Positions 1 through 64,000 of a DNA stretch of 64,000 nt are shown piece after piece. The notes beneath the pieces were generated by a model. It worked only from the letters and a program-made list of their open reading frames with translations. It did no database searches and was not told where the DNA came from. This DNA is from Sphaerolaimus hirsutus. Taxonomy: Eukaryota > Nematoda > Chromadorea > Monhysterida > Sphaerolaimidae. The stretch is from positions 9,809,832 through 9,873,831 of the forward strand of contig OZ038458.1 in the NCBI GenBank assembly GCA_964036195.1, written 5' to 3'. The position numbers and the translations under genes are program-made. Position 1 is the first letter of the stretch, and the number at the start of each line of letters is the position of its first letter.

Positions 1-2727
1 GATGAAGCATGTGAACTACATGAAACCATGAATTGATGTGGCGAAATGTCGGGTGTTGTGACAAATGACTGTGATGACGCATTTCCGCCAAGCATCAATC
101 CAAGTATTGATTTGACGATAATCAATCCAGATGGGAGTTCGATTTCCATTGGTCGAATATCAAACTTCCAATAATAGTCTTGACCAATGACCACATCTGG
201 TTGACATAGTATGTGACAAAACTCATCAGTCATTTCTGTCAATTCAAGCGGTTCCGCGAATTGTTCTTGTGCATGTTCACCGTACACAATATAAATGACT
301 GTTTTGTCATCTTGTGACAAAGGAGGTGGGCATGCATATGTTGCCAAATTATCTACTGCACGTAAAGTGAGCGGAATTTGTAACATATTGCCCTTATTGT
401 CGACGTGTTTGTAAATAGGCATGACGGCCTCGACTATTGACGTATTGACTGTGACAGGTGTTTTTGTCGCAAACACGTTCATTTGAAGAACAACATCTCC
501 TTTGTTTTCAAAGTTATACTCATTTGCCACAGATGCTTTAATGTATGAATATTCGCATCCAGTGTCAAAGAATATTAACAAAGGGTCTGTGACTCGATTT
601 AATTCAGCGTCTTTATTAATTAATGAAGCCTGGGCCACTTGCAAACGAACAATAGGCGCAAAATCGAACTCACATTCTTGTTCGGCCTGCTGCCTGGTAG
701 CGGTGTTGGGGTTACCGTAACCCGCTTGTGCGCTCAGCACCTCCACCGTGGGCCTGTGACTGGGTTGAAGTGGCACCGACGATGACATTTGGTTCGGGTT
801 GAGGTGTGGGTACACCTCATACCGTTTCTGCTGGAAGTCGACGGTCTCCATGTCCATGCCGTCCTTGATGAGGCCGGCGTGGAGCGTCGTCCACAGCTCG
901 TTTTCGCTGTGATACTTGCGGGCTTCCTCCTGAGCTCTCGCCTGGAGCTCGTTAGCGGGCCTCGGCCATTCGCCCATGTCCAGCGGACCGTCCATATCCA
1001 TTTGATACAGCGTCTGCTGTCTCCACCGAAAATCGTTCTCGTCCGGTGGGATGACACACACGCTCATCGGTTCCGTGTGTGAAGGCGGATACGATGGCGG
1101 TGCATGTGACGAAGCCGCGCCCGTTGTGATTACCTGAGCGTTGACAAAATTAGCGCTCGTTGCTTTGACAAAGGCTTTATTTTGTGAATTGTTTACCTGA
1201 CGCCTTGCGGGTGCCTGTCTGGTAGGACAGAACGCCCCGTGATGTTGACCAATCTGGCGACAATAGTAGCAACTCAATCGTTGAGTGCACTGTTCCGCTT
1301 GATGGCCTCTGCGTGTGCAGCGTGTGCACACATCGCCCAAAGCTTGCAACCGTTCGATGCGCTCTCTCGGTGTGACGTATTGAGGGCAATCGGTGGTGTA
1401 GTGCTCTTTGATGCCACAGAACAAGCACTCAAATTTTGGCTTGCGATAGTCAGCAGCAGGTTGTGAAAACTGCTTTTGACTAGTCGCTCCGATCGCGGGA
1501 GTTCTGGGAGGTTGAGTGGAATTTTTATTTTTTCCTTGTTGTTTACCAACATTAGCATTGGTACCAGCAAAAGCAACCGTGTTGTGAATAGGTTTTGGTT
1601 TTGAAAAGGTATTTGGTGATTTATTTCCCTTTTTCTTTTGCTGTTGCCAAACACCTCCATTTTGTGGCTTTTTTAACGATGAATTCTGTGATTTTTGAAC
1701 AACGTTTGAAGATTGTGAACTTTGTTGTTCAGTTTTCATCGCATCTAATCGAGCACGAGCAATGGTAGTTAATGCATCGACAAACCTGACGACTGTGAGT
1801 TCTGTGTCGTCGGTTGCAGCAGTGCGCATTGAATTCCGGTGTTCTTCTGTGACGGCAAGAACAATATTATCGGGAAGATAACCACGAATTATTCGTAACA
1901 CTGCACCAGAATCGACACTTTCACCCCTTTCTTTTAGTTGATTGAGAGTTGACAAAAGGGTTCTTGTGAAATTTGTGAGGGAGTCTCCTCTTGACGAAGG
2001 TTTTTCGAGTGAATACAATTTATCCCAAAGGGCGGCTTGTACCCGATGTGTTTCACCAAAGTTTGATTTTAACATGGTTACCGCTGTGATGTAATCTCGA
2101 CCATCACCTTTTAATCCGGCCAGTAGTTCTGCTGCTGGACCGGTAAGGCTGAGCTTAAGGTATGTATATTTCATACCATTTGACAAATTAGCTCGGTCGT
2201 GAATTTGAGCTCGAAAAATTTCCCACCAAGCTGCCCATTCTAACGGATCGCCGTTATATTTAGCAAGCTCGATTTTAGGTAACTTTAACAAAGTTTCCGG
2301 TTGTGAAGGTTGAGAACTACTTCCCATATTGACATTGTTGTAAGGTGGTTGTGAAGGGGGTTGAGTAGTTAAATCAACATTTGACTGACCTTTCAAGGAA
2401 AGTATCAACCTTTCCGCGGATTTGATTTGCGCTTGGGCGGTCGCCATCCTCGATTCCAGCTCATCCATGAGCATCATCGCGTTGTTTGAGCCCGAGTAGA
2501 GCGCGCGCTCCAATTTTGCGTTGGCGCTCTTTATTTCCTTGGCCACTCCGTCTTGGTCTCTGTCCAGGCTTGTGATGTGATCTTGGACAATAGATGTGAA
2601 TTTGTCCATAGCTGCGGACAGGTCCGAGCGTTTCAGCTCGGCTTGGTAGACGTAAGCTTGAAGTAATTCTAATACTTCCTCCGCCGCGCGCAAGTTTACG
2701 GCGGCGGGTTGTGACTCGTCTTTTGTG
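1..2727 (-). CDS. BEL/Pao retrotransposon gag-protease (3' part off left edge)
   Basis: This minus-strand frame has no stop from about 2727 down to base 1, about 900 residues, and continues off the window. In order it shows a coiled N-terminal segment (about 2720-2400); a DUF1759-type gag domain beginning LPKIELAKYNGDPLEW at about 2290; a Gln/Lys/Asn-rich linker; and three CCHC zinc knuckles at about 1430-1220 (CLFCGIKEHYTTDC, CTRCTRRGHQAEQC, and CYYCRQIGQHHGAFC with an extra spacer residue). A retropepsin-like region with the active-site signature FFDTG lies near 590-570, and a GQDYYWKFDI motif typical of BEL/Pao DUF1758 lies near 165. Gag packages element RNA and the protease matures the polyprotein. 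Reverse transcriptase, RNase H and integrase would lie left of base 1. The intact frame suggests a young copy. The start codon was not resolved; the frame has several in-frame Met codons near 2610-2460. Confidence 0.88.
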
Positions 2728-3943
2728 CTGACCGTGGCAAAATGGATGGATAAAGAAATACAGAGAATTGATAATTAGGCTCATATTCGCACATTTACTT
2801 ATTTGCACTATTTTACTTTTCATGCACTATATTTGTTTACCACGCAAAATATCAAAATATATTTCCTGCACTATATTATTTATCCATGGAGAATATTTAA
2901 TTGGGAAAGTGTATTGTAAGTTATTGGTATGTTTATGTGGAATATTTAGGTTAAAAGGTCAAATAAGTTATTATTAGGTGTATTAACATGAAATTAGGCT
3001 CATTCAACTCGCCGTAATTTTCTGATCATGATTATATATACATTTGCATAGTTTACTTGCAATTTACAAAAGTCAAAACTTGTAATTATTTACGTACCGC
3101 GTAATTATCTAGGCCAGCGTCCTAATAGAGAAATGGTGCCCTGCGTGCAACTAGCATTTACTTTACAAAGCCCTTCGCATAGGCATAATTGTCATAACCT
3201 CGCTCACAACTATTTATATTTACTTAATAATTATAATACCCCGCTCAATCAAATATATTAAAGACTCTGCTCAATTACAATACCCATTTACCTCGAATAA
3301 GTCCCAATTTTACTAGATTATTCAACATACGCTTCCAGGAAGTGATTATTATTATCATGTTGAATATACCTTATTCTATTTACGTCATTAGGAACATTTG
3401 CACTACTATTTACAGTTTCAAACCCTAATTTATTAGTTCCAATGTGCGTCAATGTTTTCTGACAAATTGAAGCAAATTAGTAAATCGGCCGAGTTTGCCG
3501 ACTTCGCGCCTCAAGATTAATAGTTTTTCCATTAGCCCAATTTGTACCTGGTATTTCTTTACCATAATTATTTGAATGTATGCACGCGCAGTATAAGGCA
3601 ACTGTTTCGGCTAGATGTGTTTATTTGTTGCATTTATGTCTTATTTGTGCATTTGTATTAGGAAATTACTGTAGCTGTTTTTCTATACGTGATTTCCGTG
3701 TCTTAGCTACTTTGAGAGTTTTTACTTCAGTCTGCGGACCCCAAGCTACTGAACGAAAATAAGCTAGCGATAGAAACTTCGAATAGGAAGCTCGCTAGGC
3801 TTTGCGCTTTGTAACACGCTGTATCTGATCGAAATAAAGTACCTGAAACAATTCGAACCCCCTTTTTCAACACACAACTACGAAATAAACTCAACTTGGC
3901 TGTCGACAAGTGGACGTTCGGCTACAACGGGAAATCAACCACT
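2728..3943. other. AT-rich spacer inside the retroelement region
   Basis: About 1.2 kb of AT-rich sequence with only short frames (for example 2768-2977 and 3580-3762 on the plus strand), none recognisable. It contrasts with both flanks by almost lacking the TGTGA pentamer. It is best read as an insertion or an intron within the element. No clear terminal repeats were seen. Confidence 0.4.
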
Positions 3944-4198
3944 CTAAAGGCCGTTTCTCACTACGGTCTTGGAGTTGCCGGATTCGGTGGTAGAAGACGC
4001 TGACTTCGGTGGCTTCATCACATCTTTGACGATTTTAGGAATCGGTTTGGTTGTGAATCGTAGCACACCGTTGCGCACTCCAGTCAACGCCCGGCTATGT
4101 TGAGTCAACAGATGAGTTGTGTCGGACTCATCTACGTTGCCCAAAGGCATAGCTGCGGCGGCTGGGGCGCCTCTCTGAACGCGTAGACGTTCTTCCAT
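3944..4198 (-). CDS. Short ORF, possible 5' gag exon or leader ORF of the retrotransposon
   Basis: An 84-residue ORF starts MEERLRVQRGAPAAAAM and ends with a stop at 3944. It shares the retroelement's strand and its TGTGA-rich plus-strand composition. I do not recognise a domain. It lies about 1.2 kb upstream of the gag frame, separated by an AT-rich stretch (2760-3940) that lacks the TGTGA bias. It may be the original gag N-terminus separated by an insertion or intron, or an independent leader ORF. I found no donor/acceptor pair that joins the two frames cleanly. Confidence 0.35.
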   Translation of the reverse strand: MEERLRVQRGAPAAAAMPLGNVDESDTTHLLTQHSRALTGVRNGVLRFTTKPIPKIVKDVMKPPKSASSTTESGNSKTVVRNGL

Positions 4199-5600
4199 GG
4201 CAAATTTCGATCGATGTTTTGCTTATTAGCAACGTGGTAGCTAGCTGTGAACGAAATAAAATAATAAAAAATAAATATTTCGTTGCTTGTGACTTGTACT
4301 TGTAAAATCGTAAGTAAATATGCACGCGCTACTCACGATTTTGCGTCCAAAACCGTGTTACCGTAACCTCGTGCGTGTGACTCAGGCTGTGAAACTCGAT
4401 TTCCAATGAAATTTCGCGCGAGACGACTTAATTAGAGTGACCAATTAGTTAATTAGTCACCCTGCTCGCTGCGCCATGTAAAATAATACGGAACTTGTTG
4501 AAGTGACTTGTGAACTAGCTCCTATTCCTAACCGAGGAAGAGGACAAATGTGAACGTATGAAAGTTGACGTGAAGCGTCGTCTCTAGTTGACGTTCCGTT
4601 ATTTTATCAAAATGTGAATTAGTTGAGTTGAAGTGAATTGACGTGAGTTAGTGTGAAGCAAATTTAGATTGTTTACCAAAGGTTTTGACGAACGTTTTTA
4701 TTTAGACAATTAAATACAAAGAAATAAGTGTAAATAAAATATCTATAAAATTATACGTAAACAAAGGAATTAATTTACAACTAAATTAATTACTTAAATA
4801 AAACACGAAATAAGTTCTAATTACCGAAGAAATAAGGCAATTTATAGAAGGCACTTAATTACGACAAAAGGCGAATTAAGTGGCGCGGTTGTGAGGAAAG
4901 CACCTTAAACAGCGCAGGTGTGAATAAAGCACTGAGGTGACTTAAAGCACCAAGAGTTAAACTTAGCACCAAAAACAAGCGACTTAATAAAGTGACAACG
5001 GCGCTTATTTAGATCCTAGGAAGAGATTCTTGTGAAGTTGACGAGGTTGCAAACACTGCTGATTCTAGCTGTGAAATCGGCTTTTAAGGGCCAGACCGAT
5101 GGCGATTGACTTGGCGCCAATCGGTCGGCTCTAATCTCCGATTTTTACCCAACATTTCCAATTGTGAAAGTTCAATCCTTGCCCGCTCGCTTCTCCGATG
5201 AAAAGCGAGCTAAACTGACAAGATAGTGAAAATGTGAGACAAGCCAGACAGCATTTGAAATGGCGCGCGGGCCCGGCCCCCCGCTTGGGGGCGAGCCCGC
5301 CGCTTAACATAAACATGACGGCGTATTTGCGTGCTGCTTGTCAAGGAAATGTGGCGGAATGTGAGCAATGACTAAGATCTAAATATGTGAGCGATGTAAA
5401 GCGCACGTTGTAAACAACGTGCTTGAGATATTAAATGACGAATGTGAAGATGTTAAAAATGGAATGTGAATAAAAATGGAATCGTAATAAATTGAATTAA
5501 TTAAATATAAAAGCGAACATAAGAATGTCAACTTAAATATTAAAGATTTTACATTTTACGATAATGTTACACATCGGCCATCACCCACTAACTAAAATCA
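4199..5600. mobile_element. Likely 5' leader and LTR region of the BEL/Pao element
   Basis: Non-coding sequence upstream, on the minus strand, of the gag frames. It is strikingly enriched in TGTGA on the plus strand (about 17 copies in 4321-5460) and in TTGACG. The position predicts a 5' LTR here, but the partner LTR lies outside the window, so its boundaries cannot be set. A GC-rich block lies at 5250-5310. Confidence 0.4.
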
Positions 5601-6047
5601 CTCTAAAAAATACACCGTTAACAACTAATAAATGCACCAATCTGTTACGCATGCATGCAGTAAATCAATAATCTTAACAATCAAAATCATGGTTGTTGCC
5701 AGTCACGCTTTCACACCTTGTTGATCAGGGTGATAATTACTGATAGTGATTTCATAGTGATTTTTTTGTATGGACGCATGCTCACAATGCAATGGAATGT
5801 CACAACACCGCACCCCATGTATGTATATCGCACCTGTTTGACTGTTAAGAGTGCATGTGTGTATGTGTAGGGTAACAGACTGTGATATTGCCACCTGTGT
5901 ATGTATAGGGATACAGACTGTGATATTGGCTTGTATGTAATATTGGATTCAGCCTATGGCCGAAGTACCCATACCCAAAATTCCCATACCCAATACCCAT
6001 GTATGGGTATTGCATACTCCAAACATTGAATTGCGATTATCTCAAAA
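5601..6047. other. AT-rich intergenic DNA, no gene seen
   Basis: Short direct repeats around a gggtaacagactgtgatatt-like phrase (about 5870-5935) and a run of ACCCATA/ATGGGTA words (5960-6010) are visible. I see no coding potential or RNA gene. Confidence 0.5.
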
Positions 6048-6493
6048 TACCGTATTACCTCTAATATAAGGTATACCTTATATTGTTTTCGTCAGATTTT
6101 TAGAGCCAAAAGTTATACCTTGTATTAGAGGGTACCTTATATTAGAGGGTACCTTCAATTTTTTCGCCAGATTTCGTCTGGTCACCAATTCAAAGTTTCT
6201 CTTCGAGTGAATAAAGCCGCCGTAAACTGACACACTTTTCAGTGGCGGAAGTCGACGAAGAGTCATCGCAGTGCCCTTCGGCACCATTTTCATCATTTTC
6301 CGCCATGTTTAGCAACCATTTTTATTATTTTGCGTGTTTTGGCACGCAGCCAGCTGTGCTTTATTAGAGGTATGCCTTATATTAGAGGGTACCTTATATT
6401 TATTTTGTCGCGTTCAAAATAGCCAAAAGTTATACCTTATATTAGAGGGTACCTTATATTAGAGGGATGCCTTATATTGGAGGTAATACGGTA
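6048..6493. mobile_element. CCGTAT-type MITE, copy with internal TTATATTAGAGGG repeats
   Basis: Inverted ends TACCGTATTACCTCTAATAT and ATATTGGAGGTAATACGGTA are flanked by TA, the presumed target duplication. The interior holds several direct copies of a TTATATTAGAGGGTACC-like unit near both ends. A 72-residue minus-strand frame (6078-6296) inside is unrecognised and probably fortuitous. Confidence 0.7.
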
Positions 6494-7008
6494 GATTTTT
6501 TGTAGATCTGTACTTTTAGAAGCACACCCTTCATATACATATATGTACATTGAAAAAAATTTCAGTAACTTGAACAACTTTGCTAGTATCCATTCATCCC
6601 ATTCACGACCTCACTTTTTTAAGTTTGGATATAAGACACTACAAAGTACTGAGACTTGTTTCACTGAGCTCACAAACATTTTTAGAAATTTTTGAAGAAA
6701 AAAACCCTTTCGTATTGAAAAAGTATTTTTATCAAAAAGGCACGTTTTTACAAAACGGTCGTTAGAAAAAAGGAAATGTTTTCCCATCCTCATCTAATGC
6801 GGCAGAGTTGTTCAAATACTGGTATTTTTGGAAAACGTAAACGTAAACGTAAATACCTTTTCCAAACTCAAAGTATAAATACTAAAACGTATGGTATTTT
6901 TAAAATACCAAGGAATACGTAAAAAAAACGTAAACGTAAAAAATTCAAGGAGTACCCCATATGAGCAGAGCTTCTGAAAAAATCATTGTTGTGACATTTT
7001 CAACAATG

Positions 7009-7413
7009 TACCGTATTACCTCGAAATACCCCCATGGGGGTTTATTATCTCGCCAGCAAAATTTGAGGGGGGGGTTTATTCGAGGGGGGGTCTTATTATT
7101 TCGCCAGAAATTTTCGTGAAATTCATAGTAATGTATACGCTTTTTCTTACACAAAACGGTAATAAATGTGAGAAAATAGGTTACATTGGGGCCTTAGATG
7201 TACATCTGTACACAAATGAGCGTATAAGTGTAGCTGCGATGCAAATGAGTAGTAATAAATACATCATGTACATTGCATACATGATGTACATCATTCCAGA
7301 GGGGGGGGGGTATTTCGAGGGGGGTTTATTATTTCCCCAGCCCATTTTGAGGGGGGGGGGGTTAATTCGAGGGGGGGTTAATTCAAGGGGGGATAATTCG
7401 AGGTAATATGGTA
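7009..7413. mobile_element. CCGTAT-type MITE
   Basis: Starts TACCGTATTACCTCGAAATA and ends ATTCGAGGTAATATGGTA. Just inside the ends are C-rich then G-rich tracts. The interior has a segment around 7180-7290 with palindromic ACATCATGTACAT words that recurs inverted in the copies at 7641-9219 and 59665-60396, defining one subfamily. Confidence 0.75.
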
Positions 7414-7640
7414 TGCATGATTTCCATCCACATTTTTCACTTGCGTTTCATAGCAAACAAAAATTTTTTTTCCTAGGTTTGTCTATTTGTTAATTGGTGC
7501 CTATGGCCTCGCAGTTTAGGAAACTGATGGATTAACACCAGCATTAACTTCTTCATCAAAAATTACATTACTGCAAAACATCAGCAGGATATGAATGAAA
7601 CAAAACAGTGGAAGATTGTATAATGCACAACACAAATACA

Positions 7641-9219
7641 TAACGTATTTCCTCGAAATACCCCCCCCCCTTGAATTAACCCCCCCGAAATACCCCCGTC
7701 TGAAATGATGTACATCATGTATGCAACGTACACGATGTATTTATAACAGTCCAGTTTGAATCGCAGCTACACGTATACTTAGTTTGTGCAGCGATGTACG
7801 TTGATATGGTCACATAAACTGGTGGACAATATAAATGGAAAATTCACAAAATAACATTTTAAAAATCACACAAGCAAGCCATCAGGCTGTCACTTAGTGT
7901 GAGGGTGCCCCAAAGTATATACTATATATAACCAAAGTGGCACCCCCTCAGGCCACCCTTGTTGCTGAAAATATTTTTTTTCCACTTTTTTTCTGGTCAA
8001 TATAAATGGAAAATCCATACAAATTTTTGTTCAGGCTGGAATTTGATTTATTTATAAAATGTGTTTGGGATGGTTTAGGCCACTGATTTTTTGGGACATA
8101 TGAGATGGTAACTTCCTGCAACTATTCCACCCCCTCACAACCGACGCAATCCCTACACCAAAATTTTGCTGAAGATCAAACCTGAAATATTTTTTTGAAC
8201 AAAACATATATTGGAACTAATGTGTCTTACAGCCCCAGGCTTATGATACAGCACATGGTGGCCAGGACTGGCTTCCTAAGTGTCATGAGCAACATGTGGC
8301 TGGTCCTGCACCACATTGTTGCACGAAGATTGCATTTATGGCCATCAGTGGAAATACCACTGTTCAAAGACAGCATTTCTGTAGCATCTGCAGGCCTCTG
8401 TAGGCCTCTGCAGCATCTGCATGCAAATCATTAAATGCTAGTGCCCATTGAATTCAGGCAACAATTATCTGTTAAACATATACCAGGGGACAACTGGAAA
8501 TGTGTCCTGTATTTCGTGTAAATGGGCCAGACAGATGAAGAGGTCATTCCCAGAAAGTGTAAATTTGTGGTTTTTGCAATCACAATCAAAATGTTTGCAC
8601 TTATAAAGTTCTTAATATGTTTGAATGTCATGAAGTGGCTGATATCTGCAAATTAGGATGGATTTTTGTGAGGCAGCAGCAGCGTGGGGACAGCAGCGGG
8701 TAAAAATCACCCTGCAACCTATGTGCGGCTCTGAGCGAGCCATTAGTGATTTTTTTTTCATCAAAAGACTGCCAGCACAAGCGTATCCAATGCTTGTGTT
8801 GGCAGCATGCCAAAAATGGCAGCGCGCTTTCCCGCAGCAATATTCTGTGTGGGATTCCAAAATTTTCCATTTATATTGGCCAGAAAAAAATTCGGAAAAA
8901 ATATATAGAAGGCTGTCACGGCTAACCAGGGGGGTGCTGGGGGGTGCCATTTGGGGACAATGTAAAGAAATGTTGGCCCCACATTCACACAAAATTTTAG
9001 CTAGATTGGGCTGATCATTTGCACATGAGAATATTTTGAAAATTGGTGAATATCCTATTTGGTCACATTTATTACCGGTTTTGGGTACATAATTGCGTAT
9101 ACTTGACAATAAAATTCCCGAAAATTTCTGACGAAATAATAAACCCCATCTCGAAATACCCCCCTCAAAACTTCCACCATGAAAAAAACACCCTGGGGGT
9201 ATTTCGAGGAAATACGGTA
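7641..9219. mobile_element. Large CCGTAT-type element with a foldback interior
   Basis: The left end is TAACGTATTTCCTCGAAATA and the right end TATTTCGAGGAAATACGGTA, about 1.58 kb. The interior is itself inverted: ATAAATGGAAAAT words on the left (about 7832 and 8000) are answered by ATTTTCCATTTAT at about 8860, and a 7905-7960 GGTGCC block is answered near 8930. It may be two nested elements. A 216-residue minus-strand frame inside has no recognisable domain. Confidence 0.55.
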
Positions 9220-9849
9220 GGTACACGCATTCCATTTTTCTGCTTGTATTTATTGCTAACACCTTCCTTCACACTGTTCACATTCCACAATTGACACATC
9301 AATTACATTTACATTTGCTTGATTACATTTATTCACAATATTTCCACTGTCAAAAAGACAATTAGACAACAACACAATTGGCATTACATCAAATTGGTAT
9401 AGCTTTTTACACAAAATCAATGTGTGAATGTAGTAATGGAGCACATTTGGCAGACGCGTGGTTTCGTGTAGCTGGATTTTTACGTTTTCTCTGGTACCCG
9501 GGTAATTGTGCCAGGAAAACGTAACAAAACGTAATGGTATTTTTAGAAAACGTAAACGTAAACGTAAGTATAAATACCCGAATAACCGGGTATTTCGGGT
9601 AAACGTAAATACGTTTTTCCAACTCTGAAATGCGGATATGAAAATGATACCTACGCATCAAATGGATTAAATATTAACAAGCGGATGTGCAATTGTGCAT
9701 GACGTAGATCAAACATCAAATAGGTAAATATACCTAATCATCAGTATGGCTCATCGGGTCATAATGAGACATTGAGGTTTATAACAGACTAGCAGGATTC
9801 TCTCCGACCTTCGGTCGGGTTTTGTAGTGTTCTAATCCTACAAAAAAGC
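9220..9849. other. AT-rich intergenic DNA, no gene seen
   Basis: Contains an inverted pair of AACGTAAACGTAAA-type words around 9480-9620, also present at 6830-6940. These look like remnants of another short palindromic repeat. No convincing coding sequence. Confidence 0.4.
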
Positions 9850-11690
9850 ATGATTTCAAATTTGTTAGATGCAGGTGTTTAATTTAAGGGTGGAGGGTGT
9901 AATGCATGTATTCAACGGAGTGCATATTTCAAATCAAGGCAATCAAAAACCCACAAATGCAACATTTCACAATTTCTAATTTATTAGCCCCAGGGGATCT
10001 ATTTTAAGGCTTACAGTAATGTAGAGTCAAAATGGAGTGCATATTTTAAATCAGTGCAATTAGAAACCTACAAAATGCATCATTTCACAATTTGAAATTT
10101 TTGGCCCTAGGGGTTCATTATCAGGGTTACAGTAATGTAGTGTCAGAATGGAATGCATGTTTGAAATCAGTGCATGAAAATACTCCCAAATGCATCATTT
10201 CACAAATTGAAAGTTTTTGGCCCCAGGGGTTCATTTTCAGGTTTATGGTAATGTAGTGTCAAAATGGAGTGAACATTTCAAATCAGTGCAATTAGAAACC
10301 CACAAATGCATCATTTCACTATTTGAAATTTTTGGCCCCAGGGGCCAGATTTAATACTCCCTACAGATTTGTAGGGTAGGGCGTACGCCCGACAGATTTT
10401 TTAAAGTTTAGCCGCATCGACGCACATGCACCGAGAGCAAGGCGGTTCGTAAAATATACGAAACCATCCTTTAAGGTTGCCGATATTGCAATATGACGTA
10501 TATCACTTCGATTTTGGCTCGGAAATCACGATTTCGTCATTTCTTGACCGTCTGCCAATTCGTTTTTTATTTTATTTTGTCGGGCGGATTACTCGCATAG
10601 GTCACGCTTTTGTGTAGTCAGGTGGTCACTTTTTTAGTGTTCACTGTCTGCAATCGAAACCATGAGGGCAGCGACAAGAAAGAAATGCATGCACGAGCGT
10701 ACAAAAGCGCGACTTATGCGAGTAACCCGCCCGACAAAATAAAATAAAAAACGAATTGGCAGACGGTCAAGAAATGACGAAATCGTGATTTCCGAGCCAA
10801 AATCGAAGCGATATACGTTATATTGCAATATCGGCGACCTTAAGGGATAGTTTCGTGTATTTTACAAACCGCATTGCTCTCAGTGCATGTGCGTCGATGC
10901 GGCTGAACTTTAAAAAATCTATCGGGCGTACGCCCTACCCTACAAATCTGTAGGGAGTATTTAATCTGGCCCCAGGGGTTAAATTTCAGGGTTACAGTGA
11001 TGTAGTGTCAGAGTGGAGTGTATATTTGAAATCAGTGCAATCAGAAACTTAAAAATGAATGATTGAACAAAGTGAAAATTTTTGGCCCCAGGGGTTCATT
11101 TTTAGGGTTATGGTAATGTAGTGTCAAAATGGAGTGCATATATCAAATCAGTGCAATTTCTAATTTTTTAAGCTCTGGGCATTATACTTAAAGGTTATGG
11201 TAATGTAGAGTCAAAATGGAATGCATATTTGAAATCAGTGCAATGAGAAACCCAAAAATGCATCATTTCACAAATTGAAAGTGTTTGGGCCCAGGGGTTC
11301 ATTTTCAGGGTTATTGTAATGTACTGCCAAAATGGAGTCCATATATCAAATCAGTGCATGTAGAAACCCAAAAATGCATTATTTCACAAATTGAAAGTTT
11401 TTGGCCCCAGGGGTTCATTTTGAGGGTTATGGTAATGTAGTGTCAAAATGGAGTGCATATTTGAAATCAGTGCAATCAGAAACCCACAAATGCATTATTT
11501 CACAAATTCAAAGTGTTTGGCCCCAGGGGTTCAATTTCATGGTTATGGTAATGTACTGTCAGAATGGAGTGCATATTTCAAATCATTGTAATCAGAAACC
11601 CACAAATGCATCATTTCACAATTTATACTTTTTAGCCCCAGGGGCCTCACTTAAGGGTTATGGTAATGTTATTGTGAACTCCCATAAACT
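9850..11690. repeat. ~116-bp tandem satellite with GGCCCCAGGGG core
   Basis: A degenerate tandem array with a unit of about 110-116 bp. Landmarks GGCCCCAGGGG or close variants occur at about 10103, 10219, 10334, 10973, 11083, 11287, 11403, 11519 and 11634, each followed by a phrase like GGTAATGTAGTGTCAAAATG and then CATCATTTCACAAATTGAAA. About ten units are visible. The array is interrupted at 10345-10969 by a long foldback element. Confidence 0.9.
10345..10969. mobile_element. Long-TIR foldback element, MULE-like, with 9-bp duplication
   Basis: A 625-bp element with inverted arms of nearly 300 bp. It begins CCAGATTTAATACTCCCTAC and ends GTAGGGAGTATTTAATCTGG. The same 9 bp, CCCCAGGGG, flank it at 10336-10344 and 10970-10978, and the uninterrupted satellite units carry this site once. 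Very long inverted repeats with a 9-bp duplication are typical of non-autonomous Mutator-like elements. The target is palindromic, so the exact ends are slightly ambiguous. Confidence 0.8.
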
Positions 11691-11880
11691 CAGCCCCTAA
11701 TTTGGTAAACTCACATCAACTCAACTCCCATAAACTCAATCTCTAATTTGTAAACTTTTGTCAACACAGCTCCTTATTTTTAAACTTCAGTAAACTCAAC
11801 CCTAATTTATAAACACCTGTCAACTCAACCCTGAATTGTAAACTCAACCCTTAAAAACTCATATCAACCCCTTATACATG
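11691..11880. repeat. Degenerate TAAACTCAACCC minisatellite
   Basis: Direct repeats of a roughly 40-bp unit built on aactcccataaactcaaccc-like words followed by taatttgtaaact. It abuts the ~116-bp satellite. Confidence 0.7.
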
Positions 11881-12326
11881 TGCAATTGCATTCTTGGAAA
11901 GCTACTCTGCCATATGTGAACCCTGTTTGTCAAGATTGTAAAGGGATCGTGTTTGTAAAGGGCATTTTGTGCTGATAAAAAATGTCCACTTTGTGTGTAA
12001 AAACACACACAAATCGGGCAGAAGCAGAAACGTCCTATCTTTTACGTTGGAGCATACTTTCCACACAAATAAATAGTGGCTTTAAAAATATGGTATTGAT
12101 TATTCATAACAGATTAGAAAGTGCAATTTTATCATTATCAATTGAGTCACAAACCTTATGTCAGATAAATATGAAATTTTGTTCCAAGTTTTCAAATGAC
12201 AAAGTGAAAGATTGTTTGTATTTATAACGATGTAATGTATGTATTTACTTAGGTATATAACGGCAAAAACATAAAAAATACTACTTTTGGGTCGGCATTC
12301 AGATGGGATGTTGCAAACTCCATACC
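11881..12326. other. AT-rich intergenic DNA, no gene seen
   Basis: Frames of 81 and 88 residues occur on either strand and are unrecognised. No repeat ends or RNA structure that I can support. Confidence 0.35.
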
Positions 12327-12588
12327 TACCGTATTTCCTTGAAATACCCCCCCTCGAAATACCCACCCATCAAAATGGGTACTATGAATTTGTGGTCTGG
12401 GAAATGCATAACAGAAGTTCAAAACACTTACTGTGTTACGTTAGAACATCGTTTATACCATCTACATCCTTATAAAAGGCTGTAAAAATTTATAAATGGT
12501 GGTTATTGTTGCATTTTTCACGTTTTTCTCTCAAAATTGTCACTCCGAAAAAATAAACCCCCGGGGGGTAATTCGAGGAAATACGGTA
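12327..12588. mobile_element. CCGTAT-type MITE
   Basis: Starts TACCGTATTTCCTTGAAATA and ends TAATTCGAGGAAATACGGTA, 262 bp. C-rich and G-rich tracts lie just inside the ends and TA flanks both sides. Confidence 0.75.
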
Positions 12589-13694
12589 GTTGTTTATACG
12601 TATTTACGATTACTCAAAAAATACATATACTTGTGCACTGAGTAAATAAGTTTAAGTTTCCTCTGAAAAAGTACCTGTACTTACTTTTATGCATACTTTT
12701 TCAGATAGGCTTTATCAAAGCATGAAGAGAAAAAAAACGGAGAAAAGGCTAAAACAGGGAAAATGGGTATATTTATAAGGACATAAAAGGCGATAATAGC
12801 TTAAAATGGGTAACAGTTGAAAATAGCAACTGAAAAAGTTAATTTAAGAGAATAGGCAAGTGATTTTGAGTGAAAATAGTGGCAAAATTGATCGAAAATA
12901 TTCACTTGTTTTCCAGGGAAAAAGTCTTTTTCTCAAAAATGTTTACTCGTGAGTCAAAGTAAAAACTTTTTACTTTACGTCTTTTGTACTCTGTGAGTAA
13001 AAAAGACATAGGTAGGTACTTTGTTTGCATATACTATGAAATGCGTTCAGTATTTTTTAAAAGTCTGGAAACTCCAGCGCAAAGTGTGAGACAAATCAGT
13101 AAAGTTGTATTTAGATAAATCGGTTAAAATAAATACCTTACTGGGGGCAATCCCAGAGGTAGATTCCTGTAAGGAATCTCTGCGTAAGGAATCCTCACTG
13201 TAAGGAACCCAATTAGGGTTCTTATCTGTACATGATAGGTTCTTTACAGTACACCCATTAATTAGTGCAAAAAAGCATTTCTGGTTGCGTATCCGCTGGA
13301 CATACACACTAACAAACGTCATGTTCCCGTCTGTTCCACCAGAGTTGTTAGAATAAGAGAACTTTTGAAAAAAGTCTTACGCGCACACACAAAGCACACA
13401 CGCGAATTTTCTAGTTCTTCTATTTCACTTGAATGCAAATTTATCGTTCTTTTTATTACACGTTGAATACATTATATGAAGGATTGTCAAGTTACAATTG
13501 CACTTACTTGAACTTTCTAATCCCACAAAATTTAATCTAACCGCGTGCACACTTCCGGTTCTGGTTACACACATGGAGGTAGGATACGAATAGGTACACT
13601 CGAGATTCCTATAGCTACATTTCCGTATCCCGCAAAGTGGATACGGAAAGGTACATTGAATTAGGATACGTTACGCGGAGATACGTTACAGTAT
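12589..13694. other. AT-rich intergenic DNA with small hairpins
   Basis: No gene recognised. A TGTAAGGAATC-type phrase repeats at about 13170-13205, and GGTTCTTATCTGTACATGATAGGTTCTTTACAG near 13215-13250 could form a short hairpin. The 91-residue frame at 13047-13322 on the minus strand overlaps these repeats and is probably fortuitous. Confidence 0.4.
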
Positions 13695-13885
13695 CCTCCC
13701 ATCCCAGACCCTGTAAAATGCCCTGTAAAATGTGAAATGTCATGCAAAGTGTCAAAAATCATGCAAAATGCCCTGCAAAATGGTAACCGAGTTGCCATTT
13801 TGCAGGGCATTTTACATGACTTTTGACACTTTGCACGACATTTCACATTTTACAGGGCATTCTACAGGGTCTGCGACTGGCACCA
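13695..13885. mobile_element. Foldback MITE of the TGTAAAGTGTCAA/TTGACACTTTACA family
   Basis: A near-perfect palindrome: the left arm carries CCCTGTAAAATG and ATGCAAAGTGTCAAA words, the right arm their reverse complements, ending ACAGGGTCTGCGACTGGCACC. Related, more degraded copies lie at about 22270, 26990, 28010, 29750, 35090, 44810 and 59455, most within introns of the giant gene. The outer sequence resembles GGTGCCAGTCCCAGACCCTG. Confidence 0.75.
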
Positions 13886-14120
13886 GGTCCCATGATTCGG
13901 CTCTATACCTTCACTACCGTAGGATACAGGCTAGTATTTTATGATATGGTTCAACCGATTTTTTGCACATACAAATCGGTCACATCTTATTTAAAATTAT
14001 TCCCTTGAATAGTTCGGAAAATAAGTACGCACAAAATAAAAATGTTGTAATTAACTTTGACAATTACTGTAGCAAAAAGACCATAAACGAATGAGCACAC
14101 ATCTATAGTTAAATTGTATC

Positions 14121-14541
14121 TACCGTATATCCTCGAATAAGTCCCCCAGGGAGTTTTCTCGTCAGAAGTTTTTGAGGGGGAGTTATTCGAGAGGGGGCGT
14201 TATTCGAGGGGGAGCTATTTTTCGTCAGAATTTTCAGTAAAATGTTTGATTTATTTACTGCACAAATGGGGTAATATTGGTAACAACATTCATTTCAAGG
14301 AATACAAAATCCACAATTCAAGCAGTGAAATCATTATTAGTGAACTCTAGCTGCAAAATAATACATATATTTATTTACATATTCATTCAATACATAAAAC
14401 GTTTTTTTTGTATATGTGAGATGTTCTGAAATGTTTTCCTTCATAAAGTGCGGGGGATATTCGAGGGGGGGGGTATTTTTCCTCACACTCACAAGATGGG
14501 GAGTTATTCGAGAGGGGGGACTTATTCGAGGATATACGGTA
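14121..14541. mobile_element. CCGTAT-type MITE (AAGTCCCCC/GGACTTATT subfamily)
   Basis: Starts TACCGTATATCCTCGAATAA and ends TTATTCGAGGATATACGGTA, 421 bp. The ends match the copy at 54889-55241 more closely than the AAATACCCC subfamily. Confidence 0.75.
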
Positions 14542-14893
14542 CATCCCATTTTTATATGCTGTCACAATGGTGGACCACTTTCAAATCAATCAACCGGGCT
14601 TTAAAATTCTGTTTTGTAGCAGCGACTACAGGAGAAAGTGAAAAAGCAGGGAAAAAGAGAGTGCAGGCTAGAAACCAAAAACTCGCATCTTAGTGAAGCC
14701 AGACAAAGTGAAATGCTATGCATTTGATATGATGCCAAAAAAGGCGCACTTTCAATCCTAGGAGTATCAGTTTACGTGACAATGCACTAGACCTCAGATG
14801 CCAAATGAAATCATCGTGGTGCACGTGCACATGCGACGCAATAGATTTGCCTTTCGATCGAATACGCAAAACACGTAATGCGATTGTTATAAT

Positions 14894-15088
14894 GGCGCTG
14901 CACACACTAGTTTTCACACGAAAATTCGAAAACTCACGAGCTTTGAACGTGTCTGAGTTTTCCACTCTGAGTCATTTTTAATCTCCGTCAACTGTAGTTG
15001 ACGGCCACCTCATTGGAGAAAACTCAAATGCGTTCTAAGCTGATTTGTGAGTTTCGAAATTTAGTGCGAAAACTTGTGTGCGCTGGAT
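14894..15088. mobile_element. CACACTAGT-type MITE, TTTTCACACGAAA subfamily
   Basis: Starts CACACACTAGTTTTCACACG. The interior has an inverted GTCAACTGTAGTTGAC centre and AAACTCAAATGCGTT words. A closely related copy lies inverted at 22018-22209, which helps define it. Confidence 0.6.
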
Positions 15089-15302
15089 CATTTGACGCAC
15101 ACACTCACTGGCACACCGTCGAAATTTGGGACACTCATAAGACATTGCTAGCTTTGAACGCTAACTTCAGTTTACCAGAATGAATGATTTCGTATCGCCT
15201 AAACAGTAGTTCACGGAAATCGGAATCCTCATTCTAGTAAACTTAAATGTGTTCAAAACAGATCTGATTTTCCCGAATTCCGGGTGTGTGCGCAGCGCTA
15301 AT

Positions 15303-15802
15303 GGCCCCACACACACTAGTTGACATCGACACCCAGGGACGTATCCAGGATTTTTGAGCGGGGGGGGGGGGCTGCTTGTTTACGGAGCCCGGCGAACGGG
15401 GTGGGGGCTCAGCCCCCCCCCCCCCCTAAAATTTTTCCCTGTATAGGGACGGAAAGGCGTTTTGGCGCTAGCGCCATACAAAGGCGCCACACCATGGCGT
15501 TATTGGCGTTGGCGCCAGCGCCAGGAACCGCTTTATATGTATGTAAATATGCATACATATGTATACAGCGAAAGTCACAAAAATATGCTCATTTTAGGTC
15601 TCACCCCGGGAAGGGGGGGGGCTGCAGCCCCCCCCCCGCCCCCCCCCCCTGGATACGTCCTTGTCGACACCAAATGTCAACTGGTTCCGATCCCAAAAAC
15701 AGCTTGCGTTTGAACGTCGTCCGTCGGCTCGTCAGCAAGCTTTGAATCGGGATCGGAACCAATTGACATTTGGTGTCTATGTCAACTAGTGTGTGCGGGG
15801 CC
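15303..15802. mobile_element. CACACTAGTTGACA-type MITE (host of a nested hAT element)
   Basis: Starts GGCCCCACACACACTAGTTGACA and ends with its inverse at 15802. Inside, TCAACTGGTTCCGATCCC and its inverse form a second inverted layer. The same internal arrangement is seen in the intronic copy at 31787-31949. A 330-bp hAT-like element sits at 15334-15663. Confidence 0.75.
15334..15663. mobile_element. hAT-like MITE with 8-bp duplication TCGACACC
   Basis: Terminal inverted repeats CAGGGACGTATCCAGG and CTGGATACGTCCTTG bound 330 bp. TCGACACC is duplicated exactly at 15326-15333 and 15664-15671. Removing the element and one duplication restores the surrounding MITE. The interior has long G and C runs and GGCGCC palindromes. 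A sister copy lies at 58551-59002. Confidence 0.85.
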
Positions 15803-16497
15803 ATCGTAACACGGAGTCAGATTATGGTAAAAAATAAATAAATATATAATACGGACTCCACATGTTTATATGCAGAAAAATATTGAGAAAAAACCCGGCT
15901 GACGACCGATCACCACGAACTGCACGCGTGCGTCACTCAACCTAAAGAAAGTGCAAAATTCACAGCACGCATGACACTGCGAATCATCGCCGGTAAGGTC
16001 ACAGCGTTCCAAAAATCTCGGGAGATTTACATTTTTTTCAATATCAGAATTAAAAAATCTTATATATATATAGTCAAGAGACTTACCTAATTATATTGAT
16101 TCTAGGTAATTTTAGGTAATCCCTCATTTATATTTTTCGTATTTATTCATATTTTCTCTGCGTTTTTCAGAAAGATTCAATTCCATTTTATTCTTGAGAG
16201 ATGTTCCGTCATCATATTTAAATAGGTAAATTTTTAAAAACACACCCATTTTTAGAACGCCAGTCACGAAGCGGTCCAATGCCGCCGAGTGCTCGAATAT
16301 CGCGTGACGGCAGCATTTGACTGTTTTGGACGGCGGTCACAAGGCAGGTGACAAGCGGCACGGCATGCAACGTAAACTGGACAGACAGATCGCCTTGCAG
16401 AGAATGATACCATATTTTTATGAATAAGATCACGTGGAAAACTCCACCAAATTCACCGTAAGAAGAAGCAATTTGATAAATATAATCAAATAAGAAG
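15803..16497. other. Intergenic DNA, no gene recognised
   Basis: AT-rich, with a modest GC block at 16255-16400 that carries short frames on both strands. The 71-residue minus frame (16218-16433) has no motif I can name. Confidence 0.35.
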
Positions 16498-16899
16498 TTA
16501 CCGTATTTCCTCGAATTACCCCCGGGGGCGGTTATTTTTTCAGTGGAAATTTGGGGGGGGGGGGGGTTAAACTAGGGGGGGGGGGTGTTTCGAAGGGGGG
16601 TATTATTTCGCCAGAAATTTTTCGAAATCCCAGTACGAACACAGACGTCGAAGAATGCAACAAAAACCGCCATTTATAAGACTCTATAGACATATATAAA
16701 TATGTAAATATGTAGACGGTATAAACCTTGTTCTAACATAACACAGTCATTGTTTTTAACGTGTGTTCTGCGTTTCCCGGACCACAAACTGCATTACGTT
16801 CTCTATACAATAAATTGGGGGGGGGGGTATTTCGAGGGGGGAGAGGCGTTATAAATTCATAGTGTCCATTTTGAGGGGGTATTTCGAGGAAATACGGCA
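16498..16899. mobile_element. CCGTAT-type MITE with conserved interior
   Basis: Starts TACCGTATTTCCTCGAATTA and ends TATTTCGAGGAAATACGGCA, with very long G tracts at about 16553-16590. An internal segment around 16740-16815 (cattgtttttaacgtgtgtt, then ttacgttctctatac) recurs at 36635-36715 and inverted at 20080-20145, marking a subfamily. Confidence 0.75.
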
Positions 16900-17197
16900 T
16901 GTTTGTTCTTTTATTCTATGGGATATGGTAGATTTCATTGTAAGGTGTAATGAGTATACGTCGCAGCGGTTCAGCTGCCGCGCCGAGGTGAGACCTGGAG
17001 CAGCCGGCTTCACATTCATTGATGTGATGACCGGGCGGCACGCGAGATCGCTCCGCCGGGCGCATGCTAATGACGAAATTAGCAACGCTTCAAAGGGGAC
17101 GACGGCGACCGTCCGGGATTTGACCGAGCAGGCAACCGAACAAAAAAACAGGTGTGTGCTCATGGCTCATGCACGCGTGACTCCAGCGAAAGAATAG
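16862..17197 (+). CDS. Unrecognised ORF, GC-richer than surroundings
   Basis: A 111-residue frame whose central part (about 16960-17150) is noticeably GC-rich for this region. Its N-terminus overlaps the end of a MITE, so the annotated start is unlikely to be real. No domain recognised. It could be a decayed exon or chance. Confidence 0.15.
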   Translation: MSILRGYFEEIRHVCSFILWDMVDFIVRCNEYTSQRFSCRAEVRPGAAGFTFIDVMTGRHARSLRRAHANDEISNASKGTTATVRDLTEQATEQKNRCVLMAHARVTPAKE

Positions 17198-17384
17198 ACA
17201 GTTTGTATTCAGGTGTATTTAACTGGGAAACTGCTCTCAACCGCACATTTTTTTTGTTTTCAAAATCTGAATCAAATTTGAATTTGAAATGCAAGGGTAG
17301 CTACCGCGTACTAAAAGTATACCTACCGTATTTCCTCGAAAAGCACAGGGTCTGGGCGAGCTATGAACCCCCCTCGAATTACCC

Positions 17385-17570
17385 CCACTAGCGATGGAAA
17401 AGCGCCAGAACAAATGGCGCCATTCGGAAAATGTGCGCCAAGCGCCAAGGGCGCCACAGAGAAATGGCGCCAGGCGCCAGGGGCGCCACGGAAAGGGGGC
17501 GCCAAGCGCCAAGGGCATCATTTGGAAAATAGGGCGCCAGGCGCAAGGATAAATGCGCCTACATAAGTAC
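17385..17570. repeat. GGCGCC-rich array
   Basis: Dense tandem GGCGCCA/AGCGCCA words, preceded by TAGCGATGGAAAAGCGCC. Similar blocks lie at 18975-19150 and 22965-23112, and inside the hAT-like elements at 15470-15530 and 58660-58750. A half CCGTAT end (about 17324-17390) abuts it on the left. Confidence 0.7.
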
Positions 17571-17734
17571 CTAAGTGCCTACTACACCCTGCGTGTGCTA
17601 AAAATGTTTCTACAGTTCCATGGTATGCACATTCACTTCTTAATTCGCGTACTCCAGGATGTAATGAACAAAATTAAGACCAGCAACAAAAAATTTTTAA
17701 ATAAAATGAATTCAAACACAATGGAAATTGTCAT

Positions 17735-18034
17735 TTGACAACAATCGATGCACTTCAACTAGATTTTCCAATCAGTTTCGTTGAAATGGACAAAAACGGA
17801 ATTGCAACGATTAGAGTCCGTTCGTTCTCGTCTTCTGATCCGCCAAACACATCTGATGAACCGTTGGACGAAATATTTCCACCCACTCACACCACTCCAT
17901 CCATTTTTCTGGCGAATTTAGATAATCCACGGATGCGTTTTTCATTTTTTTCATTTACACAGTACTCAACTTGGAAACCCTGCTGGCGCTTTTTTTGCGC
18001 CCTTTTAAAGCAAGGCAACTGGGGCCTGATTTAA
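17735..18034 (+). CDS. Unrecognised 99-residue ORF
   Basis: Begins MTTIDALQLDFPISFVEMDK and contains a Ser/Pro/Asp-rich middle. The 3' end runs into repeat sequence shared with the left end of the foldback at 18025. I do not recognise a family; it could be a fragment of a transposon protein or chance. Confidence 0.2.
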   Translation: MTTIDALQLDFPISFVEMDKNGIATIRVRSFSSSDPPNTSDEPLDEIFPPTHTTPSIFLANLDNPRMRFSFFSFTQYSTWKPCWRFFCALLKQGNWGLI

Positions 18035-18977
18035 TTCTCCCTACAGATTTGTATGGTAGGGCGTACGCCCGATAGATTTTTCAAAGTTCAGCCGCATCGA
18101 CGCACATGCACCGAGAGCAAGGCGGCTTGTAAAATATACGAAACCATCCCTTAAGGTCGCCGATATTGCAATACGAAACCATCCCTTAAGGTCGCCGATA
18201 TTGCAATATGACGTATATCGCTTCGATTATGGCCCGGAAATCACTATTTCGTCATTTCTTTGCCGTCTGCCTATTCGCTTTTTATTTTATTTTGTCGGGC
18301 GGGTTACTCGCATAAGTCACGCTTTTGTACGCTCGGTCGTGCATGCATTTGGGGATTTGTGAACTTATGAAATGAAACTCCTGTGGTCTGGGATGGATAT
18401 GTGAACTTTCGACGTGAAACTTCTGTTTTTCATAGGGGATTTGAGATGGATATGTGAACTTTTGATATGAAAATTGTGATTTTTCTGAAAATCGGTACCA
18501 CTGTATCTCAGGAACGAAATGTACTACAATGCTAATTTTTTTTTAAATGTGAAAAACTATACGTGGAGGTCAAATCCACGCTTAACTCGATCTTTCTGGA
18601 TTTGGCGCTTGTGAACTTTTGGAACGGAAGTCCCCAGTTCTCTCTTGTCGCTGCCCTCATGGTTTTGGTTGCAGACAGTGAACACTAAAAAAGTGACCGC
18701 CTGACCACACAAAAGCGCGACTTATGCGAGTAACCCGCCCGACAAAATAAAATAAAAAACGACTTGGCCGACGGCCAAGAAATGACAAAATCATGATTTC
18801 CGTGCCAAAATCGAAGTGATATACGTCATATAGCAATATCGGCGACCTCAAGGGATGGTTTCGTATATTTTACAAACCGCCTTGCTCTCGGTGCATGTGC
18901 GTCGATGCGGCTGAACTTTAAAAAATCGATCGGGCGTACGCCCTACCCTACAAATCTGTAGGGAGAATTAAATCTGG
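18025..18977. mobile_element. Second copy of the long-TIR foldback element, with insertion
   Basis: Starts CCTGATTTAATTCTCCCTAC and ends GTAGGGAGAATTAAATCTGG, with arms clearly related to 10345-10969. A segment of about 290 bp at about 18351-18637 is absent from the first copy: the flanks GTGCATGCATTT and CTCTCTTGTCGCTGCC are contiguous there. A 37-bp segment near 18135-18200 is also duplicated in tandem. No convincing target duplication was found. Confidence 0.75.
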
Positions 18978-19150
18978 CCCCTGCCCTGGGGCCACAGAAA
19001 AATGGCGCCAAGCGCCAAAAGCGCCATGGAGCCTTTCATAATGTGGGCGCCAGGCGCCAAGGGCGCCACAGAAAAAGGGTGCCAAGCGCCAATGGCGCCA
19101 TGGCGCGGCGACCTTTGGCGCCAGCGTCATGGCGCCATTCCATCACTAAC
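18978..19150. repeat. GGCGCC-rich array
   Basis: Repeated GGCGCCAAGCGCCA-like words, ending GGCGCCATTCCATCACTAACCC, the inverse of the TAGCGATGGAAAAGCGCC phrase at 17390. The two may be opposite ends of one disrupted element family. Confidence 0.65.
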
Positions 19151-19254
19151 CCCCACCCGAAAACGGGGCAAAGAGAATGTAGTTGAAAACTGGAGTTTGC
19201 CATATGTGTATAAATAATGCAGAACACACGTTAACAACAGTGACGTTAGGACAG

Positions 19255-19421
19255 GGCTCATGACAGGGCTCAAATAATTTCCCCGGAGAATTTATTTCGT
19301 CAGACTTTTTTGAGAGGGGGGGGATATTCGACGGGGGAATTATTTTTTCGTCAAAATTTTCAAGCATGTTTCAAACAATAAAAAAATAAACGGCCTGGAG
19401 GCATTTCAAGCAAATACGGTA
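19255..19421. mobile_element. Degraded CCGTAT-type MITE
   Basis: The right end GCATTTCAAGCAAATACGGTA is recognisable and G-rich and TTATTTCGTCAGA internal words are present. The left end is worn. Confidence 0.5.
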
Positions 19422-20036
19422 CTAAGATTTCACTGAAAATCACTGATATTTTTCCATTTTTTTCAGCCATTTTCTACCTGTTATTATAGTAGCTTTTTCC
19501 AATCTATTTTATTTAGCCATTTAGCCTGACAAAAAGCAATAATTTTCCAGCCCCCCATACCACCGGAGACGCAATTAGGTAAAATAGTAATGCCATGGAC
19601 TCACGCGATTTTGTAAATCTTAGAGATTCCTAAATATTTAATAAACATGGAAACATTCAAATCGACGAAGTACGGCAGGTGTGGGACGCTCACACGCATT
19701 GAACGGAGCAGTGACTTATTTACGATATCTACGTCAAATGTAACGATGGCAAACACTATGGAAGTGTTATTTTTTCTAAAATGATTTTTCGAATTTTTTA
19801 CCGCTAAATTATTGCACTTTAGAATTTTTCTGCTGAATTAAGCGATCCGCTGTAATGGAAATTGAAATTCTTTTGCCGCTATGAATATATCCATGTGAAA
19901 TTGATGATTTTTAAACGCCGAAAATGCAGTCAAAACGCCTTCGAAACTTTCTACAAAGACATCGATTAAGCTGAGATTACAGCTCAGCGTGAATTTGACG
20001 TAAAATGACGACGGAAAATTACATCGTAAAATTAGT
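19422..20036. other. AT-rich intergenic DNA, left arm of a large inverted structure
   Basis: The segment at about 19960-20036 (cattaagctgagattacagctc-like, then tttgacgtaaaatgacgac) recurs inverted at about 21740-21820. This suggests a worn large element spanning roughly 19.95-21.82 kb. No gene seen. Confidence 0.4.
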
Positions 20037-20301
20037 TACCGATTTCCTCGATATACCCCACCAAATATAGTGTATAGAGAACGTAAATGAGAAAAGCTAC
20101 AGTTTGTGACCTGGGAAACGTAGAACACATGTTAAAAACAATGTTTCAAACACATTTTGTTGCATTTTTCGACGTCTGTGTATGTTACAGACAACAATTT
20201 AGGACTGGGTTTAAAAAAATTTCTGGCGAAATAATAACCTCCCTCAAAAATCTCACTCTGAAAAAATATACCCCATGGGGGTATTTCAAGGAAATGCAGT
20301 A
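20037..20301. mobile_element. Worn CCGTAT-type MITE
   Basis: Starts TACCGATTTCCTCGATATA and ends TATTTCAAGGAAATGCAGTA. The interior (20080-20145) is the inverse of the conserved segment in the 16498 and 36377 copies. Confidence 0.6.
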
Positions 20302-20313
20302 CATGAGTGTGGA

Positions 20314-20634
20314 TGATGCTACAGGTCTACAATTTTTTTATGGATAAGACATATGTATCAATACCTTAATCATGCCCAATACCGAGTGTTGTCAGCCACA
20401 GCTAGAACAAATTGAAATTTATTTTTTTCATTTTACATCATTTCACATCAGGGAACTAATTTTAGATTTCATGTCAATGATTGCATGCAACCATTGACGT
20501 AAAATGATGACATAAAATGAATTTTTTTAATTGTTCAATTCGCTCTAGCTGTGGCTGATAAAACTCGGTATTGGACACAATTAAGGTATTGATTCATACA
20601 TTATCCGTATAAAATTGGAAACCTGTAGCATCCA
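20314..20634. mobile_element. Palindromic MITE with GATGCTACAGGT ends
   Basis: GGATGATGCTACAGGT at the left is answered by ACCTGTAGCATCC at the right. Internal words (AAGGTATTGAT, CCAATACCGAGT, CCACAGCTAGA) are inverted about a centre near 20480. Confidence 0.65.
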
Positions 20635-21725
20635 ACGATGGCAAAAACACACATATTAAATATGGAAACTCAATGAGTTTCCGTGTTTTTGTTTAACACG
20701 GAAACACGGAAACTCAGCAATTTTAAAAAACACGGAAACTCAAATGAGTTTTTTTTAGAGAACACGGAAACACGGAAACACAGAAAATACAGAAATGTTT
20801 TTTGAGTTTTTTTTCAGGCATATGATTTGAACTGAACAATGTGAGTATGAACATACATAATGTATGTGTGTATAGTATTTTGATATGTATTTACATGAGT
20901 CAGTTAATCAGGCTCTCAATAAACATGTTTGTGATGACCTGACATGGTTTTTGCAAAAGAATGTGATGATTTGATGAAGAAAAAAGATTTTGCTGCTGTC
21001 AAGTTTTGGTGTGGTTTTGGAGACAAGGCGGTGTACTTAGCATGCCAGTGTCCACTGACAGTGTGGAGGGTCCCTTAAGCCAGTGCCCAGGATATTGGGC
21101 GCCAGGCATCTCCAAATGAACCCATTTTCTCTTGAACGTGATTTTTTGTTGAAATTTAATGAGATGTTTTGGGACGGGTAAGTAGTTCAGATACGTTGAA
21201 GGCTTCAACAATGTGCATGTTCAAGTATAGTTGCAGTTTAATCACACACGGTACAACATTCAGTGCACATCCGTTGAAGTATTTTATTGTACAGTGTGAA
21301 TTGTCGTTTTTTTGACATTTTGTTGATGCTTATGCTGTGGAGTGGACATGCTTATTTTTTGATTTTGTGGACTGTAGTGGACATTTTTGTGGACTTTTTG
21401 ACACATGAACAAATATGCAGATCCTCAATATGTGGAACATCTATATCAGCAAAACCTATAGCAAAACCCATATGATAAGAAAACCCCTGTTTTCACATCA
21501 AAATGCTGTAAAATGCAACTTTTTGTATGAAAATTTGAGTTTTTACAAAAAAAACTTGAGTTTTTACAGCAAAACTTGAGTTTTTTCAAAAAACACTGAA
21601 ATAAAAAACGGAAACTCAAGTTTTTTTCATGAAAAAAACTCAAAACACAGGTATTCATTTTTGAAAAACTCAAAACACAGAAAGTGTTTTTTATTTGAGA
21701 ACTTACCCATCGTTGGTAGCATCAT
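20635..21725. repeat. GGAAACTCA/GAGTTT repeats bounded by CCAACGATGG and CCATCGTTGG
   Basis: AACACGGAAACTCAAATGAG-type direct repeats at 20660-20790 are answered by inverted TTGAGTTTTTTC blocks at 21530-21700. CAACGATGG at 20635 and CCATCGTTGG at 21706 are inverse ends. Between them (20830-21480) is AT-rich DNA without a recognised gene. Confidence 0.5.
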
Positions 21726-22017
21726 CCATACTAACGTAATTTATTTTACAACGTAATCTTACATCATCATTTTACGTCAAATTCACACTGAGCTGTAATC
21801 TCGGCTTTATTAAGTGCTTTTGTTCTAGCGTTGAAATAAAAATTCGAAGACTTTGCCAATGTAAATCAAATGACAAAACGAAAATCGTTAGCAAGATTTG
21901 TATTTGTTTTATTATTTCGCTAGCAAATTTTGAGGGGGCTTATTCGGGGGGGGGGGGTTTCAAGGGCTGTTTATGTTCGTCAGAAAATTTCCTGGAGGAT
22001 TGTGGTGAAGAATCTGC

Positions 22018-22209
22018 CTGCGCACACTAGTTTCCACACGAAATTTCGAAAATTCACAATCAGCTCAGAACGCATTTGAGTTTTCTATGGTGAGGTGGCC
22101 GTCAACTACAGTTGACGAAAAAAAAAAATAGTTTTGAAAAACTCAAACATGTTCAAAGCTCATTTATGAGTTTTCGAAATTTCGTGTGAAAACTGTAGTG
22201 TGCGGGGCC
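22018..22209. mobile_element. CACACTAGT-type MITE
   Basis: GCGCACACTAGTTTCCACACG at the left and GTGAAAACTGTAGTGTGCGGGG at the right are inverse ends. GTCAACTACAGTTGAC near 22092 forms the centre. It is the inverted sister of 14894-15088. Confidence 0.7.
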
Positions 22210-22964
22210 AATAGGCTAAAACGTACCAAAAACTGGTAATAAATGAGACCAAACAGGACATTTGGACAGATATCGCGATAACGATTTTACATGACACTTG
22301 ACATTTTGCATGACAATTGACACTTTACTTTACATTTGTCATGACAATTGACAAATTGCATTACATTTTACAAATGTGCCCAGCACACTCCACTAGCCCT
22401 TCTACTGAAAATGCAAACCATTCTTATCAATAATTGTAACTTTACACTTGCAGCTAGCTAACAATACATACTGCTTGAAACTTTTGAAAAGTAAGGGAAA
22501 AATTTGTCACAGGTTTTCCATGTATAGGTCTAATTATAACATTTTTCTGGCCTTGCATGCATGATTATGATTTTTTGTAATTTTTTTGTAAAATGTGTTA
22601 TTTTATTTTATAAATGACTTTTGGGAATCAAATAAAACAATAAAATTAAAATTTAATTTTATACAATTTTTATATAATTTTACTAAAATGGATTTTTATA
22701 AAACCAACCCTGGTCATCAAGCCTTGAATTGGGATGAAAACCAGTTGATATAAAATGTCGTTGAAAACTAGTAGTGCGTGTAGGCCCATTTTTTGGTAAA
22801 AGTTTTGAATATCCTTGCAATTGCATGGACATGGTTTACAAAATAAGCAAGTAGAGGGTTTGTTCTTCCTGTAACACACTTACAGTAACACATTTACATA
22901 CTTATGTAACTCATGCAGGCAAGGTCTTTTTACACAAGAAAAATGATTATTTTTTGTACTACTC

Positions 22965-23112
22965 GGCGCTTTTTTTGCGCTTTATAAAACACAAGCGCCA
23001 AGCGCCAATGGCACCACTACATCATAGCGCCAAGCGCCGAAAGCGCCATGGCGCTTCTTGCTTTGGCGCTAGCGTCAAGCGCCAGCGCCATGGCGCTTTT
23101 ACATCACTACCT
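22965..23112. repeat. GGCGCC-rich array
   Basis: AGCGCCAAGCGCC words end with GGCGCTTTTACATCACTACC. The left part ggcgctttttttgcgcttt matches 17984-18002, again suggesting a dispersed element built on this palindrome. Confidence 0.65.
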
Positions 23113-23600
23113 AGGTCACCTAGGCCTGGGGGTATTTAGAGGGGGGATGTTGATTCGAGGTAATATACCCACCCAACACACTTTAAGTCGTGTTCCTAAT
23201 TATACTTTAAATTGTTGACATGAGGAAATTATCTGTAAGAGTGGCAGTGGAAGCATTTTGAGAGCGATGTAAATATACGTAATTAATGCGGAAAATTACC
23301 GCTAGAGAAATTCAAACCTTTCGTGAATGTCGACGAATAAATAGCGCACTTCACGTATGAATAGATAAATACATAGTGAATGGCTGGCGGCGCCCACGAC
23401 AGATCGCAAAATACGCAGAAAAGCACTAGTAACGAGGCCATTTACCAGCTTTTTCTGAATGAAGATAACTGAGCGCAAATATAAACACTCGCACACAATT
23501 TGTCCCAATAAACGTGAGCTTTTTGTACACAAACAAAAACAAAAATATTTTTTTATCTCTTTATTCTAATCCAATAGCTCTGACGACGAAAATAATCGTA

Positions 23601-24151
23601 AGACTAAACAATGGGCACAATCCCAATTAGTACGAAAATACTAGCAGTTTCTGAAATTCTGCGACAACGACAAACTAGTAAACAACTCGAAAATAAAAAT
23701 TCAGAAACACGGCAATTCCTAACAACAACCGGGTGTTTGGAAAACTCCCATCGGCAAAAAAGAGCTGTAACCGAATGGCAAACTCTGAAAACGAAAGCTT
23801 TGAAAAAAAGTGGCAAAAGGAAAAGCTAAGTCAGTCTATATTGAAGATTTAAAACTGGCGGGAAACAAAGAGCGGCCGGAAATTGCAAATTTTTTAATTA
23901 AATCCGAGATGTGACCCAAACCGCACGCGCGGGATGAAATGCCGGCGAATGCTAACAAATCCGTAGGATTCCATTTAACCAACGAAAACCTCATTAAAGC
24001 GGCATCAACTCGCTAATAGCGCCACGGCCGGCACAGAAAACGCAATGAAAATGTCTTATTGAATAATTAACTGGACAAATCACATGATCTCCATTAATTA
24101 AATTGTCCAGTCAAATCAGACAGGATTTAAAGACGAAATGCAAGCCGCGTC
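23601..24151 (-). other. Presumed 3' UTR and downstream flank of the nesprin gene
   Basis: Sequence downstream of the stop codon on the minus strand. An inverted pair CTGGACAA/TTGTCCAG (about 24072-24110) could form a hairpin in the transcript. The first clear AATAAA on the minus strand is at about 23560-23565, so the cleavage site is unknown. A plus-strand 72-residue frame (23611-23829) is unrecognised. Confidence 0.35.
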
Positions 24152-25109
24152 TCAGATGGGCGGCTGCTGCAGGTGCTCGAGCATGGGCTGCGCGCTGGTG
24201 GCGAAGTTGTTGGCCAACTGGCACGCGTACGCGTCGTCGCAGTGCGGCACCAGGCACGCGGCGCCTGCGAAGTCGGGAATTATCGTTGGGAGGCCAAAGG
24301 GGATTTGAGCTAATCAGGTTTCTTAATGGGAAAGAACCAGGGCTCTAGGAAAGAGCCGGGTTTTTTTCTATCTTTCCGTGCCACTTGCAAATTGAGTTCT
24401 TTCCCGAGTCGGCATTCCCGACTAATTACTTGGTTGTCTAGTTATTTGCTACTTGTGAAATTAGTAATCTTTTGAGTCTTTTGAAATTAATAGTCTTTTC
24501 ATTCTCCACTTGCGGAATTGACCCAGGAATTCAGTTGGTTGACCGGTACACTAATTGACAAACAGAAATTGCCAAAACTGGTGAATTTGTTTTAACATAT
24601 TCGAGTTTATCACAATTACCGTATTCCCTCTAAATACCCAGGGTGTTTATTTTTCCAGGGTGTAAATTTGGAGCTGTAAAATTTGAGGGTGGGGGTATTC
24701 CGAAGGGGTTTCATTTTTCATCTGATCGTTTATAATTTATTTAAATAATCAACAGATCACAAACAGCAGTATTCGGAAATTTCATAAGCTCGCTCAGACT
24801 TGTAGGTATCTCGATGGTGGTGGGTATTTCGAGGCAATACGGTACAACATTTTGACATAACTTTACAGCAGTTGACGGACTGCTAATTCCGGTGGCAACC
24901 TAAAATTGGTCCATCAGTTTTGGAAACTCCGGCTGTCAACTCAGAAGCGCACAGGGCCCCTCAGGACTCACCCAGCAGCACGACCATGAGCGCCTGCAGC
25001 GGCAGGGCGGCCCGGAGAGCGCGGCGCCAGCGAGCCGCGTGCTGCACGTCGGGTGCCACGCCCACAACCGCCGTCGACTCCGACCAGTGCGGGTCTTCGG
25101 GATGGGTAT
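24152..25109 (-). CDS. anc-1: KASH domain: transmembrane helix and SUN-binding tail
   Basis: Exons 24972-25109 and 24152-24264, joined at a split Gly codon. The first encodes DPHWSES, a basic stretch ARWRRALRAALPLQ and the hydrophobic start ALMVVLLG. The second continues AACLVPHCDDAYACQLANNF and ends PMLEHLQQPPI before TGA. RAALPLQ-LL, ACLVP, Y-C, LANNFA and PML are the conserved landmarks of KASH domains. Two cysteines lie in the luminal part; the second aligns with the one known in vertebrate nesprins to form a disulfide with SUN. The tail is unusual: it ends QPPI instead of PPPx and is one residue shorter after PML than the vertebrate pattern I know. The intron between them (24265-24971) holds a CCGTAT-type MITE. 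Confidence 0.93.
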
Positions 25110-28100
25110 CTGCACGGTTACGGTGGTGAGAAGCAAAGCGTGCTGTAATATTTACGTGGCCCGCACACACTAGTTGACATAAAAATTCGTGTGAACTAAA
25201 TTTTGGTGATTTAGTGTGATTTCCACTTTTCTTTGTGATAGAGCATATTATATTATACAGTCAGACTTAATTTCAATTGTTTATGTTAAGTGTGATGCTC
25301 TAAAGTGTTTTGTGTTATTTAATTGACATTCAGTTGACAGGAATTAGCGATGTCAACTAGTGTGTGTAGGCCCAAAGAGGTACCTGAGGAAGGCCTGGCT
25401 GCCTCTGTCTCGGTCACTGTTGTCAGCACTGCGGGACCCTCCGTCATCGGATCGTGTTCTGTCGTGTAAGAGTAGTTGTTGTCAGTGTGATCGTGATCAA
25501 AATTTACTCGAAAATACATTTAGAAAAGGTTGGGATTGGGTCGACGAGTACTAAATACTTTCGGGTATTATTGAACGCACATTAATTACTACCGTTGCGA
25601 CTTTTTGCTATCACTTTGCACGTTTCTCTAGCTATAAAGTATCAAAAACAGCGGAAAATACTGACATCGGTGTTTGGGTTTTCCATACGAGTGAAAAATG
25701 TGCACATAACGTATATTCTCGAATAACTACACCATCTAATATGGGTATAGCAGGAACAATAACAAAGTCGAAAATATTTAGAACACTTAAAACAAAGGGT
25801 AAAATCATATTGTTTTTCTGTGCAGAATTTCCGAAAAAACTGAGTGCCACCCGAATAACCGCGCTAACGCACCGCGGGCCAATTCAAAAATACATGGTAT
25901 ATAATGTGATAAAAATTACCATAATCCTCAGCGGGCGCGGACAGCTTGCTGGCGACCTTGGCTTCTGCCTGCTTTTGCTGCAGGTCGATATTCAGTGCCT
26001 GCAAAAACAAGTGATGTATCACGGGGACGATGACATTGGAAACCATTGAATGTAAACAATCCGAGAAACGTGAAAGCAAGTTTGAAATACCCCCTCACAG
26101 GATAGTTTTTCAACAGACCTTCACTCTTTTCAGCAGATCCGCGTATCTCTGCTTGCGATCTTCAGTGGCCAGTTTCACATTCTTGATGGCATCCAGTGGC
26201 TTTGCCGCTGCGACCACCGCGGCCACTGTCGTTTTGTCAGCGCTGACGTCAGTGGCCAACGCGTCGATTGACGCCTAAAAACAGTGATTGAAATTAGGGT
26301 TCAAACGGGATTGACTTTTCGGGATCGGGATTGTTTTTTTTGAGATTTCGGGATCGGGATCGGGATTGGCCGGGATTGGGGTCACGGGATCGGGATTGGC
26401 ATTTTTTCGGGATCGGGATTGGGGTCTTGGGATAAAGATTTTAGCCAATGTTCTGGCATCTACAGTTGTTCATAAAGGAGGTCTCAAAACACTGTTGGAT
26501 GCCAGAAAATTGGCATAAAAAGGACGCTGGGGGTTTGTGTTCACATTTTTGCATGCAAAAATGTCATTTTTTCACTTTTTTTTATTTCCACTAATTTTTC
26601 CGGGATCGGGATCCTGGACTTGGGAGTTTCTCGGGATCGGGATTTGAAAATTTTCGGGATCGGGACTGCTAAATCCCGGAATTTCACGGCATCCGGAATC
26701 GGGATCGGGATCCCGTTTGAACCCTAATTGAAATTTAGATCGGCTGTATTACTGTAACGTCTCGACGGAATTAACCTTGACTTCATCCAGACACTCCGGT
26801 TGACTTTGATGGTCGATTTCTTGCAAACGAGCGGCCACAGCATCGATAGCGGCAGAATGCGCATTCAGACGGTCATCGGCATGATCGAGGTGTGTTTTGA
26901 ATGCCTGAACATCGAGTACGATATTGATCGCTCCATTCATAATAAAATATTGCACACATAAATTTACGTCTAGACCATATTTACGCCACTCCCAGACCCT
27001 GTATGTAATATGTCAATGTCATACAAAGTGTCATGTAAAATGCGCCCAGTGGTCACTAGTCAAAGGTGACACAAGTATTTATGTATGCAGGTGCTAAAGT
27101 GATAAAAAATTAATATTTATGTGCGAGGCACTTTTGAATGAAATGTACAGCACTTTCAACGTTCTACCACTATTAAAAGCATGACACCAACCTCACAATC
27201 TGCCACCCGCGCATCAACGGCCTTGACCCTTTCACCCTTCTGTTTGGCCGCTTTCGGTACAGCCGCCTGCAGCTGCTGAGCTCGCCGCTTCACAGAGTCG
27301 AACTTGTGCGGCAGCGCTTCTGACGCCGCAGCAGCCATTTCGGACGTTGATGCGTCGGGCGACTGTTGCAGTGACTCCAGAGTGGACCTGAAAAAATAGG
27401 TGTGAATTGTGAATGCAGGGCGAAAAACGGCGTCTTTTTATCAGCGTTTACAGGGCCACGTGTGCCGACAAAAAAACACAAGTGCGAGTGTACACTAAAC
27501 TAGTGAGTATACTTCACTGCGTTTTCTCGTAGATTTGGAACTTTATTCCGTAATTATGGAACTTTCTCACTGTTTTTATTGTCGGCACACGAGGCCACCT
27601 AAACGACCCTATAACAAACCTGCACTGCTCTTCATAACTCTCCAGGGTCCCATCGCCGGGCGGTTTTTCCACCAACGCCCTGGCACTTTTATCCAACTTC
27701 TTCCACTCATCCAAAACTTTTTCGCACTGGTCGCACGCGTCGACCAATCGCTGCCCATTCTCCAGCCGCCGCGCGGCATCGTCGACGGCGGTTTGTGCCG
27801 CCGCGAACTTGTCGCGCAGCTGCGGCGGGCCTTCGGCGCCGGCGGCGAACTGCGACCGGACGCGGCGGCGCGACTCGGCCGGGCCGGCGATGGTCGCCAG
27901 GAAATGCTCCATCTCGCGGCCCGTCTTGGAGAGGTCGCCGGCGACCGACTGAGGGTTAAAATGCGAGAATTTAGATTCATGTTTGTGGCGACAACGAGCA
28001 GCTAGTTCTGGGAGCAGTTCCCAGCCCTATAAAGTGTTTCAAATGTCATACAAATTTGTCAATTGTCATGCAAAAGTGTCAAAATTTAAGTACAGTCGTC

Positions 28101-31100
28101 CCCGGGTTAACGGTTCCCCCACTTATCGGGTTCCCCGTGTTAAGGGGTGAAATTCTGCAAAACGGGGACACGTGAGAACAAAATTCCCCGGATTGTAGGT
28201 TTCCCCGCATTCCCGGGTTATCGGGTGGAATTTGAGAAGAACGCCTTCATTTTTATATACAAAATGGCTCGGTTATCGGGTATTTTTAAGCATGGAATGA
28301 AATCATATCGTATAGAAAATCAAATTTTCAAATGAAATCAAAAAATCGACTATTTTATTTACAAAATATCCAAAATTGTGAAAAATATGGAATATCGACT
28401 ATTTTTCCTGTCGGATATCGCTCATTTCTCCTGTTGAATAGCAAACGTCTAAACACTACACGCCCGTTTATCGGGTTCCCCGCATTATCGGGTGACTTTT
28501 CAAGATATTCACTCCACCCGATAACCCGGGGATGACTGTAATAAAATATTTTCTTTTTTGTTTTGATTGACATTTGACACTTTACACGGCTAGGGATTGG
28601 CACCAGCTCAGACAACAAACCTCCATTTTTACCCGTTTCTCTTTGAGCGCGTCCGCATCGGCGGCGTGCAAACAGTCCTTCGCCCTGGCGCTAATCTCGC
28701 CCAGCTGCGTGGAGTAGCCGGCCGCCTCGTCGTTCAGCGACTCCTCGTTTACAATCTCGCCCATCAGATCGGAATCCAGAGACTCCGCCCTCTGTGCTAA
28801 TTGGTCCCTGGCCGACTCCAACTGACGCAGTGTTTCCCTGGGCCACTCCAGCGGGGGGCACAGTTCGTGAGAAAGGAGTTGCTGCATTTGTGCCAGGTAA
28901 GTTGACAGTGTAGCCCCGATGTCGCTTTGGAGATCCTGAGTATGAAGTCAAATTTAGACTTGAAATTATACTCCGTGGAGAGTTTTAACGATGACAAAAA
29001 TTCTGAAACGTTTTACATTTTTTAATGACTTTTAGTAATGTTTTTCCCACACTAAAAATATGAAAACTTGAAAACAATTTTCGAAATCCTAGGAATATTT
29101 TTGCACACCAAAAACCACAATGATGAGTTATTCGTGGTCCATGGATTTTTTTATAATAAAAATACCTTGGCACTCTGGCCAGTCTGTTTCGCAGCGTCCA
29201 GCTGTTGCACACCGGCGCCGTCTAGCTCATTGAGCCAGTTCTGCAACCGCTGCAGCGCCGCACGCGCGTCGTTCTCCACGGCAGCGAATCGGTTCAGTGC
29301 GTCGCTGCGACGCGACAGACCCTCGGCAGTGTCGTTCGCTCTGCGATCGAAATTTGAACGTCCCATGGAAATGCATTGGAAACGGCCGCAACGGCACACC
29401 TGGCTTGCAGTTGTTCAGCCACGTGTCTCAAGCTGCCGCGCTGCTCTTCTACAGTTGGAGCGAGTTCGTTGCGCAGTCGCTGCAGCCGCTGCACGAACTC
29501 GGGCGCGCGTAGATTGTTGTTGTGCTCAGCGTACAGTTCCTGGTTGCCTTGAGGAGAGTTGTACACTGCCTCAGCAGCGGCGACGATTTCTTCCAAGCAG
29601 GACAGCTCCGAATCAGCCTGGATAAACGAATCGTTCAAACGTTTTCAGAAAAAAACCCTCGAAAAATGTATACTTATCACAGCATCTTTAGAACGGGGTT
29701 TATTTTTAGGAAACACGTGAACTTTGGTCTACATCAACTAAATAGGATTGCCAACCAGGGGACAGTCGCGAGCCCTGTAAAGTGTAATGTCAAGTTTTCA
29801 AATGTCATGTCAATCTAAACAAAAAAGACAAACATTATACTGAAACTTGACAAATTGACCGATTTGTATGACAATTGACACTTGACTTTACAAGGCTTGG
29901 AACTGGCACCAGATGGCAAAAGTTATACGTATCCGTAACTTTGCTTTTCAGTTGGCATCTAGCCAACAATGCACACTAGTGCTTTCCGCAAGAATATCTA
30001 CGCGCAAGCCAGTTACCTGCTGTGCCATTTGCGTCTGCACCAACTGCCGCTGCACCAGTTCGCCCCTCTCCCTGAAGTCTGCAATCACGCCCTCGGCCTT
30101 TTCGGCCAGCGCGTCCGCTAATTTTTGCAAACGGTCACACTCTTTCTCTGGATGGGACAGCGGGGCCAGATCGATTTGTGATGACGATCTGACGGACAAG
30201 ACATCTTCGCGAATTGATTTGATGTAGGGCCGCAGTTCCTGAGGATAAAAGTTTTGCAGTTTGCATGTTTGTATTGATATGATAAAAATGGTATACCGTA
30301 CTCCTCGTACCGCAAAGTGAATATGCGCCCAAAATTACTTATGTCTTAGTCGATAACACACCAGCATGATACTTATGCAGTACTTTCAGAAAACAGAAAA
30401 ATATTCAAAAAAATAATAAGTGGAGTTAGGGTTGGAAAAAAAACGTTTTTTTTTAACTCAATGTTTTTTTTAAAAAAAACGTTTTTTTTTTAAAAAAAAC
30501 GTTTTTTTTTAAAAGCTCCCAGATATGACCTAGTGTCAACATATATAGGTATATCAGACACTGGCAATACTCTGTGATGTTAAATATGACCATATAATGG
30601 CTGTGGAGCCATGGGATAGCATTATAAGTGGTGATTTGTGTCAAAAATATCCATTTTTCGTCGACATATCGTTCGTATATCGCCTTATAGTCGAATGTTC
30701 GTGACTTCAGGTAAAGTTTGGCACGGAATGGTGATCAAACAAGGTTATAAAAGGAGGTTGTTACTTTGGGAGTGAAGTTACACACTGTGGAGGTACATGG
30801 AAGCACATTACCTCAATATTATATATTACAACAACATATGTCGGCTTATTCACCCATGGTAGCACATAGAAATGGATGTTTTGATACTAAAAATGCAACA
30901 AAACCAATGAAAACAACCACCAATGTCAATTTGTGTGTGAAATTGCGCGCTTGCGCGCAAAAATTTTGCAAAATACCTAGTGCTTAGTACTAAAAATTTT
31001 GGCCGATGTTTTTTTTAAAAAAAAAACATTTCGGACGTCATGTTTTTTTTTTTTTAAAAACGTTTTTTTTAATAAAAAAACGTTTAAAAAAAAACATCGG

Positions 31101-34100
31101 CCAACCCTAAGTGGAGTCGCATACAAAGTGACAAATGTTTTTCGCGCCTTTTTAAAAACAATTTTGATTTTATTAATGATGACGTCATGATGAATGTTCC
31201 CTGCAGAAACCTGCATAGCGTGCGGTCTGCTGAGTATCTGCACCAGAATGTATCTACACTAGAAAAACCAACATTGTGCAGCGCGGCCAAACCCTCCTCT
31301 GGGTTTTCCAGTTGAACCACATCATCGATTCGCTTGCTCAAATCACCCAATCGGCGATCGATATCATCGACCTTATCGGTGAATTGCTCCAGAGCACTCA
31401 GACGCGCTTGCAAGTTGTCGCCGGCCCGCTGGCGCTTAGCCAAGGCGTCGTTCAATTTGGCCGCCGCGATGTCGACCGTTTCGATGTCGGCCGGCTTGCG
31501 CGTCGCTTCGGCGGCGGCGCGCAGTCCATCCAGTGCGCTCTGCGCCGACGTGACCGCTTCTTGGTCGTGCAGCGCGGCCAGGATCGGCTGCAGTCGCGGC
31601 GCGTGCTCGGCCGCGGGAAGCTCTGGGTCGTTCAGTTCGGACTCGGTGGCGAAAACGGGCTGCATGAGCCGCTGCAGCGCTTGATCCATGTCATGCGAAA
31701 CGCCCTTGACGCGGTCGGCGGCCGCCGAGCGTGAATTCACATCGGACAGCAGATGCTGCGGGTAAGAATGCGAATTGAGCATGATTGGGCCCACACACGC
31801 TAGTTGACAGCGACACCAAATGTCAACTGGTGCCGATCCCCATTCAAAGCTTGCTGACGAGCCGACGATCAACGCTCAAACGCAAGCTTTGAATTGGGAA
31901 CGGAAACGGTTGACATTTGGTGTCGATGTCAACTAGCGTGTGTGGAGCCATAGCCTCATTCCTGTGGTTGCCAAAATGCATGACTTACTTGAACATCTTC
32001 AGCGAGGACGTTATGTTTCTGCGCCAGGTCGTTCGACGCGTCAGTGGGCCGCTGCAGCGGCTGCAAGTCGGACGCGCGCAGCTGCAGGGCTTGCACTTCG
32101 GGCTGGAGCCTATTCAGCGTCTGCTCAGTTTCCTGCATGCGCCGTTACCATTGGGACAGACTTGCATGAACGTTCGGTGAACATAAAAAATTCTTTCCAG
32201 AACTCACGCGCAATTGGTCAGCCAAGGCATTCAAGTCGGGTTCCGTTGAGCCTTCTACATCTCTGCTTTTCCTTTTCTTTTTCTTACCACCCTTTTCCGG
32301 CTGTGAAACCGGCTTGGCGCCAGTTAAAACGGCCTTGACTCTGTTCAACGCGTCCAAAATTGGTGAAAATCGGTCCCTATCGAAGGAGCCGCACTCGTCC
32401 ACAAGCGCGTCGCCGGCGTCAGCCAAACTGTGCAGCTTGCCGCGGTTCTCCTTGCCGCGCTGCAGTTGGTCGTCCAACTGAGACAACTTTTCGGAGTCAG
32501 CAGTTTGGTCTGATATGCAATTCGATGCTTCGACGGCAGGCCATTTCTGCGAATTAATGAACATTGTGCAAGTTGTTGAGTAGGGATAGAAAGTGTTTTG
32601 TGATGACCATTAGGGTTGAAGGACGTGACCAGACCCGAGTACGACACTCGACACGATACTCGTACATCTTTGGAACAAGAAACCCGACTCTACTATACTC
32701 GGCGGACCGCACGCTATGCATTTTTCTGAAGGAACCACTCCATCATGACGTCATCATTTAAAAAAATAAAAATAATTCCAGCAAAAGAGAGAACATTCCT
32801 CGTTTGTACGCGACTCCGCCTTTTCTTCTTTCAAAATATTTTTCGTTTTTGTGAAAGTGCATACATAAGTATCCACCTCGCGCGTTCTCGACTATGACAT
32901 AAATAATTTTTGGGCGCATACTTTGCGGTCCGCCGAGTATACCCAATACACGAACCCGCAATCAAATACCCGAAAATACCATTTGAGACACATTTTCAAG
33001 CGCAGAACACACCTGCTCATTATCATAATCAGCAGCGGCGTGCCGAAGTGCATCTGTGTTGTCAGCACTGCGCAACGCATCCTCAGCCAGGTCGTTCTGC
33101 TGCCCGAGCAGCCGCAGCAACTGATCCAGCTTATCACTCAATTGCTGTCTGGCCATTTCACCTTGACGCTGGTCCAGAGCAGCGCTAATGTCCCGGAACT
33201 TGTCCTGCAGCCGCTGCACTTCTTGCGGTGGCCAGTCCAGCGGCAGCTGATCGGCAAGGTTTGATACGGCGGCCAGCTGAGCCTCACAGCGTGGCAAACG
33301 CTCGCGTACGACCTACAAAATCATAATGTTGTTGCCATCAAGCAGTGAGTGACGATAAACATAAATAAATTTGATCATTTCTAACACAAAAAAAAACCAT
33401 GAAAAATCCGATTAATTCCAAATGTTGGCATAAATGGTTTCTTGTATCGACCTTAGTACTGACCTGTAAATCCGCGTCACCATCCATCTCCTTCTGGCAC
33501 TGCGCCAAGCCATCATCGCACTCTGCCACGGCGGCAGTGAACCTGTCAACCAAGTCGACCCGTTGCCGCGCCGCCGCGCCCAGCTGCTTGGCGCTCGCAG
33601 TCAGCGTGTCCAGTTGTTCCACTGGCGTCGCCGTGGCGCCCATTGTGAAACGAGCACCTGCGGCGAGAATTCGGTGGGGTTGATTGAAATTATTCATATT
33701 AGTTTAATACCTCGATATTCATGGGTAACCCGAAGGAAGGGGATTTAAGGAGAGTTATTCAAAGGAAATTTTATGATCAGAATATATGAGATATTTATCT
33801 ATTTTATCCATCATATTTACCCATTTCAGACGGGAAAGGGGTTAATTAAAAAATATACGATATCTCAGAATGTGCCGCGAACGCACCTGGAGGTGTTTCC
33901 CTCTGCTCAGTGGCGATCGTCTTGGTGCGGGCGAGCAGCTCGTTCCAATCGCTCGTGGGGTACTCGAACTCATTGACGTAGTGCGGCAGTTCGTCGCGCA
34001 GGCGTTCGGACGACAAGTCGCGCTGCTCCAGCACTTTCCCGCACTCGTCAATCGGTTCCTGCGGAAACGACACTTTTTGGATGACTTGGTGAGTGCACAT

Positions 34101-37100
34101 TCAGTACTTGGCTTGTTGCCAAGGATATAAATGGAGATGGAAATTAGTTTTAAAATGATTCATTGCGCACATGAGTATGTGCATTTTTTGAAGTCACCAA
34201 TGTTGTTAATGATTGGAAAATTGGACGGTCCAAACATTCAGAGTTTGGCTTCAGAGAACAAAAATGACTTATTACGGTAAACTTAAATGCATTCAAAGCA
34301 CAACGACTATTCGTAACCAAATTAAATACTACTGCAATTCACCTGCAGCTGGGCAATCCTCCCAGCCAAATCCTCATTGAGCGAGTGCCACTGGGCGACG
34401 GCGTCGGCGTGCGCCCGCAGCGCCGCCTTTTTATCAGCCACAGCGTGCGTCGCGTCGGCGTACAGCTCGGACAGCTGGTCGCACCGCTCGCCGGGCGCGC
34501 TCATGGGCGACAGCTCGTCGGCCAACTGACGCGCGGACTCGAGCTGCGACTCCAGCGACCGGAGCGAATCTTCGAGCGCCTGAGATAGCAGCAGAGTTGT
34601 AAAAATTGCTGAACTTTTTTCAAAGTATATGTAAACTAATGTTTTACCCGTATTTAAAAAAAATACTTTTTAATATTTTTTTAAATACTTTTTCAAAAGT
34701 ACATACATATTTACATGTAAATGTATTTACCCAGTACTCGAGTATATTTTTTCTCGAGTAAATGTCAAATACATTTGAAGAACAGTGGATAGAAGGGTGA
34801 AAATGTTGTTTTACCGTGTGTGGATATAAAAAACGACACATCAGGAAAGTGAAACTGACCGCCAGCCGCTCCAGCTGCTTCTCGGTATCAACATCATCAC
34901 TCAGTTCTTTCTCTTTGCTGTCCCTGTCCTTCTTGCCTCTCTTCTTCTTGCCCTTGCTCGGCGGCTTGTCCTGTTCAGTTGACGCAGTTGGTCGACCAAT
35001 TTGTTTGAGTTCGTCCGTGATGGCAGCGATGGCGCTCTGCAGTTCGTCAGCCTTGTCGCCGAAGCTGCAAAATGGGTGAATGTGCGTAATGGTGCCAATT
35101 CCAGACCCTCTAAGGTGTAAAGTAAAGTGTAAAATGTCATGCAATGTGTCAATTGTCATGACAAATGTAATGTACAATGTCAATCGTCATGCAAAGTTCA
35201 GTTATAAAATCTTTCTTTTTTTTTGCTTTGATTGACATTTTACACGACGTTTGACACTTTAGAGGGTATTGAGCTATTTAACTGCTTTGATTAAATTAGC
35301 TATTTAACTGCTTTGGTTTTTCAAAACTTCAAAATTTACTGTACACTTGACAGGGTCTGGGACTGCCGCCTGGATGCACACTTCTTAGATAAGATTCAGC
35401 AAAAAGGAAAGTAATAGGAAGACCTAATTTATAAGTTAATAACAAAGGAAACTGAAGAAAGCAGTGATCACACTCATTCACACTCATGTGCAGCATGTGA
35501 CCCAAAAAGTACGAAACTTACCGGTCAAGCTTGTCTTTTCTGTCAGAGATCTGCTGTTTCAATTCATCAGCCTTGCCATTCAGCGTGCCCTCCACCTTTT
35601 CAGGGTCGGCGCTGCCATCCAGCCACTCAGCTGTCGGCCCCACAGTGGCACTAAACTCCGCCCACTCCGCTGTCGGCTTGATGTTTCTCAACGCGTCGCC
35701 AGCCGTGGACGGGGAAAATCCGCCCTCGGTGGTCAGATCATGAGCGACCGCTTGCAGCTGGTCTGCATTCGCGGCGGGCGATGACAACGCGTCGGCGGCG
35801 CGCTGCAATCTGCCACAGAGGTCGGCCAGCGCTGCGCCGAGCTGGTCCAGCAGCAGTTGACGGTGCTGCTCCGCCGCGGACTGGCGCGCCGATTGCAATG
35901 CCTGGGGAATGGAGGTTAATGAATTGACAATCCAGTTGCTATACTCCAGTGACACTCTGCCCGCGCAGTTATTTAAGGTCTCACTGGAAGCGTGCCAATT
36001 AAAATGTACGAGTGCGATTTGTGAAAATGTGAAAAAAATTATTGTTCTGAAGTTGTTGATGTAAATAAAACGTTATAACAGTCTTGATTTTTTCGTCTTT
36101 TAATGAAAATCGCTCGCGTAAAATATCATTGTCCTTAAATATCATTCCAGCGTGTTCCAAAAAATGATCTGAATTACTCACTTTAAGCTGGCCCATTGCC
36201 TGCGCCATTTCGTTTGCAAGCTCATTTGCGGTCTTTTGTGGTTTTGAGAAAGGCTGCAATCGATCAGCAGACACGGTCAACTGGGCCACATCTGGGGACA
36301 GGCGCTTGCCCGTGTCTAACAGGGATACCTGTAATCAAACGGAAAATTTGATGATGAATAAAAGCACTGCTTTGAATACCGTATTTCCTCGAATTGCCCC
36401 CGGGGCAGTTTTTTTATCATAGTGGGAATTTTGAGGGGGGTTTAACGAGCGGGGTGTTTTGAGGGGGGTTAAACGAGGGGGGTGTTTTGAGGGGGTTTAT
36501 TATTTTGCCAGAATTTTCTTGAACTCGTAACGTACGCAAACGTTGAAAAAGGTAATAATAGACGCCACGTATAACAGTCTATAGACTCATTTAAGTATGC
36601 AGATGGTATAAACCCCATTCTAACGGAACACAGTCATTGTTTTTACCGTGTGTTCTGCATTGCACAGATCACAAACCGCAGCTTTTGTCATTTACGTTCT
36701 CTTTACACTCAATTTGGGGGTATTTCGGGAAAATACGGTAGATTTAATGTAACCCTACCAGCACGTCATCAGGGACACTTTCATCCAGCTGCAAGGTATT
36801 GTGGAAAAATTCCTCGACAGCCGGCGCCAGTCTATTGGCATCATGTTCGAATTTGTCATAATCCGTTTTCTTTTGTTCCAGTTCGACGCGCGCGTTATTT
36901 GCAGTTTTTGCGCACTCATTCGCCTGCTTATCCAGCGATCTGAAAAGAGAAACAATAGAGTGACAAGATTTCGTGACATGTACATCTCGCTAGACATGTA
37001 AACCCGCTCGACATGTAGACCCGTTGCGAAGGGTCTCAAATGGGAGGGGGCTGCTTAGCTATCTATGTGGAGCAAGCTTTGAGCGATTTTCCTCAAATTT

Positions 37101-40100
37101 TTACTCAAAATCTCTTAATTGTCCTCTGTTCTGGAAATTTTTGCCATAAATATTTATTATAATTATATTATTTATTAATATATAAATAACTTGTTTATCT
37201 TTATAAATTTGGTATATTTTGCCACCGCGAGCCCTTCACAGAAAATTTTCGGCGAACTATCCCTCCGGTGGAGAGGTATGGAGGGGTATTCTATCTAACC
37301 AGCCCACGCGGGGGTCAATATCTTGAAGACCCCTGACCCGCTACCTACATGTCTAGCGGGTTCACATGTCTACAGGCACAGGTTCGATTTTGTCACATCA
37401 AAGTACAAGAAGCACGCACCTGCAAACGCGCTTTGCACACGAATAATCGGGCCAGCGATCACTGGCCAAATCAGTGTACAGCTTCGCGTCGTTACAAACT
37501 TGTTCTAGTGCTGGTTGCACAGCGGACAGTTGGTCCAAAGACTGTGCCAGATCGGCCGGGGTCGTTTCCGACGATTGCAAAGGCTCGGTGGCGGTGCCCA
37601 GTTTGGAGGATACATCTGCACATGGTATTTATGAAATATACTTCGCGGACAGCACAGGTTACAAATGCACAAAAATCACTTAGGTCGAACGCAACAGTTG
37701 GGTATGTAACCACTTTCGCAAAAAAACGAAAAATATATAATTATAACAAAAAATGATATTTTTTTATACTTAATTAACTGTTTTTATTCTATTGACAATA
37801 ACGTCATGGAGTGTTTCGTTCAGAATAAAAGTAGGTGATGCATTATAATATGGATTTCAATTTAAAGAAATTTATAATACTCTAGCATGCGTGCCGCATC
37901 CGACGTACCTTGCAGTCTGCCTCTCAACTCCTGGCATATTTTCGCGAAGTCCACAGCGTGGCTGATGGCACCCGCCAGTGCCGCCAGCCGACCCGAAATG
38001 TCGCCGTGGCGCTGCAGCAGCGTATCTGCTCTTGCAGGTTCGTTCTGGCTGCGCAGCGCGGCGGCAGCAGGCTCACAGCGTTCAGTGAGCGGTGCCAAGT
38101 CGGACTGGAGCGACTGAATGAGCGGCAAACACAACGTACAAAAATACTTGTGACAAATCGTATAATTATCTGACAAAGGCAAAAAGACACCAACGCTGAC
38201 TCTGTCCAACTTCTTCTCAAAATACGCCTTCATGGTGTTCTCGTCGTCGGTGTCGCCGTCCGGCGGCGGCGACCGTTCCAACTCGGTGAGGCGGCGCTGC
38301 AGCGCGTCCAACAGCTCGATGAGGTCGTCGGACTCGCGCAGCGCGGTCGACTTCTGCTGCTCCAAGTCGGACAGGAGCGACTGGGTGAATGTGAGATTGA
38401 CGTTAAGGTGGGGACGATGCCTTTTCGATATTCGACATTCTTCTGAAACTCGATATTCAATATCAATAAGACATCTTTTTATGGACGCTCGATATTCGAT
38501 ATGAAAATATGGTCGATAATTTTTCAAATTTACGATATCGATATTCGATATGAAAAATAGTCGACATCCGATATCCCAAACCTAATTTACGTGGTTGCTT
38601 TGGGGGCAAAAAAGTCAATGAAGCCACCTTGCATCGGTTGGTGGCGGATTCGAGTTGGTTCTGGACATCATCTGCCTTCTGCTGCGCATCTTTGCTGCCA
38701 ACCGCCGCTGCCAAGTTTCTCATCTCATTAGCGGGACCTTCATGCACTTTAACCAAATTGTCGAGCACATGCTGCAGCCTCTCCGCTTTCCTCTGCGGCG
38801 ATTCGCTGTCCAGCATGGGATCATCCAAAGTGCCATTCGCATCATCTGCAGCCTGCTGAACGCGTTGCACGGCATCGGCAAATGCAAGATGTTTGTTCAG
38901 GTCGTCGGCGGCACGCTGCTTCAGATCAGACAGTTGAGACGCCAGGCCAAGAGAAGTGTCCTATAAATGATATCCATTGTCAATAGTCGCAAAAATTCGT
39001 ATTCAAATGCACATCACTATTCAATAAGTTCACGTGTTGAGTGTAAGAGCAGTAGTTAGCAGAAGTGTAAATACATGGCAGTTTTCAAGTAGTTTTTCAA
39101 AAGCGAAAAATTTTTTACAAATGACAGAAGTGCAAAAAAAAACACCCACCTTGACCGCCTGCGCATCTCGCTGAGCACCCTCTGGCGCCTTTTCACAGAG
39201 AGCGTCAACTTCAGTCGCCAAATCAGTCACTAGGTTGGGTTGATTCAGCTCATCCACCAATTCTTGCAGGGCATTGGCGTTCAGCTGCGGCTGCGACGCG
39301 TCCAACTTGTTGTTCACGCCATTCAGCCAATCAGCGGCGGCGGCGCATTTGTTCTTTAGCGCGGCGAGATACTGATCGAAGTCGGCCAATGAGTTCAGCT
39401 TGGCGGCCAGCGACTGTATGGTTTTCGGTTATAACTAGAGGGTCACACACACTAGTTGACATCATAATTCCTGTCAACTAAATTTTAATTAATTAAACTT
39501 TCAACTGTGATTTCAACTTTCCACTGTAATGGAGCATAGTTTATTTATATCATGACACTTAATTTTCATCGTTTCTGTTAAGTGTGATGCTTACTTTTTG
39601 CGTTATTTAGTTGACATTCAGTTGACATTTATTTGCGATGTCAAATTGTGTGTGCGGGTCCTAAATGAAACGAAGAAATTAAGTAAGGGTGTAAAATGAA
39701 CGGCAGGTAAAGAACCACTGACCGTTACACCATCATTCAGTTTAAGGTGCCGTTCACGCAGTTCTGCGGCATGTTGCAGCGGCACTTCTGAGGGCTCGAC
39801 GGCTATGGCTTTGTTCTCCAGTTGAGTCAATTCATCACCCAGTGGTGCCATTGCGGCTTGAAGGTCCTGGAAAATTGATCAGAGCTAAAAAAATCCTTAG
39901 AACAAATTGATACAGGTAGAATAAATTATCTCACATTAAGGCCATCCAATTGCTGCTGTGCACTACCGCCGCCACTTTCTAAAGCAGCCAATGTTTTCTC
40001 ATGCCCTTCCATGATGCCATGCAATTTGTTCTTGTCTTCATCGAAAGACCGCTTGGCGTAGAGGCGTTTCATAGCTTGGTCGAAATCTTTGGCGGCTGCA

Positions 40101-43100
40101 TCGAGTTCAGCTTGCTTCGCGGACACCTAAAAAGGGTGTTTATATGATTCCGACAGAAGAAAAATACATGGTAGTTCACGTGCTCAAATGTCCCCCGACA
40201 GTTTTCATATATCTTTGTTTCACCCAGTTCAAAAAAAGCATTCTGAAATATTTGTATCAAGCCAAGCGTTCATACCAGGTGATAAATATGTTGGCAATTG
40301 GCCAAAAACACCACAAAACCTCGAATGCCCTTATTTTCACACCAAACCAACCAATTGAATCGCATCCGGACCATCGGCAAAGTGCAGCTGCACGATCTCC
40401 GTGAGCAGCGCGAGCGCCTCGTTGCCTTCGGACATCCTGGCGGGCACGACGGACTCCTCCAAATCGGCCAGCGCCGACAGATCGGGCATCTCGGGCGAGC
40501 ACACGGCCGCCTCCACTGCCTACGTTGCAGATAGGGATGGGGGCAATTTGAAGAGTAACTTGTATAGGTCAATTTGGTAACTTGTCACGTGAAAGTCAAG
40601 CGATAAGCAACTTACAAGAGTAAATTTCCGCAGTTGAGTACATTTTCGCTTATAAATTTGCTCTCATTGGGCCCACACGCACTAGTTGACATTAAAATCA
40701 GTGTCGACTAAATTTTGGTTATTTATGTGATTTGAACTTGCCAATGGTATCAAACACACTTGCAGGGTTGGCAAAATCTCAGAAAAAAATAAAAATAAAA
40801 TAAAAATAAAATGGAAAATTATAGAATAAAATAAAATAAAAAAACTTGGAAAAAAATAAAATAAAAATACAATTTTACTAAAATTCGAATTTTTGTAAAA
40901 TTTTAGTAAAATTGTACAATAATTCAAATTTTTGTACAATTTTAGTAACATTTTACAAAAACTCGAGTGTCCGTTCAATTGTATAGAACGTTTTCTATCA
41001 TGTTGCTTAAGTTCCTAGCTGCCAATTTGCAAAACTAGTGCCTTGTTGTATCTTTCATTGTTTTGATTGAAACATATCGTTGCTCAAAATTGCAAATTTT
41101 TACATTTTTTAAAATATTTTCACCTTAAAAATCACTAATTTATGTGATTTGCTTCCCATTTTCTTTGTTCCATACCTTGAAAAAGCCTATATATTGAACC
41201 CCGCAAGCCCTCCCCCACCAAATAAAACAACCAAATTTTAGGTATCTTCCCTTGGGAGGAGCAATAAGATGCATACATCCAGGACCTCCTGAGAGTCAAA
41301 ATACAAAATGCCTCCCTCACAACTCGTGTCAAAAGTTTACATAAATTTTTTTTGTATTCATCTGCATGCTTCTAGCATGCACATTGTTTTATGTCCTTGC
41401 ATCCAAGATTTCCGATTTTTTGTAAATTTTTTGTAAAATATTTGTAAAATTTGTGTAAAATGGTTTCATTTTATTTTATTAATGACATTTCAGAATAAAA
41501 TAAAATAGAATAAACTGAAACATGTATAAAATAAAAATAAAAATAAAATACAATTTTAATAAAAATAAAATACAATTTTAGTAAAAAGAATTTTACTAAA
41601 ACCAACCATGCACACTTGATTTTATATCGTTACATTTAATTTCCATTGTTTCTGTTAAGTGTGACGCGTTAATTTTTTTTGTGTGATTTATTTGACATTC
41701 CATCGACACGAAGTTGCGATGTAACTAGTGTGCGGGCTCATTAGCTGATAACCTTCACACTTCACCTAATCAGGTAACATGAAATGCACATCGTAAAACT
41801 GCAGAAACATGTCACCCAGGCTTGACTAGATATGTAGTACGCAAAATCGCACGCACCTTCGTAGCATCTCGAACGATCTTCACATTTTTATCCACACTAT
41901 CAGCCATTTTGAGGGCTTTGTGCGCCGTGTGCGCCCTGTTCAAATTATTCCTGGCTCTATCATCCACCTTGGATTTTCTAGACTCCAGTTTGCACAAATC
42001 GATGGCTGGCGACGGGCGGACGCACGAACGCGGAGATTCGAGCGCCTTGTGCAAGTGCGCGGCAGCTTTGTCCGCTTTGGCGCAAACGTCCGCGGCGCTT
42101 TGCTGCGCTTTCTGCAAAGGGGGGGGGTTACTATTTATGTTGCATTTATTGTTTTAGAGTTAGCACGGAAATATCATCAAAATGGGCGTGATATCAAGAT
42201 GAACAGAAAAAGTATCGAAAACGTAAGCAAATATTTATAATTACATGTGTGTGGGAAGACACAAAATCAAAAACAAGCATCCAACCTGTGCGGCTTCAAT
42301 CCTCCTGTCGCAATCCTCATGGCTCTTTGGCATATCGCCAGCAAACTGCTGCTTGACGGTGTCATTTACAGCGGTGAGCTTGCTCAACACGGCGTCGTAC
42401 TCGGCGAGCGCCCTCTCCTCGTCGGCAAGCTCGTGCTGCGTGTGCTGCAGCGCCGACTGGCACCTCTCGGCCACGTGTCGCAGCCGCTCGGTGACTTGCT
42501 CGGCGGTGCGGCGCGGCCATTGCACCGGCGACAGGCGGTCGGCCGCCGACGGCATTTCGTCCACGCGGCGTTTCAGCCCGTGCAGTTCCGTCTCCACCGA
42601 CTGAGAATTGATGAAGATTTGAGAGGAATGAAGGAAAGTGACATGACTGGGTGCACATGGGTGAGCATTTGTGTGATTTGCGACAAATGCACAAAAGGCT
42701 ACCTTATTATCTCGCAATACCAAAGGGTTTTTTCGCCAGCAAATTGGGGGCGTGGGTTATGCAAGAGGGGCGGGGGCTCATTCGAGGGGGTCGGTTATTT
42801 TTTCGGCATTAATTTTATGACATTACATTGCTTGTAGCATACTCAGACGCAAAAAGCCAACAAAAACGTATAAATGTCTAGCAACTATTGAAATGTTATA
42901 TAAATAGATGGTAGATTCTATTTAGGGAGCGGAGGAAAAAAAGGTAATTCGAGAGAGGTGTATTCTTTCCACATTTGTATTTCCAGGGTGGGTTAATTCA
43001 AGGGGGTTACTCAAGGAAATGCGGTATATTCAGTTTGTCAATGTTCCGTTTTGCATTTGCAAATGCACTTCGAACACAGTAGAACTGTAGGTGACAGCTA

Positions 43101-46100
43101 TGCAGCACGCAAAACCTTCGCTAGTGACCGACGGATGCGGGAAACTTTTGAATGCATAGGGAACACCCGCAGATGGCAATAAGCTCATTTAAAATGCGAT
43201 GCTTCTAATTTATGCATTGCGGGAGCAGTTGCGATGCGACCGATGTACGTGGCTGACTCGATGCTATACAGCCGTCAAGGCGCACATTTCAAATATATTT
43301 GATGCGTAATAGATACACCAGCGTGATGAATGGCGTTCAGTTTCAGTGATGTATGCATTCAAATATACAACATTGTTGTCTCAAATTTCTGCGTAATTAA
43401 GATGCTGAAATGCGAATTGGTGCCTTGCCGGAACGACCCTGTGCCGGTACTTATGTAGACCCGTTACTCAAGTAATTCTACCCATTACATATGTATACCC
43501 GCTACTCATATACACCACCCCCACAGCTTGCAGACGCTGAAGGTGTGTATGTGTATTTACACATGCAAATCAAAATCTTAGATTTGCACATGAATATTAC
43601 AAATAAATACATCATAAATATTACAAATACTTACATCATAAATAATAAATATTAGGTGGAAATGCTGGACTAGTGTTTTTAAATATTTGTGCAATTTGAA
43701 AATTTCCATTAGCATAAAAATTCATAGATATTTCTGAATGCTAGTGGGAAATTTCGCACTAGTGATTGTAAATATTTATGTATTCATGTGAAAACGAAAT
43801 AAATTGGTAGCGGGTATAGATACATCATGAGTAATGGGTCGAATTACATGAGTAACAAGTCTACATGGGTAACGGGTTTACATGAGTAATATTTCAGTCA
43901 CGGGAACTTCAGGGACTCACCTAACTAATCACATATTTTAAAATGGACATTTCATCAAAATTTATCAACAAATAAAACGAAGCACAGCCAACCTGCAACT
44001 CTTGCAGGTGTTTCTGGGCCACGTCCATGTAAGCAGGTTGTTCAGCGAGCACATTATCCAGCGCCTTCTCGGCATCGCCAAGTCTATCCATCAGCGTGTT
44101 AGCCTCGTCTGTGAACTCTTCCACGGCTGCCTTACGCGCCGCCCAGTCAGCGGACACATTTCTGGATTTGTCACGCACAGCGGACAATTGGTCAGCCAAG
44201 GGGGAGTGCTCGAGATCGGGCTGTTTCGTCAGCTGTGAATTTGAGGGCACGGTTTATGATAGGTAACTGTTCTGGAAGCCCAACGACAACGCTTTAGTGC
44301 TGCACGAAAAAATACACCCGGCAAATCCAAATAAAATAAAATAACAAGTTTCACAACTAATTTTTTAAAGATTGCTCCTTTGTGAATTTTCTAGGTTTTT
44401 CTTCAACATAAATACATTTGTGTTCGCCATGAAACGGGAAAAGATCGATATATATATATATATATCAACGTGCCAAGACACCAAACCGACCTCCTTCAAT
44501 TGGTGCAACATCGCCTCGACCGGCTCAAATGCACCCTCTTTGGGGGCGGTGCACTCATCTGACGGCTGCCAATTTGTGTTGTTATCCAATGAGTTTTTGG
44601 CTTCGTCCGCAGCCGCATTCAACTCGTTCAACTGGTCGGCAATGGCGGCACGCAGGGCGTCGCACTGAGCGCAGCGAGATGCCCGCCCGCGGATGGAAGC
44701 GGCGCAGTTCTGAAGGGGGTTGTTTGTGAAACGGAGTTTTACTTTTGATTCGACTAATTTAGGCTTTTTTGTTTTATTGTTTTTCATCTCCCAGATATGG
44801 CGAACCCTGGTTGCAATCCCAAGCCCTGTAAAGTAAAGTGTCAAATTTAAAGTCAAATGTAAAGTAAAGTGTCAAATGTAAAGTCACGTGTCAATGGTGT
44901 ATCCAAATATTATGTTCTTATTTCTGTCGTATTGTCGAAAAATGAGATTTGGACACAAAAACATAAGATTTGGATACGAAAAATATAAGATTTGGATACA
45001 CAATTAACTCATTTACATTTGCATGACAATTGACATTTGACTTTACATTTGACACTTTACTTTATACTTTACATTTGACACTTTATATTTGACATTTGAC
45101 TTTGCATTTGACTTTACATTTGACACTTTACTTTGGTTCTTAGTAATTGATGTGATCTATCCAGGATCTGAAAACAACTTAAATCCTATTGACAAAATGT
45201 CTCGCAAAAAAATCCAACCTGAACAGCGTCATCAGCATCGGTCTGTTTCTGTCTCAAGGGTTCCAACTTTTTGGCTTGAGCTTCGGAACCAGCCGAATCG
45301 CACAGTTTTTTAACGCCTTGTGCGCAAGTGTCCAGCTGATCATTGAGTCTATTCAGTCGGTCTTCACAGTCGTTCAGCGGGACATTTTCAGCCTCTGAAT
45401 CCGATTTGAGGTCATTTGCAGTCTTGATCACATCGTTCAACGAGTCGGACAGGTGCTTCAAGTTGTCGTTGAACTGTTTCTGGTTGGACAGCTGCGCCTC
45501 TGCCTCGGCGCGCTTCGCCAGCACGTCGTCGTATTGCGACTGGAAAAATGGCAAAAATAATCGGTAACGGGTGATAAAATGGGTCGCAAAATGCGCCCAC
45601 ACACTAGTTGAACATCAAAATTCGTGTCAACTAAATTCGATTATATTTTGTGTTATTAAGTCCACATTCAGTTGACATTTATTGGCGATGTCAACTAGTG
45701 TGTGTGGGTTAACAAAATTCAAGATGATAGAATTCAAGATGCCATTTATCTCACCTGCATTTGGTCGGCAGTGGAGGGATCACCATTCGCCCTCAGCGCA
45801 GCGATTAACTGAGCCAATTTCTGTAGTCGTCCATCAAGGTCGCCATCGGGCTGGTCGGCAGCGGCCTCTCCATCGTCGGCGGCGCGGGCACTGAGCGCCT
45901 CCACGACGCGCCGCTGCTCGAAAATCTGCTCGTCGGCCTGCCGCAGCAGTTCGTCGCGTTCGTGTGCGCGGCCCAGCGCAGCGTCGGCGGCGATGGCGGC
46001 TTTCTGCAAAGTGAATAGCCGTCATGCTACTGGGAAGAAATGCGAGGGGGGCATAAAAATCAATTATGGCGGCCTCACGCACATCTAGTTGCTCGCCGAC

Positions 46101-49100
46101 CCGAGCCAGAGTGTCCTCCATGTCCCCGATGTGTTCCTTCTGCGCGCGGGTGATATGCGGCAGCTGGAACAGCCGTTGCAGCGCGTCGCCGAGCTCGTTG
46201 CACTGCTGCTTGAGAGCGGCCACTTTGTCCATGTGCGCTTGGGCTGAGTCCACGGGCGCGGGCTCGTCCATTGGCTGCAGCACGGCGGCCGTGTCGTCGC
46301 TCAACTTGGCCACGCTCGGCTGCAGCCGTGCTATCTGCTGCTGCAGCTCGCTTTCGGCTCGCAGGGCGTCCTTACGCGCGGCCTCTAGTGCCGCGTTCTT
46401 GTCGCGCACGCGCTCCAGTCCAGACTGCGGACGAGTGGTGTTTATAAAATTGGCAACATGTGACAATGTTTTTATTATATTCAAATGAATAATTTACATG
46501 TTCAACTATGGTTTGTCTGCAATCAGTGAACTGCTGTTCTAAATACTGACTCTGCGCACTTTTTACAGCCGAGAATGTGAAACTGATAAATACGCTTTGA
46601 AAGCATTTTAGTTAACCGAAATGAGAAGTCCGCCAACCTACTGCTACTATTGATCGATAATGTTCAATTCAGGTAAGAATCGCGCGTCATTTGACAGGGT
46701 TCCATCACCAACTCAAACCATCCCCAAAAAATAGTCAACAGCACCAAACAGTAAAGCGGCGTTTACACGGTTTGTGTGCCGTCAAAAAAAAAACGAGTGA
46801 AAAAGTTCCATAATTCCGTAATAAAGTTCCATATCTGCAAGGAAAAACACTGAAGTATACTCACTAGTTAAGTGTACACACATGCCAATTTGCAGATAAT
46901 TTGCGCCTGTCGTTCAAGACTTGAAAGCAAATTACACTTGTCGGTTCGGTTTCAAAACGAAAACCGAACCGACAACTGTAATTTGTTTTTAACTCGTGAA
47001 CGACATGCCCGAATTATCTGCAAATTGGCATGTGTGTATACTCAACTAGTGAGTATACTTCACTGATTTGTCTTGCAGATACGGAACTTTATTGTGGAAT
47101 TATGAAACTTTTTGTTTTCTTTTTTTGTCGGCACAAAATGCAGTGTAAACGCCGCTTAACATAATCATGCGTACACACCTGCAGTTCATCAGCCAAGCCA
47201 TCACCCATTTGCCTAAGTTGATCAACGCCTTCTTGCACCTGCGCAAATGCGCCATCATCAACGGGCGGCAGCACTTTGTACCATTCATCCAAGGCGCCGC
47301 GCGCCGCCGCCAACTCCTCCACCATGTTGGCCAAATCTGCGAGCTTTTCCTGGGTGGAGCTGCGCAGCGACTCTGTTCGCTCGGCTTGCTGCAGTTGAGA
47401 TTCGGTCGCCTGCTGCTTGGCCTGTGATTGGTTCGGGTGAGATGCAAGGTGAATGTGGATGCAAAAGTTCAAGGTGGACCTAGATTTTCGGGCAAACGGT
47501 TGGATACCGTATTCTTTCTTATAGAACGCCATATCTCCAATAGTACGGCACCTCCAATAGAACGGCAGGTAACAAAAGTGGTGGAAAAATAGAACGGCGC
47601 TCTTCTATTAGAAGAAATACGGTAATTTGATACCAGAAAAGTGGACTCGCAGTCGGTCAGTTCGTCGTAATTGGAGCACACGCAATACGACTATTTTGAC
47701 CAGCACAGCTGGACATCGTCAAAATGTAGTCACACTCATACATTTGTTTTGAACACATTTGAGTTTTCAAAATGAATTATTGTTGAAATTAATCTAAATG
47801 AACTATAGTTGACGGCTGTCCCTATTCTGGCAAACTCATACGTTTTAAAAACAGATTCAAGAGTTTCTCAAATTTCGCTGGTGCACTATATTAGTAAAAA
47901 ATGTGCGTGGAAATACGCAACAAAAATGTCCACAAACATTGAGGCGGTCGGCCAAATCCCTGTGCTGGTCGTGTATTTGATTGGCTTTTTCCACGTTGGG
48001 TTTGGCCGCAACGGCACGTTCTGAAGCGCCGGACAGCATATCTTTCAGTTTGCTGGCAAGTTGGTCCAATCGCACGCGCCAACCCTGAAAATGAAATACG
48101 TGTGAAATGGCTCAATGGCGCACCGCACACTCAAAATTTTCGAGGGCGGTTCGAACGTTTTTTAGTTCCGCCAAGGCGGAACTCCAAGTGCGGTTCGAAC
48201 GTTTTTTTTAAAGGATTTTTGGGGCATTTTTTCGACATTCGAACAAATTCGAATGGAGTCCGGACGAATTGACCTGAATTTGTACACTTCTTGTGCATTT
48301 GGGTGTCATAACATTTTCACGCAGTAAGTTTCAAAAAAATAGGGACAGTTTCAATTCCGCCCTTGACTTTTCAATTCCACCCATTAGAGAAGGTTGAAGA
48401 AGAATACAAATCTTACTTATCTTTCCAAATATTTTTGTGAAAATTGTTTTATGGGTACATCTCAGCATAATCTTCAAAAACCAAGAGAGAAAAATTCATG
48501 TGAAATCCACTCATTCTAAAGATTTGTATTTTGCGTGGTGCATATTTGTGTAAACAGAAACTGAATTCCACCCTGGTAGAAAGTGTCCGTATGTTTTCTT
48601 GCCTAGATGGCATACCGCACACTCAAAAGAGTGCGGACGTTGTTCAAACGATTTGCGCTTTCCGCCCTTTCCGAATTAATTCCGCCCCTGCACAATTCAA
48701 GGCAATTCCGCCATGAGTAAAAAGAGTGCGGACGTTGTTCAAACGCTTTGCGCTTTCCGCCATTTCCGAATTAATTCTGCCCCTGCACAATTTGAGGCAA
48801 TTCCGCCATCGTCAAAGTGTTCGAACGTTTCATGTGCGGAATTGAAATCGAGGGCGGTTCGGACGTTTTTGAATTCCACCCCCGATTTTAATTCCGCCCT
48901 TGAAAAAGTGTTCGAACCGCAACTGAAAATTTGAGTGTGCCGTGCGACAATGACATGGAAAACTAAAATACTCACGTGGATATTATCCAGATCAGCTTTT
49001 ATAGCCGCCACCCCAGAACCTGGCTCTTTGCCAACATCTACAGATTCCGTCGGCGGTGACTTTTCCTTCTTGCCCTTCTTTTTCTTTTTCCCTTTGCGCC

Positions 49101-52100
49101 CATCAGAAGGTGCGGCAGCTTCACTCGTCGCCGGAGTTGCGATGCCGGAAGTGACGTCATTCTCCAACGTGTCGGTGTCTGCTCTAAGCTGAGACAGATC
49201 GTCGGACAGGTGGGTGATCTCGTCGATCAGTTTCGAGCAGTCCTGTTGGAAAAAAAGGGTTTGGAGGAATAAGTGGATTAAGGATAAGGAAGTGTCTTTG
49301 GATACACTTTACAGAAAAAATCCTCGTGTAAGCGACGTTAGAAAAATGAAACCCTAGACTAATTCATCCATCTGACAACAGATAAATTGGTAGCGAATCT
49401 TCACCGTCTAATGAAAAACAGTCCCGTTTATTTTCCGTCTTCAAAAAGTCCGACAAAAACAACAAACAATGATGATTACCTTGATTAACTGATCATCGTT
49501 GTCAGCCATCGCGTTCAGTTCGTTTACACGCTCAGACTGCGCCTTGAGTTCGCTCGCTTTCGGCGCCAGTTCAGTAGCGATAGTATTTTTTACTGAATTG
49601 AGGTCGTTGGACATCCGTTGCACATTTGGCGGCAGATCGGCAACCGGGATATCTTTTGCAGCGTCGGGGAATTGTTGAGCGTCATTTTCGATTTGTTTCA
49701 AGCGATCGGCGCACTCATTTGCAGTGTTTCTGAATGCGAACGCGCGGGCCTGGCGGTCGGCCCTGAGAACATTGGGAGTTGGTTAATCATATAAAGTGCC
49801 TACACACTAGGGATGGCCAAAAAATGTTTTTTTAACGACCCTGTTTGTTTGTTTGAAAAAGACGGCAAAAAAACACACGTGCCATCCCTACTACACACAT
49901 TAGTTTTTACCGTGACTTCTGTGAAAACGGAAAAAATTTCAAATGAAAATTTATCAACACGGTTGAATGATTGTGTTTTGATTTAAATTTGAAAGTTTTG
50001 ATTTATTTTATTTTATTTAAAAACTAAAACACATATAGTATACAATAAGAGTAGGCTGGATGTCGCCATGTCGCCACTTCAGTTTTCACCACGTCATGGT
50101 GAAAACTAGTGTGTGTAGGGCCAGCCACGGTAAAAACTAGTGTATGTAGGGCCAGCCACGGTGAAAACTAGTGTATGTAGGGCCATTATAAGCAGTTTTA
50201 TAATTCGAAATCAAACACAATTTTATAATGCAACTGGCAACTCAACCAACCATCTATTCTTCAAATCATCGGCTTCCCTCTTCACATCATCAACAACCGC
50301 GCCCAACTGCGCAGCGGCCGGTTCATCAACATTCCTCAACTGATCGAGCAGTTCACCAGCTTTGGCAAATTCCTTGTCGCCGGCTGCCGGGCACTCAGTT
50401 TCAGGAAGCCACGACTCCGACAGCATGGCGTCGTTGCCGGTCTGCAAGTCGGCGCGCATGTCCGCCAACAAGTCGGACAGTTTCTGCATCAAATGGCCGG
50501 CCAGGTCTTGCTGTTCGCGGCGCGCCGCCAGCGCTGAGCGGCAGTCCTGAAAGGGACATGGAGAATGGGGTCAATGATTGGCCCTGTGCCTGTAGATATG
50601 TAACCCGCGCGACATGTAGGTAAAATATAGATGAAATAGGTATATGACCACGTATATATCCCAATATTGCGATTTAGGTGAAAATGGACAAAGTGGAAAA
50701 AATCGAGTGAAAATACAGAAAAAATCGCTCAAAATTTGCTCCACGTAAATAGATACACAGCTGAGCGATTTTTTGTGGGGAGGTGCTCAAGGAAAGTAAC
50801 AAAAAAATTGCATCAGGATAGATAGATAGCTGGCCGATTTGGGGGGGGGGGAGGGCAGCCCATTGGATACATGTCGAGCGGATTTACATGTTAAGGGGGC
50901 CTACGTCCAATGAGTACCCTATGTGGAAATTATGTAAATTCATGTCAACCAACATCCAGCTGCTGCTTGACGCCATCTTTGAGTCGGTTCAGTTCAGCAA
51001 CTTTGCCTGCCTGTGCATCATTCTGTGCCATCGGTGCGAGCTGGTTTACCGTGTCATCCCCTTCAGCAAGTTTTCCGGCCAAGGCATCAATATTCTTGTC
51101 GCATTCTTCATTGGGCACATTGCCAATTGACGCGAGTATGTGCTGGCCAACATCCTGAAGTGGGACCAAAAACTCAGCGCACTTTCTGTATGCATCGTTG
51201 AATTTTCTCTTTGCTGCCAGTTGGTCAAGTGCTGCTTGGCGCTTGCCCCTCAGAGAATCGAGTTCACCCTGAAAATAGCACAAGCATGAAACCAACGAAT
51301 GAGTGGAGCGCATACTTTGCGCAGAATCCTACCAAACATTAACGACTAAAATCTTGTGATAAGTTGCGTAGTTTATCATTCCATATTGTAAAAACGAAAT
51401 ATTATGACGAAAAAAACTATCATTTTCGTTCATTATTCAGATTGGTTATGGTACGTTTCCATACCAAGTGTGATGTCCGTCTAGTACAGGGAAAATCCAT
51501 CAAAAAATCATGATGAGAAGAGAACTATAATTTTCAATAATCACGAACTTGTAAATTATCAGCACCCTGCGGGTCCCCACTGGATCTGATTTCTTCAATC
51601 AATTTGGCCACACTTTTATCCTGTCCATCAAGCTGTCCACTGGGCTGCTCGGCCTCATCCCCGACCTCATCGGCATTAGCGACATCAGCCAACTCGGCGA
51701 CACCTTGATTCAATTGGGATAGCTGATTAGCAGCTTCAGAGTGCAGGTCGGCTAATTTGCGCGAGTTGTCCAGGGCGGATGAAACGGAATTTGAGGCATC
51801 CTGCAGCGAAAATAGCCATTTTAAATACTTAAATACTATAAAAATTGCGGCAATCCTTGATTAGTTGTCATCCCAATGTATTTATAAAAATGTAATTGAA
51901 AACTCAGCATTCAAATCTGATTTGTGAGTTTTTGAAGTTTCAGTGCAGGCACAATAGTGATTTTTGTTATTTTCTTCAATACAGGATGTAAATGTGACAA
52001 TTTTAAAGAAAGTGCATCATTCATGCATTATTTTTACCGTCCGTTACATTATGTAACTTACATATAGGGTTCAAACGGGATCCCGATCCCGATCCCGGAT

Positions 52101-55100
52101 CCCGTGAAATTCCGGGATTTAGCAGTCCCGATCCCGATCCCGAAAATTTTCAAATCCCGATCCCGATCCCGAGAACCTCCAAAGTCCAGGATCCCGATCC
52201 CGGAAAAATTAGTGGAAATTATCAAAAGTGAAAAAAATGACATTTTTGCATGTAAAAATGTGAACGCAACCCCCCAGCGTTCATTTTATGCCACTTTTCT
52301 GGCATCCAACAGTGTTTTGAGACCTTTATGAAGAACTGTGGATGCCAGAACATTTGCCAAAAGCTCTACCCCAATACCCCAATCCCGATCCCGGAAAAAT
52401 GCCAATCCCGATCCCGATCCCGTGACCCCAATCCCGGCCAATCCCGATCCCGAAATCTCAAAAAACCAATCCCGATCCCGAAAAGTCAATCCCGTTTGAA
52501 CCCTACTTACATATGCACAAAATGTAAATAAACTACTTTGAATGCATTTGAGTTTCCTGGGAGTTTCCTGGATTTACGGTAATTCGAAAGGTACATTTCG
52601 ATAACACAAATAATCACGTGACAATCAGACCTGTAATCGTTCAGCAAGGCGCCTCAGTCTTGCATCAATGTCAGCGAGTTGATTTTTCTGCGCTGCCGTC
52701 GCGTTGGCCGCAGCAGTTAACGGCTGCAGCGCACCAATAAGACCGTCGTGTCGCTGCCGCAGTTCCGTGACTTTGTCCAACTGTTGCTGCGCTGCGTCCA
52801 CAGAGGTCGGCTGCTGCAGCGGCTGCAGCGCGTCACCAGAATCGCTGTCGAGTTGCGACACGTCGGCGTCCAATTGGTCGATCTGTTTTTGCAGGTCACC
52901 CTCGGCCTGCTCGGCCGCGCGTCTGGCCTCTTCTAGATTGTCGTTTCGCAGACGCAAGTCATTAAGTCGGGACTGCGAAAGGCACAGAATTAATGAGAAA
53001 TGTGGAGGAAAAAGAAGCGCAAAATCTGGCAATACAGAATAAAATTGACAAAAATACATAGATGGCGTTATGAAAAGTTTCCGAATTTTGAATAACAGGA
53101 AATTAACGCATCTGTTTTTTGAACTCTTTGAAATCAATATGGCAATAAATCAATACTTTGAGCAAAAATCAATATAGCGACAAAACACCACACGAAGAAA
53201 TATTTTCGTTTCTGCGTAAAGTCCTATCATTTTAAGTCTCTTAATAGCCAAAAAACACTAAATATGGTAAAAAGTCGACCCATCCTCACCTCCAACTCAG
53301 CAGGATCCTCATTGAGCTCCTTGAGCTGCTGCACACCCTGCTCGACCTGCTCAAACAGCCCCAGGGGCACTTGCAGCTGTGTTCTGTGCCACTCCGGGTC
53401 GTTCGACTGCCGCACTGCCTCCAACGCGACGATGGCGTCATTCAAAGTGTCTAAGTTGTTCAGGGCGTTCTCGGTGATGCCGGCGGCGCGCTGAGCCCGG
53501 TCTAGTGAACCAGACAGTGAATCCTCGCGCGTCTGTAAGAGGTATGGTTGATCATGATTAGCATTCCAAAAAATATGATCTCAAAAATTCTGAAAATTTT
53601 ACAATTAGATCAGTTGGATAGTATAAATGAGATTATTTTATATATTTTTTCTCATAAATAAAACATGATTAAATCTTTGGAGAAAAAAACAAGAGAGAAA
53701 ACACTTTTAGTATTTTTCAAAATATAGATCTTCAAATCGGCTTTTTAGCAATGTGACCGAACAAAAAATGAAAAATATCAAAAAGACCTCACCTTCAACC
53801 GATCATTCAAGTCGGCATGTTGCCTCTTAAGCGCCTCGGCAGTCTCTGCGTTCTCCTTGGCGCACAGGGCGCGGTCGGTGGCGGCGCACAGCGCCTTGTC
53901 GCAGTCGTTGACGATGTCGTCCAGCAGCTGGCGGCAGGCGCGCACGTGCTGCAAATCGGCATTAAGCGCGTCAATTGATGGAGCGTCGCTGCCAGGTGTT
54001 TCCCCTTCAGCAGAAGGTTCTTTCTTGGACTTGGATTTCTTCTTTTTGCCCTTTTTCGGTTTCGAATCAGCGGCAACTTGTTCATCAGATGGTTGCGCCG
54101 GTGAACTCGCGTCGACTTTGTCCTGTAAATGAGTATGGAATGATGAATAGTTGAACGAAATGAAAACGCAGCAGAAATGTGAGAACAAAACAGAAACTGA
54201 CGGCAAGGTCATCAGTTCGCTTCTTTATATCTGACAAAGCGCCAGCCAAAGAGTCCATTTCATCCACGGTAGATCGAAGTTCCTGAAATTGATGAATAAT
54301 ACAGAAATGTGATCAGGGGCCAATTCCAGTCGCAGAGACGTGAAAACCCGTTTGTGAAGTGAGAAGTGAAATTATAAGTGAGAAGTGAAATAAAAAGTAA
54401 AAAGTTTACTTCCACTAGCGGGATTTGCACCAGGTCCAGCGTTTAACAACCCACACACCTTTATGTAAGCATTGCCAGCATCAGCGATTTGCCTGAGCTG
54501 AACAACTTTTTCCGCACCAGCCGGCCACGAACTTTTCGACTGTGCGTCGAGATCGGCGATCTGTTGCTCGGCCACGCTCATGTCGCCTTCGATTTTCTGC
54601 ACCTTGGGTCCATTTTCAGCTATCGGATCTTCACCGAGTGTCGCCTTGAGCTGGTCGCACTCGTTCTGAATTGTAGCCAAAAACTGAGCACACTGCTCGG
54701 CCGCTTCGTTGAACAAACATATGTTGTTCGCTTGATTTGTGAGGGCTTCGTGGCGCGCCAGCAGGTCTTTCAGTCGGGCCTGCGCACATGAATAAGGAAC
54801 TTGTTTTTTAAATAAAAGCGCAAGTAGAGATTGGAAAAAAACATTTTGTTTTTTTTCCAACGACCCCGTTTTTCAAATGTTGTTATTTTACCGTATATCC
54901 TTGAATAAGACCCACCTCGAATAACCCCCCCCCAGAACCTCTGACGAAATAATAACTCCACCTCTGGGTGAAAAATGTGCAACAAAATTGACAAAAATGA
55001 TCGATGAAAATACAAAATAATGTTAACGTATGGCAGCGACCGCAGAAATATAATGTGTTTGCAGTGTATACACACCTTTTAGTTGTTGTAGAACGAACTG

Positions 55101-58100
55101 TTTAATACGTGAATTACATGAGTTAACAGAATGCATTCATACAATGAATCAAGTCCAAGTTTTCTGAAGAAAACTTAACTCCATTAAAAACGCTGACGAA
55201 AAAATTACTCCCCTGGGGAATTATTTGAGGATATACGGTAAAACCGTTTTTGAAAGACCCCTAGTTGCGTTTTGATTATAAAACCCTAAACTATCCCTAA
55301 ACGCAACAACGGCAATTGAAAAAATCATCACCTCTCTCTGCTGTGCAGCTGCATCGTTTCCAGGAAGCTGCTTGAGCTGTGCGAGGCATTCTGCCACATC
55401 ATTCACACCACTTGTGTCCACATCGAACGCGGTCGGTTCCCCAGACGCCAGCTTCGTGTCGAATTGGTCTAGCGCCGACTGCAAGTTGTCCAGGTTTCGA
55501 TCGATTCTGCCCAATAACTCGGCTGATCTGTTGGATTGATCGACGGCAGCGGCGGCCGCGCCGCTGGCGACCTGTGGCCGAAGGTTTTTTATATTTTATT
55601 GCCTAAACAGGATTTTTCAACAATCAAAAATGTAAAAAGTGAAAAACAGACATCCAGTGCTTTCTCCGCATCGGCCAGCTGTCCATTCAAGCCATCGATC
55701 TCTGCCTTCTGTTTCTTGGTCGCCGGCATGTCAGCGGTTTGGGCAAGTGCACCCTTCGCAGCGTCAAGGTCACCCTTCAAGCCATTCACCCGCTGAAGGT
55801 GTTTGTCAGCCTCATCGACAGAGTTGGCAAATTGCCCAGCGTCGGGCAAAGCGTTGACGTCATTGCACACCGCGTCACAGCGGGGCCGTAGTTGATCCAA
55901 CAGCGCTTGCAGTTGGCCCTCGGCGTCTTTGGCTGCCTGGCGCGCATCTTCCACGCGTTTGTTGCGATCGCACAGTTCGGTATACACGCCCTGCGATAAA
56001 ATGATAATGACGTGGGTACATGACGGGTACGTAAAGACGTCTGCACCGTCTGGGGGGGGGGGGGGGGTCTGCACCGCGGTGGGGGGGTTTTTGCTGTAGC
56101 GGGTTTACATGATAAGTAGAGTACATAACGCCGGCCGCAGTGCGTGTGCACTCACATTGCTTGTGTAAATACGTGCACACGCACTGCGGCCCAGGCTAAG
56201 TACACTACTTATCATGTAAACCCCCTACCACTAACCCTTGTTCTGTGCTAACCCACCTAAAATACATGACTGGCAGGTTTACATAACGTCAACGTAAATA
56301 ATGTTACAAGTAAAACTACTCGAAGTAAAAGTGCACACCAAACAGAATGCACCCACCGACAAATCTTCGGCATTATCGCCGAGCCCTTTCAAAGCATCCA
56401 AATCCTTCTGCACAGCGTCGAAATACTCGTGCGGCACGGATTTGGCGCTATTATGCCAGTTGTCATTTTTGGTCGCCTGCTCCAATGCCTCGACGGCGGC
56501 GGACAGGCCGGCCAAGTTGTCGGTGACGGATTCGCGCAGCGCGTGCACATTGTCCACGTGCGCCCGTTGCGCCGCCAGCGCACTCTCCAGCGACTGCGTT
56601 TGAGGATGTGCGGATGAGTATGTGCATGCAAAATGCAGGGTTGGCACGATGTGTAACATCGAAAAACGCATAGAATCATTTTCATATTTCGTCATTTTTA
56701 CAGTGCGATGCTCGTTTATCAGGTTTTTTATGCAACACTACTAAGCTGGGGCCAGTTCCGTGAGAAGTGAAATGGTCAGTGAGAAGTGAAATGGCAAAGG
56801 CGAAGAAAAAGTACAAAGGCGAAGTGAAACGGCAAGTGAATTGGTAAAAGCGAAGTAAACTATAAAAATAAAAAGTAATTTATCTTCGCTTTTGCCATTT
56901 GACTTGCCAATTCCCTTCGCCTTTGCGCTTTTACTTCGCCTTTGCCATTTCACTTCTCACTCCTCGTTTTGCGGAAACTGGCATCTGATCTCCAATATGA
57001 TCAAACCAACATATCGATACCATGATTTTTCGCTTCTTTATTTTATTCCGAGCGTACTTAAAATACAAACTTACAAAACCCATGACACAATTCAAACTCA
57101 CATCCAATTCGTGGCCGATATTCTCGTGCTTGGCACTCAAATCATGGTTACTATCCGCATTTGGCTGGTAGCGCATAGCTGGCTCACTGGCGCCAGCCAA
57201 AACAGCACCCTGCTGATCGATCAAATCAGACAGTCGGTCGCGCCAGCCCTGCAATTGAGTCGACTCGCGGTCGAGCTGCTCCGGGTCGGGCATGGCGGCC
57301 GATTCTTGGTCGGGTTGGCCGCGCGGCGTGTTCTCAATGTCACTCTGAAGTAGGATATAGCAGGATAGATATGTTTAGAGAGGTCACATGCAGTGTGTTT
57401 TTACGGGGCGGGGGGTTGTGAAGCTTTTTACAGTGGACATTTCTTCACGTCGATTCTCTAAAAATATCCCAAATACATTTTAATGTAAATATTTACTTTA
57501 AGACAATGCTTACAATTTGTGATAAATTTATTTGTGAATATTTTGACCCTAGACAGACTCATTGACAGCCGAAATTTCAAAATATGATAACCCTGTATTT
57601 AACACATTTGAGTACGCTGGAATGAGAATTCCGCCGGGCCGACTACTTTTGACTACTTTTTGAGATCAAAAATGAGTTTGGTCTACTCAAAGTGTTGAAA
57701 AGAAGTTCATTGGCTTCGGCTTTATGTAATTTCGGTACCCAACTATTTGGTGCATATGTAGACACAAGGGAAATCTAGCAAACCTGTAGATCGTCGGTCA
57801 AAGCATGCAGATTAGCCAGCTGGTCACCCAAAGAGCGCACCCCAGAAACACCGTTGTCGCCCGCCTGGGAATTTGGATAATCGACAATTTCCAACCGCCA
57901 GTTCGGTTTATGTGGCAAAACGCAAACTATCAGGTGGCAAGAAACGCTGCAACTAACAAAAAGTTTCAAAATTTATCAATTTGGCAACTATATTGTTGTA
58001 ACAAGCTTTTTTGGTTTATTTCTTGTCAACTGAATCAAATATTGCCACTGGATATGCACCATGAGAACAGTGGAAAGATGAATGCTTCATCAAACCAAAA

Positions 58101-61100
58101 AACGTCAAACCTCAATGCTTTTGGCGGCTCTGTCAAACGCCTGCTTGACCTCAGCAACGATGTCCTTCTGTTTCTGCGTCTCAGCCATCGGTTCCAACAC
58201 ATCGATTATCTTGCATGGCTCAATCAAATCAGACTTCAACCTGAGCAGCTCACTATCGATCTGCTCATTTGGCACGTTGCCAATTGTCTGGTTGGTTTCA
58301 TTGGCAGCGCGTTCGATGTCTGCCAATTTCTCGGCGCACTGCCTCGCCTTGTCGCTGAAGTCTCTGCCGCGCTGCAGCTTGGATCGAGCCTCATTTACCA
58401 GTGCTGTGATCTCGTCCAAACGAGCCTGGTGGAAGTAAAGTATTTATGATTTGGGTAAAAATACTAGAGATTTTGATTGGTGGATCAAAAAATGGAATTT
58501 CTATTAAAACTACCTACTCAGTGAAACAGCAGACAAATCGTCACCAAATGCAGGGACGTATCCAGGATTTTTGAGCGGGGGGGGGCTGCTTGTTTACAGA
58601 GCTCCGCGAACGGGGGGGGGGGGGCTCAGCCCCCCCTCTAAAATTTTACCTACAGAGTGCCGGAATGGCGCCATAGCGCCATGGCGCTGGCGCCTTTACT
58701 TGGCGCCGTGCCATGGCGCCATTGGCGTTGGCGCTGGCGCCATGAAACGCTGTATATGTATGCAAATATACAGCGAAAAACCATGCCGTTGAATGTATTT
58801 AAGATGTTCTCGGGCTACAGCGAACAATAAGGTGATAATACTGCTTACGTAGAGTAAAATGCGCGCTTGCGCGCAAAATTTTTGAAAATAGCATGAAAAA
58901 GTTGTAGGAAAAGTTGCATTTCCCAGTATTTTTTGGTCTCACCCCGGGAACGGGGGGGGGGGCTGCAGCCCCCCCCCCCGCCCCCCCCCGGATACGTCCT
59001 TGACCAAATGTACCGTGAAATAAATATGGAATTAATTTGCAATTAGCCTTCTAACGTATTGATTTGAATGCCGGAAAAGAATCCCACCACACAACGACAT
59101 CAGCTTATATTCTAAAAAAGCTAAATCGACCACCGACCTGTCTGTCATCGGCACCGCCTCCATCGCCCTCGCCCCTCAACTGCGCAATCAAGACGGCCAC
59201 ATTCTCAAGGGGCTCGTCGAAGTTGTAATTCGGCACCAGACCCGGCTCATCAGACATGATGCGCTGGTTGAAATCGGTAGACAGTCGCTTCTGCGCCGCC
59301 AACTTGTCGTCGATTTCGTTGCGCAGAGCGGCCATCCGCTGCGCACGCGACAAATGCTGCTCAGCGGTCGATTTTGCAGCCTGCAACCGCGATAAAGGGG
59401 CTTGGAAATACACGGGATAAATTGAACGTTCGAGATGGCCACAATTGACATGGCCACAATCGAACGTGTAAAATAAAGTGTCAAATGCCAAGTAAAACGT
59501 CAATTGAAATAAAGAAGAAAATATATTATTACTGAACTTAAGACATTTGCTCAATATGGATGACAACACATTACTTCACACTTTACAGGGTGCGGGACTG
59601 CTGCATTGGTACACTAGTTGTATGCGCACCCAAAGCTTTCATCCAATTTCATCGAAGATTGGGATACCGTATTACCTCGAATTACCCTATTCCCTTGAAT
59701 TAACCCCCCCCCCCAAATGGGCTAGGGAAATTACATCAAGCATACATGATGTATTTATTACTACTAATTTGCATTGCAGCTACACTTATACGCTCATTTC
59801 TGTACAGATGTACATCTATAGCCCCAATATAACCTATTTTCACGCGTTTATTATCTTTTTTTGTGTATGAAGAAGCGTATTCTTTACTATGAATTTCACT
59901 AAAAATTTCTGACGAAATAACCCCCCTCGAATAAAACGGGGCAGGCCTGATACGCACATCTGCCTGATACGCACACTTGCCCGTTTTTTTTACTTGACAC
60001 TTTTTCAAGTGATTTTCAGATATGAGTAAAGTGGAAAAAAGTTGCACAATGACATAAGTGAACTTTTTTCACTTCACTCATGTCTGAAAATCACTTGAAA
60101 ATGTGTCAAGTGAAAAAAACAGTGAAAAATAGCCGTTTTTCACTGTTTTTCACTTGACACATTTTCGAGTGATTTTCAGATATGAGTGAAGTGAAAAAAG
60201 TTCACTAATGTCATTGCGCAACTTTTTTTCACTTGACTCATATCTGAAAATCACTTGAAAAAGTGTCAAGTGAAAAAACGGGCAAATGTGCGTATCAAGC
60301 AGATGTGCGTATCAGTGCACCCCCGAATAAAACACCCCTCAAATTGTGCTGGCGAAATAATAAACACCCATGGGGGCATTTCGAGGGTATTAGGTATGTA
60401 TGTAGTGTACTTCTACATCCATCAACTATGAAAAACACTCGCGCACCTGCAGCTTCGCGTCAATGTCACCGTGCTCTTGTGCGAGCTGTTCGAATTCGGG
60501 TTTGTGTGCGGCCGATCCGGGTTGGGAAGACACATCGCGCAGGCGCTCCTGCAGCTGGCCCAGCCTCGCCTGCAGCACTTGCACAGCATCCAGGTGCTTC
60601 GCCTGCGCGTCGATGTCCTCGGGCGAACTGGGCGCCTGCAGGTTGTCCGCCTCCGCTCGCAGCTGCGCCGTCTGCGCCTTCAAATCCTCAATCTGCGGCA
60701 CGAGTTTTGAGTCGGCGTCTTTGCCAGCCAGCAGCGCAGCTTGCAGCTCGTTGTGCTTCAACTTGACTGCCTCAAATTCGTCCTGCAGTGGTTGCATAAA
60801 TAATGATTGGATCGAAAAAGTGGCATATCGACTAATGAGACCAACATTGACGTCCTTGTCGTCGCCGCCCACCTCCTTCAGGTCGTCCAGCTTGCGGAGG
60901 ACATCGTGGAACGCCTCCTCGTGGACGGGCTCCCTGGCCAGGAACCACACGTCCGGGTCGTCGTCCTTCGCCTGCGCCAGGGCAGCGACCGCAGCCGCCA
61001 GCGCCCCCAGCGACTGCTTGGCTTGGTCCAGCAGACCCGCCTGTCGGTCGGCCAGGTCCAGCGACGCTTGCGTGCTCGCCGACAGTTTCTGCAGTGCAGT

Positions 61101-64000
61101 TGGCGAGTTGTCAGTGGATTGTGTGAGAAAGTGGCAGCGACAAGACATGGGACTCACGTCGAGCTGCTGCGCGACATCGCCGATCTGTGCGCGGATGGCG
61201 TCTGCCCTCTCCACGTTGACTGGGGCGGAAACTGCGTGTTCGGGGCTCGCCGCCAGCTCGTTGTTCAGCTCGTCACCCAGGCCCGACAGTGCAGAGCGCC
61301 AGCCCTACGCGCACAGAGTTACATAAAGCACTGTAATATACTGTATTTAAAGGTAGAAATGAAAAAATCAATTTGAATTACATCGAGTCCATTTTAGGGA
61401 ATAGCGTCCATTTCTATGGAATGGCACTAATGATGCCAAATTTGTGCCATGTTTTATGGAATAGTGTTAGTGACACCAATATCGTTATATAATGGCACCA
61501 GTAGTGACACCAAGGTAAATAAATTTTGATGAACTTTTTGCTGTGACTGGCACCAACCATTCCACATAAATATATGGTGTGATTTCGGCAGCACTGGTTC
61601 CATTCCATACAAATAATGCAATTTTGGCATTACCAGCGCAATTGCATAAAAATGGCGTGATTTTTGGCATCATTGGCACCATTCAATAAAAATGGCACAA
61701 TTTTCTGCATCACAACAGCCATTCTAGACAAGTGGCGCAATTTTGTACTCACTGATGCCATGTAATTCAAGTTGAGATTCAAATGAAAATTCACCCAAAT
61801 GTCATTGATGCACACATGCAAACACGGATGAAATATTTCCCACAAATTTGCAAAAGTGCACGCAAATCTATCGACATGTCATACACATGGCCAGAATTCT
61901 GGCCACATTGGCCAGCCACATGATTGTAATCAAGGAAAATGTAGAAAAATTTATGGGACTTGTGATGGTGTTGTTTACTCAAAACATGCCCCCTAACTGC
62001 TGAAACCTATGTCAAAGTTTACGGTGGAATTTTGAAAAAATCCATAAAAATAATGAAAAAGGAAACCTATGACGTTTCGGGATCAAACTGCTGATCTATA
62101 TCCAGCTGAAAGACAGACCTGTATCTTGTCTAATCGGGATTTGAGCTCATCTGGGTTCAATTTGTCAACTTTTTGACCTGCTTCGGGTGATTTTTCTTTC
62201 TTGCCTTTCTTTTTCTTTTTACCTTCTTTAGGCTTTTCATCCGGTGCCGCTGAGAATTCCGCAGAGACTTCTTGCTGAAGAATGTGAAGCACACTTGTAA
62301 AAAACATTTAAATGGGAACAGGGTAACAAATGGCTAATATTATAGCATTACCATACGCTAGGATTTGCTAAAACCATTTTTGGAACATGGGGACCATTGG
62401 AAAGACTGTTTTTTTACCGAGCCAATGCGCTGATATTAGAACGGATCTATTTCCAAAGACATCTGACCGATTTTTGTATTAATTGTATTTTTGACTAAAC
62501 CTAGCAAAACAATCGTGAACTATTTTCTAATGAAAAACATAAAAACATATCCTCTTGATTTCGACCTTCGATATTGGATATAAAAATCGATTCATGATAC
62601 AATTCGTCAAAACGCTTTACCGCAGTCTTCATAACTCCGCCCAGAACCGACCTCCAAACCGAGCAGTTTCTCCTTGAGGCCATCCAACCGCTGCCCCAAA
62701 TTGGCAATCGCCTCCAGTTTGGCATTCAAATCATTCAACAACTGCCGCAGGCGATCGCACTCGGCCCAGCCATGGTCCAATTGACCCTGAATATGTTAAA
62801 ATAACATGTGGTATTGAGTTTTACTTTGTGAAAATATCGAAAACTAAGCAATGGTCTAGTAAAGGGGGCACCCGTAGACCACTTAAGTGTAGATATATGG
62901 AGCTCAAATCTTGTTTGGCTACGATCCTAACCCCCGCCCCCAATCGGCATGCTGTCTAGTTACATGGAGCGACATTGAAGATTTACTTACGTAAATTTTC
63001 GCTCAAAATCGCCGTTTGCATACCTTTTACCCATTTTTAACTTCAAAATCATTAGTTCACGTACATAATTGCCTATACTGCAGGGGTTCATCTAAATACA
63101 ACACCACTGAAGCTAGAAACCGACCCGTCTGTCGCTGGCGCCGCCGTGGTCGCCCAGGTCGCGCAGCTGCGGCAGCAACTCGGCCGCCTTGTGCAGCGGC
63201 TCGTCGAAGTCGGGGCCCAGCTGCAAGCCGGGCTCCTCGGCGGCGACGCGCTGGCTGAGGTCGTCTCTGAGCTGGCTCTGCTTGGCCAGCTGGCCGTCGA
63301 TCTCCTCGCGCAGCCCGCCGATGCGCTGCGCCCGCGACAACTGCTCCTCGCTCGCTGCCTTCGCCGCCTGTGTGGGGTCAAATACCAGAGGTATTTAAAG
63401 TCGCACGGAACACTGAAACATTTGATTCCGTATATGGAAGTTTTTCGATTACGATTCGAGTGTGATTTCGATTGATCGATACATGGCACCAATAACATCA
63501 TGGAAAATGGAAAATCATGGAAATTTAGAGCCCAGCAGGAGTAGTAGTAACACTATGATATCATTTTCATTTTGAGAGATTTCCTAAGATTATTTTTAAT
63601 TACATGTTCTGAATATCAACCATTATTTTCAATGCCAGGTGCGGTGCATACTAGCAGAACGAACTTACTTACAACGAGATTTCCGGCTGAAATTTTCCGG
63701 CTGTCTTTCATATGCTTAAATTTACGATAGTAAAAATTGTATGCCAACCCCACACGCACCTGCAACTTCGCGTCGAGGTCACCATGCTCTTGTGCGAGCT
63801 GTTCGAATGCGGGTTTGTGTGCGGCCGATCCGGGTTGCGCTGACACATCGCGCAGGCGCTCCTGCAGCTGGCCCAGCCTCGCCTGCAGCACTTGCACAGC
63901 ATCCAGGTGCTTCGCCTGCGCGTCGATGTCCTCGGGCGAACTGGGCGCCTGCAGGTTGTCCGCCTCCGCTCGCAGCTGCGCCGTCTGCGCCTTCAAATCC
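24152..64000 (-). CDS. anc-1: Giant nesprin/ANC-1-type KASH protein, C-terminal ~4950 residues, 64 exons visible
   Basis: One gene read right to left, 5' end beyond 64000. The protein tethers nuclei by spanning the outer nuclear membrane: its KASH peptide binds a SUN protein in the perinuclear space and its long spectrin-like rod projects into the cytoplasm. Sixty-four exons join with matching splice phases: minus-strand donors GT (plus AC), acceptors CAG or TAG, and no internal stop. Most introns are phase 0; the phased runs (50546/49762, 38113/37615/36939, 35901/35064, 34058/33657, 29617/29340, 27948/27387, 25998 to 24264) all restore the frame. The rod is heptad-like, Leu/Ala/Gln/Asp-rich, about 80-115 residues per repeat, with lysine-rich linkers. 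No actin-binding CH domains are in view; they would be 5' if present. Exon lists are in the sub-entries. The ANC-1 assignment rests on the KASH end; identity as ANC-1 rather than another nesprin is inference. Confidence 0.9.
24617..24844. mobile_element. CCGTAT-type MITE in the last intron of the nesprin gene
   Basis: Starts TACCGTATTCCCTCTAAATA and ends TATTTCGAGGCAATACGGTA, 228 bp with TA at both ends. It splits the transmembrane exon from the KASH exon. The rest of this intron shows no other feature. Confidence 0.75.
25158..25373. mobile_element. CACACTAGTTGACA-type MITE (intronic)
   Basis: GGCCCGCACACACTAGTTGACA at the left and the inverse TGTCAACTAGTGTGTGTAGGCCC at the right, about 216 bp. 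The interior (TGAACTAAATTTTGGTGATTT and later TTGACATTCAGTTGACAGG) is shared with 39440-39661 and the ends of 40669-41738. Confidence 0.75.
25384..26904 (-). CDS. anc-1: Nesprin neck: last helices before the membrane
   Basis: Exons 26776-26904, 26119-26274, 25920-25998 and 25384-25458. The first two are helical and end in basic/acidic stretches (KNVKLATEDRKQRYADLLKR), typical of the last spectrin repeat. The exon at 25920 continues ALNIDLQQKQAEAK and ends AEDYG. The exon at 25384 is a Thr/Ser/Pro-rich spacer (LTTVTETEAARPSS) leading to the KASH exon. Phases 0, 0, 1, 1 chain correctly into 25109. The 25458 acceptor is the least certain: it was chosen because CGACAG followed by AA completes a Glu codon in frame. 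Confidence 0.8.
26295..26726. mobile_element. TAGGGTTCAAACGGGAT-ended element filled with GGGATC repeats
   Basis: Starts TAGGGTTCAAACGGGATTG and ends with the inverse CCCGTTTGAACCCTA, 432 bp. Both flanking zones are nearly pure GGGATCGGGATT words. A unique centre at about 26440-26590 is shared, in inverse orientation, with the copy at 52065-52505. Confidence 0.8.
27192..30238 (-). CDS. anc-1: Nesprin C-proximal spectrin repeats
   Basis: Exons 30017-30238, 29400-29617, 29166-29340, 28621-28935, 27620-27948 and 27192-27387. They encode amphipathic helices rich in Leu, Gln, Glu and Ala. The 28621 exon has the LEWPRETLRQLESARDQL motif, resembling LDWPPQEVQRLQDKF at 33013 and the VQWPRRTAEQV stretch at 42286, so this W-P repeat type recurs along the rod. 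Phase-2 junctions occur at 29617/29340 and 27948/27387, each completing an Arg codon. High GC in the exons against AT-rich introns marks the boundaries clearly. Confidence 0.85.
27430..27606. mobile_element. Worn relative of the AAGCGGCGTTTACAC palindrome
   Basis: Shares GCGTTTACA, GTGCCGACAAAAAAAC, CTAGTGAGTATACTTCACTG and GGAACTTTATTCCGTAATTATGG with 46755-47158, in an intron. Confidence 0.65.
28017..28605. mobile_element. TTGACACTTTACA-type foldback MITE interrupted by a nested element
   Basis: Left part with CCCTATAAAGTGT and GTCAATTGTCATGCAAAAGTG, right part with TTGACATTTGACACTTTACACGG then TTGGCACC. Between them lies a 450-bp element (28091-28540). Together they fill most of one intron. 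Confidence 0.65.
28091..28540. mobile_element. Tc1/mariner (pogo/Tigger-like) MITE
   Basis: TA-flanked, with ends CAGTCGTCCCCGGGTTAACG and inverse TAACCCGGGGATGACTG. CAGTCRTCCC termini with a TA target are typical of pogo/Tigger-type non-autonomous elements. Repeated TTATCGGGTT/CCCCGCATT words lie inside. No transposase frame. Confidence 0.7.
29750..29915. mobile_element. TTGACACTTTACA-type foldback MITE
   Basis: CCCTGTAAAGTGTAATGTCAAG at the left and CTTGACTTTACAAGG at the right are inverse arms, within an intron. Related to 13695-13885. Confidence 0.6.
30293..31245. mobile_element. TATACTCGG-type element split by a hAT-like insertion
   Basis: The left end (GTATACCGTACTCCTCGTACCGCAAAG) and right end (GCATAGCGTGCGGTCTGCTGAGTAT) are worn inverses of the ends of 32692-32941 (TATACTCGGCGGACCGCA). 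A 683-bp element lies between. Confidence 0.55.
30427..31109. mobile_element. hAT-like MITE with 8-bp duplication AGTGGAGT
   Basis: Starts TAGGGTTGGAAAAAAAACG and ends ACATCGGCCAACCCTA. AGTGGAGT flanks it exactly at 30419-30426 and 31110-31117. Long AAAAAACGTTTTTT blocks lie inside both ends. No transposase is encoded. Confidence 0.85.
31273..33312 (-). CDS. anc-1: Nesprin rod with lysine-rich linker 1 (GGKKKKRKSR)
   Basis: Exons 33013-33312, 32208-32546, 31989-32132 and 31273-31755, all phase 0. The 483-bp exon at 31273 is the longest in view (161 residues, more than one repeat). The 32208 exon carries PEKGGKKKKRKSRDVEGS between two helical parts, a basic linker like those at 34860, 48976, 53793 and 62119. 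The 33013 exon is the W-P repeat type. The flanking introns hold TATACTCGG-type, hAT-like and CACACTAGT-type elements. Confidence 0.85.
31787..31949. mobile_element. CACACTAGTTGACA-type MITE (intronic)
   Basis: GGGCCCACACACGCTAGTTGACA and its inverse bound about 163 bp. The interior carries TTGACATTTGGTGTCGATGTC and GATCCCCATTCAAAGCTTGC, shared with 15303-15802 once the nested element there is ignored. Confidence 0.75.
32692..32941. mobile_element. TATACTCGGCGGACCGCA-ended MITE
   Basis: CTATACTCGGCGGACCGCACG at the left and TGCGGTCCGCCGAGTATACCC at the right are long near-perfect inverted ends, about 250 bp, inside an intron. A TGACGTCA word near 32745 is also present in the related copy at about 31183. 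Confidence 0.75.
33464..36328 (-). CDS. anc-1: Nesprin rod with lysine-rich linker 2 (KGKKKRGKK)
   Basis: Exons 36182-36328, 35522-35901, 34860-35064, 34343-34579, 33887-34058 and 33464-33657. The 35901/35064 junction is phase 2 and completes an Arg codon; 34058/33657 is phase 1 and completes a Gly codon. The 34860 exon has DELQSAIAAITDELKQIGR followed by PPSKGKKKRGKKDRDSKE, the same helix-then-basic-linker order as the upstream cassettes, so this part may be a diverged relic of the cassette array. Confidence 0.85.
35090..35375. mobile_element. TTGACACTTTACA-type foldback MITE
   Basis: The left arm, after TGGTGCCAATTCCAGACCC, has AAAGTAAAGTGTAAAATG and the right arm has TTGACATTTTACACGACG, then CTTGACAGGGTCTGGGACTG. 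A tandem TTAGCTATTTAACTGCTTT pair at about 35270-35310 lies inside. Confidence 0.6.
36377..36740. mobile_element. CCGTAT-type MITE (intronic)
   Basis: Starts TACCGTATTTCCTCGAATTG and ends TATTTCGGGAAAATACGGTA, 364 bp. It shares the conserved interior with 16498-16899. Confidence 0.75.
36759..40519 (-). CDS. anc-1: Nesprin rod, diverged spectrin repeats
   Basis: Exons 40352-40519, 39935-40126, 39723-39866, 39150-39413, 38628-38960, 38201-38380, 37909-38113, 37420-37615 and 36759-36939. Phases run 0 to 38113, then 1, 2 and back to 0 at 36759. Three successive exons start with SLQSDL, SLLSDL and SLAAKL after the splice site, a recurrent repeat-start signature. The 40352 exon is visible only in a frame without an early Met (AVEAAVCSPEMPDL), so it is easily missed. 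Confidence 0.82.
36975..37385. repeat. ACATGTAGACCCG-type inverted repeat element
   Basis: CTAGACATGTAAACCCGC near 36990 is answered by GCGGGTTCACATGTCTAC near 37357. Related repeats lie at 43440-43905, 50578-50915 and 56030-56285. All sit in nesprin introns and share TTTACATG next to GCGGGT words. Confidence 0.55.
38397..38590. repeat. TCGATATTCGATAT low-complexity repeat
   Basis: Dense CGATATTCGATAT words fill the intron between exons 38201-38380 and 38628-38960. Confidence 0.7.
39440..39661. mobile_element. CACACTAGTTGACA-type MITE (intronic)
   Basis: CACACACACTAGTTGACATC at the left and GATGTCAAATTGTGTGTGCGGG at the right, about 220 bp. The interior matches 25158-25373. Confidence 0.7.
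40669..41738. mobile_element. CACACTAGTTGACA-type MITE split by a hAT-like element
   Basis: Starts GGGCCCACACGCACTAGTTGACA and ends CGATGTAACTAGTGTGCGGGCT. Without the 848-bp insertion at 40763-41610 it would be about 215 bp, the same size as 25158-25373. Confidence 0.75.
40763..41610. mobile_element. hAT-like element with 8-bp duplication CACACTTG
   Basis: Ends CAGGGTTGGCAAAA and TTTTACTAAAACCAACCATG. CACACTTG flanks at 40755-40762 and 41611-41618. The interior is rich in AAAATAAAATAAAA near both ends, with a unique centre around 41130-41340. A worn half of a relative lies at 22560-22700. Confidence 0.85.
41857..44709 (-). CDS. anc-1: Nesprin rod between cassette array and diverged part
   Basis: Exons 44491-44709, 43993-44232, 42286-42600 and 41857-42111, all phase 0. 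The 44491 exon (NCAASIRGRASRCAQCDALR) ends with MLHQLKE and resembles the E-type cassette exon. The 42286 exon is the W-P repeat type. The 41857 exon is basic near its end (RKSKVDDRARNNLNRAHTAH). Introns here are long (42601-43992 is 1.4 kb) and filled with MITEs. Confidence 0.83.
42710..43026. mobile_element. Worn CCGTAT-type MITE (intronic)
   Basis: Starts TACCTTATTATCTCGCAATA and ends TTACTCAAGGAAATGCGGTA, with G-rich tracts inside. Confidence 0.6.
43440..43905. repeat. ACCCGTTACTCA/GAGTAACGGGT inverted repeat
   Basis: GTAGACCCGTTACTCAAGTAATTC on the left and ATTACATGAGTAACAAGTCTAC then GGGTAACGGGTTTACATGAG on the right are inverse arms. AT-rich AAATATTACAAATA words fill the centre. Confidence 0.55.
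44808..45145. mobile_element. TTGACACTTTACA-type foldback MITE (tandemly expanded)
   Basis: Multiple AAAGTAAAGTGTCAAATGT words on the left and inverse ACATTTGACACTTTACTTT words on the right. The centre has repeated AAGATTTGGATAC words. Confidence 0.65.
45219..46424 (-). CDS. anc-1: Nesprin cassette 5 (last, partial): exon types D, C, F
   Basis: Exons 46083-46424 (D, 342 bp), 45755-46003 (C, 249 bp) and 45219-45539 (F, 321 bp), all phase 0. D has SELQQQIARLQPSVAKLSDD and AVLQPMDEPAPVDSAQAHMDK. C ends with LDGRLQKLAQLIAALRANGD. F starts SQYDDVLAKRAEAEAQLSNQ. The same types with similar lengths occur in order in cassettes 2-4. The G/A/E part that would follow is not recognisable downstream beyond the E-like exon at 44491. 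Confidence 0.85.
45594..45709. mobile_element. Short CACACTAGTTGACA-type MITE
   Basis: CGCCCACACACTAGTTGAACATC and its inverse bound about 116 bp; a shortened relative of 25158-25373. Confidence 0.7.
46755..47158. mobile_element. Long palindromic MITE with AAGCGGCGTTTACAC ends
   Basis: TAAAGCGGCGTTTACACGG and GTGTAAACGCCGCTTA bound about 404 bp. Nearly the whole element folds back: TATCTGCAAATTGGCATGTG on the right answers CACATGCCAATTTGCAGATA on the left, and TCGGTTCGG and CCGAACCGA lie near the centre. A worn relative spans 27430-27606. Confidence 0.8.
47179..52972 (-). CDS. anc-1: Nesprin cassette 4: D-C-F plus two extra exons, G/A, A', E
   Basis: Exons 52631-52972 (D), 51549-51800 (C), 50954-51268 (F), 50251-50546 and 49480-49762 (extra pair joined at phase 2), 48976-49242 (G and A fused, with KGKKKKKGKKEKS), 47938-48084 (A', starting GWRVRLDQLAS) and 47179-47421 (E). 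The C exon has no Met and shares GQLDG...IEEIRSSGDPQGADNLQ with GDLDG...IAALRANGDPSTADQMQ of cassette 5. F carries SIGNVPNEECD, nearly matching TIGNVPNEQID of cassette 2. The extra pair adds about 193 residues not seen in cassettes 2 and 3. All lengths and phases keep the frame. Confidence 0.86.
47505..47624. mobile_element. Minimal CCGTAT-type MITE (TAGAACGG subfamily)
   Basis: TACCGTATTCTTTCTTATAG and CTATTAGAAGAAATACGGTA bound only 120 bp, with three internal CCAATAG(T/A)ACGGC words. Confidence 0.65.
48120..48943. mobile_element. Foldback element with CACCGCACACTCAAAATTTTC ends
   Basis: CGCACCGCACACTCAAAATTTTC on the left is answered by GAAAATTTGAGTGTGCCGTGCG on the right. The interior holds GGTTCGAACG and AATTCCGCCC words and a tandemly duplicated segment (AAAGAGTGCGGACGTTGTTC at about 48625 and 48719). 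It fills nearly the entire intron. Confidence 0.75.
49797..50174. mobile_element. CACACTAGT-type MITE with triplicated end and nested hAT-like MITE
   Basis: The left end CCTACACAC...ATTAGTTTTTACC is split by an 83-bp insertion. The right end is present three times in tandem (GTGAAAACTAGTGTGTGTAGGGCC and two near copies, 50098-50174). Confidence 0.7.
49808..49890. mobile_element. 83-bp hAT-like MITE with 8-bp duplication CTACACAC
   Basis: TAGGGATGGCC and GTGCCATCCCTA ends; CTACACAC repeated exactly at 49800-49807 and 49891-49898. Too short to encode anything. Confidence 0.85.
50578..50915. repeat. ACATGTAGG-type inverted repeat element
   Basis: GGCCCTGTGCCTGTAGATATG on the left and TTTACATGTTAAGGGGGCCTACG on the right. 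Internal GAGCGATTTT and CTGGCCGATTT words resemble 37080-37110. Confidence 0.5.
52065..52505. mobile_element. Second TAGGGTTCAAACGGGAT-ended element
   Basis: Starts TAGGGTTCAAACGGGATCCC and ends CAATCCCGTTTGAACCCTA, 441 bp. CCCGATCCCGATCC repeats fill both flanks. The centre (ACTTTTCTGGCATCCAACAG) is the inverse of that in 26295-26726. Confidence 0.8.
53290..55990 (-). CDS. anc-1: Nesprin cassette 3: D, C, F, G, A+A' fused, E
   Basis: Exons 55652-55990 (D), 55332-55571 (C), 54459-54779 (F), 54202-54282 (G, 81 bp), 53793-54122 (A and A' in one exon, with SKPKKGKKKKSKSKKE) and 53290-53532 (E), all phase 0, about 518 residues in total. In cassettes 1 and 4 an intron separates A from A'; here it is absent. 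D has KHLQRVNGLKGDLDAAKGAL; G reads ELRSTVDEMDSLAGALSDIK. Confidence 0.87.
54889..55241. mobile_element. CCGTAT-type MITE (GAATAAG subfamily, intronic)
   Basis: Starts TACCGTATATCCTTGAATAA and ends TTATTTGAGGATATACGGTA, 353 bp; closest to 14121-14541. It sits beside a TTGGAAAAAAACATTTTG fragment resembling the ends of the 30427 element. Confidence 0.75.
56103..56226. repeat. Near-perfect palindrome (GTTTACATGATAAGTAG arms)
   Basis: GTTTACATGATAAGTAGAGTAC is answered by GTACACTACTTATCATGTAAAC, and CGCAGTGCGTGTGCA by TGCACACGCACTGCG, leaving a loop of about 25 bases. It could form a strong hairpin. Confidence 0.8.
56357..60782 (-). CDS. anc-1: Nesprin cassette 2: D, C, F, G, A+A' fused without lysine linker, E
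   Basis: Exons 60447-60782 (D), 59138-59380 (C), 58111-58425 (F), 57784-57864 (G), 57102-57344 (A+A', GWRDRLSDLIDQQGAVLAGA) and 56357-56593 (E), all phase 0, about 485 residues. The lysine-rich block seen in other A exons is replaced by an acidic/Pro-rich stretch (TPRGQPDQESAAMPDPEQ). D is nearly identical to the exon at the right edge. C (EQHLSRAQRMAALRNEID) closely matches C of cassette 1 (EQLSRAQRIGGLREEID). Confidence 0.87.
56748..56985. repeat. AAGTGAAATGGCAAAGGCGAAG inverted repeat array
   Basis: GAAGTGAAATGG and AAAGGCGAAG words repeat on the left and their inverses on the right, bounded by GCCAGTTCCGTGAGAAG and GGAAACTGGC. A fragment of the same kind is at 54315-54425. Confidence 0.65.
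58551..59002. mobile_element. hAT-like MITE with 8-bp duplication ACCAAATG
   Basis: CAGGGACGTATCCAGG and CCGGATACGTCCTTG ends bound 452 bp; ACCAAATG flanks exactly at 58543-58550 and 59003-59010. Sister of 15334-15663, sharing the poly-G/poly-C stretches and GGCGCC palindromes. Located in a nesprin intron. Confidence 0.87.
59455..59615. mobile_element. TTGACACTTTACA-type foldback MITE
   Basis: AAAATAAAGTGTCAAATGCC on the left and CACTTTACAGGGTGCGGGACTG on the right. The left end is worn. Confidence 0.5.
59665..60396. mobile_element. CCGTAT-type MITE interrupted by a compound palindrome
   Basis: Starts TACCGTATTACCTCGAATTA and ends CATTTCGAGGGTATTAGGTA. The ACATGATGTATTTATTACTA interior is the inverse of that in 7009-7413. 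A ~370-bp TGATACGCACATCTGC-ended element is inserted at about 59946-60315. Confidence 0.7.
59946..60315. mobile_element. Compound palindrome with TGATACGCACATCTGC ends
   Basis: CTGATACGCACATCTGCCTG and its inverse CAGATGTGCGTATCAG bound the element. Within it four alternating TTTTCACTTGACACATTTTC / GAAAATCACTTGAAAA-type segments make nested hairpins. Confidence 0.75.
60846..64000 (-). CDS. anc-1: Nesprin cassette 1 (runs off right edge): D, C, G, A, A', E
   Basis: Exons 63760 to beyond 64000 (D), 63125-63367 (C), 62652-62786 (G-like, GQLDHGWAECDRLRQLLNDL), 62119-62274 (A, with KEGKKKKKGKKEKSPEAGQK), 61158-61304 (A', starting GWRSALSGLGDELN) and 60846-61088 (E), all phase 0. No F-type exon is visible between C and G, where only 338 bp of intron lie. 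Here G and A are on separate exons while cassette 4 has them fused. The upstream acceptor of the D exon lies outside the window. Confidence 0.86.
61425..61780. repeat. Degenerate GGCACCA/ATGCCA repeat in intron
   Basis: Words such as AATGGCACCAGTAGTGACACC, TTTTTGGCATCATTGGCACC and AAAATGGCACAATTTTCTGC recur at irregular spacing. No gene seen between exons 61158-61304 and 62119-62274. Confidence 0.5.

Follow-up and report, generated by a model that had tools for sequence, protein, structure and literature searches.

A multi-exon cassette in tandem, with signs of nested duplication, in the rod of a giant KASH-domain gene of the nematode Sphaerolaimus hirsutus

The locus and its host gene

The window, by which we mean the whole stretch of 64,000 nucleotides analysed here (9809832-9873831 of contig OZ038458.1), carries on its minus strand a long series of exons from a single gene. 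Genome sequence reaching 139.5 kb upstream of the window edge was added, with a 500-base overlap; coordinates above 64000 extend the window numbering into the genome. At the 3' end of the rod gene lies a KASH domain (PF10541; 24158..24268, minus strand), found at E 7.3e-7 in a genome search, where it is the single match across the whole genome, and at 9.3e-17 on the spliced tail, over the Pfam cut-off. Two CH domains (PF00307) are encoded on the same strand by the spliced stretches 149574-148842 and 147720-147462 (5.1e-11 and 4.5e-16, both over the Pfam cut-off); these sit about 85 kb outside the window, upstream, and are joined to the rod by exon-parser prediction.

The protein parsed from 143.5 kb down to KASH is a 12,199-residue model, with a long helical rod between CH and KASH and heptad periodicity in five cassettes (period 3.40-3.50, z 10.3-14.7). 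An earlier, sequence-only reading had labelled the gene ANC-1, a label that the CH and KASH domains bear out. Taken jointly with the history of nested duplication and conversion developed below, we think it likely that the repeated region is part of the rod of a giant CH-CH-rod-KASH protein, a nematode member of the ANC-1/MSP-300/nesprin-1/2 kind. As to the wider genome, it has 56 matches to the cuticle-collagen N-terminal domain, a mark of nematodes; a whole-genome search for the SL1 leader 22-mer at up to two mismatches, which skips very common words, found none, and the lineage may lie outside the SL1 users. The SL1 RNA family had no match either, and neither did its controls.

The exons of the repeated region are listed below in the order of the gene; numbers after the letters denote rounds (R1 to R5), and ‘own-type’ marks exons typed by own-type alignment and profile.

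63760..64000, minus strand: D1, cut by the window edge (the full exon extends to 64095); D of the fifth near-identical A'-E-D core
63125..63367, minus strand: C1 exon, last of five near-identical C exons
62652..62786, minus strand: X1, 135 bp, in place of F and G (exon alignment, array comparison)
62119..62274, minus strand: A1, lysine-rich linker exon
61158..61304, minus strand: A'1, start of the sixth near-identical core
60846..61088, minus strand: E1, sixth core
60447..60782, minus strand: D2, sixth core; protein 96% identical to D1
59138..59380, minus strand: C2, at the array edge; DNA 65-68% identical to the five near-identical C exons
58111..58425, minus strand: F2 (own-type)
57784..57864, minus strand: G2
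57102..57344, minus strand: A2, without lysine-rich linker
56357..56593, minus strand: E2 (own-type)
55652..55990, minus strand: D3 (own-type)
55332..55571, minus strand: C3 exon (own-type)
54459..54779, minus strand: F3 (own-type)
54202..54282, minus strand: G3
53793..54122, minus strand: A3, a single exon that holds A, A' and a lysine-rich linker
53290..53532, minus strand: E3 (own-type)
52631..52972, minus strand: D4, modelled as a three-helix bundle
51549..51800, minus strand: C4 (own-type)
50954..51268, minus strand: F4, modelled as a three-helix bundle
50247..50546, minus strand: extra exon of R4, E/C-like, nearest E; donor at 50251 or 50247
49480..49749, minus strand: extra F-like exon of R4, nearest F3; acceptor at 49762 or 49749
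48976..49242, minus strand: G and A of R4 in one exon, with lysine-rich linker
47938..48084, minus strand: A'4
47179..47421, minus strand: E4 (own-type)
46083..46424, minus strand: D5 (own-type)
45755..46003, minus strand: C5 (own-type)
45219..45539, minus strand: F5 (own-type)
44482..44709, minus strand: E5, closing round 5

Repeats of other kinds lie in the introns. Dispersed copies of a GATCCC-type short repeat occupy 52080-52490 in the D4-C4 intron; an R4 intron holds two 90-bp direct repeats, 94% identical and 95 bp apart (48625-48809); and in the D2-C2 intron a 55-bp sequence occurs four times, in register with its inverted partners (59985-60278), resembling a small mobile element or palindrome.

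Exon types, order and register

The sequence-only reading proposed that six exon types recur in one order and within narrow length ranges, as D-C-F-G-A-E, in four rounds and a partial fifth. Lengths and boundaries hold: with AG/GT junctions on the minus strand, D spans 336-342 bp, C 240-252, F 315-321, G 81, A or A+A' 243-330 and E 237-243, as returned by a home-made exon parser run without phase constraint. The uniform order does not, since D-C-F-G-A-E is exact in R2 and R3 only. Five rounds are present, such that R1 has no F, the 135-bp exon X occupying the place of F and G; R4 reads D-C-F-(E/C-like + F-like pair)-(G fused to A)-A'-E; and R5 runs D-C-F and then reaches an E exon (44709-44482) beyond the range first described, with no G or A found before it in R5. 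From its length and a weak similarity, X1 may be the start of an F joined to G. The first exon of the additional R4 pair (50546-49480) probably also carries the start of an F.

Self-alignment places the exon types in the proposed register. When 32 exons were aligned all against all, the best partner of each exon typed as D, C, F, A or E, 26 in number, belonged to its own type, and exon-type profiles give 112 minus-strand matches against none on the plus strand at E<1 over 143.5 kb. The D, C, F and E exons of R2-R5 yield full-length own-type matches of E 1e-27 or better, the same exons having built the profiles. A reading in which the six-part repeat reflects shared coiled-coil composition and a habit of exon length, with no common descent of blocks, draws on the readiness with which heptad proteins match one another (reversed sequences reach E 5.1e-5 against the cassette profile), but own-type choice, strand contrast, the strength of the type matches and the identity of D1 to D2 leave it hardly any credibility.

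Each of the 30 exons that run from D1 through E5 has a length divisible by three and is in phase 0, and blocks of whole-codon exons could therefore be duplicated in frame. Two junctions in this count were set by hand to the phase-0 alternative (exons 50546-50247 and 49749-49480, for which the parser preferred 296 and 283 bp). Homologues guided a manual correction of the ends of C2 and E1, and the boundaries of two fused A'-E exons were redrawn manually. Three predicted exons were discarded as spurious: 58749-58654 (in one run 58749-58700), 58585-58545 and 56068-56039.

History of the rounds and of the cassette

Rounds R1-R5 are 17-41% identical to one another, save for R1 and R2 in D and C; for this pair, identity falls from 96% in D to 53% in C, 32% in E and 26% in A, a drop which implies that D2 has been overwritten or is a later copy than the rest of its block. 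A common tree, ((R1,R2),R3,(R4,R5)), is rejected by no exon type in AU topology tests (p: D 0.355, C 0.91, E 0.27, F 0.43, A 0.81; F and A on four rounds) and is the best tree for the joined data, with bootstrap values of 100 for R1,R2 and 61 for R4,R5. The sequence-only reading had looked to a tree per exon type for agreement, and this came out in part: no type rejects the one tree, but the trees that fit D, E and F best on their own depart from it, resolution is lacking for E, F and A (and essentially absent for F and A' alone), and the C exon data tolerate trees that separate R1 from R2. Tree agreement is thus weak evidence for block duplication, the case for which is supported mainly by exon order and type, and less by trees; what is observed is the same ordered exon set tandemly repeated inside one gene.

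A further, older duplication appears within the cassette itself. In profile comparisons, D-C against GA-E gives P 2.7e-10 over 138 columns (reversed control 0.002), and C against E gives P 4.3e-7 (reversed 0.09-0.1); the five best non-own matches of the C profile are E exons, and those of the E profile C-type exons, in both cases above reversed and shuffled controls. On these comparisons C and E are clearly paralogous. The signal for D against GA alone is weaker (P 1.1e-4, reversed 0.09), and the A profile counts against this kinship, as it scores 15.0 bits on its best reversed control and 13.4 bits on its best D match. Overall, the cassette reads as (D-C)-F-(GA-E), with D-C homologous to GA-E. 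D and F were also considered as close paralogues and rejected (profile P 3.4e-4 against 3.7e-4 reversed).

Growth of the rod by duplication of a multi-exon block, as first proposed, is supported by type register and order but is incomplete as an account, given the separate history of D2, the older D-C/GA-E duplication and the position of R1 as the tail of an array. As we read the sequence, three ages of duplication are nested: within the cassette, among cassettes R1-R5, and in that near-identical array.

A near-identical array at the window edge

R1 cannot be treated as an ordinary round: together with D2 it forms the end of a six-copy near-identical array that continues past the window edge to about 92.3 kb, in window numbering, and lies mostly outside the window. 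Its unit is a 420-residue cassette without F, X-A-A'-E-D-C, with a spacing of 420 residues five times over. The array has A', E and D six times (DNA identity 94.6-98.8%) and C and X five times (94.1-100%); the outermost C (C2) and X drop to 65-70%. The A exon occurs in two types, of four and two copies, with 63-71% identity across types.

Genome-wide, array E finds its own six copies and one place on contig C1 (43%). Array D finds its own six copies and a lone D-like reading frame on contig C3 (13121982-13122263, 37% identical), which has a lysine-containing stretch near the linker position of the A exons. Scattered fragments similar to exons of the rod gene lie on contig C1 at 16532749-16632748 in an order unlike that of the main gene; among them are a C, an E and a partial D, along with further ones that reach 61% identity to far-upstream rod exons. 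This region looks like a decayed, rearranged copy of the rod gene. It also contains a block of about 5.5 kb, introns included, in tandem triplicate at 97-99% identity.

Gene conversion and its alternatives

Most exons of the array are near-identical between copies, and its long introns barely align. Among the long introns, 6 of 15 pairs align for D-C, 7 of 15 for X-A and 10 of 15 for A-A'; the aligned part covers 11-20% of the shorter intron and has K 0.18-0.21; the short A'-E and E-D introns align in all 15 pairs each (K 0.06 and 0.12). Mean dS is 0.11 for A', 0.06 for E, 0.12 for D, 0.04 for C and 0.07 for X, and reaches 0.38 in the A exon (four type-I copies), which sits between two long introns. 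Across the six copies of A'-E-D, splits conflict within 900 bp, incompatibility affecting 366 of the 666 pairs of informative sites, and the PHI test gives p 0.009, 0.0045 and 0.012 at 60, 100 and 150 bp, near sites conflicting less than shuffled ones. Such conflicting splits fit patchy overwriting, and a single recent duplication does not easily produce them; together with the identity patterns, they point to gene conversion among the array copies. Counting against this, the PHI test loses significance at 250 bp (p 0.80).

We suggest that the array copies arose by tandem duplication, early enough that their long introns have since drifted or been replaced, and that later conversion between copies would have held the A'-E-D and C-X stretches near-identical. 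The array could instead simply be recent, whole genomic blocks having been duplicated lately, with introns that differ only through insertions and deletions. D-C introns ranging from 392 to 8278 bp are as expected from insertions, the triplication on contig C1 indicates that such events happen in this genome, and recent copying with fast intron turnover would yield part of the pattern. Yet K in the aligned long introns exceeds dS in A', E, D, C and X (0.04-0.12), the A exon is both divergent and of two sequence types, and splits conflict inside 900 bp; we accordingly give a purely recent origin a modest, minority chance.

Strong selection on protein and codons could also hold the copies alike without conversion. 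The means of dN/dS, computed without C2, X0 and the two type-II A exons, are 0.03-0.15 for A', E and D, and GC3 is 0.766 in the array (0.95-0.96 in its C exons) against 0.638 in R2-R5. However, the same exon types in R2-R5 are only 17-41% identical, the non-coding A'-E and E-D introns are alike as well, and dN/dS is 0.75 for C; richness in GC3 fits biased conversion as well, and could come from it. Selection in place of conversion is, on this evidence, improbable. The C and X exons appear to be under little constraint, given dN/dS of 0.75 and 0.40, a point that counts against the conversion account too. An assembly artefact, to which near-identical tandem copies often give rise, is more improbable still, for every copy is flanked by long introns of its own length and sequence, so that reads are placeable, and the array sits in a 26-Mb contig. 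Conversion among older tandem copies is hence the reading we prefer.

Fold of the cassette and the lysine-rich linker

Structure prediction models the D and F exons as one three-helix bundle each: D4 with helices at 2-48, 58-86 and 93-113 (pLDDT 91.3, pTM 0.76), and F4 with helices at 2-47, 53-80 and 84-104 (pLDDT 93.1, pTM 0.77). Loss of F would remove about one bundle. For comparison, a canonical spectrin repeat is an antiparallel bundle of three helices and some 106 residues. Of the 30 Pfam families listed at E<=1 on spliced R2, R3 and R4, no one passes its own cut-off, spectrin families included, SR_plectin_7 reaching 13.1 bits against a cut-off of 27. Foldseek comparison of the D fold with the PDB gave no match at E<=0.001, its best matches being generic bundles (plectin repeats 5-6 rank 41, E 1.0), and D by sequence gave 21 weak PDB matches (best E 0.018; dystrophin 0.38). 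The one PDB match to the D4-C4-F4 sequence, an ATPase homologue at 5.1e-5, was set aside as a coiled-coil match.

A lysine-rich linker in the A exons occurs 15 times in the 12,199-residue model, against a shuffled mean of 0.23 windows; R2 and R5 are without it. Its spacings (774, 871, 550, 488, 528, 420 five times, 1003, 713, 1651 and 417 residues) dispose of any strict periodicity. From the D-C/GA-E alignment and the D4 model, the linker would sit roughly at the position of the loop between the first and second helices of D.

Linkers of the same kind also occur beyond the recognisable cassettes, two downstream (32303, 34967) and five upstream (95730-119727, window numbering). A clear extension of the cassette along the whole rod was rejected, forward matches to the cassette profiles upstream and downstream reaching 3e-5, against 5.1e-5 for reversed and 7.4e-5 for shuffled sequence. 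Outside 92-44 kb most cassette-profile matches are no better than reversed sequence; the sole clear match there, 35613-34022 (3.9e-11 against 8.8e-5 for its best reversed match), contains a lysine-rich linker.

Discussion

Synthesis of these observations suggests a model in which each cassette would add a few three-helix bundles and, mostly, one lysine-rich flexible linker to an extensible tether, presumably one that spans from the nuclear envelope or ER membrane to the cytoplasm. The linkers may act as periodic docking sites for acidic partners, and so offer a concrete place to seek binding partners of the rod.

We also speculate, tentatively and with the balance still against it, that ANC-1 rods renew themselves: a linker-bearing cassette of helical bundles would be re-amplified and homogenised by conversion independently in different nematode lineages (420 residues here, 903 in C. 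elegans), with selection holding the number and sameness of cassettes and not any one sequence. Were this so, cassette number and sameness would be selected, perhaps because they determine how long the tether is and keep its linkers evenly spaced. So far, no history has been visible in the near-identical repeats of C. elegans ANC-1. In the present gene, duplications of old, intermediate and young age lie side by side, with introns to date them, which makes tether growth and repeat sameness testable. It would also be a warning that genes of this sort, even with an old architecture, may owe the number and identity of their repeats to recent events.

Among the literature matches listed, which leave subscription journals mostly uncovered, none dealt with ANC-1 repeat history outside C. 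elegans, and searches on nesprin exon duplication and on ANC-1 concerted evolution listed nothing on ANC-1 repeat evolution beyond PMC8139857. According to that source, C. elegans ANC-1 has six tandem repeats, nearly identical at the nucleotide level, in a helical rod; the repeat is 903 residues long and lies 277 residues before the membrane span, and the repeats matter for anchorage, a single one being insufficient. The present gene is alike in being a CH-CH-rod-KASH giant with six near-identical tandem copies (here of A', E and D). It differs, by size and position as described there, in having a 420-residue unit of six exons, and an array lying some thousands of residues from KASH.

Nesprin-1 and -2 are described in PMC3646009 as having 74 and 56 spectrin-like repeats; their rods string together many diverged three-helix units, a good number of which Pfam fails to recognise. 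The rod described here would be of that general kind; unlike theirs, it brings no spectrin family over the cut-off in R2-R4, and what repeats in it is a cassette of several exons that includes a lysine-rich linker.

Two further systems bear comparison. In the triplicate region of human nebulin an eight-exon block stands in three tandem copies (PMC9109913); as there, a multi-exon block is repeated in tandem within one giant structural-protein gene, whereas here the copies number six, their exons are near-identical, their long introns barely align and older, diverged copies of the same exon types adjoin them. Spider silk genes likewise keep the repeats inside a long structural gene alike, through intragenic homogenisation, but silk repeats are short and of low complexity, and those of the S. 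hirsutus rod are folded helical bundles spread over many exons.
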